Assembly (NCBI RefSeq): GCF_964355755.1 | Contig: NC_092676.1 | Coordinates: 9,158,288 to 9,222,287 of the forward strand | Source: Antedon mediterranea | Lineage: Eukaryota; Echinodermata; Crinoidea; Comatulida; Antedonidae | Length of the DNA: 64,000 bases | Direction: 5' to 3' | Shown here: positions 1-64,000 of the stretch, piece after piece | Position numbering within the stretch: the first letter of the stretch is position 1 | Layout of the letters: each line of letters opens with the position of its first letter | Program-made: the position numbers and the translations under genes | Notes under the pieces: generated by a model | Database searches by the model: none | What the model saw: only the letters and a program-made list of their open reading frames with translations | Told to the model about the DNA's origin: nothing

Positions 1-1068
1 ATGCTTTGGGATTTGTTATTAGACTCTTTTCCCAGCCGTTTTTTGGATTCAATACCTATAAATTATAGTCGAGTTTCCATTTTAACAAAAATGTCAAAGT
101 GTAGTATTATACTGCTGCTTGATTTCATCTAATGAATGAGTTATCTCGTATGACGTAGCGGGCTAGAGCAGCAGCGTGAAAAAACTTAAAGAAGTGGAAT
201 CTTAATAAAAGTGATTGTTGCGAAAAGTGTTGTATAGAAATAGAAAGTGAAAAACATATGTTGTACACCTGTAACAGCATTCAATCAGATTTGAGGAAGT
301 TCCGTAAACTGATCGTTAAATGCATTCCGACTAATGAAACATTACGGTCAGGTTTCCCCGAATGGTAAGACATAATTATAGGAACTCAGAACACGCTTGT
401 TAATGAACTCATCTCTTTATTTACATTTAGTATTTACAAATCTTGCATTATTTATAAAACAAGCAAACGGATTATCACTTGGAATTTATTTAAGATAGAA
501 CTATTTAAAAAAATTTAATTAATAAAAGCAATATTATGTTCAAAATGTAAAACTATACAATTTTATAAAAGTATCCAAACAAAACATAATCTTATAATGC
601 AATATACCATTTTATCATATTTATTTATATTATATCGAATCTCTTTTTAATACTGAATATCAATCTTTATATCGTTTTAGCTCTGTAATATAAATTTTCT
701 CTGTATACATGTTTGTTTTATCTAGACTTCAACACAATTTCAAAATATTTTACATAATCTTCCTCTGTCTGTGTAATATCACTTAAATATTCATTGATAA
801 ATAGATAGATAGACAGACATATATACTGTAACCTTCACCATATTGTTGTTTATCATTGCAATAAAAGTGGGTTGCCCCCACAAAAGAGAAAAAAAATATA
901 TATTGCTGAAATTAAGCCTCAATAAATAATATTGTTGAGAAGAGGAACACATTTATACAGTATATAACTATATCCCATTTTCATGCATAAAGCAATAGTA
1001 TCTGCCTCTGAAGCACCACCATCAAGATATTATTTTTTTTAAATATATCCCATGTATAAGCAATATTA
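1..1068. other. 3' flank of PFAS copy 1
   Basis: This is AT-rich sequence downstream of the stop codon, presumably 3' UTR and intergenic DNA. On the minus strand several AATAAA words occur (for example near 416 and 485), and none can be chosen as the poly(A) signal with confidence. At 984-1068 there is a degenerate duplicate of the last codons and stop region. Only short simple repeats (gata/gaca near 800) are otherwise visible. The same sequence recurs before 25172 and 46623. Confidence 0.5.
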
Positions 1069-2804
1069 TTATCTATCTGCCTCTGACGTCTCCAAGCACC
1101 ATGAACAAGCATTTTGGAACATTTTCATCCACGGTGACGCTTGTAATGTCTCCCGCCAATCTTGCGGCATCCATGGCCATTGCCACGTCAAAGTTGTACG
1201 CTCTGGATGAGGCATGATCGCCAGATGACGGCCATCTGCGGAGCAAATTGCCGCTACGCCATTGGGTGAGCCATTGGGGTTCAACGGGTATTCAGTTGTC
1301 ACTTCTCCTTTGTCATCGACAAAGCGCACTGGTGCAAGATTTTCAGACAGAACTGTGTCTTTTGTTTCTTTGTTAGAAAACTTCATGTGCCCTAGAGAGA
1401 AACAATTTGAGTTGAGTAAATTTAATAACATTTTTAGTTAAATTAAAATATAAGTTTGTACTAAGCATCCATCATTATCAAGAGGTATCAATATCTAACC
1501 TTCTCCATGCTGTGTCCAGACACCAAGCACAGAGCCTTCCATTCCTTTCAGCATTAAAGCAGGGCTTTCATTAATCTTTACAGCAACAAAACGAGACTCA
1601 AAACGCTCGGAAAGATTATGAGCAAGATGGACTCCTTGCTGAGCTGATGCTGCGTCTAAAAGACAATAACAAATAATTCATAATAAACAGTCTGTCAACA
1701 AATGGATATCAAAAAGTAGTTCATATTTTCTTTTTATTTGTCAAAGAGGCATTACCTGCTTTACACCGGTGTCCTACTACCACTAAACTACTTACTAAAT
1801 ATACCTCATGATACCTTACCTGTAGTAAGCTCCTTGGTGACATCTGGAGCAACCCAGCCTAGCAGGCCCATTAGTTGGCAGCCATTGCATACACCCAGTG
1901 AGAAAGTGTCTTTCCTTGCTCTAAATGCATCAAACTGAGCACGCACAGCTGGGTTGAACAAAATAGTTGCTGCCCAACCTAAAATGATTAATAAACATTA
2001 TTTAAATAAACTAGAATAAATATTTATTTAGGTTACTATCTGTCTAATACTAGTATAATACTTGGTTACTGCTCCAGCATGTATTTTTGCTATGCTACAA
2101 AAAGTGCAATCAGAAAAATATACCTTTTGCAGAACCACAAACGTCTGCAAAACTGAAGCCACCAACAAAAACTAGTCCACGGAATTGATCGAGGGTGACT
2201 TTCCCGCAAGCTAAATCTTGCATATTGACGTCCCATGTTTCAAAGCCAGCCATGTGTAGTGTTGAACTCATCTCTCGATCTCCATTACTGCCTTCCTCAC
2301 GGATCACAGCAACCTTTGGTTTCATTCCATCTATGGAAGGCCAATTATGATTATGTATATGGTAACTAATGAGCCAAATTTAACTCGTATTACTTTAACA
2401 AATTAAAATTCAGAACAAGATAATCAATATTCCAAAATTGGTTCTAACCTTTAGAGCATCCCTTTTTAACAGAATTCAAATTTGTTGCAACGGGGTCAAA
2501 GGTTAATTTAAATGGTGGTGCTGTTCTATTTGCTAAATTGCGTTGCTCCACTTCAACACACTCTGGATTTGCTTGTAGTTTTTCCAGTTGAAAACTAGTC
2601 TCTTCCCACACGTCTCTAAGAACAGTCATCTTTTCATTCAAGACTTCTTTCTCATTTACCGAGATGACAACCTATAATTTACATGTAAAATATTCAGATT
2701 CATTCTAAAAACCATCATAAATGATAAATGATCGTAAATAAATGTTCAAATATTGCTTCCATTTAAAAAAAAAAAAACTTACCATTGACCCTTGACCTGA
2801 TCCA

Positions 2805-2826
2805 CTAGAGTGACCAATTAGAGAAC
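2805..2826 (-). other. 38-bp deletion and resulting stop in PFAS copy 1 exon 16
   Basis: Copies 2 and 3 carry 38 bp between 'gagaac' and 'tcactagc' (in unit 2 about 26929-26966) that unit 1 lacks at about 2826/2827. On the coding strand the frame then runs S-E-F-S-N-W-S-L and stops at TAG (2805-2807). The lost residues correspond to the segment after EVTANASE and before the GHSSGSGQGS stretch. Confidence 0.92.
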
Positions 2827-3179
2827 TCACTAGCATTAGCTGTTACTTCTAACACCAGCCCTACTTCTTCAGCAAACAGAATATCAATTGCAGTTACTGA
2901 AAATAAATATATAAAGTCTTACAATGTATTATTGCTTACCACAGGTTCTGGAACCATATGAAAGATTAAAATGACACTTTACAGATCCATTCGAGGCATT
3001 TATAGAGATAGCATAATGCTTACCATCAGGTTCGGAAAGTTTGACGTCAATACCACAATTCCCAGAAAACGCCATTTCTAATAATGTTGTTACAATACCG
3101 CCATCACTAATATCATGACCAGCTGATATTTTTCTATCTACAAAAGGATACAAAAGACAAAGTTGAATTCATATCTCTA

Positions 3180-3330
3180 AAGCTCTGTCTACACTATCAA
3201 ACTTTATGTGATGTGATATGCCCATATATGGACATGATATCATATCACTACCATTTTTGGGCATTTCACTACCCTATTTAGGCGCATCACATTTTTTTGT
3301 CAAACTAGTTTCATAGTGTAGACAGCGCTT
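3180..3330. mobile_element. TA-flanked MITE in PFAS intron (unit 1)
   Basis: A 151-bp element with about 24-bp terminal inverted repeats beginning AAGCTCTGTCTACACTAT, bounded by TA on both sides (3178-3179, 3331-3332). TA duplications and the small size fit a Tc1/mariner-type nonautonomous element. It has no coding capacity. Confidence 0.75.
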
Positions 3331-4635
3331 TATATTATAACTACAAGTAAATGAATTTATTGTAAACGTCTAATTAATAAGTCTATGAAAATGACTACCT
3401 TTGATAAGATTTTGCGTTGTGTTGAAAGCCCTTACAAACGTTTCCGGTTCATCGAGATCAGGCGAGGATTGTCCGAGTTGATTATAGCACTGAGCGAGGG
3501 CACTACCACCTAACCGGTTATGCCTTTTACCAAATGAAACCCAGAGCAAAGTCCCTGAAATAGAATATGTAAAGTCTTGTTTATAAATATATTATATTTT
3601 TTGTTTGTTTAGGTAGTTAATTTAATTGTACCTAACAAAATGTGCAATGTTATATTCACTTTACCTTTACTGTCTGGACATTTAAGGTCAGGGGTCACAG
3701 TTGCAGTAATATCTGGGCATGCCACATACACAGACACAACCAATGCACCTAAAAAATTGTAATTGATATTTCATTATTAGTAAGTAAATGGAGTAAAGAA
3801 GTGTATTAGTGTATTCAAGCTTAACTTATTAAAATAATTCACAAGATTGTACATCAGACACTATACTAGTTATTAACAAGCATGAAATGTCTAACCTGGA
3901 GCTTTGATCGTTTCAGAGCCTATCCTGGCAGCCATACTCAAAGAGTCCTTCCCACCATCCACAGCAACACCCAACTTGCCCATCACCTCGCACGCATCAT
4001 ACAATGCAGCACCCTCACCAGGAAGCTTCGCTGGCCACATCCAGTTACCGCTACATTTGACATCTTTAAGATCGGAGACCCTAGCAAACACAAGATTGGT
4101 AAGGGCTTCTCCTACAGACATCCTGGCACCACAGCCAGGATCGACTAACCCTTTAATAGGCTGCTCTCCAATGGCTGTAGCTGAGCCTACAGTTTCAAAG
4201 TGGGAGAGTGCGATAACAGCAACATCAGCGAGTGGTGTGTGCAGGGGGCCTACACATTGCTGCTGGGCTATCAGGCCCGTGACAGCACGATCAACCTAAC
4301 AGAAACAATATATCCTGGTTATACACTTTCCATATTCCTTCACACAAATAAATTATGCAATATTAAAGATAAACAGATCTTTACCTTATTAGTCAAAAAT
4401 CTTTTACTGGCTACTGAAGGTAGACGCAGAACACGGTCGAGTGCACATCGGACAGTCAACCCATCAGGTAGTGTTAACTGCTTAAGTTTTGGTTTACATC
4501 GATCATACTTGAAAACCTGAGAGAAAAAAAAATATAATTCTATATAATTTTACAGACAGAAAGAGACACTATTATTATAACACATAATTATTTTCAATGG
4601 TTATTTATGATGAAATCTGTGAGATTGAGAAAAAG

Positions 4636-4709
4636 TGACCTCAGCTGAGATTTGAACCTGGAATCTTCTGCTTGATATGCAGACATCCTACCATTACACC
4701 ACTGATGCA
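4636..4709 (-). repeat. tRNA-derived sequence in PFAS intron (unit 1)
   Basis: The minus strand shows an A-box-like AGTGGTGTAATGGTAGGA, an anticodon-arm-like CTGC-ATATCAA-GCAG (anticodon ATC position) and a B box GGTTCAAAT, followed by TTTTT. The acceptor stem does not pair, so this is a tRNA pseudogene or SINE head rather than a working tRNA. Confidence 0.45.
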
Positions 4710-5125
4710 TTCATGGTATGGTTCAAACTTATTACCGACACTACTCTACTATCAAGTCTCCATCATACCTTTTGCGGCATCTTCCCAAGAACCCATTCAA
4801 GTTGGAGATCAACTGGATAAGTAAGTGCTGTTCTTTTTATGCTTGGAGGTTCTGCATCACCCTTACCAGCTTCCACTTTCTTTTCCACCTCAAGACGAAT
4901 CTGAAACAAAACAAAATATTTTTGTATTGCAAAACTCTTATGCACTCTATCTGTGCATGAAAAGGCATTCTTCAAAATTAGTAACACTGTAGTATTTAAA
5001 TGTGTTTTTTCATACTTATCCCACAGTAAGCACAAACTTGCCAATTACAGGATGGATAAAATATTTTATAGTTTATCGTGCTTATAAACTAAGTTTTATT
5101 TCAGGCTTAGGGAGTGAAGTTGAAA

Positions 5126-5197
5126 GAGTCGTGAGTTACAAACCTTGACCTTGGAATTGGAAGGCAAGCATGTTAAACCACCAAGCAACAGCTCCAC
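5126..5197 (-). repeat. Second tRNA-like fragment, Gly(TCC)-like (unit 1)
   Basis: The minus strand reads TTGGTGGTTTAACATGCTTGCC then a TTCCAA anticodon loop (TCC), then a decayed B box (GGTTTGTAACTC). It resembles a glycine tRNA but stems are poor, so it is probably a SINE or tRNA relic. Confidence 0.4.
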
Positions 5198-6957
5198 TAA
5201 AAAAATTTAGAATAAAGTAGGTAAAAAAAATCATCCAAATATTACCTTCCCATCACCTGTAATGTCACCAACAAAAACAGCTGGACATTTCTCTCTGTCA
5301 CAAATATCTTGAAGTTTTTCTTGATCCTCAGATCGTATTAGTATGGCATTGGACTCCTGGTATTCTGCACCCCATAGTTCTAAGGTGTTGATGGTTGGAT
5401 CACCTAGTTGGAATTCCTTAGCTTTTATTAGAGCACCTGCAGGTTCACATATCTCCTTTAAAACATTACCTGTACACAAAAAAATGATTTAATTGGTCAG
5501 ATGTTAGCCATAGTTTGACATAAAAATAAGTACATTTGTCTGACAAAGTGTCCCCTTAATAGGGATGTCCCAAATGAGGGGTGCTACTGTACTTAGTAAA
5601 ATAATAAAAATAAGCACATTGCATGCAAACTCACCATTGCCTCCAGCTCCTTGATCATGTATACTACATATAGGGTTTGTATCAACCATCTCAATGCACG
5701 CCCTTATAACTCGGTTTAGTTTCTGTTCCATCTCCGCATCACCGCGCTGCACGGCTTCGAAGTCCAGTTTTTCTGTATTGTCACCTTGAACTTGAATGGA
5801 AGATGCAGCGCCCCCACCGACTCCGATGCGATAGATTGGTCCACCAAGTTTTACAATTTTCATTCCTGCATGGTAAACAATTATTCATCAGTCAATAATT
5901 AGTTTTCAATGGAGAAATAAAAACAAAATATTTTATCAGGTTACTATAATCTTATTTTATATGACAGACATATAATATCTATGTGGAGACAACAATAATA
6001 AGAAGTACAGTATTTTTTATGGTGTTGTATTTAGTTTGTTTAACAAACCTTTTTCTGCTTCGTCTTTAGTCGCATGCATACTCTCAAGCATCCCAATACC
6101 CCCGCTGAACATAATGGGCTTGACCCACTCTCTTCTGTCGCTCTCAGAAAGCATCATGCCAAATGAACGAGAGAAACCGGTTAGAACGGGTTCACCAAAC
6201 TTGTTGCCGTAGTCAGATGCACCGTTGCTGGCCTCTACAGCAACCGACAGAGCAGGCGCCATGTTGCTAGGATAAACCATATTTTTGTCCTCCCATGGAA
6301 GGTCATACCCTGTTTAAACAAATGTTCAATCAATGATAATAAATAATTAATTACACTGAATATATAACATTTATAAAAAGCAAAATTATGTAATTAAGCA
6401 AGCAATTATGCCTGTTCACTGCATGCGTTACTTAATATCTTTCATCCCATACTCTATTTATACATATAAGTGCCAGTAAATGAATATCTTTTAATTGTTG
6501 TTACTTTGCAAATCTTTGATAAGGTTTATCCTTTATATTTGTTATGTTTTATTTTCTGTTATATTTGTATTTATTTTGATTTTTGAGCGAGTAAAGTCTG
6601 ACATCAATTTTCATAAGGACTACAAAATCTAATTTTTAGATTTATATAATTTACCTGGAATGTTCAAATTTCCAAAACAGTAGCCTGCAGTGCCAGCCAC
6701 TACATGTGCCCCCTTCCCTGCAGCCTGAACATCACGTATCCTACCCCCAGTACCAGTTGTAGCCCCTGGGAAAGGTGCAACCCCAGTTGGAAAGTTATGG
6801 GTCTCTGCTGTGAAGATGATATGCCTGAGTGGTTCAGATTCCTCCATCACACTTGCTGACCCGGGATTGGCTGGTTTGAGAACTTTGACCTTATGGCCTT
6901 TGATTGCACTGAAAATCAAGTAAAGTCATCAAAGTGAGAAAAAACAGACAACATTTA

Positions 6958-7061
6958 AAGCTCCTACTGTCCCCAAATATGGTAGTGATATGACATCATC
7001 ATATCCATATATGGGCACATCACATTTTTTTACATAAAAGTTGATAGTGTAGACAGAGCTT
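6958..7061. mobile_element. Second, shorter TA MITE of the same family (unit 1)
   Basis: A 104-bp relative in another PFAS intron. Its right end (gatagtgtagacagagctt then TA) is intact. The left end reads agctcctactgtcc in unit 1 but agctctgtctgtcc in units 2 and 3. Confidence 0.7.
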
Positions 7062-9828
7062 TAGGCAATACTTTGTGGTTCAACAAAATGTGAATAAATA
7101 TCATTTACGATGGAAATTATGCCTGTAGTATTTTATGGGCTATTTCATGACACCTTCTAGAACTAATAATTTCAGGTATAATGCCTAATTCTGTCCAGCA
7201 CAACAAGATTTATACAAGAGTCATAGACACCATTCCAGTGAACTATATCGTGATTCGATTCGGAAAATATGGATATAAATATAAAAGCCACGTAAAATGT
7301 TAAGATACCTGCTGTTATCCGAGAATTTAATGACGTTGTTATCATTGCTGGTAGCTTGCGTTGACATCACCATCTTGAATAAAGAATGATCTTTTTCTTC
7401 TCCATCGATTACCATCTTACCCTTAAAAAACCAATGACGACTATGCTCACTAGAAAGAAGACAGAAAGCAAGAAAAAACCATTTGTAGGAATATTTTCAG
7501 GAATTTCTAAATACAGTAATGAAAGCTGAGAAATGTTGCATAGATGAAAAGAATTTAAGTAAAGAATGGTCTATGTCTTAGGATTATCCATGGTTACAAA
7601 TACTATTTTACTTTATTTTAGGCTAGAAGGCAAATAGACAATGCCACAATTGTTTTTCACCTGTTTTTTTTTTCAGGTATATATTGAGGCAGATGGTATC
7701 TTTGTTCTTTTTGACTGTTTTACTTCATTTACTTTATTTTTACCTCATTTTGATTTAGCTATTTAGCATATTCTATTTATATCTCTATCCAATCACTGAT
7801 AAACTCACAGCATTGCAATACTGTATTTTCAATAATTTAGGTTTGTATTAAAATTAAATAAAGATATTACTTTTAAAAGACAGTAAAGAATGTAAATAAA
7901 TATTCATGACCATCATTCACAGATGGTAAAACTTCATGCGACTAAAACTAAAGTGCTTTGTACCTGTTAGACTGAGCCAAGTCAAAGAGTTCAACACTTG
8001 TTGGATTCCGTTTAACCTTTTCAATAAACATGTTGGTGTAAAAGTCTATGTCCCACGTATCAAAGGCAAGTCCTGCAGTAAAGAATAATACAAAATGTTT
8101 ATAATGCAATATTAATAATAGAAATCTTCATAAACCATTTATTGGTCATGATAAGCTTTGGTTTATAAATTCAATAACAATGAATTCTTAAATGAACAAT
8201 GTATCCACAGACCGATTAAATAATTACTGTACAGTAATATTAACTGGTTACTAGAACACACTTAAAAGAATATGAAATCATGTTGGATGTTAAGCTAAAT
8301 GTAATGTTAAAGACCTATTCCCTACAATTTTTGCCTTGTCTTTTCTGTTTTATGGTAAATTATGATAAAAAGAATGAAACAATACACATGCACAATGCAT
8401 GTTATGATTTATAGAAAGTCTCTAAATGATTAGAATCAACTAATTTTTTAAATTTTTAACAGTTTTAAAGACGAAAAAGTTATCGCATACATATTTATTT
8501 TTACATTAAATGTAGTTTGTGACCTATAATTAGATCTAAAAACGTAGGAAATGGGACTTTAATCATAATATAATGATATACAGTATCAACACAAAGTTAC
8601 CTATATTAATTTTAAAGTTAAGTTAATAATAGAAAAAACTGAAATAGAATTAAAAAACACAGGAGTTTAACACAGTTCAAAGTTCATCTATACTTGGGGA
8701 ACATGATTGAGAGTACTACAATCACCTAATTCTTTGTTTGCCTTTTCCAGAGCAACTTTCCCTTCACCTATAACATCAATTTCAAAGACTTCTTCTGGTT
8801 TAGCTTTAATTTCAAAGCTGCTGATTGGTTCGTGGTAGCGACATTCCGTCATACGATCGTGAAGTACGGCTACCAGTAGATTCTCTTCCTCGGGGCTGAT
8901 AGACGCAGCAATGCCATGATCGTCGGCTACGTTTATAAGATAGCAAATAGAACGCTCAATACGAGTCACATGGTTGATTCCAGCTGATTGGCAGATTGAG
9001 ACGGCATTTGTTGACCAGGCCGTAGAGAATTTCAACCTGTGTGTATAAAAATTAAACTTATTATATCATATACAGTAGATAGTGTAATGTCCATGATATT
9101 AAATATACAGTCAACATATTCTGCCATGCATGTTTATGCCCACCTTTCTTAATTTATGCCTATTACCTTGTTGAACAACAAAAATTATGACTTTTACTTT
9201 TTCAGATATTACCTACCGAATAACAAAACATACAGTATTATTTATTAATACTTATTCTCAACTGAAACCGACACTAATACTGTACGACTAGAAAAGAAGG
9301 GTATTTTGTTAATTAAAAAACATTTTCTGACCTAGGCCCAATTTCAATCAGAAGTCCATCAGGTTCTTGATCATCTTCAACTATGATTGACTTGGTCAGC
9401 AGGCTAAATTCTTCAAAAGGGGTACCTAAGATCCATTGTATTTTCTTCTGTTCTTCACCACTGAGGCAATCTATGAAAATAATACACAGTTTAATTGACA
9501 TTTTCAAAATAATATTAGTTTGGCAAAACAATTTATTAAAATTTAAATTAGAAAGGAAGAGTACCTACCTCCGTTTACTTCCACATTAAAACAAATTTCC
9601 GTTTTTAAATCTTGCAATTTAGAATTTTCCAACTGCTTTGCTAATTTCTTCCACAAAACATTTGAAGCCCCTGGGAGTAATGCCGGACTTTTATAAAACC
9701 GAGTAATGATAGTCATATTCTTTAAAAAAATAAATTATTAAATATTAGATCTATATTATTTTATATATTATTATTTATTATTATTGATGTTTACACTAAA
9801 AAAGTATAACTATAAAGTATATGACTTA

Positions 9829-10390
9829 TAATAATAATAATAAGCTTTATTTAATCACGGATACTTAACTTCAACTGAAAGTTGTTTTTCAGTAAGACCG
9901 TGTTTAAAGGAAAACACCAACAAAAATAAATGTAAAAAGACCTTAATTACTATCAAAAGAGATAAAAAAAAAAAAACCAATTACAATGAAATAAAATGAA
10001 ACAAGGGTACACTTACTAACTATAAAATTAAATAATACACTACAGTACATTTAAATAAAGCTACATGAAATTAGCAGTTAACAGTTTCTTAAAAAGAGAG
10101 ACACTGTTCACATTTTTAATATCTTCATTTAGCTCATTCCTAACCTTGGCACCTCTATATGATAAGCTACGTTTTTGGTTTTGGTACTATTAAATTTGGC
10201 TTAGTTCTAATATTATAGTAATTGTTTTTGATATTGAATTTATTTTTATTAAATATGGAGGTGCAAGGTTGTTCATAATCTTAAACATAACAAAAGCTTC
10301 ATTTACATATAATATTTCATCTAAGTTCATCCAATTTAGACTTTGTAGAGCTTGAGTACTAGAGTGATCTGTAATTCGCGTAGCTTCAGA
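9829..10390 (-). mobile_element. 5'-truncated LINE 3' end in PFAS 5' intron (unit 1)
   Basis: Minus-strand translation, with frameshifts, gives EATRITDHSSTQAL, LNWMNLDE, VMFKIMNNLAPPYL and later SYRGAKVRNELNEDIKNV, SVSLFKKLL. These are hallmarks of the C-terminal part of non-LTR reverse transcriptase ORFs (Jockey/CR1-like). It ends in an (ATT)n-type tail at 9829-9843. It is inactive, with stops and frameshifts and without the catalytic RT region. Confidence 0.75.
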
Positions 10391-10515
10391 GTCGATGTGG
10401 CAAGGTTAGATGGTGGTTGTTGTACGGTATCACCAAGCACATCAAACGTGTTACTTGAGATTGTGCTAATGCCATTTTGTTTACAGTATAGATTAGGTTT
10501 AGATACAAACTTTTT

Positions 10516-12442
10516 GGGTATTGCTAAACTGCGCAAACACTGCGCAAACAACAACAAAAGCTGCGCAAACCTCCTTCAAAACAATTATTATTGATTAGAA
10601 CACAACTAGAACTATATAGGGAGACAATTTATGGGAAAAAGAATTTAAAATTCCTTTAAGTTTGCCTTTTTTTGGGTGAAAAACTTCAATTTTTGGGAAA
10701 ATTACTGATTTAACAGCGCAAAGAACAAAAAAAGCTGCGCAAACCTCTTTCAAAACAATTAATATTGATAGAACACAACTAGAACTATATAGTGAGACAA
10801 TTTATGGGGAAAAAAATTGAAATTCCTTTAAGTTTGCCTTTTTTTGGGTGAAAAACTTCAATTTTTGGGAAAATTACTGATTTCACAGCGCAAACAACAA
10901 AAAAAGCTGCGCAAACCTCCTTTAAATCAATTAATATTGATTAGATAACAACTAGAACTATATAGGGAGACAATTTATAGGAAAACAAATTTGAATTTCC
11001 TTTGAGTTTGCCTTTTTTTGGGTGAAAAACTTCAATTTTTGGGAAAATTACCGATTTCACAGCGCAAACCCCCAAAAAAGCTGCGCAAACCTCCTTCAAA
11101 ACAATTAATATTTATAGAACACAACTAGAACTATATAAGGAGACAATTTATGGGGAAAAAATTTGAAATTCCTTTAAGTTTGCCTTTTTTTGGGTGAAAA
11201 ACTTCAATTTTTGGGAAAATTACTGATTTCACAGCACAATTTGCCTTTTTTTGGGTTAAAAACTATTAATGTTAAGTAAACTTAAAGGAATTTCAAATTT
11301 GTCTTCCCATAAATTGTCTCCCTATATAGTTTAGTTGTTATCTATCAATATTAATTGATTTAAAGGAGGTTTGCGTAGCTTTTTTTGTTGTTTGCGCTGT
11401 GAAATCAATAATTTTCCCAAAAATTGAAGTTTTTCACCCAAAAAAAAGAAAACTTAAAGGAGTTTCAAATTTGTTTTCCCATAAATTGTCTCCTTATATA
11501 GTTCTAGTTGTTATCTAATCAATATTAATTGATTTAAAGGAGGTTTGCGCAGCTTTTTTTTTTGGTTTGCGCTGTGAAATCAGTAATTTTCCCAAAAATT
11601 GAAGTTTTTTACCCAAAAAAAGGCAAACTTAAAGGAATTTTAAATTTTTTCCCCATAAATTGTCTCCCTATATAGGTCTAGTTGTGTTTTAATCAATATT
11701 AATTGATTTAAAGGAGGTTTGCGCAGCTTTTTTTGGAGGTTTGCGCTGTGAAATCAGTAATTTTCCCAAAAATTGAAGTTTTTACCCAAAAAAAGGCAAA
11801 CTTAAAGGAATTTTAAATTTTTTCCCCATAAATTGTCTCCCTATATAGGTCTAGTTGTGTTTTAATCAATATTAATTGATTTAAAGGAGGTTTGCGCAGC
11901 TTTTTTTGGAGGTTTGCGCTGTGAAATCAGTAATTTTCCCAAAAATTGAAGTTTTTCACCCAAAAAAAAGAAAACTTAAAGGAATTTCAAATTTGTTTTC
12001 CCATAAATTGTCTCCTTATATAGTTCTAGTTGTTATCTAATCAATATTAATTGATTTAAAGGAGGTTTGCGCAGCTTTTTTTTTAGGTTTGCGCTGTGAA
12101 ATCAGTAATTTTCCCAAAAATTGAAGTTTTTTACCCAAAAAAAGGCAAACTTAAAGGAATTTTAAATTTTTTCCCCATAAATTGTCTCCCTATATAGGTC
12201 TAGTTGTGTTTTAATTAATATTAATTGATTTAAAGGAGGTTTGCGCAGCTTTTTTTGGAGGTTTGCTCTGTGAAATCAGTAATTTTCCCAAAAATTGAAG
12301 TTTTTCACCCAAAAAAAGTCAAACTTAAAGGAATTTTATATTTTTTCCTCATAAATTGTCTCCCTATATAGGTCTAGTTGTGTTTTAATCAATATTAATT
12401 TTTTTTTTTTTTGCGCAGTGTTTGCGCAGTTTAGCAATACCC
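10516..12442. repeat. Foldback-like inverted array of about 175-bp repeats (unit 1, 4+7 copies)
   Basis: A repeat of about 172-176 bp, marked by ctatatagggagacaatttatggg, gggtgaaaaacttcaattttt and gcgcaaac, runs in plus orientation four times (to about 11260). It then runs seven times in minus orientation (about 11268-12400). The outer ends are inverted repeats beginning gggtattgctaaactgcgcaaac. Long inverted arms built of tandem repeats resemble foldback (FB/Galileo-like) elements. No transposase is present and no target duplication was recognised. Confidence 0.75.
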
Positions 12443-13095
12443 AACTTTTTAGGTAGTTCAAATTCAGGTTCACTTGCAATATTCTGTAAACTAAGAATTT
12501 GTTGCTCAAGAGACCAGTTTCTTTCACTCATTTCTTTAAAAGCTTTACTAAGGTGAACAAAATTTGAATGGATTTCTTGAATTAGTGTAGCTGTTGTTTT
12601 AATTCAGAAACTTTCTCATCAGTTTGCTTTATTTTCAGCTTTAGTGATGGGATATGGTCCCATTATTTAGGTGTTTGAGTTGAACAATCAATTGCTTTCA
12701 CAAACTCAGAGGATTTACAATTCTGACTGTATTCGTTGAGTGTTATTTCTTCAATTAACGGCGCTGTTCCAATATTTAGCTCGTCTTTTTTTATTTCCTT
12801 TCATAATCATAGCTTAATTTTCTGAATAGATCAATATTATCAGGAGTCGATGTTTCAAATGCAAGCCTATCAAAATGACTTCTAAGTTCATCATATGCAA
12901 AGCCATAAAAGCTAGAGTTTGTTATATCTAGAATGCTTGGAGCTTTTATATGACCATAGCTAGGCCACTAGTTTTCCATTGTTAGCTTTATTTGAAATTG
13001 GGCGGAAAAAGCTTGTGTACTTACTTGAACAATAGAAAGCTGGTGCATCAATTGTTCTTGCTTGAGCCTAAGATCCTCAACATGAAAAAACACTT
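12423..13095 (-). pseudogene. Decayed coiled-coil coding remnant (unit 1)
   Basis: The minus strand encodes, in order, VEDLRLKQEQL, SSFYGFAYDELRSHFDRLAF, then after a frameshift LNIGTAPLIEEITLNEYSQN, KLKIKQTDEKVSELKQQL and, after another shift, HLSKAFKEMSERNWSLEQQI and ELPKKLGIAKLRK. Heptad-like Leu/Glu/Gln/Lys spacing suggests coiled coils. Unit 1 has a TAG at the EN-W position where units 2 and 3 read CAG/TGG. I do not recognise the family; a retroelement ORF1/gag-like protein or a processed host gene are both possible. Confidence 0.45.
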
Positions 13096-13285
13096 AATAT
13101 CCTGCTTATAATATTGACTTTGACAATAAAAATTACATCTCCATGTTGAGAAAACAACAGTTTAGACAATTTATCAGTCACTAGCTGGTAGAAAGTTGAA
13201 AACTAATTTATAGAGAAGATTTTTCAATAGCTTTTTTCAAGAGCTTCTTGGCTTGGCTAAGACTGTCGAAACTGGTTTTAATTAA

Positions 13286-13833
13286 AGATGTATTGTCCCT
13301 TTGACTAATTCCAAAAAAATAAAAAATAAAAGATTTCAAAAAAAGGTGGGTCATTTTGAAGTATCATAATAGTTATTAACTATCACCAAAAATGTTTCGA
13401 AAAAAAAAAATTTTTAACTGAAATACAGACGTTTTTTTGTTAAAAAAATAACTTTGACTTCCAGTCAAAGTTTTCAATCAAAACATATCCCATAATGAAA
13501 CGCGTTTGTTTGGCTACTCTGTATGCATAATCATAAAACTTCCTCATGATCTGTGTGAAAATACCTTCTTAACCGTGACGAGTTGTAAACAATCCTAATT
13601 TAGCATATGCATAATGCGTACTCATGGTTTGAAATCTTTGTTTACTTTCGCTCGTGACGATTTTCCAGATGAAATGTAATCAAACTAATTTACCTGTTAA
13701 TTACGTAAACTTGTTGTTTTTGGCTCAAATTTTCGACTTAAAGTGAATAACTTTAATATTACTTTGATATGGCCACTTTAAATTTAGAATATTTTGACCT
13801 TCATTTTTTTGTGTTTCAAGGGACAATACATCT
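13286..13833. mobile_element. 548-bp MITE with TTAA target duplication (unit 1 only)
   Basis: The terminal inverted repeat is AGATGTATTGTCCCTT, with TTAA on both sides (13282-13285, 13834-13837). Units 2 and 3 show the empty site, ggttttaaTTAAttaatttt, so the insertion and its 4-bp duplication are defined exactly. TTAA targeting fits piggyBac-like or similar transposases, but the ends do not begin with the CCC typical of piggyBac. There is no coding capacity. Confidence 0.85.
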
Positions 13834-14215
13834 TTAATTAATTTTATCCTAAAAAAGTACAAGATTGCCCATATATTATAGGCTATCTAGGACCAGGTTC
13901 TTTCTATAAATATATGCTAGGCTATATTTATATGTAACTCGGCGTTTACGTCAAAAAAACATGAGCCTGGTTTTTATTTAGTAGGCCTAGCCTAGTCGAC
14001 AACATCATTCCCGCACTTCCATCGTTCATTTTATAAGTAGTCCGTTCTAAATAAAAGGGCCTACCCTAGGCCTAGCTAGCTAGGCTTACCTGCCCATTAG
14101 GCCTAGCCTAAATTGTAGTCATCAGAAAGAGCACTAATCAAAAAACAGATACACAACAAGTAATCAATGATATATCAATAATTTAACACACAAACAGAAA
14201 ATGAAACCAACTTAC

Positions 14216-14350
14216 AGTATGTTTAGAACGGGGCTAAGCTTGCAAACAAATACTGTGTAGGCCTACTACTCTCTCCGCGAGCGTAAACATTATTTAATCC
14301 ACATGTGTTCGGTCATAGAGAAAAGTTTACTTTCTATTGACTATGGTTCG
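14216..14350 (-). promoter_or_regulatory. Candidate 5' noncoding exon and promoter region of PFAS copy 1
   Basis: The first coding exon is preceded on the minus strand by a good acceptor (tttttttaaag|aatATG), so an upstream noncoding exon is expected. A strong donor, CATACT|GTAAGTTGG, occurs at 14210-14215, just below a locally less AT-rich stretch (ctctctccgcgagcg, about 14268-14282). The 3' end of the proposed exon is set by this donor. The transcription start is not visible and no convincing TATA box was found. From about 14.35 kb to 14876 nothing else was recognised. Confidence 0.3.
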
Positions 14351-14876
14351 GTACGGTCTGATGATTTTGAAGAGCGCCACCAATAATTTAGTAAGTGAGT
14401 CAAAAGGTTGATACGAAGAATTAATAATGTCATTGAATGATATAATAATTGCATAATAATAAAGTAATACTAATTATAATCGAATGAAGAAATGATACAT
14501 TTATTCTATAATATCATTCGTAATAAAAAATATTTACACAATTACGATTATTGACTCATTTAAAATCATGAACGACGCGAGTTGCGAACCTTTCAATTGA
14601 TTTGATTAAAAATGACTATAGGAGGCTCCAAATATCTACGAAATATGTTATCCGAGATACAGAACAAAGAATTTGTAACTTCCAATTGAATATTTTTAAT
14701 GACAGTAAATATGAAAATGTGTGTGTTTATTGGAGTGTGCATATCCATTCAACAGTATCGACTGTAAACATCGTGAGGTGGTTTCCACATTCGTATGATC
14801 AAACGGTAGCCTACAGGGTATGATCAACTAGCGTTCGTGTTCCCACCTATAATCATCCATTCATAGAAGTACTGAT

Positions 14877-17800
14877 CATTAGGCGCAGGAGCCCCGGATA
14901 GCGTTACGAAGTCGTTAACTCTGTCAGCCCATGGTCAACCCAACTAATGTGTTTTTCCCAAGGACAACTTATCAATAACTAAACTTTGTCACCACCCATA
15001 AGTGTGCTGTTCATTTTCTATTGACCAATGAACACCAATGTAACTGGACCTGAGTTTCTTGCTATTCGACCTTGGGTGCAAATTATACAATTAATTGATG
15101 TTAAGGCCACTGACTACTCTTTTCTGTATAGAAACACTGAATTGACTGAATAATAAGAAAACCCTACAATAATTTCTACTACTACTTGATATGGTGTTAT
15201 ACAAGAACTATATTAAAAGAATTGAATGTATGGAGAATGAAAAGTTAAACGTTATAACTTATATGTAAAACATCACTTAGATGATATCTATCAGATATAT
15301 CATTTTCTAAAAATTGTTTCATTAGTTAGAATAGATCACGGAAAACCAATACTGATCTGGACTCGGAAATTCAAAATGTAGCAGACAACGTTTCACCAAT
15401 GACAACTTTCAAGACAAATAAAGTATCATAATTATCATGATATCCATTTTTATTTAATAACGATAAATGGATATAAATATTTCGTCTTTTTTGTTATTTT
15501 GTGATGGAAAATATATTGAGTGAACATTGGCACTAAGCTTAAATGTTCCCCGTCCCCTTAATGTCCGCTTTATAGGAGTGTCCCCTCAGTAAGGATTTGC
15601 TGTTTTTCCCCTTAATAATAAATTATGATGTCCATCTTATCCTCTCAATTTTAATGTGCTACACCCGATAATAGAATACACATCTAGCTCGTGTGTACTT
15701 TAAAGAACCTAGTACATCTTTCGAGACGAGTGGGGGGGGGGGGGGGTTACCCCGGTGTATTAGTACATCACAGCCACTGATCACCAACTGGGCCCTCTGG
15801 GAGACCAGTCTTTGACTGAAGAGGTTACCCAGTATAAATATATATTTCAATTCAATTCAATAGAATAACTGTACAGTAGGCTCCCATTTGATGCAATGTG
15901 TTACCCAATGTGCTCAATTTGATTGTGCTACCCAAATTCATGCTATCCATTTGAAATGATTTGCTATCCATTTGAAAGAATGTGCTACCCGATAATCCGT
16001 ATAGAATAATGTACAGTACAATTATATCCATTTGATTGTGCTACCTAATGTGCTATCCATTTGAAATAATGTGCTATCCATTTGAAAAAATTTGCTATCC
16101 ATTTGAAAGAATGTGCTACCCGATAATCCGTATAGAATTGTACAGTACAGTACTATATCCATTTGATTGTGCTACCCAATGTGCTATCCATTTGAAAGAA
16201 TGTACTATCCATTTGAAAGAATGTGCTACCCGATAATCCGTATAGAATAATGTACAGTACTATATCCATTTGATTGTGCTACCTAATGTGCTATCCATTT
16301 GAAAGAATGTGCTACCCGATAATCCTTATAGAATATGTACAGTACTATATCCATTTGACTGTGCTACCTTATGTGCTATCCATTTGAAAGAATGTGCTAC
16401 CCGATAATCCGTATAGAATAATGTACAGTACTATATCCATTTGACTGTGCTACCTAATGTGCTATCCATTTGAAAGAATGTGCTACCCGATAATCCTTAT
16501 AGAATAATGTACAGTACTATATCCATTTGATTGTGCTACCCAATGTGCTATCCATTTGAAAGAATGTGCTACCCGATAATCCTTATAGAATAATGTACAG
16601 TACTATATCCATTTGGCTGTGCTACCTAATGTGCTATCCATTTGAAAGAATGTGCTACCCGATAATCCGTAGGCTATAGAATAATGTACAGTACAATTAT
16701 ATCCATTTGATTGTGCTACCTAATGTGCTATCCATTTGAAATAATGTGCTACCCGATAATCCTTATAGAATAATGTACAGTACTATATCCATTTGATTGT
16801 GCTACCCAATGTGCTATCCATTTGAAATAATGTGCTATTTGAAAGAATATGCTACCCGATAATCCGTATAGAATAATGTACAGTACAATTACATCCATTT
16901 GATTGTGCTACCTAATGTGCTATCCATTTGAAATAATGTGCTATCCATTTGAATGAATGTGCTATCCATTTGAAATAATTTTCTATCCATTTGAAAGAAT
17001 ATGCTACCCGATAATCCGTATAGAATAATGTACAGTAGGCCTACTATATCCATTTGACTGTGCTACCTAATGTGCTATCCATTTGAAATAATGTGCTACC
17101 CGATAATCCTTATAGAATAATGTACAGTACTATATCTATTTGATTGTGCTACCCAATGTGCTATCCATTTGAAATAATGTGCTATCCATTTTAAATAATG
17201 TGATATCCATTTGAAAGAATGTGCTATCCATTTGAAATAGGCCTAATGTGCTATCCATTTGAAAGAATGTGCTACCCGATAATCATAGAATAATGTACAG
17301 TACTATATCCATTTGATTGTGCTACCTAATGTGCTATCCATTTGAAATAATGTGCTATCCATTTGAAAGAATGTGCTATCCATTTGAAAGAATGTGCTAT
17401 CCATTTGAAAGAATGTGCTACCCGATAATCCGTATAGAATGCACAGTACAGTTATATCATAGTTATATCCATTTGATTGAGCTATCTATTGTGCTATCCG
17501 TTTGAACTAATGTGCTGTCTGTTTGAAATAATTCAGGTTTTTTTTAAATATGTTTTGCTATCCATTTTAAACGTGCTAAACAAGTTACATATTTGTTGAT
17601 ATAAATTTGGGGTACACCACGTAGGCCTATATTAGTTCTGAAAAGAACTGTTGAGTTGCTTGACGTTTCGATTTAGGCCTACTCCAAAGTCAAAGTCTCC
17701 AAAGCTATTCCATCATGTCGTATTCGGGGAATCGCCCACAAGTGTTTTCTCAGAGAAGGGTATGTTCTGTATGGGGTTCTGTATGCTATTTGTTAATAAT

Positions 17801-18577
17801 GTACAAAAAATGAAATGAAAAATCATATTAATTATCGGTATGTACGGAGGAAGCTCGAACAAGACGAAGCGCGAAACAAATAAAAGCGCAGCGCGAAACA
17901 TCTGAAATGATATACAATTTCTCAAAACATGAAAACACAGAATATATTATATAATAATATAACTTTTTAATATTTCCAAAGGCTCGGACAAGGAAGAAGG
18001 GCCTTAAAAAACTGAATTGCTATATGTTAGACCACATTTCCATAACTTTTCAAAACTCATCGAACCCTCTGCTAGTAGGCCTAATTAATATAGGAGCGTA
18101 TCGACAAATCATTAGAGAAAAAAAAACATGGCATGAAGATGTAATTAATCAAACAACGGCCAAAGAATACCAACAATTTTAATTTAGTTTTCGATTCGTA
18201 ATTACTAATGTGGTGGACTAAGCCTAGTTTGAAACTATAGTGACCATTTATTTTAGAAAGAAAGATAGACAAATTTGTTTCCATCTCCATGTTATTGGTA
18301 ATACCAAGGCACTTTTCAATTAAAAATTCTGGCCTAGTATTCTTGCAAGGTCGTCACAGCTCCAGTTACAAAGGTCGTCACAGCTCCAGTTACAAACGGT
18401 GATACAAAGTGTCAATCATTTGACCAGTGAACAGCCCACTGGTAGGATAGTCCTTGAAACCATGAAACCGTCCGTAAAACACATTAATCACTCACATCAG
18501 TCATGCCGCTAATGGTTGAAAACCTCACTTTTTGGGGTTTTCAAACGTAACGCTATCCGGGGCTCCTGCGCCTAATG
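14877..18577. mobile_element. 3.7-kb element with perfect 32-bp terminal inverted repeats (unit 1 only)
   Basis: The left end, CATTAGGCGCAGGAGCCCCG..., at 14877-14908 is matched perfectly by its complement at 18546-18577. Units 2 and 3 lack everything between: actgat is followed directly by gaagatatc. No target-site duplication is visible on this comparison. The interior has no transposase-like ORF and holds a minisatellite (15885-17525), a G tract at about 15731-15746 and a 24-bp direct duplication (aggtcgtcacagctccagtt) near 18350. It is a nonautonomous DNA element of unrecognised superfamily. Confidence 0.85.
15885..17525. repeat. Two-tier minisatellite inside the TIR element
   Basis: The basic period is about 86 bp: gtgctatccatttgaaagaat, then gtgctacccgataatccgtat, then agaataatgtacagtac, then tatatccatttgattgtgctac. 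Around fourteen copies are seen. Within many copies the 21-bp gtgctatccatttgaaagaat part is itself repeated one to four times. Because 21 is a multiple of three, it produces spurious MCYPFER-repeat reading frames (16036-16236, 17317-17505). Confidence 0.9.
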
Positions 18578-19094
18578 GAAGATATCAATCTGTGGCAACA
18601 ATAGAATGGACCCGAGACCTGGCTATCTTCGACTTTAAAATAATAGAAAGTTTTGAAAAATTTGTTTCTAGAAATGTACGTTGTATGATGTATAGGCCTA
18701 TGTTTATTAAAAAATTGTTGTAGTTTTCTAAATTACATTGTACAAGTTGCGAAGAGAAAACTGTTATTTGATCGTAAGTTAACGTGTACATAAAGCAAAA
18801 CTATCCATCCATAGGGTCATTTATCTTTTGCTAATTAATCTCCTCTTGCTTGATTGCACTCAAGCAACAATACTACAATTGTAATAGCACAATGGAAGAT
18901 TAAAAGATAAACTAAATCACACAGTACAGTCTAAATACTAAAACAACTAAAACAATTCAATACAAAACTTAATTTAAAGTATTAGATCAGGCATCAAGTC
19001 TGCCCAAAATAATGATAAAAGTATGCACATCACTCACCTAAAATAGAGAGCCAATATCCTCATTGAGTGCATGGAGGTATACCACCATGTTGAG
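18578..19094. other. Intergenic sequence between TIR element and LTR
   Basis: No gene is recognisable. It includes an 8-bp-stem hairpin (ttgcttga-ttgcac-tcaagcaa near 18848) and, beside the LTR edge, catggaggtataccaccatg, which in units 2 and 3 is the perfect palindrome CATGGAGGTATACCTCCATG. Confidence 0.5.
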
Positions 19095-19703
19095 TGTAAT
19101 AAAAATAACTTCAAAACTTTAAGTGTACAAACTGTACAACGTGTAAATATCACAATCTTCTTTAACTTGAATTGTACTTTAAACTTAGTACTCTTTTAGT
19201 ATACCGTATATAATATATATATATATGTCTTTCAGTACTTTCAAATAGGTTCTCGAACTCAACGTTGTTCGAAATGTAAAAGTATATAAAGTTGAAATTT
19301 AATTAAAGTTGGAGTGTCCAGCACGTCCGATGGCAAGAGGCAAAGAGAAAGAAATCTCCCAAACATACCCTAATGTCATCCAAAATTGTCAAACAAGGTT
19401 TACCCCTATTGGTCCATTCTTGTTACTAGGCAAAACTCAAGAGGGGTAAATTGACCGATTGGTCAATTCCCAAATTTAGGACCTCCCATTTAAATAGATA
19501 AACATGTAAGAAGATTAAAACAGAACAAAGAGAATTCTTAAAAGGATTAATTAACAAAATGATTAAAACATATGCAGTTCCAAGGAAAAGCAATATAATG
19601 CAAACATCTTAATGCTATATTGATAAACAATCTTGCCCACCCACTGCACCCAGCTGCATTACATTGTAGGTACATTGGAAAATAATAACATGACAGGGTT
19701 ACA
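19095..19703 (-). mobile_element. Ty3/gypsy 3' LTR (unit 1)
   Basis: The minus strand starts TGTAACCCTGTCATG immediately after a purine-rich tract (AGGGGAGGA) and ends, by best guess, ...TTATTACA. The TG...CA termini and adjacent polypurine tract fit an LTR. The 3' boundary is uncertain. Unit 1 lacks about 30 bp near the start of the LTR that units 2 and 3 have. Confidence 0.55.
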
Positions 19704-22290
19704 TCCTCCCCTAACTTAAATTGCTACCCCCGGGAGCAAAAACACAAAATATCAAACATTACAAGTAGAGTCACCAGTCAAAGTGGAAAAAAAAAGGATT
19801 AAAATCGTTTCTGTTTAATTTATCTTGGTGAACAGGAAGTGTGATATAAACTCATTCTGCCTGGACACAATTTCAGTAATATTCACAATAACTTTTTCGT
19901 TATTAAGTTGATTGCTATAGTCTTGAATTTTTTGAAGAATTATTATAGATTTTTTTGCAACAAAATCTTTCCAGTAGTTCAAAAGTTATGATAAAATATC
20001 TAATTTTTCTGAGATATCCTTGTGGCTATTCTAATTATTACACATACCCCACTGCTCAAATGCATGTTGGCTATTCCAAACTTGCTGGCTAGTCTGAAGA
20101 TAGTACAGTTGGTAGGGATTCTCATAGAGATATTTTCACTATAATATATCTATGGCATTCTCAATGTGTACACATAAGTAATTAAATAATTCCTTGCTGT
20201 TGGAAGTTTATTTTTAATATCAATAAAGTAAATAACAAAATAAAGAATTAGCTATAATTATAACACATTTAAAATGAATGCCTTTTATAATTAGTTACCT
20301 AAAGTAACTTTACTCCACTTTTTTTTACATATAATATAATAATTTATTTGGAAGCTACACTTTTGAAACAGTGGCACACTTCTTGAATGAAGGTGCATCC
20401 AGAGTAAGTAAAATAAATAAATATTATTTAACAATAGGCCTATTAGTACAAGAGTCAACTTATTTGACAAAAGAACGCATTTCAATTAGTCAATTTACAT
20501 GTTGAAAAATAATCAAAATATTCATTAAGTACCTAAATATAATTAATAATTAATTTCACTTTAATGTGTTTTTATTATTCTGTGCCTGCTAATTTTTTAG
20601 ATAGACAATATAATGAACAAAGAACAGAATCCAATAAACATTAAAGGAAATGAACTAGGCCTACAGACCTATTGTTAATTGTAGACTCCTATGAAAAGAA
20701 ATTTGAAGAACAAAAGGCATAATGGGTGGAAACCATTATACAGAATATAATAGATGATATCAGTAATGTGTAAATGTACTGGTGGTGTAAAGAAAGGGTA
20801 AAACAAAAAGAGATATCTTTTGATTTGTTAAATCTAGGCCAGTAGGTAGGTAGGTCTGTTACCATGTTTGTTTAAAACAATCAGGACAGACGATGGACTC
20901 GGACAGCCAGGCCCATAAATAAAATAGGGAGAGGCTTAGGCCATTCCTAGACCTAACCGCAAAATAATCAATTAAACTCTTAAAAATCAATCTAACCCCA
21001 ATAAACTGAACTTAAATAATCTTTTCTATATCAGTAAAATTGTGCGTGAACTATAGTCAAAACCCGCTAAAAACTGGGGCCTGTCGCGTTGGGCCCAATG
21101 TGTTGGTAGCAGGCTACTTATCCATGTGTGTATTATCGTTGACATTTTCGTTGGAGATTTTCAGTGTAGTTTTGAAAAGAAATGATGTTAGTCTTATACT
21201 AATACTAAATTAATTAGATTATTTTACGGAAAATATATTTTTATTAAAATTATAATTTTAATCGCAGAAAATAGATTTTGGAGAGTATAATATAAATAAA
21301 AAGCCTGATTGATAACAAAATAATTGCATCACCTTTTATTTTAACCTTGTGAAATGCGATTGTGTTTTGAAACTATAGGGTGGGTGTTTTCCAATGTTAT
21401 TTTTAGTGCGCATATTTTGCTCACCACCGGCATCTGTGCTTATTTTTGAAATACTTAATAATAGATAAAATACATTTTAATATATAATAATATAAAATAT
21501 ATATTATATAATATAATTTTATTTATATGAATTTTATTGCGTATTTATTTTAAAATATGCAAATATGCCTCAATTATTAGTGACAAAGGACAAGGAAGCC
21601 CGGGTCAAAAACATATTCACACGTCGTCCACGATAAACACATTTTAAATTTAAAACAAAACATAGTAATTATTGTAATTTTGAATTGGTATAGGTCACAT
21701 CTTTAAAATATAAGTTTCCTAATAATTATCTTCTAATGATCATGAATTATTATTAAAATAAAATATACATATGTCACATGTCGCCCTGCCAAACTAAACT
21801 TTATGAAAGGAGCTTTGCGCTGCGTGTGTAAACTCTCCAGAGTCAGGAGAGTTAGCCTGCTAAACTTTACATTGGAAGAATAGGGATGGAGCTTTGCGTC
21901 CGCAAACTCTCTAGAGTCACGAGAGAGTTAGCCTGCTAAACTTTACATTGGGAGAATAGGAAATAGAGCTTTGCGTCCGTAAACTCTCCGGAGTCACGAG
22001 AGAGAGTTAGCCTGCTAAACTTTACCGGAAGGCGATTGTTTCGCCTGAACGGTTTTCTATTCAAAGCATACAGGCAAGCATTGCACTGGTAGGTGGGGGG
22101 AAGACAACAGATAGAACAGCATTCGTGTTCTAAGATCTTGGCTCTTTAAGGAAATTAAATATACTTTTCTAACTTTCAAAATACGTTATATTTGATGGAT
22201 TTTTACAAATCAAGGATAAATTTGTATGTTTTAAATACTTCTAAACACATTTATCTTGTTTAAAGTGATGAAATATGTTTCTGAAAAAAG
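19704..22290. other. Noncoding 3' internal region of the gypsy remnant (unit 1)
   Basis: This lies between the end of the pol frame and the polypurine tract. No convincing ORF was found; the 64-codon frame at 20291-20485 has no family features. It contains an AT-only stretch at about 21470-21530 and the 78-bp repeats at 21810-22030. At about 2.6 kb it is long for a gypsy 3' UTR, so it may hold a nested insertion I cannot delimit. The unit 2 counterpart is 41164-43748. Confidence 0.4.
21810..22030. repeat. Three tandem copies of a 78-bp repeat with internal dyad (unit 1)
   Basis: Copies begin gagctttgcg at 21810, 21889 and 21966. Each contains aactctccagagtca then gagagttagcctgctaaact, an interrupted palindrome (aactctc...gagagtt) that could form a small hairpin. 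Confidence 0.8.
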
Positions 22291-23640
22291 TTAGGATATG
22301 CTGTAAAAACTTGTAGTAGGCCTACACATGTTATCAGGGATGGGTTCAACAGACTGTGAAAGTTCAGTAATAGTAGGTTCAACAATAGGTTCAATAATAG
22401 GTTCAATATTAGGTTCAATAATAGGTTCAATAATAGGAGTATCATTAGGTAAATCAATAATGGGACTTGGAAGAATCTCGGTATCTTCAAAACAAAGTTG
22501 AGAAACAGACACAGGCTCAGGGCAAGGTTGGAGGGATCATGGTGCGGAATCTAAACAAGATTGCGGGATGAGTAGAGGTTCAGAACAAGATTGCGGGATG
22601 AGTAGAGGTTCAGCACAAGCCACAGGAGAATCAAGGATAGTGACAGAAAGTTTAGGACTGGGTACAGATGATACTGGGGAGTCAACTACAGCTGGCTCTA
22701 CATCTGTTGCAACTTCACTTGCTTCTTTAACATTACACTCACAAAAACTGGCGTGACTACAGACTCGATGCTCTCGTCAAAGGACGCATTTACAGGACTA
22801 CTATCAGTGGAAACATTTCCAGCACTAATATGAGATATATAGCAGGAGTAGTTTCATGGACAAATTCTTGGGCATCTACATTCAGCGGAAAATGGGGTGA
22901 AATGGAAGAAACTGTAAACGTTTCTACAGGGAGTGTGACTGAGAAGTCTAATGGGACTAGCATTGTAACCTCCTTCTCACTGGATTCACCACTGTCATCA
23001 TGCTCGCTCTCAGTGACATGAACTTTTGCCTTAGACCGCGTAATAGGGCGGTTTATCTTCTGTTTAGTAGGTTTTGCTGGTGGATCTTCTTTGTTTAAAT
23101 AGTCGATGGGCAGAAGTATGTTTCGATGTAGTGTTCGTAGGCCTACTCGACCACTATTTGATTCTGGCTTCACACGGAGTCCCACTGGTCAGCGAGTTTG
23201 TGTTTACCCTGTAGTCCCAGATTTCGAATCAACACTCGATCACCTGGATGAAGATCATTGACTCGTACTTTCAAATCATGTCGAACTTTGTTCTTGCGTG
23301 CTGACTTCGCTGCCTCTTCAGATGCCATTTGATAGGCAAGCGATAGTTGGTTTCTCAGATCGTTGACGTACTTTATGGGGTCAGCGTTACCAAATCCATC
23401 TGGGCTAATTCCAAACCGTAAGTCAACAGGAAGTCTCGTCCGAACATCAGAAAATAAGGTGAGAAACCTGTACTGTCATGCTTCATACAGTTGTAAGCAT
23501 GAACCAAAGCACTGATATAGCGACTCCAGCTTTCCTTCTTCTCGCCTTCGAGTGTATACCTAACATATTCATTAAAGTTCGATTAAAGCGTTCAGGTTGT
23601 GCTAGATTAAACTCACTCACTCTCTTAACTATCTTTTAAC
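22291..23640 (-). pseudogene. Ty3/gypsy integrase C-terminal fragment, frameshifted (unit 1)
   Basis: The minus strand encodes QPERFNRTLMNMLG, VHAYNCMKHDSTGFSPYF, FLMFGRE, then RVNDLHPGDRVLIRNLGLQG and GLRTLHRNILLPIDYL. These are the end of the integrase core and the C-terminal domain of a Ty3/gypsy pol. They are followed by a Pro/Glu-rich tail with EPIIEP and LLIPQSCSEP repeats. The catalytic D,D,E region is mostly missing (5' truncation near 23640). Unit 1 has lost about 5 bp in the FGREARLP codons (near 23436), breaking the frame. Confidence 0.85.
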
Positions 23641-23681
23641 TTCCCAGAGACGAGAAGTGTTTACACCTACTTGTTCATTCC

Positions 23682-23894
23682 TTGCAAGACATGCTTCCTG
23701 ATGATGTCATCATCATGTCAACCCAATCACCTGTGTCCTCTGCAAGTAAAAACGCACTTGATGAACTAGAAAAGGAAATAACTACAAAACTTAAAATTCT
23801 AACCGCTCACAAATTTGATGACAAAGTGGAAGAAGTGAAAGATGATAAAGAAAAAAAAAACAAAATCTGTAGAAGAGTGGAGGAAAGAGTTTAG
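23682..23894 (+). pseudogene. Small lysine-rich ORF, frameshifted (unit 1)
   Basis: Encodes MQDMLPDDVIIM... with a DELEKEITTKLK helix and a DDKEKKNK tract. A run of ten A (nine in unit 2) shifts the frame and ends it early. No family was recognised. It lies between the gypsy fragment and the unit junction. Confidence 0.3.
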
Positions 23895-25171
23895 ACAAGA
23901 CAAGAATATTTCTTACAAAAAACGCTGCTTGCTTATTTTTATTGGTAAGGTCAAGTCTGGGGGGTCACTTCATCAAGCCTAGATACTTAGAGTATCCTAT
24001 TACAAACAAAAACTTCAATGGACTGTTTTGATAATAATTCAATGATTATCTGACAGTGAATTATAGTACCCATGTAATATCATGGGACTCATAAATACCA
24101 GAAATGCTTTGGGATTTGTTATTAGACTCTTTTCCCAGCCGTTTTTTGGATTCAATACCTATAAATTATAGTCGAGTTTCCATTTTAACAAAAATGTCAA
24201 AGTGTAGTATTATACTGCTGCTTGATTTCATCTAATGAATGAGTTATCTCGTATGACGTAGCGGGCTAGAGCAGCAGCGTGAAAAAACTTAAAGAAGTGG
24301 AATCTTAATAAAAGTGATTGTTGCGAAAAGTGTTGTATAGAAATAGAAAGTGAAAAACATATGTTGTACACCTGTAACAGCATTCAATCAGATTTGAGGA
24401 AGTTCCGTAAACTGATCGTTAAATGCATTCCGACTAATGAAACATTACGGTCAGGTTTCCCCGAATGGTAAGACATAATTATAGGAACTCAGAACACGCT
24501 TGTTAATGAACTCATCTCTTTATTTACATTTAGTATTTACAAATCTTGCATTATTTATAAAACAAGCAAACGGATTATCACTTGGAATTTATTTAAGATA
24601 GAACTATTTAAAAAAATTTAATTAATAAAAGCAATATTATGTTCAAAATGTAAAACTATACAATTTTATAAAAGTATCCAAACAAAACATAATCTTATAA
24701 TGCAATATACCATTTTATCATATTTATTTATATTATATCGAATCTCTTTTTAATACTGAATATCAATCTTTATATCGTTTTAGCTCTGTAATATAAATTT
24801 TCTCTGTATACATGTTTGTTTTATCTAGACTTCAACACAATTTCAAAATATTTTACATAATCTTCCTCTGTCTGTGTAATATCACTTAAATATTCATTGA
24901 TAAATAGATAGATAGACAGACATATATACTGTAACCTTCACCATATTGTTGTTTATCATTGCAATAAAAGTGGGTTGCCCCCACAAAAGAGAAAAAAAAT
25001 ATATATTGCTGAAATTAAGCCTCAATAAATAATATTGTTGAGAAGAGGAACACATTTATACAGTATATAACTATATCCCATTTTCATGCATAAAGCAATA
25101 GTATCTGCCTCTGAAGCACCACCATCAAGATATTATTTTTTTTAAATATATCCCATGTATAAGCAATATTA
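23895..25171. other. Unit 1/unit 2 junction and 3' flank of PFAS copy 2
   Basis: The sequence runs without visible junction motif from the small ORF into the repeat of position 1 (24104). No gene, hairpin or target duplication marks the join. The flank repeats 1-1068 with almost no changes. Confidence 0.5.
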
Positions 25172-27278
25172 TTATCTATCTGCCTCTGACGTCTCCAAGC
25201 ACCATGAACAAGCATTTTGGAACATTTTCATCCACGGTGACGCTTGTAATGTCTCCCGCCAATCTTGCGGCATCCATGGCCATTGCCACGTCAAAGTTGT
25301 ACGCTCTGGATGAGGCATGATCGCCAGATGACGGCCATCTGCGGAGCAAATTGCCGCTACGCCATTGGGTGAGCCATTGGGGTTCAACGGGTATTCAGTT
25401 GTCACTTCTCCTTTGTCATCGACAAAGCGCACTGGTGCAAGATTTTCAGACAGAACTGTGTCTTTTGTTTCTTTGTTAGAAAACTTCATGTGCCCTAGAG
25501 AGAAACAATTTGAGTTGAGTAAATTTAATAACATTTTTAGTTAAATTAAAATATAAGTTTGTACTAAGCATCCATCATTATCAAGAGGTATCAATATCTA
25601 ACCTTCTCCATGCTGTGTCCAGACACCAAGCACAGAGCCTTCCATTCCTTTCAGCATTAAAGCAGGGCTTTCATTAATCTTTACAGCAACAAAACGAGAC
25701 TCAAAACGCTCGGAAAGATTATGAGCAAGATGGACTCCTTGCTGAGCTGATGCTGCGTCTAAAAGACAATAACAAATAATTCATAATAAACAGTCTGTCA
25801 ACAAATGGATATCAAAAAGTAGTTCATATTTTCTTTTTATTTGTCAAAGAGGCATTACCTGCTTTACACCGGTGTCCTACTACCACTAAACTACTTACTA
25901 AATATACCTCATGATACCTTACCTGTAGTAAGCTCCTTGGTGACATCTGGAGCAACCCAGCCTAGCAGGCCCATTAGTTGGCAGCCATTGCATACACCCA
26001 GTGAGAAAGTGTCTTTCCTTGCTCTAAATGCATCAAACTGAGCACGCACAGCTGGGTTGAACAAAATAGTTGCTGCCCAACCTAAAATGATTAATAAACA
26101 TTATTTAAATAAACTAGAATAAATATTTATTTAGGTTACTATCTGTCTAATACTAGTATAATACTTGGTTACTGCTCCAGCATGTATTTTTGCTATGCTA
26201 CAAAAAGTGCAATCAGAAAAATATACCTTTTGCAGAACCACAAACGTCTGCAAAACTGAAGCCACCAACAAAAACTACTCCACGGAATTGATCGAGGGTG
26301 ACTTTCCCGCAAGCTAAATCTTGCATATTGACGTCCCATGTTTCAAAGCCAGCCATGTGTAGTGTTGAACTCATCTCTCGATCTCCATTACTGCCTTCCT
26401 CACGGATCACAGCAACCTTTGGTTTCATTCCATCTATGGAAGGCCAATTATGATTATGTATATGGTAACTAATGAGCCAAATTTAACTCGTATTACTTTA
26501 ACAAATTAAAATTCAGAACAAGATAATCAATATTCCAAAATTGGTTCTAACCTTTAGAGCATCCCTTTTTAACAGAATTCAAATTTGTTGCAACGGGGTC
26601 AAAGGTTAATTTAAATGGTGGTGCTGTTCTATTTGCTAAATTGCGTTGCTCCACTTCAACACACTCTGGATTTGCTTGTAGTTTTTCCAGTTGAAAACTA
26701 GTCTCTTCCCACACGTCTCTAAGAACAGTCATCTTTTCATTCAAGACTTCTTTCTCATTTACCGAGATGACAACCTATAATTTACATGTAAAATATTCAG
26801 ATTCATTCTAAAAACCATCATAAATGATAAATGATCGTAAATAAATGTTCAAATATTGCTTCCATTTAAAAAAAAAAAAACTTACCATTGACCCTTGACC
26901 TGATCCACTAGAGTGACCAATTAGAGAACAAGGGACATTATTGTCACTGAACTGTCTACAAATGTCCTCACTAGCATTAGCTGTTACTTCTAACACCAGC
27001 CCTACTTCTTCAGCAAACAGAATATCAATTGCAGTTACTGAAAATAAATATATAAAGTCTTACAATGTATTATTGCTTACCAGAGGTTCTGGAACCATAT
27101 GAAAGATTAAAATGACACTTTACAGATCCATTCGAGGCATTTATAGAGATAGCATAATGCTTACCATCAGGTTCGGAAAGTTTGACGTCAATACCACAAT
27201 TCCCAGAAAACGCCATTTCTAATAATGTTGTTACAATACCGCCATCACTAATATCATGACCAGCTGATATTTTTCTAT

Positions 27279-27280
27279 CC
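27279..27280 (-). other. Destroyed splice acceptor of PFAS copy 2 exon 15
   Basis: The coding strand reads ccttttgtGG immediately before ATAGAAAAATATC, where units 1 (3138-3139) and 3 (48731-48732) read ccttttgtAG. The canonical acceptor dinucleotide of the GHDISDGG exon is therefore lost in this copy only. Confidence 0.9.
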
Positions 27281-27320
27281 ACAAAAGGATACAAAAGACA
27301 AAGTTGAATTCATATCTCTA

Positions 27321-27471
27321 AAGCTCTGTCTACACTATCAAACTTTATGTGATGTGATATGCCCATATATGGACATGATATCATATCACTACCATTTTTG
27401 GGCATTTCACTAGCCTATTTAGGCGCATCACATTTTTTTGTCAAACTAGTTTCATAGTGTAGACAGCGCTT
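27321..27471. mobile_element. TA-flanked MITE in PFAS intron (unit 2)
   Basis: Orthologous copy of the 151-bp TA MITE at 3180. It was present before the segment was duplicated. Confidence 0.75.
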
Positions 27472-28776
27472 TATATTATAACTACAAGTAAATGAATTTA
27501 TTGTAAACGTCTAATTAATAAGTCTATGAAAATGACTACCTTTGATAAGATTTTGCGTTGTGTTGAAAGCCCTTACAAACGTTTCCGGTTCATCGAGATC
27601 AGGCGAGGATTGTCCGAGTTGATTATAGCACTGAGCGAGAGCACTACCACCTAACCGGTTATGCCTTTTACCAAATGAAACCCAGAGCAAAGTCCCTGAA
27701 ATAGAATATGTAAAGTCTTGTTTATAAATATATTATATTTTTTGTTTGTTTAGGTAGTTAATTTAATTGTACCTAACAAAATGTGCAATGTTATATTCAC
27801 TTTACCTTTACTGTCTGGACATTTAAGGTCAGGGGTCACAGTTGCAGTAATATCTGGGCATGCCACATACACAGACACAACCAATGCACCTAAAAAATTG
27901 TAATTGATATTTCATTATTAGTAAGTAAATGGGAAAAAAAAGTGTATTAGTGTATTCAAGCTTAACTTATTAAAATAATTCACAAGATTGTACATCAGAC
28001 ACTATACTAGTTATTAACAAGCATGAAATGTCTAACCTGGAGCTTTGATCGTTTCAGAGCCTATCCTGGCAGCCATACTCAAAGAGTCCTTCCCACCATC
28101 CACAGCAACACCCAACTTGCCCATCACCTCGCATGCATCATACAATGCAGCACCCTCACCAGGAAGCTTCGCTGGCCACATCCAGTTACCGCTACATTTG
28201 ACATCTTTAAGATCGGAGACCCTAGCAAACACAAGATTGGTAAGGGCTTCTCCTACAGACATCCTGGCACCACAGCCAGGATCGACTAACCCTTTAATAG
28301 GCTGCTCTCCAATGGCTGTAGCTGAGCCTACAGTTTCAAAGTGGGAGAGTGCGATAACAGCAACATCAGCGAGTGGTGTGTGCAGGGGGCCTACACATTG
28401 CTGCTGGGCTATCAGGCCCGTGACAGCACGATCAACCTAACAGAAACAATATATCCTGGTTATACACTTTCCATATTCCTTCACACAAATAAATTATGCA
28501 ATATTAAAGATAAACAGATCTTTACCTTATTAGTCAAAAATCTTTTACTGGCTACTGAAGGTAGACGCAGAACACGGTCGAGTGCACATCGGACAGTCAA
28601 CCCATCAGGTAGTGTTAACTGCTTAAGTTTTGGTTTACATCGATCATACTTGAAAACCTGAGAGAAAAAAAAATATAATTCTATATAATTTTACAGACAG
28701 AAAGAGACACTATTATTATAACACATAATTATTTTCAATGGTTATTTATGATGAAATCTGTGAGATTGAGAAAAAG

Positions 28777-28850
28777 TGACCTCAGCTGAGATTTGAACCT
28801 GGAATCTTCTGCTTGATATGCAGACATCCTACCATTACACCACTGATGCA
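28777..28850 (-). repeat. tRNA-derived sequence in PFAS intron (unit 2)
   Basis: Same tRNA-like sequence as at 4636, with A box, anticodon-like hairpin and B box retained. Confidence 0.45.
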
Positions 28851-29266
28851 TTCATGGTATGGTTCAAACTTATTACCGACACTACTCTACTATCAAGTCT
28901 CCATCATACCTTTTGCGGCATCTTCCCAAGAACCCATTCAAGTTGGAGATCAACTGGATAAGTAAGTGCTGTTCTTTTTATGCTTGGAGGTTCTGCATCA
29001 CCCTTACCAGCTTCCACTTTCTTTTCCACCTCAAGACGAATCTGAAACAAAACAAAATATTTTTGTATTGCAAAACTCTTATGCACTCTATCTGTGCATG
29101 AAAAGGCATTCTTCAAAATTAGTAACACTGTAGTATTTAAACGTGTTTTTTCATACTTATCCCACAGTAAGCACAAACTTGCCAATTACAGGATGGATAA
29201 AATATTTTATAGTTGATCGTGCTTATAAACTAAGTTTTATTTCAGGCTTAGGGAGTGAAGTTGAAA

Positions 29267-29338
29267 GAGTCGTGAGTTACAACCCTTGACCTTGGAATTG
29301 GAAGGCAAGCATGTTAAACCACCAAGCAACAGCTCCAC
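29267..29338 (-). repeat. Second tRNA-like fragment (unit 2)
   Basis: Counterpart of 5126-5197. The B box reads GGGTTGTAACTC, slightly closer to the consensus than in unit 1. Confidence 0.4.
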
Positions 29339-31108
29339 TAAAAAAATTTAGAATAAAGTAGGTAAAAAAAATCATCCAAATATTACCTTCCCATCACCTG
29401 TAATGTCACCAACAAAAACAGCTGGACATTTCTCTCTGTCACAAATATCTAGAAGTTTTTCTTGATCCTCAGATCGTATTAGTATGGCATTGGACTCCTG
29501 GTATTCTGCACCCCATAGTTCTAAGGTGTTGATGGTTGGATCACCTAGTTGGAATTCCTTAGCTTTTATTAGAGCACCTGCAGGTTCACATATCTCCTTT
29601 AAAACATTACCTGTACACAAAAAAATGATTTAATTGGTCAGATGTTAGCCATAGTTTGACATAAAAATAAGTACATTTGTCTGACAAAGTGTCCCCTTAA
29701 TAGGGATGTCCCAAATGAGGGGTGCTACTGTACTTAGTAAAATAATAAAAATAAGCACATTGCATGCAAACTCACCATTGCCTCCAGCTCCTTGATCATG
29801 TATACTACATATAGGGTTTGTATCAACCATCTCAATGCACGCCCTTATAACTCGGTTTAGTTTCTGTTCCATCTCCGCATCACCGCGCTGCACGGCTTCG
29901 AAGTCCAGTTTTTCTGTATTGTCACCTTGAACTTGAATGGAAGATGCAGCGCCCCCACCGACTCCGATGCGATAGATTGGTCCACCAAGTTTTACAATTT
30001 TCATTCCTGCATGGTAAACAATTATTGATCAGTCAATAATTAGTTTTCAATGGAGAAATAAAAACAAAATATTTTATCAGGTTACTATAATCTTATTTTA
30101 TATGACAGACATATAATATCTATGTGGAGACAACAATAATAAGAATTGTACAGTATTTTTTATGGTGTTGTATTTAGTTTGTTTAACAAACCTTTTTCTG
30201 CTTCGTCTTTAGTCGCATGCATACTCTCAAGCATCCCAATACCCCCGCTGAACATAATGGGCTTGACCCACTCTCTTCTGTCGCTCTCAGAAAGCATCAT
30301 GCCAAATGAACGAGAGAAACCGGTTAGAACGGGTTCACCAAACTTGTTGCCGTAGTCAGATGCACCATTGCTGGCCTTTACAGCAACCGACAGAGCAGGC
30401 GCCATGTTGCTAGGATAAACCATATTTTTGTCCTCCCATGGAAGGTCATACCCTGTTTAAACAAATGTTCAATCAATGATAATAAATAATTAATTACACT
30501 GAATATATAACATTTATAAAAAGCAAAATTATGTAATTAAGCAAGCAATTATGCCTGTTCACTGCATGCGTTACTTAATATCTTTCATCCCATACTCTAT
30601 TTATACATATAAGTGCCAGTAAATGAATATCTTTTAATTGTTGTTACTTTGCAAATCTTTGATAAGGTTTATCCTTTATATTTGTATATTTGTTATGTTT
30701 TATTTTCTGTTATATTTGTATTTATTTTGATTTTTGAGCGAGTAAAGTCTGACATCAATTTTCATAAGGACTACAAAATCTAATTTTTAGATTTATATAA
30801 TTTACCTGGAATGTTCAAATTTCCAAAACAGTAGCCTGCAGTGCCAGCCACTACATGTGCCCCCTTCCCTGCAGCCTGAACATCACGTATTCTACCCCCA
30901 GTACCAGTTGTAGCCCCTGGGAAAGGTGCAACCCCAGTTGGAAAGTTATGGGTCTCTGCTGTGAAGATGATATGCCTGAGTGGTTCAGATTCCTCCATCA
31001 CACTTGCTGACCCGGGATTGGCTGGTTTGAGAACTTTGACCTTATGGCCTTTGATTGCACTGAAAATCAAGTAAAGTCATCAAAGTGAGAAAAAACAGAC
31101 AACATTTA

Positions 31109-31212
31109 AAGCTCTGTCTGTCCCCAAATATGGTAGTGATATGACATCATCATATCCATATATGGGCACATCACATTTTTTTACATAAAAGTTGATAGTG
31201 TAGACAGAGCTT
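31109..31212. mobile_element. Second TA MITE (unit 2)
   Basis: Counterpart of 6958-7061, with the left terminal repeat better preserved than in unit 1. Confidence 0.7.
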
Positions 31213-33615
31213 TAGGCAATACTTTGTGGTTCAACAAAATGTGAATAAATATCATTTACGATGGAAATTATGCCTGTAGTATTTTATGGGCTATTTCATG
31301 ACACCCTCTAGAACTAATAATTTCAGGTATAATGCCTAATTCTGTCCAGCACAACAAGATTTATACAAGAGTCATAGACACCATTCCAGTGAACTATATC
31401 GTGATTCGATTCGGAAAATATGGATATAAATATAAAAGCCACGTAAAATGTTAAGATACCTGCTGTTATCCGAGAATTTAATGACGTTGTTATCATTGCT
31501 GGTAGCTTGCGTTGACATCACCATCTTGAATAAAGAATGATCTTTTTCTTCTCCATCGATTACCATCTTACCCTTAAAAAACCAATGACGACTATGCTCA
31601 CTAGAAAGAAGACAGAAAGCAAGAAAAAACCATTTGTAGGAATATTTTCAGGAATTTCTAAATACAGTAATGAAAGCTGAGAAATGTTGCATAGATGAAA
31701 AGAATTTAAGTAAAGAATGGTCTATGTCTTAGGATTATCCATGGTTACAAATACTATTTTACATTATTTTAGGCTAGAAGGCAAATAGACAATGCCACAA
31801 TTGTTTTTCACCTGTTTTTTTTTTCAGTTATATATTGAGGCAGATGGTATCTTTGTTCTTTTTGACTGTTTTACTTCATTTACTTTATTTTTACCTCATT
31901 TTGATTTAGCTATTTAGCATATTCTATTTATATCTCTATCCAATCACTGATATACTCACAGCATTGCAATACTGTATTTTCAATAATTTAGGTTTGTATT
32001 AAATAAAGATATTACTTTTACAAGACAGTAAAGAATGTAAATAAATATTCATGACCATCATTCACAGATGGTAAAACTTCATGCGACTAAAACTAAAGTG
32101 CTTTGTACCTGTTAGACTGAGCCAAGTCAAAGAGTTCAACACTTGTTGGATTCCGTTTAACCTTTTCAATAAACATGTTGGTGTAAAAGTCTATGTCCCA
32201 CGTATCAAAGGCAAGTCCTGCAGTAAAGAATAATACAAAATGTTTATAATGCAATATTAATAATAGAAATCTTCATCAACCATTTATTGGTCATGATAAG
32301 CTTTGGTTTATAAATTCAATAACAATGAATTCTTAAATGAACAATGTATCCACAGACCGATTAAATAATTACTGTACTGTAATATTAACTGGTTACTAGA
32401 ACACACTTAAAAGAATATGAAATCATGTTGGATGTTAAGCTAAATGTAATGTTAAAGACCTATTCCCTACAATTTTTGCCTTGTCTTTTCTGTTTTATGG
32501 TAAATTATGATAAAAAGAAAGAAACAATACACATGCACAATGCATGTTATGATTTATAGAAAGTCTCTAAATGATTAGAATCAACTTATTTTTCAAATTT
32601 TTAACAGTTTTAAAGACGAAAAAGTTATCGCATACATATTTATTTTTACATTAAATGTAGTTTGTGACCTATAATTAGATCTAAAAACGTAGGAAATGGG
32701 ACTTTAATCATAATATAATGATATACAGTATCAACACAAAGTTACCTATATTAATTTTAAAGTTAAGTTAATAATAGAAAAAACTGAAATAGAATTAAAA
32801 AACACAGGAGTTTAACACAGTTCAAAGATCATCTATACTTGGGAAACATGATTGAGAGTACTACAATCACCTAATTCTTTGTTTGCCTTTTCCAGAGCAA
32901 CTTTTCCTTCACCTATAACATCAATTTCAAAGACTTCTTCTGGTTTAGCTTTAATTTCAAAGCTGCTGATTGGTTCGTGGTAGCGACATTCCGTCATACG
33001 ATCGTGAAGTACGGCTACCAGTAGCTTCTCTTCCTCGGGGCTGATAGACGCAGCAATGCCATGATCGTCGGCTACGTTTATAAGATAGCGAATAGAACGC
33101 TCAATACGAGTCACATGGTTGATTCCAGCCGATTGGCAGATTGAGACGGCATTTGTTGACCAGGCCGTAGAGAAGTTCAACCTGTGTGTATAAAAATTAA
33201 ACTTATTATATCATATACAGTAGATAGTGTAATGTAATGTCCATGATATTAAATATACAGTCAACATATTCTGCCATGCATGTTTATGCCCACCTTTCTT
33301 AATTTATGCCTATTACCTTATTGAACAACAAAAATTATGACTTTTACTTTTTCAGATATTACCTACCGAATAACAAAACATACAGTATTATTTATTAATA
33401 CTTATTCTCAACTGAAACCGACACTAACACTGTACGACTAGACAAGAAGGGTAATTTGTTAATTAAAAAACATTTTCTGACCTAGGCCCAATTTCAATCA
33501 GAAGTCCATCAGGTTCTTGATCATCTTCAACTATGATTGACTTGGTCAGCAGACTAAATTCTTCAAAAGGGGTACCTAAGATCCATTGTATTTTCTTCTG
33601 TTCTTCACCACTGAG

Positions 33616-33618
33616 TCA
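33616..33618 (-). other. TGA at codon 51 of PFAS copy 2
   Basis: The plus strand reads ctgagTCAatctatg here and ctgagGCAatctatg in unit 1, so the codon changes from TGC (Cys) to TGA, followed by CTC. It lies in exon 2, two codons after the phase-1 junction with exon 1. Confidence 0.92.
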
Positions 33619-33977
33619 ATCTATGAAAATAATACACAGTTTAATTGACATTTTCAAAATAATATTAGTTTGGCAAAACAATTTATTAAAATTTAAATTA
33701 GAAAGGAAGAGTACCTACCTCCGTTTACTTCCACATTAAAACAAATTTCCGTTTTTAAATCTTGCAATTTAGAATTTTCCAACTGCTTTGCTAATTTCTT
33801 CCACAAAACATTTGAAGCCCCTGGGAGTAATGCCGGACTTTTATAAAACCGAGTAATGATAGTCATATTCTTTAAAAAAATAAATTATTAAATATTAGAT
33901 CTATATTATTTTATATATTATTATTTATTATTATTGATGTTTACACTAAAAAAGTATAACTATAAAGTATATGACTT

Positions 33978-34540
33978 ATAATAATAATAATAATAAGCTT
34001 TATTTAATCACGGATACTTAACTTCAACTGAAAGTTGTTTTTCAGTAAGACCGTGTTTAAAGGAAAACACCAACAAAAATAAATGTAAAAAGACCTTAAT
34101 TACTATCAAAAGAGATAAAAAAACAAAAAAACAATTACAATGAAATAAAATGAACCAAGGGTACACTTACTAACTATAAAATTAAATAATACACTACATT
34201 TAAATAAAGCTACATGAAATTAGCAGTTAACAGTTTCTTAAAAAGAGAGACACTGTTCACATTTTTAATATCTTCATTTAGCTCATTCCTAACCTTGGCA
34301 CCTCTATATGATAAGCTACGTTTTTGGTTTTGGTACTATTAAATTTGCCTTAGTTCTAATATTATAGTAATTGTTTTTGATATTGAATTTATTTTTATTA
34401 AATATGGAGGTGCAAGGTTGTTCATAATCTTAAACATAACAATAGCTTCATTTACATATAATATTTCATCTAAGTTCATCCAATTTAGACTTTGTAGAGC
34501 TTGAGTACTAGAGTGATCTGTAATTCGCGTAGCTTCAGAG
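33978..34540 (-). mobile_element. LINE 3' end remnant (unit 2)
   Basis: Orthologous to 9829-10390. The trinucleotide tail is longer than in unit 1 (about 19 against 15 bases). Confidence 0.75.
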
Positions 34541-34664
34541 TCGATGTGGCAAGGTTAGATGGTGGTTGTTGTACGGTATCACCAAGCACATCAAACGTGT
34601 TACTTGAGATTGTGCTAATGCCATTTTGTTTACAGTATAGATTAGGTTTAGATACAAACTTTTT

Positions 34665-36327
34665 GGGTATTGCTAAACTGCGCAAACAACAACAAAAGCT
34701 GCGCAAACCTCCTTCAAAACAATTATTATTGATTAGAACACAACTAGAACTATATAGGGAGACAATTTATGGGAAAAAGAATTTAAAATTCCTTTAAGTT
34801 TGCCTTTTTTTGGGTGAAAAACTTCAATTTTTGGGAAAATTACTGATTTAACAGCGCAAAGAACAAAAAAAGCTGCGCAAACCTCTCTCAAAACAATTAA
34901 TATTGATAGAACACAACTAGAACTATATAGTGAGACAATTTATGAAGAAAAAAATTGAAATTCCTTTAAGTTTGCCTTTTTTTGGGTGAAAAACTTCAAT
35001 TTTTGGGAAAATTACTGATTTCACAGCGCAAACAACAAAAAAAGCTGCGCAAACCTCCTTTAAATCAATTAATATTGATTAGATAACAACTAGAACTATA
35101 TAGGGAGACAATTTATGGGAAAACAAATTTGAATTTCCTTTGAGTTTGCCTTTTTTTGGGTGAAAAACTTCAATTTTTGGGAAAATTACTGATTTCACAG
35201 CGCAAACCCCCAAAAAAGCTGCGCAAACCTCCTTCAAAACAATTAATATTGATAGAACACAACTAGAACTATATAAGGAGACAATTTATGGGGAAAAAAA
35301 TTGAAATTCCTTTAAGTTTGCCTTTTTTTGGGTGAAAAACTTCAATCTTTGGGAAAATTACTGATTTCACACCACAAACAACAAAAAAAGCTGCAAAACC
35401 TCCTTCAAAACAATTAATATTGATAGAACACAACTAGAACTATATAGGGAGACAATTTATGGGAAAAAAATTGAAATTCCTTTAAGTTTGCTTTTTTTTT
35501 GGTGAAAAACTTCAATTTTTGGGAAAATTACTTATTTCACAGCGCAAACAAAAAAAAAAGCTGCGCAAACCTCCTTTAAATCAATTAATATTGATAGATA
35601 ACAACTAAACTATATAGGGAGACAATTTATGGGAAAACAAATTTGAAATTCCTTCAAGTTTGCCTTTTTTGGGTTAAAAACTATTAATGTTAAGTAAACT
35701 TAAAGGAATTTCAAATTTGTTTTCCCATAAATTGTTTCCCTATATAGTTCTAGTTGTGTTCTATCAATATTAATTGATTTAAAGGAGGTTTGCGCAGCTT
35801 TTTTTGTTGTTTGTGCTGTGAAATCAATAATTTTCCCAAAAATTGAAGTTTTTCACCCAAAAAAAAGAAAACTTAAAGGAATTTCAAATTTGTTTTCCCA
35901 TAAATTGTCTCTTTATATAGTTCTAGTTGTTATCTAATCAATATTAATTGATTTAAAGGAGGTTTGCGCAGCTTTTTTTTTAGGTTTGCGCTGTGAAATC
36001 AGTAATTTTCCCAAAAATTGAACTTTTTACCCAAAAAAAGGCAAACTTAAAGGAATTTGAAATTTTTTTCCCATAAATTGTCTCCCTATATAGGTCTAGT
36101 TGTGTTTTAATCAATATTAATTGATTTAAAGGAGGTTTGCGCAGCTTTTTTTGGAGGTTTGCGCTGTGAAATCAGTAATTTTCCCAAAAATTGAAGTTTT
36201 TCACCCAAAAAAAGTCAAACTTAAAGGAATTTTATATTTTTTCCCCATAAATTGTCTCCCTATATAGGTCTAGTTGTGTTTTAATCAATATTAATTTTTT
36301 TGTTGTTTGCGCAGTTTAGCAATACCC
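34665..36327. repeat. Foldback-like inverted array (unit 2, 6+4 copies)
   Basis: Same array with the arm sizes changed: six plus-oriented and four minus-oriented repeats, counted from the agacaatttatg marker and its complement. The terminal gggtattgctaaactgcgcaaac and its complement are intact. Confidence 0.75.
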
Positions 36328-36584
36328 AACTTTTTAGGTAGTTCAAATTCAGGTTCACTTGCAATATTCTGTAAACTAAGAATTTGTTGCTCAAGAGACC
36401 AGTTTCTTTCACTCATTTCTTTAAAAGCTTTACTAAGGTGAACAAAATTTGAATGGATTTCTTGAATTAGTGTAGCTGTTGTTTTAATTCAGAAACTTTC
36501 TCATCAGTTTGCTTTATTTTCAGCTTTAGTGATGGGATCTGGTCCCATTATTTAGGTGTTTGAGTTGAACAATCAATTGCTTTC

Positions 36585-39292
36585 ACAAACTCAGAGGATT
36601 TACAATTCTGACTGTAATCGTTGAGTGTTATTTCTTCAATTAACGGCGCTGTTCCAATATTTAGCTCGTCTTTTTTTATTTCCTTTCATAATCATAGCTT
36701 AATTTTCTGAATAGATCAATATTATCAGGAGTCGATGTTTCAAATGCAAGCCTATCAAAATGACTTCTAAGTTCATCATATGCAAAGCCATAAAAGCTAG
36801 AGTTTGTTGTATCTAGAATGCTTGGAGCTTTTATATGACCATAGCTAGGCCACTGGTTTTCCATTGTTAGCTTTGTTTGAAATTGGGCGGAAAAAGCTTG
36901 TGTACTTACTTGAACAATAGAAAGCTGGTGTATCAATTGTTCTTGCTTGAGCCTAAGATCCTCAACATGAAAAAACACTTAATATCCTGCTTATAATATT
37001 GACTTTGACAATAAAAATTACATCTCCGTGTTGAGAAAATAACAGTTTAGACAATTTATCAGTCACTAGGTGGTAGAAAGTTGAAAACTATTTTATGGAG
37101 AAGATTTTTCAATAGCTTTTTTCAAGAGCTTCTTGGCTTGGCTAAGTCGAAACTGGTTTTAATTAATTAATTTTATCCTAAAAAAGTACAAGATTGCCCA
37201 TATATTATTAGGCTATCTAGGACCAGGTTCTTTCTATGAATATAGGCTAGGCTATATTTATATGTAACTCGGCGTTTACGCCAAAAAAACATGAGCCTGG
37301 TTTTTATTTAGTAGGCCTAGCCTAGTCGACAACATCATTCCCGCACTTTCATCGTTCATTTTATAAGTTGTCCGTCCTAAATAAGGGCCTAGCTAGGCTT
37401 ACCTAGCCCATTAAGCCTAGCCTAAATTGTAGTCATCAGAAAGAGCACTAATAAAAAAAACAGATGCACAATAAGTAATCACAAACTCAGAGGATTTACA
37501 ATTCCGACTGTAATCGTTGAGTGTTATTTTTTCAATTAACGGCGCTGTTTCAATATTTAGCTCGTCTTTTTTTATTTCCTTTCATAATCATAGCTTAATT
37601 TTCTGAATAGATCAATATTATCAGGAGTCGATGTTTCAAATGCAAGCCTATCAAAATGACTTCTAAGTTCATCATATGCAAAGCCATAAAAGCTAGAGTT
37701 TGTTATATCTAGAATGCTTGGAGCTTTTATATGACCATAGCTAGGCCACTGGTTTTCCATTGTTAGCTTTGTTTGAAATTGGGCGGAAAAAGCTTGTGTA
37801 CTTACTTGAACAATAGAAAGCTGGTGTATCAATTGTTCTTGCTTGAGCCTAAGATCCTCAACATGAAAAAACACTTAATATCCTGCTTATAATATTGACT
37901 TTGACAATAAAAATTACATCTCCATGTTGAGAAAACAACAGTTTAGACAATTTATCAGTCACTAGGTGGTAGAAAGTTGAAAACTATTTTATGGAGAAGA
38001 TTTTTCAATAGCTTTTTTCAAGAGCTTCTTGGCTTGGCTAAGTCGAAACTGGTTTTAATTAATTAATTTTATCCTAAAAAAGTACAAGATTGCCCATATA
38101 TTATTAGGCTATCTAGGACCAGGTTCTTTCTATGAATATAGGCTAGGCTATATTTATATGTAACTCGGCGTTTACGCCAAAAAAACATGAGCCTGGTTTT
38201 TATTTAGTAGGCCTAGCCTAGTCGACAACATCATTCCCGCACTTTCATCGTTCATTTTATAAGTTGTCCGTCCTAAATAAGGGCCTAGCTAGGCTTACCT
38301 AGCCCATTAAGCCTAGCCTAAATTGTAGTCATCAGAAAGAGCACTAATAAAAAAAACAGATGCACAATAAGTAATCACAAACTCAGAGGATTTACAATTC
38401 TGACTGTAATCGTTGAGTGTTATTTCTTCAATTAACGGCGCTGTTTCAATATTTAGCTTGTCTGTTTTTATTTCCTTTCATAATCATAGCTTAATTTTCT
38501 GAATAGATCAATATTATCAAGAGTCGATGTTTCAAATGCAAGCCTATCAAAATGACTTCTAAGTTCATCATATGCAAAGCCATAAAAGCTAGAGTTTGTT
38601 ATATCTAGAATGCTTGGAGCTTGTATATGACCATAGCTAGGCCACTGGTATTCCATTGTTAGCTTTGTTTGAAATTTGGCGGAAAAAGCTTGTGTACTAA
38701 TACTTGAACAATAGAAAGCTGGTGTATCAATTGTTCTTGCTTGAGCCTAAGATCCTCAACATGAAAAAACACTTAATATCCCGCTTATAATATTGACTTT
38801 GACAATAAAAATTACATCTCCATGTTGAGAAAACAACAGTTTAGACAATTTATCAGTCACTAGCTGGTAGAAAGTTGAAAACTAATTTATAGAGAAGATT
38901 TTTCAATAGCTTTTTTCAAGAGCTTCTTGGCTTGGCTAAGACTGTCGAAACTGGTTTTAATTAATTAATTTTATCCTAAAAAAGTACAAGATTGCCCATA
39001 TATTATAGGCTATCTAGGACCAGGTTCTTTCTATAAATATATGCTAGGCTATATTTATATGTAACTCGGCGTTTACGTCAAAAAAACATGAGCCTGGTTT
39101 TTATTTAGTAGGCCTAGCCTAGTCGACAACATCATTCCCGCACTTCCATCGTTCATTTTATAAGTAGTCCGTTCTAAATAAAAGGGCCTACCCTAGGCCT
39201 AGCTAGCTAGGCTTACCTGCCCATTAGGCCTAGCCTAAATTGTAGTCATCAGAAAGAGCACTAATCAAAAAACAGATACACAATAAGTAATC
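36585..39292. repeat. 896-bp tandem triplication (unit 2)
   Basis: Copies begin with acaaactcagagg at 36585, 37481 and 38377, exactly 896 bp apart. Each holds the N-terminal part of the coiled-coil remnant (minus ORFs 36676-36978, 37572-37874, 38468-38656) plus about 500 bp of flank rich in aggcctag words. Copies one and two are nearly identical. Copy three resembles the single unit 1 copy (gactgtcgaaactgg retained), so it is the likely original. Confidence 0.9.
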
Positions 39293-40523
39293 AATGATAT
39301 ATCAATATTTTAACACACAAACAGAAAATGAAACCAACTTACAGTATGTTTAGAACGGGGCTAAGCTTGCAAACAAATACTGTGTAGGCTAGGCCTACTA
39401 CTCTCTCCGCGAGCGTAAACATCATTTAATCCACATGTGTTCGGTCATAGAGAAAAGTTTACTTTCTATTGACTATGCATGGTTCGGTACGGTCTGATGA
39501 TTTTGAAGAGCGCCACCAATAATTTAGTAAGTGAGTCAAAAGGTTGATACGAAGAATTAATAATGTCATTGAATGATATAATAATTGCATAATAATAAAG
39601 TAATACTAATTATAATCGAATGAAGAAATGATACATTTATTCTATAATATCATTCGTAATAAAAAAAATTTACACAATTACGATTATTGACTCATTTAAA
39701 ATCATGAACGATGCGAGTTGCGAACCTTTCAATTGATTTGATTAAAAATGACTATAGGAGGCTCCAAATATCTACGAAATATGTTATCCGAGATACAGAA
39801 CAAAGAATTTGTAAACCAATTGAATATTTTTAATGACAGTAAATATGAAAATGTGTGTGTTTATTAGAGTGTGCATATCCATTCAACAGTATCGACTGTA
39901 AACATCGTGAGGTGGTTTCCACATTCGTATGATCAAACGGTACAGGGTATGATCAACTAGCGTTCGTGTTCCCACCTATAATCATCCATTCATAGAAGTA
40001 CTGATGAAGATATCAATCTGTGGCAACAATAGAATGGACCCGAGACCTGGCTATCTTCGACTTTTAAATGATAGAAAGTTTTGAAAATTTTGTTTCTAGA
40101 AATGTACGTTGTATGATGTATAGGCCTATGTTTATTAAAAAATTGTTGTAGTTTTCTAAATTACATTGTACAAGTTGCGAAGAGGAAACTGTTATTTGAT
40201 CGTAAGTTAACGTGTACATAAAGCAAAACTATCCATCCATAGGGTCATTTATCTTTTGCTAATTAATCTCCTCTTGCTTGATTGCACTCAAGCAACAATA
40301 CTACCATTGTAATAGCACAATGGAAGATTAAAAGATAAACTAAATCACACAGTACAGTCTAAATACTAAAACAACTAAAACAATTCAATACAAAACTTAA
40401 TTTAAAGGTATTAGATCAGGCATCAAGTCTGCCCAAAATAATGATAAAAGTATGCACATCACTCACCTAAAATAGAGAGCCAATATCCTCATTGAGTGCA
40501 TGGAGGTATACCTCCATGTTGAG
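39293..40523. other. PFAS 5' flank to gypsy LTR (unit 2)
   Basis: Holds the candidate 5' exon at 39343, then AT-rich sequence without a recognisable gene. It includes the empty site for the unit 1 TIR element at about 40003-40010. The unit 3 equivalent is 60785-62015. Confidence 0.5.
39343..39480 (-). promoter_or_regulatory. Candidate 5' noncoding exon of PFAS copy 2
   Basis: The same GTAAGT donor context as in unit 1 is conserved at 39337-39342, next to the same ctctctccgcgagcg stretch. The upstream limit is a guess. Confidence 0.3.
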
Positions 40524-41163
40524 TGTAATAAAAATAACTTCAAAACTTTAAGTGTACAAACTGTACAACGTGTAAATATCACAATCTTCTTTAGCTTGAA
40601 TTGTACTTTAAACTTAGTACTCTTTTAGTATACCGTATATAATATATATATATATGTCTTTCAGTACTTTCAAATAGGTTCTCGAACTCAACGTTGTTCG
40701 AAATGTAAAAGTATATAAAGTTGAAATTTAATTAAAGTTGGAGTGTCCAGCACGTCCGATGGCAAGAGGCAAAGAGAAAGAAATCTCCCAAAACATACCC
40801 TAATGTCATCCAAAATTGTCAAACAAGGTTTACCCCTATTGGTCCATTCTTGTTACTAGGCAAAACTCAAGAGGGGTAAATTGACCGATTGGTCAATTCC
40901 CAAATTTAGGACCTCCCATTTAAATAGATAAACATGTAAGAAGATTAAAACAGAACAAAGAGAATTCTTAAAAGGATTAATTAACAAAATGATTAAAACA
41001 TATGCAGTTCCAAGGAAAAGCAATATAATGCAAACATCTTAATGCTATATTGATAAACAATCTTGCCCACCCACTGCACCCAGCTGCATTACATTGTAGG
41101 TACATTGGAAAATAATAAAAAGTAAAGGAAAAGAAAACATGTCTAAAACATGACAGGGTTACA
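40524..41163 (-). mobile_element. Ty3/gypsy 3' LTR (unit 2)
   Basis: Counterpart of 19095-19703, 640 bp with the same termini and polypurine tract, bordered by the palindrome at 40500-40519. Confidence 0.55.
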
Positions 41164-43263
41164 TCCTCCCCTAACTTAAATTGCTACCTTCGGGAGCAAA
41201 AACACAAAATATCAAACATTACAAGTAGAGTCACCAGTCAAAGTGGAAAAAAAAAAAGGATTAAAATCGTATCTGTTTAATTTATCTTGGTGAACAGGAA
41301 GTGTGATATAAACTCATTCTGCCTGGACACAATTTCAGTAATATTCACAATAACTTTTTCGTTATTAAGTTGATTGCTATAGTCTTGAATTTTTTGAAGA
41401 ATTATTATAGATTTTTTTGCAACAAAATCTTTCCAGTAGTTCAAAAGTTATGATAAAATATCTAATTTTTCTGAGATATCCTTGTGGCTATTCTAATTAT
41501 TACACACACCCCACTGCTCAAATGCATGTTGGCTATTCCAAACTTGCTGGCTAGTCTGAAGATAGTACAGTTGGTAGGGATTCTCATAGAGATATTTTCA
41601 CTATAATATATCTATGGCATTCTCAATGTGTACACATAAGTAATTAAATAATTCCTTGCTGTTGGAAGTTTATTTTTAATATCAATAAAGTAAATAACAA
41701 AATAAAGAATTAGCTATAATTATAACACATTTAAAATGAATGCCTTTTATAATTAGTTACCTAAAGTAACTTTACTCCACTTTTTTTTACATATAATATA
41801 ATAATTTATTTGGAAGCTACACTTTTGAAACAGTGGCACACTTCTTGAATGAAGGTGCATCCAGAGTAAGTAAAATAAATAAATATTATTTAACAATAGG
41901 CCTATTAGTACAAGAGTCAACTTATTTGACAAAAGAACGCATTTCAATTAGTCAATTTACATGTTGAAAAATAATCAAAATATTCATTAAGTACCTAAAT
42001 ATAATTACAATTTTCACTTTAATGTGTTTTTATTATTCTGTGCCTGCTAATTTTTTAGATAGACAATATAATGAACAAAGAACAGAATCCAATAAACATT
42101 AAAGGAAATGAACTAGGCCTACAGACCTATTGTTAATTTGTAGAGTCCTATGAAAAGAAATTTGAAGAACAAAAGGCATAATGGGTGGAAACCATTATAC
42201 AGAATATAATAGATGATATCAGTAATGTGTAAATGTACTGGTGGTGTAAAGAAAAGGTAAAACAAAAAGAGATATCTTTTGATTTGTTAAATCTAGGCCA
42301 GTAGGTAGGTAGGTCTGTTACCATGTTTGTTTAAAACAATCAGGACAGACGATGGACTCGGACAGCCAGGCCCATAAATAAAATAGGGAGAGGCTTAGGC
42401 CATTCCTAGACATAACCGCAAAATAATCAATTAAACTCTTAAAATCAATCTAACCCCAATAAACTGAACTTAAATAATCTTTTCTATATCAGTAAAATCG
42501 TGCGTGAACTATAGTCAAAACCCGCTAAAAACTCGGGCCTGTCGCGTTGGGCCCAATGTTGGTAGCAGGCTACTTATCCATGTGTGTATTATCGTTTACA
42601 TTTTCGTTGGAGATTTTCAGTGTAGTTTTGAAAAGAAATGATGTTAGTCTTATACTAATACTAAATTAATTAGATTATTTTACGGAAAATATATTTTTAT
42701 TAAAATTATAATTTTAATCGCAGAAAATAAATTTTGGAGAGTTTAACATAAATAAAAAGCCTGATTGATAACAAAATAATTGCATCACCTTTTATTTTAA
42801 CCCTGTGAAATGCGATTGTGTTTTGAAACTATAGGGTGGGTGTTTTCCAATGTTATTTTTAGTGCGCATATTTTGCTCACCACCGGCATCTGTGCTTATT
42901 TTTGAAATACTTAATAATAGATAAAATACATTTTAATATATAATAATATAAAATATATATTATATAATATAATTTTATTTATATGAATTTTATTGCGTAT
43001 TTATTTTAAAATATGCAAATATGCCTCAATTATTAGTGACAAAGGACAAGGAAGCCCGGGTCAAAAACATATTCACACGTCGTCCACGATAAACACATTT
43101 TAAATTTAAAACAAAACATAGTAATTATTGTAATTTTGAATTGGTATAGGTCACATCTTTAAAATATAAGTTTCCTAATAATTATCTTCTAATGATCATG
43201 AATTATTATTAAAATAAAATATACATGTCACATGTCGCCCTGCCAAACTAAACTTTATGAAAG

Positions 43264-43484
43264 GAGCTTTGCGTTGCGTGTGTAAACTCTCCAGAGTCAG
43301 GAGAGTTAGCCTGCTAAACTTTACATTGGAAGAATAGGGATGGAGCTTTGCGTCCGCAAACTCTCCAGAGTCACGAGAGAGTTAGCCTGCTAAACTTTAC
43401 ATTGGGAGAATAGGAAATAGAGCTTTGCGTCCGCAAACTCTCCGGAGTCACGAGAGAGAGTTAGCCTGCTAAACTTTACCGGAA
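43264..43484. repeat. Three tandem copies of the 78-bp repeat (unit 2)
   Basis: Counterpart of 21810-22030, with the same three copies and dyads and a few base differences. Confidence 0.8.
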
Positions 43485-43748
43485 GAAAGGCGATTGTTTC
43501 GCCTGAACGGTTTTCTATTCAAAGCATACAGGCAAGCATTGCACTGGTAGGTGGGGGGAAGACAACAGATAGAACAGCATTCGTGTTCTAAGATCTTGGC
43601 TCTTTAAGGAAATTAAATATACTTTTCTTACTTTCAAAATACGTTATATTTGATGGATTTTTACAAATCAAGGATAAATTTGTATGTTTTAAATACTTCT
43701 AAACACATTTATCTTGTTTAAAGTGATGAAATATGTTTCTGAAAAAAG

Positions 43749-45095
43749 TTAGGATATGCTGTAAAAACTTGTAGTAGGCCTACACATGTTATCAGGGATG
43801 GGTTCAACAGACTGTGAAAGTTCAGTAATAGTAGGTTCAACAATAGGTTCAATAATGGGTTCAATATTAGGTTCAATAATAGGAGTATCATTAGGTAAAT
43901 CAATAATGGGACTTGGAAGAATCTCGGTATCTTCAAAACAAAGTTGAGAAACAGACACAGGCTCAGGGCAAGGTTGGAGGGATCATGGTGCGGAATCTAA
44001 ACAAGATTGCGGGATGAGTAGAGGTTCAGAACAAGATTGCGGGATGAGTAGAGGTTCAGCACAAGCCACAGGAGAATCAAGAATAGTGACAGAAAGTTTA
44101 GGACTGGGTACAGATGATACTGGGGAGTCAACTACAGCTGGCTCTACATCTGTTGCAACTTCACTTGCTTCTTTAACATCAAACTCACAAAAACTGACGT
44201 GACTACAGACTCGATGCTCTCGTCAAAGAACGCATTTACAGGACTACTATCAGTGGAAACATTTCCAGCACTAATATGAGATATATAGCAGGAGTAGTTT
44301 CATGGACAAATTCTTGGGCATCTACATTCAGCGGAAAATGGGGTGAAATGGACGAAACTGTAAACGTTTCTACAGGGAGTGTGACTGAGAAGTCTAATGA
44401 GACTAGCATTGTAACCTCCTTCTCACTGGATTCACCACTGTCATCATGCTCGCTCTCAGTGACATGAACTTTTGCCTTAGACCGCGTGTAATAGGGCGGT
44501 TTATCTTCTGTTTAGTAGGTTTTGCTGGTGGATCTTCTTTGTTTAAATAGTCGATGGGCAGAAGTATGTTTCGATGTAGTGTTCGTAGGCCTACTCGACC
44601 ACTATTTGATTCTGGCTTCACACGGAGTCCCACTGGTCAGCGAGTTTGTGTTTACCCTGTAGTCCCAGATTTCGAATCAACACTCGATCACCTGGATGAA
44701 GATCATTGACTCGTACTTTCAAATCATGTCGAACTTTGTTCTTGCGTGCTGACTTCGCTGCCTCTTCAGATGCCATTTGATAGGCAAGCGATAGTTGGTC
44801 TCTCAGATCGTTGACGTACTTTATGGGGTCAGCGTTACCAAATCCATCTGGGCTAATTCCAAACCGTAAGTCAACAGGAAGTCTCGCCTCTCGTCCGAAC
44901 ATCAGAAAATAAGGTGAGAAACCTGTACTGTCATGCTTCATACAGTTGTAAGCATGAACCAAAGCACTGATATAGCGACTCCAGCTTTCCTTCTTTTCGC
45001 CTTCGAGTGTATACCTAACATATTCATTAAAGTTCGATTAAAGCGTTCAGGTTGTGCTAGATTAAACTCACTCACTCTCTTAACTATCTTTTAAC
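43749..45095 (-). pseudogene. Ty3/gypsy integrase C-terminal fragment (unit 2)
   Basis: Same fragment with the MFGREARLPVDLRFG region open (44618-44962). A 2-bp difference in the ITRS/ITRG region (gcgtgtaatag on the plus strand) shifts the frame downstream. The EPIIEP tail has four residues fewer than in unit 1. It is 5'-truncated at the same point, so truncation preceded segment duplication. Confidence 0.85.
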
Positions 45096-45136
45096 TTCCC
45101 AGAGACGAGAAGTGTTTACACCTACTTGTTCATTCC

Positions 45137-45436
45137 TTGCAAGACATGCTTCCTGATGATGTCATCATCATGTCAACCCAATCACGTGTGTCCTCCGCAA
45201 GTAAAAACGCACTTGATGAACTAGAAAAGGAAATAACTACAAAACTTAAAATTCTAACCGCTCACAAATTTGATTACAAAGTGGAAAAAGTGAAAGATGA
45301 TAAAGAAAAAAAAACAAAATCTGTAGAAGAGTGGAGGAAAGAGTTTAGACAAGACAAGAATATTTCTTACAAAAAACGCTGCTTGCTTATTTTTATTGCT
45401 AAGGTCAAGTCTGGGGGGTCACTTCATCAAGCCTAG
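45137..45436 (+). CDS. Small lysine-rich ORF of unknown function (unit 2)
   Basis: A 99-codon plus-strand frame, charged and helical in appearance: NALDELEKEITTKLK, then KSVEEWRKEFRQDKN, ending KVKSGGSLHQA. No domain is recognised. The upstream cttttaacttcccag could be a splice acceptor, so it may be an exon or a transposon remnant rather than a complete gene. The poly-A tract length difference from unit 1 suggests no constraint. Confidence 0.3.
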   Translation: MQDMLPDDVIIMSTQSRVSSASKNALDELEKEITTKLKILTAHKFDYKVEKVKDDKEKKTKSVEEWRKEFRQDKNISYKKRCLLIFIAKVKSGGSLHQA

Positions 45437-46622
45437 ATACTTATCCTTTTACAAAAAAAAACTTCAATGGACTGTTTTGATAATAATTCAATGATTATCT
45501 GACAGTGAATTATAGTACCCATGTAATATCATGGGACTCATAAATACCAGAAATGCTTTGGGATTTGTTATTAGACTCTTTTCCCAGCCGTTTTTTTGGA
45601 TTCAATACCTATAAATTATAGTCGAGTTTCCATTTTAACAAAAATGTCAAAGTGTAGTATTATACTGCTGCTTGATTTCATCTAATGAATGAGTTATCTC
45701 GTATGACGTAGCGGGCTAGAGCAGCAGCGTGAAAAAACTTAAAGAAGTGGAATCTTAATAAAAGTGATTGTTGCAAAAAGTGTTGTATAGAAATAGAAAG
45801 TGAAAAACATATGTTGTACACCTGTAACAGCATTCAATCAGATTTGAGGAAGTTCCGTAAACTGATCGGTTAAATGTATTCCGACTAATGAAACATTACG
45901 GTCAGGTTTCCCCGAGTGGTAAGACATAATTATAGGAACTCAGAACACGCTTGTTAATGAACTCATCTCTTTATTTACATTTAGTATTTACAAATCTTGC
46001 ATTATTTATAAAACAAGCAAACGGATTATCACTTGGAATTTATTTAAGATAGAACTATTTAAAAAAATTTAATTAATAAAAGCAATATTATGTTCAAAAT
46101 GTAAAACTATACAATTTTATAAAAGTACCCAAACAAAACATAATCTTATAATGCAATATACCATTTTATCATATTTATTTATATTATATCGAAACTCTTT
46201 TTAATACTGAATATCAATCTTTATATCGTTTTAGCTCTGTAATATAAATTTTCTCTGTATACATGTTTGTTTTATCTAGACTTCAACACAATTTCAAAAT
46301 ATTTTACATAATCTTCCTCTGTCTGCGTAATATCACTTAAATATTCATTGATAAATAGATAGATAGACAGACATATATACTGTAACCTTCACCATATTGT
46401 TGTTTATCATTGCAATAAAAGTGGGTTGCCCCCACAAAAGAGAAAAAAAATATATATTGCTGAAATTAAGCCTCAATAAATAATATTGTTGAGAAGAGGA
46501 ACACATTTATACAGTATATAATTATATCCCATTTTCATGCATAAAGCAATAGTATCTGCCTCTGAAGCACCACCAACAAGATATTATTTTTTTAAAATAT
46601 ATCCCATGTATAAGCAATATTA
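45437..46622. other. Unit 2/unit 3 junction and 3' flank of PFAS copy 3
   Basis: Same as the previous junction, with scattered substitutions relative to units 1 and 2 (for example ttgcaaaaag for ttgcgaaaag and gtctgcgtaat for gtctgtgtaat). No gene was seen. Confidence 0.5.
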
Positions 46623-48772
46623 TTATCTATCTGCCTCCGACGTCTCCAAGCACCATGAACAAGCATTTTGGAACATCTTCATCCACGGTGACGCTTGTAA
46701 TGTCTCCCGCCAATCTTGCGGCATCCATGGCCATTGCCACGTCAAAGTTGTACGCTCTGGATGAGGCATGATCGCCAGATGACGGCCATCTGCGGAGCAA
46801 ATTGCCGCTACGCCATTGGGTGAGCCATTGGGGTTCAACGGGTATTCAGTTGTCACTTCTCCTTTGTCATCGACAAAGCGCACTGGTGCAAGATTTTCAG
46901 ACAGAACTGTGTCTTTTGTTTCTTTGTTAGAAAACTTCATGTGCCCTAGAGAGAAACAATTTGAGTTGAGTAAATTTAATAACATTTTTAGTTAAATTAA
47001 AATATAAGTTTGTACTAAGCATCCATCATTATCAAGAGGTATCAATATCTAACCTTCTCCATGCTGTGTCCAGACACCAAGCACAGAGCCTTCCATTCCT
47101 TTCAGCATTAAAGCAGGGCTTTCATTAATCTTTACAGCAACAAAACGAGACTCAAAACGCTCGGAAAGATTATGAGCAAGATGGACTCCTTGCTGAGCTG
47201 ATGCTGCGTCTAAAAGACAATAACAAATAATTCATAATAAACAGTCTGTCAACAAATGGATATCAAAAAGTAGTTCATATTTTCTTTTTACTTGTCAAAG
47301 AGGCATTACATGCTTTACACCGGTGTCCTACTACCACTACACTACTTACTAAATATACCTCATGATACCTTACCTGTAGTAAGCTCCTTGGTGACATCTG
47401 GAGCAACCCAGCCTAGCAGGCCCATTAGTTGGCAGCCATTGCATACACCCAGTGAGAAAGTGTCTTTCCTTGCTCTAAATGCATCAAACTGAGCACGCAC
47501 AGCTGGGTTGAACAAAATAGTTGCTGCCCAACCTAAAATGATTAATAAACATTATTTAAATAAACTAGAATAAATATTTATTTAGGTTACTATCTGTCTA
47601 ATACTAGTATAATACTTGGTTACTGCTCCCGCATGTATTTTTGCTATGCTACAAAAAGTGCAATCAGAAAAGTATACCTTTTGCAGAACCACAAACGTCT
47701 GCAAAACTGAAGCCACCAACAAAAACTACTCCACGGAATTGATCGAGGGTGACTTTCCCGCAAGCTAAATCTTGCATATTGACGTCCCATGTTTCAAAGC
47801 CAGCCATGTGTAGTGTTGAACTCATCTCTCGATCTCCATTACTGCCTTCCTCACGGATCACAGCAACCTTTGGTTTCATTCCATCTATGGAAGGCCAATT
47901 ATGATTATGTATATGGTAACTAATGAGCCAAATTTAACTCGTATTACTTTAACAAATTAAAATTCAGAACAAGATAATCAATATTCCAAAATTGGTTCTA
48001 ACCTTTAGAGCATCCCTTTTTAACAGAATTCAAATTTGTTGCAACAGGGTCAAAGGTTAATTTAAATGGTGGTGCTGTTCTATTTGCTAAATTGCGTTGC
48101 TCCACTTCAACACACTCTGGATTTGCTTGTAGTTTTTCCAGTTGAAAACTAGTCTCTTCCCACACGTCTCTAAGAACAGTCATCTTTTCATTCAAGACTT
48201 CTTTCTCATTTACCGAGATGACAACCTATAATTTACATGTAAAATATTCAGATTCATTCTAAAAACCATCATAAATGATAAATGATCGTAAATAAATGTT
48301 CAAATATTGCTTCCATTTAAAAAAAACAAAAACTTACCATTGACCCTTGACCTGATCCACTAGAGTGACCAATTAGAGAACAAAGGACATTATTGTCACT
48401 GAACTGTCTACAAATGTCCTCACTAGCATTAGCTGTTACTTCTAACACCAGCCCTACTTCTTCAGCAAACAGAATATCAATTGCAGTTACTGAAAATAAA
48501 TATATAAAGTCTTACAATGTATTATTGCTTACCAGAGGTTCTGGAACTATATGAAAGATTAAAATGACACTTTACAGATCCATTCGAGGCATTTATAGAG
48601 ATAGCATAATGCTTACCATCAGGTTCGGAAAGTTTGACGTCAATACCACAATTCCCAGAAAACGCCATTTCTAATAATGTTGTTACAATACCGCCATCAC
48701 TAATATCATGACCAGCTGATATTTTTCTATCTACAAAAGGATACAAAAGACAAAGTTGAATTCATATCTCTA

Positions 48773-48923
48773 AAGCTCTGTCTACACTATCAAACTTTAT
48801 GTGATGTGATATGTCCATATATGGACATGATATCATATCACTACCATTTTTGGGAATTTCACTACCCTATTTAGGCGCATCACATTTTTTTGTCAAACTA
48901 GTTTGATAGTGTAGACAGCGCTT
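48773..48923. mobile_element. TA-flanked MITE in PFAS intron (unit 3)
   Basis: Orthologous copy of the 151-bp TA MITE. One base near the right end (gtttgatag against gtttcatag) makes its inverted repeat better matched than in units 1 and 2. Confidence 0.75.
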
Positions 48924-50240
48924 TATATTATAACTACAAGTAAATGAATTTATTGTAAACGTCTAATTAATAAGTCTATGAAAATGACTACCTTTGATAA
49001 GATTTTGCGTTGTGTTGAAAGCCCTTACAAACGTTTCCGGTTCATCGAGATCAGGCGAGGATTGTCCGAGTTGATTATAGCACTGAGCGAGGGCACTACC
49101 ACCTAACCGGTTATGCCTTTTACCAAATGAAACCCAGAGCAAAGTCCCTGAAATAGAATATGTAAAGTCTTGTTTATAAATATATTATATTTTTTGTTTG
49201 TTTAGGTAGTTAATTTAATTGTACCTAACAAAATGTGCAATGTTATATTCACTTTACCTTTACTGTCTGGACATTTAAGGTCAGGGGTCACAGTTGCAGT
49301 AATATCTGGGCATGCCACATACACAGACACAACCAATGCACCTAAAAAATTGTAATTGATATTTCATTATTAGTAAGTAAATGGAGTAAAGAAGTGTATT
49401 AGTGTATTCAAGCTTAACTTATTAAAATAATTCACAATATTGTACATCAGACTCTATACTAGTTATTAACAAGCATGAAATGTCTAACCTGGAGCTTTGA
49501 TCGTTTCAGAGCCTATCCTGGCAGCCATACTCAAAGAGTCCTTCCCACCATCCACAGCAACACCCAACTTGCCCATCACCTCGCACATAGCCTCGCATGC
49601 ATCATACAATGCAGCACCCTCACCAGGAAGCTTCGCTGGCCACATCCAGTTACCGCTACATTTGACATCTTTAAGATCGGAGACCCTAGCAAACACAAGA
49701 TTGGTAAGGGCTTCTCCTACAGACATCCTGGCACCACAGCCAGGATCGACTAACCCTTTAATAGGCTGCTCTCCAATGGCTGTAGCTGAGCCTACAGTTT
49801 CAAAGTGGGAGAGTGCGATAACAGCAACATCAGCGAGTGGTGTGTGCAGGGGGCCTACACATTGCTGCTGGGCTATCAGGCCCGTGACAGCACGATCAAC
49901 CTAACAGAAACAATATATCCTGGTTATACACTTTCCATATTCCTTCACACAAATAAATTATGCAATATTAAAGATAAACAGATCTTTACCTTATTAGTCA
50001 AAAATCTTTTACTGGCTACTGAAGGTAGACGCAGAACACGGTCGAGTGCACATCGGACAGTCAACCCATCAGGTAGTGTTAACTGCTTAAGTTTTGGTTT
50101 ACATCGATCATACTTGAAAACCTGAGAGAAAAAAAAATATAATTCTATATAATTTTACAGACAGAAAGAGACACTATTATTATAACACATAATTATTTTC
50201 AATGGTTATTTATGATGAAATCTGTGAGATTGAGAAAAGG

Positions 50241-50314
50241 TGACCTCAGCTGAGATTTGAACCTGGAATCTTCTGCTTGATATGCAGACATACTACCATT
50301 ACACCACTGATGCA
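50241..50314 (-). repeat. tRNA-derived sequence in PFAS intron (unit 3)
   Basis: Same tRNA-like sequence. Unit 3 has base changes in the A-box arm (tatgc agacatactacc on the plus strand) and in the T run after the B box. Confidence 0.45.
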
Positions 50315-50728
50315 TTCATGGTATGGTTCAAACTTATTACCGACACTACTCTACTATCAAGTCTCCATCATACCTTTTGCGGCATCTTCCCAAGAACCCA
50401 TTCAAGTTGGAGATCAACTGGATAAGTAAGTGCTGTTCTTTTTATGCTTGGAGGTTCTGCATCACCCTTACCAGCTTCCACTTTCTTTTCCACCTCAAGA
50501 CGAATCTGAAACAAAACAAAATATTTTTGTATTGCAAAACTCTTATGCACTCTATCTGTGCATGAAAAGGCATTCTTCAAAATTAGTAACACTGTAGTAT
50601 TTAAATGCGTTTTTTCATACTTATCCCACAGTAAGCACAAACTTGCCAATTACAGGATGGATAAAATATTTTATAGTTTATCGTGCTTATAAACTAAGTT
50701 TTATTTCAGGCTTAGGGAGTGAAGTTGA

Positions 50729-50821
50729 AAGAGTCGTGAGTTACAACCCTTGACCTTGATTGAACCCTTGACCTTGGAATTGGAAGGCAAGCATGTTAAA
50801 CCACCAAGCAACAGCTCCACT
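50729..50821 (-). repeat. Second tRNA-like fragment with 18-bp insertion (unit 3)
   Basis: Counterpart of 5126-5197 with an 18-bp internal near-tandem duplication (aacccttgaccttgattg) between the anticodon and T arms, which disrupts any tRNA fold. Confidence 0.4.
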
Positions 50822-52601
50822 AAAAAAATTTAGAATAAAGTAGGTAAAAAAAATCATCCAAATATTACCTTCCCATCACCTGTAATGTCACCAACAAAAA
50901 CAGCTGGACATTTCTCTCTGTCACAAATATCTTGAAGTTTTTCTTGATCCTCAGATCGTATTAGTATGGCATTGGACTCCTGGTATTCTGCACCCCATAG
51001 TTCTAAGGTGTTGATGGTTGGATCACCTAGTTGGAATTCCTTAGCTTTTATTAGAGCACCTGCAGGTTCACATATCTCCTTTAAAACATTACCTGTACAC
51101 AAAAAAATGATTTAATTGGTCAGATGTTAGCCATAGTTTGACATAAAAATAAGTACATTTGTCTGACAAAGTGTCCCCTTAATAGGGATGTCCCAAATGA
51201 GGGGTGCTACTGTACTTAGTAAAATAATAAAAATAAGCACATTGCATGCAAACTCACCATTGCCTCCAGCTCCTTGATCATGTATACTACATATAGGGTT
51301 TGTATCAACCATCTCAATGCACGCCCTTATAACTCGGTTTAGTTTCTGTTCCATCTCCGCATCACCGCGCTGCACGGCTTCGAAGTCCAGTTTTTCTGTA
51401 TTGTCACCTTGAACTTGAATGGAAGATGCAGCGCCCCCACCGACTCCGATGCGATAGATTGGTCCACCAAGTTTTACAATTTTCATTCCTGCATGGTAAA
51501 CAATTATTGATCAGTCAATAATTAGTTTTCAATGGAGAAATAAAAACAAAATATTTTATCAGGTTACTATAATCTTATTTTATATGACAGACATATAATA
51601 TCTATGTGGAGACAACAATAATAAGAAGTACAGTATTTTTTATGGTGTTGTATTTAGTTTGTTTAACAAACCTTTTTCTGCTTCGTCTTTAGTCGCATGC
51701 ATACTCTCAAGCATCCCAATACCCCCGCTGAACATAATGGGCTTGACCCACTCTCTTCTGTCGCTCTCAGTAAGCATCATGCCAAATGAACGAGAGAAAC
51801 CGGTTAGAACGGGTTCACCAAACTTGTTGCCGTAGTCAGATGCACCGTTGCTGGCCTCTACAGCAACCGACAGAGCAGGCGCCATGTTGCTAGGATAAAC
51901 CATATTTTTGTCCTCCCATGGAAGGTCATACCCTGTTTAAACAAATGTTCAATCAATGATAATAAATAATTAATTACACTGAATATATAACATTTATAAA
52001 AAGCAAAATTATGTAATTAAGCAAGCAATTATGCCTGTTCACTGCATGCGTTACTTAATATCTTTCATCCCATACTCTATTTATACATATAAGTGCCAGT
52101 AAATGAATATCTTTTAATTGTTGTTACTTTGCAAATCTTTGATAAGGTTTATCCTTTATATTTGTATATTTGTTATGTTTTATTTTCTGTTATATTTGTA
52201 TTTATTTTGATTTTTGAGCGAGTAAAGTCTGACATCAATTTTCATAAGGACTACAAAATCTAATTTTTAGATTTATATAATTTACCTGGAATGTTCAAAT
52301 TTCCAAAACAGTAGCCTGCAGTGCCAGCCACTACATGTGCCCCCTTCCCTGCAGCCTGAACATCACGTATCCTACCCCCAGTACCAGTTGTAGCCCCTGG
52401 GAAAGGTGCAACCCCAGTTGGAAAGTTATGGGTCTCTGCTGTGAAGATGATATGCCTGAGTGGTTCAGATTCCTCCATCACACTTGCTGACCCGGGATTG
52501 GCTGGTTTGAGAACTTTGACCTTATGGCCTTTGATTGCACTGAAAATCAAGTAAAGTCATCAAAGTGAGAAAAAACAGTATAGGTTCATTGACAACATTT
52601 A

Positions 52602-52705
52602 AAGCTCTGTCTGTCCCCAAATATGGTAGTGATATGACATCATCATATCCATATATGGGCACATCACATTTTTTTACATAAAAGTTGATAGTGTAGACAG
52701 AGCTT
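52602..52705. mobile_element. Second TA MITE (unit 3)
   Basis: Counterpart of 6958-7061. Just outside its left end unit 3 carries a private 13-bp insertion (within 'acagtataggttcattgac'). Confidence 0.7.
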
Positions 52706-55107
52706 TAGGCAATACTTTGTGGTTCAACAAAATGTGAATAAATATCATTTACGATGGAAATTATGCCTGTAGTATTTTATGGGCTATTTCATGACACCCT
52801 CTAGAACTAATAATTTCAGGTATAATGCCTAATTCTGTCCAGCACAACAAGATTTATACAAGAGTCATAGACACCATTCCAGTGAACTATATCGTGATTC
52901 GATTCGGAAAATATGGATATAAATATAAAAGCCACGTAAAATGTTAAGATACCTGCTGTTATCCGAGAATTTAATGACGTTGTTATCATTGCTGGTAGCT
53001 TGCGTTGACATCACCATCTTGAATAAAGAATGATCTTTTTCTTCTCCATCGATTACCATCTTACCCTTAAAAAACCAATGACGACTATGCTCACTAGAAA
53101 GAAGACAGAAAGCAAGAAAAAACCATTTGTGGGAATATTTTCAGGAATTTCTAAATACAGTAATGAAAGCTGAGAAATGTTGCATAGATGAAAAGAATTT
53201 AAGTAAAGAATGGTCTATGTCTTAGGATTATCCATGGTTACAAATACTATTTTACTTTATTTTAGGCTAGAAGGCAAATAGACAATGCCACAATTGTTTT
53301 TCACCTGTTTTTTTTTTCAGGTATATATTGAGGCAGATGGTATCTTTGTTCTTTTTGACTGTTTTACTTCATTTACTTTATTTTTACCTCATTTTGATTT
53401 AGCTATTTAGCATATTCTATTTATATCTCTATCCAATCACTGATAAACTCACAGCATTGCAATATTGTATTTTCAATAATTTAGGTTTGTATTAAATAAA
53501 GATATTACTTTTACAAGACAGTAAAGAATGTAAATAAATATTCATGACCATCATTCACAGATGGTAAAACTTCATGCGACTAAAACTAAAGTGCTTTGTA
53601 CCTGTTAGACTGAGCCAAGTCAAAGAGTTCAACACTTGTTGGATTCCGTTTAACCTTTTCAATAAACATGTTGGTGTAAAAGTCTATGTCCCACGTATCA
53701 AAGGCAAGTCCTGCAGTAAGAATAATACAAAATGTTTATAATGCAATATTAATAATAGAAATCTTCATCAACCATTTATTGGTCATGATAAGCTTTGGTT
53801 TATAAATTCAATAACAATGAATTCTTAAATGAACAATGTATCCACAGACCGATTAAATAATTACTGTACAGTAATATTAACTGGTTACTAGAACACACTT
53901 AAAAGAATATGAAATCATGTTGGATGTTAAGCTAAATGTAATGTTAAAGACCTATTCCCTACAATTTTTGCCTTGTCTTTTCTGTTTTATGGTAAATTAT
54001 GATAAAAAGAAAGAAACAATACACATGCACAATGCATGTTATGATTTATAGAAAGTCTCTAAATGATTAGAATCAATTTATTTTTCAAATTTTTAACAGT
54101 TTTAAAGACGAAAAAGTTATCGCATACATATTTATTTTTACATTAAATGTAGTTTGTGACCTATAATTAGATCTAAAAACGTAGGAAATGGGACTTTAAT
54201 CATAATATAATGATATACAGTATCAACACAAAGTTACCTATATTAATTTTAAAGTTAAGTTAATAATAGAAAAAACTGAAATAGAATTAAAAAACACAGG
54301 AGTTTAACACAGTTCAAAGATCATCTATACTTGGGAAACATGATTGAGAGTACTACAATCACCTAATTCTTTGTTTGCCTTTTCCAGAGCAACTTTTCCT
54401 TCACCTATAACATCAATTTCAAAGACTTCTTCTGGTTTAGCTTTAATTTCAAAGCTGCTGATTGGTTCGTGGTAGCGACATTCCGTCATACGATCGTGAA
54501 GTACGGCTACCAGTAGCTTCTCTTCCTCGGGGCTGATAGACGCAGCAATGCCATGATCGTCGGCTACGTTTATAAGATAGCGAATAGAACGCTCAATACG
54601 AGTCACATGGTTGATTCCAGCCGATTGGCAGATTGAGACGGCATTTGTTGACCAGGCCGTAGAGAAGTTCAACCTGTGTGTATAAAAATTAAACTTATTA
54701 TATCATATACAGTAGATAGTGTAATGTAATGTCCATGATATTAAATATACAGTCAACATATTCTGCCATGCATGTTTATGCCCACCTTTCTTAATTTATG
54801 CCTATTACCTTATTGAACAACAAAAATTATGACTTTTACTTTTTCAGATATTACCTACCGAATAACAAAACATACAGTATTATTTATTAATACTTATTCT
54901 CAACTGAAACCGACACTAACACTGTACGACTAGACAAGAAGGGTAATTTGTTAATTAAAAAACATTTTCTGACCTAGGCCCAATTTCAATCAGAAGTCCA
55001 TCAGGTTCTTGATCATCTTCAACTATGATTGACTTGGTCAGCAGACTAAATTCTTCAAAAGGGGTACCTAAGATCCATTGTATTTTCTTCTGTTCTTCAC
55101 CACTGAG

Positions 55108-55110
55108 TCA
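55108..55110 (-). other. TGA at codon 51 of PFAS copy 3
   Basis: This is the same substitution as in unit 2, inside the near-identical part of the two units, so it was probably inherited or copied rather than independent. The next AG in frame, TGGTGAAG|AACAG, lies 18 nt into the exon and would skip six codons including the TGA. Confidence 0.92.
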
Positions 55111-55469
55111 ATCTATGAAAATAATACACAGTTTAATTGACATTTTCAAAATAATATTAGTTTGGCAAAACAATTTATTAAAATTTAAATTAGAAAGGAA
55201 GAGTACCTACCTCCGTTTACTTCCACATTAAAACAAATTTCCGTTTTTAAATCTTGCAATTTAGAATTTTCCAACTGCTTTGCTAATTTCTTCCACAAAA
55301 CATTTGAAGCCCCTGGGAGTAATGCCGGACTTTTATAAAACCGAGTAATGATAGTCATATTCTTTAAAAAAATAAATTATTAAATATTAGATCTATATTA
55401 TTTTATATATTATTATTTATTATTATTGATGTTTACACTAAAAAAGTATAACTATAAAGTATATGACTT

Positions 55470-56032
55470 ATAATAATAATAATAATAAGCTTTATTTAAT
55501 CACGGATACTTAACTTCAACTGAAAGTTGTTTTTCAGTAAGACCGTGTTTAAAGGAAAACACCAACAAAAATAAATGTAAAAAGACCTTAATTACTATCA
55601 AAAGAGATAAAAAAACAAAAAAACAATTACAATGAAATAAAATGAACCAAGGGTACACTTACTAACTATAAAATTAAATAATACACTACATTTAAATAAA
55701 GCTACATGAAATTAGCAGTTAACAGTTTCTTAAAAAGAGAGACACTGTTCACATTTTTAATATCTTCATTTAGCTCATTCCTAACCTTGGCACCTCTATA
55801 TGATAAGCTACGTTTTTGGTTTTGGTACTATTAAATTTGCCTTAGTTCTAATATTATAGTAATTGTTTTTGATATTGAATTTATTTTTATTAAATATGGA
55901 GGTGCAAGGTTGTTCATAATCTTAAACATAACAATAGCTTCATTTACATATAATATTTCATCTAAGTTCATCCAATTTAGACTTTGTAGAGCTTGAGTAC
56001 TAGAGTGATCTGTAATTCGCGTAGCTTCAGAG
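55470..56032 (-). mobile_element. LINE 3' end remnant (unit 3)
   Basis: Matches the unit 2 copy, including the longer trinucleotide tail. Confidence 0.75.
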
Positions 56033-56156
56033 TCGATGTGGCAAGGTTAGATGGTGGTTGTTGTACGGTATCACCAAGCACATCAAACGTGTTACTTGAG
56101 ATTGTGCTAATGCCATTTTGTTTACAGTATAGATTAGGTTTAGATACAAACTTTTT

Positions 56157-57819
56157 GGGTATTGCTAAACTGCGCAAACAACAACAAAAGCTGCGCAAAC
56201 CTCCTTCAAAACAATTATTATTGATTAGAACACAACTAGAACTATATAGGGAGACAATTTATGGGAAAAAGAATTTAAAATTCCTTTAAGTTTGCCTTTT
56301 TTTGGGTGAAAAACTTCAATTTTTGGGAAAATTACTGATTTAACAGCGCAAAGAACAAAAAAAGCTGCGCAAACCTCTCTCAAAACAATTAATATTGATA
56401 GAACACAACTAGAACTATATAGTGAGACAATTTATGAAGAAAAAAATTGAAATTCCTTTAAGTTTGCCTTTTTTTGGGTGAAAAACTTCAATTTTTGGGA
56501 AAATTACTGATTTCACAGCGCAAACAACAAAAAAAGCTGCGCAAACCTCCTTTAAATCAATTAATATTGATTAGATAACAACTAGAACTATATAGGGAGA
56601 CAATTTATGGGAAAACAAATTTGAATTTCCTTTGAGTTTGCCTTTTTTTGGGTGAAAAACTTCAATTTTTGGGAAAATTACTGATTTCACAGCGCAAACC
56701 CCCAAAAAAGCTGCGCAAACCTCCTTCAAAACAATTAATATTGATAGAACACAACTAGAACTATATAAGGAGACAATTTATGGGGAAAAAAATTGAAATT
56801 CCTTTAAGTTTGCCTTTTTTTGGGTGAAAAACTTCAATCTTTGGGAAAATTACTGATTTCACACCACAAACAACAAAAAAAGCTGCAAAACCTCCTTCAA
56901 AACAATTAATATTGATAGAACACAACTAGAACTATATAGGGAGACAATTTATGGGAAAAAAATTGAAATTCCTTTAAGTTTGCTTTTTTTTTGGTGAAAA
57001 ACTTCAATTTTTGGGAAAATTACTTATTTCACAGCGCAAACAAAAAAAAAAGCTGCGCAAACCTCCTTTAAATCAATTAATATTGATAGATAACAACTAA
57101 ACTATATAGGGAGACAATTTATGGGAAAACAAATTTGAAATTCCTTCAAGTTTGCCTTTTTTGGGTTAAAAACTATTAATGTTAAGTAAACTTAAAGGAA
57201 TTTCAAATTTGTTTTCCCATAAATTGTTTCCCTATATAGTTCTAGTTGTGTTCTATCAATATTAATTGATTTAAAGGAGGTTTGCGCAGCTTTTTTTGTT
57301 GTTTGTGCTGTGAAATCAATAATTTTCCCAAAAATTGAAGTTTTTCACCCAAAAAAAAGAAAACTTAAAGGAATTTCAAATTTGTTTTCCCATAAATTGT
57401 CTCTTTATATAGTTCTAGTTGTTATCTAATCAATATTAATTGATTTAAAGGAGGTTTGCGCAGCTTTTTTTTTAGGTTTGCGCTGTGAAATCAGTAATTT
57501 TCCCAAAAATTGAACTTTTTACCCAAAAAAAGGCAAACTTAAAGGAATTTGAAATTTTTTTCCCATAAATTGTCTCCCTATATAGGTCTAGTTGTGTTTT
57601 AATCAATATTAATTGATTTAAAGGAGGTTTGCGCAGCTTTTTTTGGAGGTTTGCGCTGTGAAATCAGTAATTTTCCCAAAAATTGAAGTTTTTCACCCAA
57701 AAAAAGTCAAACTTAAAGGAATTTTATATTTTTTCCCCATAAATTGTCTCCCTATATAGGTCTAGTTGTGTTTTAATCAATATTAATTTTTTTGTTGTTT
57801 GCGCAGTTTAGCAATACCC
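56157..57819. repeat. Foldback-like inverted array (unit 3, 6+4 copies)
   Basis: Same repeat count and phase as unit 2, in the nearly identical part of the two units. Confidence 0.75.
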
Positions 57820-58076
57820 AACTTTTTAGGTAGTTCAAATTCAGGTTCACTTGCAATATTCTGTAAACTAAGAATTTGTTGCTCAAGAGACCAGTTTCTT
57901 TCACTCATTTCTTTAAAAGCTTTACTAAGGTGAACAAAATTTGAATGGATTTCTTGAATTAGTGTAGCTGTTGTTTTAATTCAGAAACTTTCTCATCAGT
58001 TTGCTTTATTTTCAGCTTTAGTGATGGGATCTGGTCCCATTATTTAGGTGTTTGAGTTGAACAATCAATTGCTTTC

Positions 58077-60784
58077 ACAAACTCAGAGGATTTACAATTC
58101 TGACTGTAATCGTTGAGTGTTATTTCTTCAATTAACGGCGCTGTTCCAATATTTAGCTCGTCTTTTTTTATTTCCTTTCATAATCATAGCTTAATTTTCT
58201 GAATAGATCAATATTATCAGGAGTCGATGTTTCAAATGCAAGCCTATCAAAATGACTTCTAAGTTCATCATATGCAAAGCCATAAAAGCTAGAGTTTGTT
58301 GTATCTAGAATGCTTGGAGCTTTTATATGACCATAGCTAGGCCACTGGTTTTCCATTGTTAGCTTTGTTTGAAATTGGGCGGAAAAAGCTTGTGTACTTA
58401 CTTGAACAATAGAAAGCTGGTGTATCAATTGTTCTTGCTTGAGCCTAAGATCCTCAACATGAAAAAACACTTAATATCCTGCTTATAATATTGACTTTGA
58501 CAATAAAAATTACATCTCCGTGTTGAGAAAATAACAGTTTAGACAATTTATCAGTCACTAGGTGGTAGAAAGTTGAAAACTATTTTATGGAGAAGATTTT
58601 TCAATAGCTTTTTTCAAGAGCTTCTTGGCTTGGCTAAGTCGAAACTGGTTTTAATTAATTAATTTTATCCTAAAAAAGTACAAGATTGCCCATATATTAT
58701 TAGGCTATCTAGGACCAGGTTCTTTCTATGAATATAGGCTAGGCTATATTTATATGTAACTCGGCGTTTACGCCAAAAAAACATGAGCCTGGTTTTTATT
58801 TAGTAGGCCTAGCCTAGTCGACAACATCATTCCCGCACTTTCATCGTTCATTTTATAAGTTGTCCGTCCTAAATAAGGGCCTAGCTAGGCTTACCTAGCC
58901 CATTAAGCCTAGCCTAAATTGTAGTCATCAGAAAGAGCACTAATAAAAAAAACAGATGCACAATAAGTAATCACAAACTCAGAGGATTTACAATTCCGAC
59001 TGTAATCGTTGAGTGTTATTTTTTCAATTAACGGCGCTGTTTCAATATTTAGCTCGTCTTTTTTTATTTCCTTTCATAATCATAGCTTAATTTTCTGAAT
59101 AGATCAATATTATCAGGAGTCGATGTTTCAAATGCAAGCCTATCAAAATGACTTCTAAGTTCATCATATGCAAAGCCATAAAAGCTAGAGTTTGTTATAT
59201 CTAGAATGCTTGGAGCTTTTATATGACCATAGCTAGGCCACTGGTTTTCCATTGTTAGCTTTGTTTGAAATTGGGCGGAAAAAGCTTGTGTACTTACTTG
59301 AACAATAGAAAGCTGGTGTATCAATTGTTCTTGCTTGAGCCTAAGATCCTCAACATGAAAAAACACTTAATATCCTGCTTATAATATTGACTTTGACAAT
59401 AAAAATTACATCTCCATGTTGAGAAAACAACAGTTTAGACAATTTATCAGTCACTAGGTGGTAGAAAGTTGAAAACTATTTTATGGAGAAGATTTTTCAA
59501 TAGCTTTTTTCAAGAGCTTCTTGGCTTGGCTAAGTCGAAACTGGTTTTAATTAATTAATTTTATCCTAAAAAAGTACAAGATTGCCCATATATTATTAGG
59601 CTATCTAGGACCAGGTTCTTTCTATGAATATAGGCTAGGCTATATTTATATGTAACTCGGCGTTTACGCCAAAAAAACATGAGCCTGGTTTTTATTTAGT
59701 AGGCCTAGCCTAGTCGACAACATCATTCCCGCACTTTCATCGTTCATTTTATAAGTTGTCCGTCCTAAATAAGGGCCTAGCTAGGCTTACCTAGCCCATT
59801 AAGCCTAGCCTAAATTGTAGTCATCAGAAAGAGCACTAATAAAAAAAACAGATGCACAATAAGTAATCACAAACTCAGAGGATTTACAATTCTGACTGTA
59901 ATCGTTGAGTGTTATTTCTTCAATTAACGGCGCTGTTTCAATATTTAGCTTGTCTGTTTTTATTTCCTTTCATAATCATAGCTTAATTTTCTGAATAGAT
60001 CAATATTATCAAGAGTCGATGTTTCAAATGCAAGCCTATCAAAATGACTTCTAAGTTCATCATATGCAAAGCCATAAAAGCTAGAGTTTGTTATATCTAG
60101 AATGCTTGGAGCTTGTATATGACCATAGCTAGGCCACTGGTATTCCATTGTTAGCTTTGTTTGAAATTTGGCGGAAAAAGCTTGTGTACTAATACTTGAA
60201 CAATAGAAAGCTGGTGTATCAATTGTTCTTGCTTGAGCCTAAGATCCTCAACATGAAAAAACACTTAATATCCCGCTTATAATATTGACTTTGACAATAA
60301 AAATTACATCTCCATGTTGAGAAAACAACAGTTTAGACAATTTATCAGTCACTAGCTGGTAGAAAGTTGAAAACTAATTTATAGAGAAGATTTTTCAATA
60401 GCTTTTTTCAAGAGCTTCTTGGCTTGGCTAAGACTGTCGAAACTGGTTTTAATTAATTAATTTTATCCTAAAAAAGTACAAGATTGCCCATATATTATAG
60501 GCTATCTAGGACCAGGTTCTTTCTATAAATATATGCTAGGCTATATTTATATGTAACTCGGCGTTTACGTCAAAAAAACATGAGCCTGGTTTTTATTTAG
60601 TAGGCCTAGCCTAGTCGACAACATCATTCCCGCACTTCCATCGTTCATTTTATAAGTAGTCCGTTCTAAATAAAAGGGCCTACCCTAGGCCTAGCTAGCT
60701 AGGCTTACCTGCCCATTAGGCCTAGCCTAAATTGTAGTCATCAGAAAGAGCACTAATCAAAAAACAGATACACAATAAGTAATC
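58077..60784. repeat. 896-bp tandem triplication (unit 3)
   Basis: Same three-copy arrangement at 58077, 58973 and 59869, offset 21492 from unit 2. Minus ORFs of 100, 100 and 62 codons lie at 58168-58470, 59064-59366 and 59960-60148. The third copy is frameshifted upstream (gtactaatacttg). Confidence 0.9.
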
Positions 60785-60834
60785 AATGATATATCAATAT
60801 TTTAACACACAAACAGAAAATGAAACCAACTTAC

Positions 60835-60972
60835 AGTATGTTTAGAACGGGGCTAAGCTTGCAAACAAATACTGTGTAGGCTAGGCCTACTACTCTCTCC
60901 GCGAGCGTAAACATCATTTAATCCACATGTGTTCGGTCATAGAGAAAAGTTTACTTTCTATTGACTATGCAT
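60835..60972 (-). promoter_or_regulatory. Candidate 5' noncoding exon of PFAS copy 3
   Basis: The donor and flanks are conserved exactly as in unit 2, with the GTAAGT at 60829-60834. The exon is supported only by splice-site logic, not by transcript data. Confidence 0.3.
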
Positions 60973-62015
60973 GGTTCGGTACGGTCTGATGATTTTGAAG
61001 AGCGCCACCAATAATTTAGTAAGTGAGTCAAAAGGTTGATACGAAGAATTAATAATGTCATTGAATGATATAATAATTGCATAATAATAAAGTAATACTA
61101 ATTATAATCGAATGAAGAAATGATACATTTATTCTATAATATCATTCGTAATAAAAAAAATTTACACAATTACGATTATTGACTCATTTAAAATCATGAA
61201 CGATGCGAGTTGCGAACCTTTCAATTGATTTGATTAAAAATGACTATAGGAGGCTCCAAATATCTACGAAATATGTTATCCGAGATACAGAACAAAGAAT
61301 TTGTAAACCAATTGAATATTTTTAATGACAGTAAATATGAAAATGTGTGTGTTTATTAGAGTGTGCATATCCATTCAACAGTATCGACTGTAAACATCGT
61401 GAGGTGGTTTCCACATTCGTATGATCAAACGGTACAGGGTATGATCAACTAGCGTTCGTGTTCCCACCTATAATCATCCATTCATAGAAGTACTGATGAA
61501 GATATCAATCTGTGGCAACAATAGAATGGACCCGAGACCTGGCTATCTTCGACTTTTAAATGATAGAAAGTTTTGAAAATTTTGTTTCTAGAAATGTACG
61601 TTGTATGATGTATAGGCCTATGTTTATTAAAAAATTGTTGTAGTTTTCTAAATTACATTGTACAAGTTGCGAAGAGGAAACTGTTATTTGATCGTAAGTT
61701 AACGTGTACATAAAGCAAAACTATCCATCCATAGGGTCATTTATCTTTTGCTAATTAATCTCCTCTTGCTTGATTGCACTCAAGCAACAATACTACCATT
61801 GTAATAGCACAATGGAAGATTAAAAGATAAACTAAATCACACAGTACAGTCTAAATACTAAAACAACTAAAACAATTCAATACAAAACTTAATTTAAAGG
61901 TATTAGATCAGGCATCAAGTCTGCCCAAAATAATGATAAAAGTATGCACATCACTCACCTAAAATAGAGAGCCAATATCCTCATTGAGTGCATGGAGGTA
62001 TACCTCCATGTTGAG

Positions 62016-62655
62016 TGTAATAAAAATAACTTCAAAACTTTAAGTGTACAAACTGTACAACGTGTAAATATCACAATCTTCTTTAGCTTGAATTGTACTT
62101 TAAACTTAGTACTCTTTTAGTATACCGTATATAATATATATATATATGTCTTTCAGTACTTTCAAATAGGTTCTCGAACTCAACGTTGTTCGAAATGTAA
62201 AAGTATATAAAGTTGAAATTTAATTAAAGTTGGAGTGTCCAGCACGTCCGATGGCAAGAGGCAAAGAGAAAGAAATCTCCCAAAACATACCCTAATGTCA
62301 TCCAAAATTGTCAAACAAGGTTTACCCCTATTGGTCCATTCTTGTTACTAGGCAAAACTCAAGAGGGGTAAATTGACCGATTGGTCAATTCCCAAATTTA
62401 GGACCTCCCATTTAAATAGATAAACATGTAAGAAGATTAAAACAGAACAAAGAGAATTCTTAAAAGGATTAATTAACAAAATGATTAAAACATATGCAGT
62501 TCCAAGGAAAAGCAATATAATGCAAACATCTTAATGCTATATTGATAAACAATCTTGCCCACCCACTGCACCCAGCTGCATTACATTGTAGGTACATTGG
62601 AAAATAATAAAAAGTAAAGGAAAAGAAAACATGTCTAAAACATGACAGGGTTACA
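62016..62655 (-). mobile_element. Ty3/gypsy 3' LTR (unit 3)
   Basis: Same LTR as unit 2 at offset 21492. The internal region upstream of it is cut by the window end at 64000, and 62656-64000 shows no recognisable gene. Confidence 0.55.
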
Positions 62656-64000
62656 TCCTCCCCTAACTTAAATTGCTACCTTCGGGAGCAAAAACACAAA
62701 ATATCAAACATTACAAGTAGAGTCACCAGTCAAAGTGGAAAAAAAAAAAGGATTAAAATCGTATCTGTTTAATTTATCTTGGTGAACAGGAAGTGTGATA
62801 TAAACTCATTCTGCCTGGACACAATTTCAGTAATATTCACAATAACTTTTTCGTTATTAAGTTGATTGCTATAGTCTTGAATTTTTTGAAGAATTATTAT
62901 AGATTTTTTTGCAACAAAATCTTTCCAGTAGTTCAAAAGTTATGATAAAATATCTAATTTTTCTGAGATATCCTTGTGGCTATTCTAATTATTACACACA
63001 CCCCACTGCTCAAATGCATGTTGGCTATTCCAAACTTGCTGGCTAGTCTGAAGATAGTACAGTTGGTAGGGATTCTCATAGAGATATTTTCACTATAATA
63101 TATCTATGGCATTCTCAATGTGTACACATAAGTAATTAAATAATTCCTTGCTGTTGGAAGTTTATTTTTAATATCAATAAAGTAAATAACAAAATAAAGA
63201 ATTAGCTATAATTATAACACATTTAAAATGAATGCCTTTTATAATTAGTTACCTAAAGTAACTTTACTCCACTTTTTTTTACATATAATATAATAATTTA
63301 TTTGGAAGCTACACTTTTGAAACAGTGGCACACTTCTTGAATGAAGGTGCATCCAGAGTAAGTAAAATAAATAAATATTATTTAACAATAGGCCTATTAG
63401 TACAAGAGTCAACTTATTTGACAAAAGAACGCATTTCAATTAGTCAATTTACATGTTGAAAAATAATCAAAATATTCATTAAGTACCTAAATATAATTAC
63501 AATTTTCACTTTAATGTGTTTTTATTATTCTGTGCCTGCTAATTTTTTAGATAGACAATATAATGAACAAAGAACAGAATCCAATAAACATTAAAGGAAA
63601 TGAACTAGGCCTACAGACCTATTGTTAATTTGTAGAGTCCTATGAAAAGAAATTTGAAGAACAAAAGGCATAATGGGTGGAAACCATTATACAGAATATA
63701 ATAGATGATATCAGTAATGTGTAAATGTACTGGTGGTGTAAAGAAAAGGTAAAACAAAAAGAGATATCTTTTGATTTGTTAAATCTAGGCCAGTAGGTAG
63801 GTAGGTCTGTTACCATGTTTGTTTAAAACAATCAGGACAGACGATGGACTCGGACAGCCAGGCCCATAAATAAAATAGGGAGAGGCTTAGGCCATTCCTA
63901 GACATAACCGCAAAATAATCAATTAAACTCTTAAAATCAATCTAACCCCAATAAACTGAACTTAAATAATCTTTTCTATATCAGTAAAATCGTGCGTGAA

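Follow-up and report, generated by a model that had tools for sequence, protein, structure and literature searches.

Open and broken PFAS genes side by side in a tandem array of the crinoid Antedon mediterranea, with signs of exchange between copies

Recombination between copies is a feature of the Sdic genes of Drosophila and of the Sp185/333 genes of sea urchins. Both families are clusters of near-identical copies (Sdic: PMC7475035; Sp185/333: PMC5103432 and PMC3091723), and this is the respect in which they resemble the locus of Antedon mediterranea described here. They are sperm or immune genes, whereas the array reported here is made of a housekeeping purine enzyme gene, PFAS, which has 21 exons and adjoins a satellite. 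Tandem PFAS copies in an animal were not found in the open-licence literature, as judged by titles and the starts of abstracts.

The DNA analysed, referred to as the window, is a stretch of 64,000 nucleotides (C7:9158288-9222287) in a genome of 354 Mb and 18 contigs. It contains three PFAS genes, spaced 24.1 and 21.5 kb apart within repeated units and all on the minus strand, to which all gene and switch coordinates below refer. A gene model of 21 exons and 1355 codons, built on copy 3, was transferred by MAFFT alignment to each of the 13 copies found (three in the window, nine elsewhere in the array and one on C5), and a copy was called open when its donors were GT, its acceptors AG, its frame kept and no in-frame stop present. 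All three copies in the window carry a disabling lesion of the coding frame or of a splice site. Copy 1 (W1; 1069..9716), with exons 1-21, has its ATG at 9716 and the end of its stop codon at 1069; its exon 16 (2783..2896) has lost 38 bp at the junction 2826/2827, so that 114 nt remain of 152 and the frame is shifted, a deletion present in this one of the 12 array copies. Copy 2 (W2; 25172..33866) has TGA at codon 51 (33616..33618) and has also lost the acceptor of exon 15 (27279..27280, AG to GG), the next AG lying 4 nt downstream and out of frame. In copy 3 (W3; 46623..55358, with its ATG at 55358) TGA at codon 51 (55108..55110) is the sole lesion by the criteria used (GT/AG, in-frame stop, frame). 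These are the breaks that a sequence-only reading of the window had reported for each copy, and its impression that the other splice sites look functional also held, as every remaining tested donor of copies 1-3 is GT and every remaining acceptor AG. A further difference, absent from that reading, is that 12 bp of exon 12 (4 codons, in frame) are missing from copies 1 and 2.

The likeness to PFAS (PurL long form, FGAM synthase) consists of alignment to a solved PFAS and of the FGAR-AT domain set, and the product here is an enzyme predicted from sequence. The alignment of the C5 protein to 9n9w, which we take to be the human PFAS enzyme, covers residues 4-1351 of 1355, and that to 1303-residue entries such as 1t3t covers 84-1343. 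Five Pfam families exceed their cut-offs in it (FGAR-AT_N, FGAR-AT_linker, FGAR-AT_PurM_N-like, AIRS_C and GATase_5), giving the full set in one chain, and the array proteins were judged by their differences from it. The glutaminase Cys and His motifs, GVCNGCQ and MPHPER, are present in the translated sequences of copy 3 and C5, and the motif regions are invariant, with no differences among the 13 copies within residues 1127-1273 or after 1294 (copy 3 register).

A view the size of the window suggests a paradox, an essential gene without a working copy, which the whole genome removes. A genome search with GATase_5 gave 52 exon matches, four at each of 13 places, a count that as a genome-search result is a lower bound (at least 13 places). 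Twelve of the places lie on C7 between 8,997,764 and 9,227,655, in an array that extends over about 0.24 Mb, and the 13th lies on C5 near 27.10 Mb; a protein search with exon 12 recovered the identical 13 places and found the exon stop-free in 13/13. To our knowledge a single PFAS copy is expected in an animal, against the 13 of this genome. Half of the array copies (6/12) are open, namely L004, L006, L009 and L011 at the full length of 1355 codons and L007 and L010 at four codons fewer. The C5 copy is open as well, an apparent difference in length at its end having arisen, as the sequence shows, from the way in which the region of the stop codon was aligned. The six broken array copies are the three in the window together with L003, whose exon 3 has lost 23 bp, and L005 and L008, which share with copy 2 both the TGA at codon 51 and the loss of the acceptor. 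The claim that the array is without an intact copy therefore stands for the three in the window and fails for the array as a whole. As far as sequence can show, the accompanying expectation that an intact PFAS should lie outside the window proved right, with six open copies in the array and one on C5. The missing four codons of exon 12 may make the shorter type (type C, below) non-functional, leaving four rather than six good array copies. The enzyme would be made by the open array copies, the C5 copy or both through ordinary cis-splicing, and the broken copies would be recent pseudogenes.

The sequence-only reading had alternatively raised unusual processing. In the form considered here, PFAS would be made from the complementary broken copies of the window by read-through transcripts, trans-splicing or recoding of the stop. 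The copies do lie on the same strand at high identity, and their remaining exons and splice sites look normal, but open copies adjoin the broken ones and another lies on C5, so that neither trans-splicing nor recoding is necessary. Codon 51 is TGA in 4/12 array copies, TGC in 8/12 and TAC on C5; conservation of TGA, looked for as a mark of a selenoprotein or of programmed read-through, was not seen among these copies, so recoding of the stop is not a conserved property of the gene. Moreover, three of the four copies with TGA are additionally without the splice acceptor. Skipping of exon 2 as a bypass of the stop was rejected because this exon has 139 nt and its loss breaks the frame. Skipping of exon 15 (114 nt) would keep the frame but drop GHDISDGG, a stretch that is nearly identical in the solved PFAS, and would leave the stop at codon 51 uncured; it was also rejected. 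We consider that manufacture of the enzyme from the broken copies is extremely improbable, and return to ordinary cis-splicing of open copies as the probable source of PFAS.

The array has the form of a tandem segmental duplication, in which alignments run on the same strand through introns and flanks, all 12 copies are arranged head to tail on the minus strand and the repeated units continue past the window on both sides. Three types of unit recur: A, which is dead through TGA at codon 51 and the lost acceptor; B, open and full length; and C, open and four codons shorter. From the third array copy onward their order is A B C, A B C, C' A B' B. The leftmost copy, L003 (C7:8997264-9006863), is 13 kb from its neighbour, as against 20-25 kb between the others. 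Large blocks of the array are themselves duplicated. One of 66.9 kb repeats an A B C set at 99.84% (offset 61.8 kb), the L008-L009 stretch recurs as that of copies 2 and 3 over 37.2 kb (99.92%, offset 85.9 kb), and L010 and copy 1 share 12 kb at 99.99%. The presence of TGA at codon 51 in 4/12 copies and of the acceptor loss in 3/12 indicates that both lesions were copied.

Segments this similar, above all the 12 kb shared by L010 and copy 1, could also be expected if assembly or consensus calling had falsely duplicated haplotypes and introduced wrong bases, so creating the copies and their lesions, and the occurrence of the 38-bp deletion in a single copy points the same way; by itself, this deletion could still be an assembly error. 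Against such an artefact, the TGA recurs in four separate units and the acceptor loss in three, which speaks against random base errors, the units are distinguished by type-specific SNPs and by their satellite patterns, the 258-kb stretch of the array contains no N, and the unit of copy 1 has an insert of its own. No match to this insert was found in the other two units of the window or in the compared stretches of L007, L008 and L010; it includes an 86/131/172-bp tandem repeat at window positions 15914-17532 (within 14877-18577). An artefact is accordingly an improbable source of the array and its lesions, even if the copy number and the near-identical pair of L010 and copy 1 could be inflated by assembly.

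A satellite of about 172 bp lies upstream of the genes. In the window it forms two inverted arms before copy 1 (10538..12405, with 4 plus-strand and 7 minus-strand matches) and is likewise inverted before copy 2 (34677..36317) and copy 3 (56169..57809), each with 6 plus-strand and 4 minus-strand matches. Arm sizes go with the unit type, in that the 6 + 4 pattern precedes the A copies L005, L008 and copy 2 and also copy 3, and the 4 + 7 pattern precedes the C copies L007 and L010 and also copy 1. The B copies L006, L009 and L011 have one arm only, of 3 minus-strand matches, L004 has 10 + 4 and L003 has a single arm of 3 in the opposite direction. The right end of the array passes into a large tandem repeat whose period is about 190 bp and which is arranged in two inverted blocks (L029 about 3144-10000, C7); beside the left end of the array are frames for histone H2A and linker histone H1 (L012 7122-7565 and 8248-8829, C7). 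Frames downstream of copies 2 and 3 (window 23170-23475 and 44618-45037) resemble by eye the tail of a retroelement integrase; the frame at 44618-45037 gave no Pfam match at E 0.001. A THAP-domain frame was seen near the C5 copy, and among the frames scanned no neighbour was common to C5 and the array. Beyond the gene itself, the 32-kb C5 stretch has only three short pieces of homology to the array: 299 bp downstream, about 0.7-1 kb from the gene; 622 bp upstream at about 75%; and 165 bp at about 77%, which matches a repeat in an intron.

Exchange between copies is seen most clearly in copy 3, which has a B-type body and an A-type 5' end. Diagnostic sites (n=52 in a 9.6-kb alignment) were those that set the three A copies, all alike, apart from each of the three B copies; read from its 5' end, copy 3 has 12 A-type sites followed by 40 B-type sites without exception, which places a single switch in intron 3 (54077..54320). 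Painting in 500-base bins agrees with this position. There are no mismatches in any bin to the A copies, copy 2 and L008, from 54,213 to the end of the window, and none in any bin to the B copy L011 from 45,213-53,712, a range over which the B copy L009 shows three mismatches, all in the bin at 51,213; the junction bin (53,713-54,212) has two mismatches to copy 2, one to L008, none to L009 and one to L011. The TGA at codon 51 lies on the A side of the switch, and hence the lesion was received by exchange. The 6 + 4 satellite before copy 3 is a further sign of an A-type 5' flank, in a stretch of DNA that it shares with the painting.

Copy 1 looks like a second mosaic, with a C-type body and an A-type 3' end, on thinner evidence than copy 3. 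Where a base common to the three A copies is absent from both C copies, copy 1 is of C type at 39 sites and then of A type at two; with a laxer choice of sites that leaves out L005 and L010 the numbers are 44 and then five, so that exchange is marked by between two and five sites on one side. The interval of the C-to-A switch (1737..2942) contains the 38-bp deletion. Painting of the 3' side of copy 1 (C7 9,153,000-9,161,499) gave six mismatches to L010, five to L008 and three to copy 2, and the last bin, which holds the deletion, gave none, four and two in the same order; these low counts indicate that the donor types differ little there. Close to its 3' end L010 also changes type, from 41 C-type sites to three A-type sites. 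The complementary lesions of the window are explained by which A, B and C pieces recombined into each copy.

Comparison with the C5 copy gave dN/dS values of 0.156-0.207 in 12/12 comparisons, with dS of 0.057-0.065, codons with gaps or stops being excluded and frameshifted copies read in the copy 3 register; as a pairwise dN/dS averages both lineages, these values are silent on which locus carries the constraint. They fit constraint of both the array and the C5 locus for most of the time since their split, and the broken copies give similar values because they were broken recently. Across 4507 aligned intron positions C5 and L006 show 335 differences (7.4%). Within the array, L006 and L009 have no differences at aligned exon and intron positions, and the coding sequence of L011 is identical to that of L006 (0 differences). 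Copy 1 and its sister L010 differ at about one site in the 12 kb 5' of the deletion (12,054 bp at 99.992%) and at none of the compared codons in coding sequence, which supports the suggestion of the sequence-only reading that decay was very recent.

The six open copies, the identical coding sequences of L006, L009 and L011 and the dN/dS against C5 may reflect selected amplification for dosage, in which many open copies raise the output of PFAS and dead ones are tolerated. However, identity between copies may reflect recency alone, and two other purine genes are unamplified: the ATIC domain has two exon matches within 10 kb at one place on C2 and the PAICS domain four within 2.3 kb at one place on C5, so amplification is not common to these two steps. 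Selection for dosage is compatible with the explanation that we favour, and on these sequences we see it as a possible but doubtful addition to it.

That explanation, which we hold to be very probable, is of a block-duplicated and recombining array of 12 copies in which open copies, or C5, make the enzyme by cis-splicing and the broken copies are recent pseudogenes. A young array of head-to-tail PFAS copies would grow by duplication of blocks, and unequal crossing over or gene conversion would shuffle sequence among its members. Copy 3 is a B body with an A-type 5' end that brought the TGA, and copy 1, on fewer sites, would be a C body with an A-type 3' end and with its deletion inside the switch interval. 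As a tandem duplication the array is young and ordinary; what is unexpected is the gene involved.

Here recombination has handed a lesion from one copy of a housekeeping gene to another within a tandem array, and the example is a clean one. More speculatively, and with slightly less confidence than we attach to selection for dosage as such, a housekeeping purine gene may have been amplified and partly homogenised under dosage selection, with live and dead units alternating and with recombination that kills live copies, as in copy 3, and could also revive dead ones, in which case the number of working copies would change fast and vary between individuals. If copy number does vary between individuals, the count of working PFAS genes would constitute a natural dosage experiment in purine synthesis.
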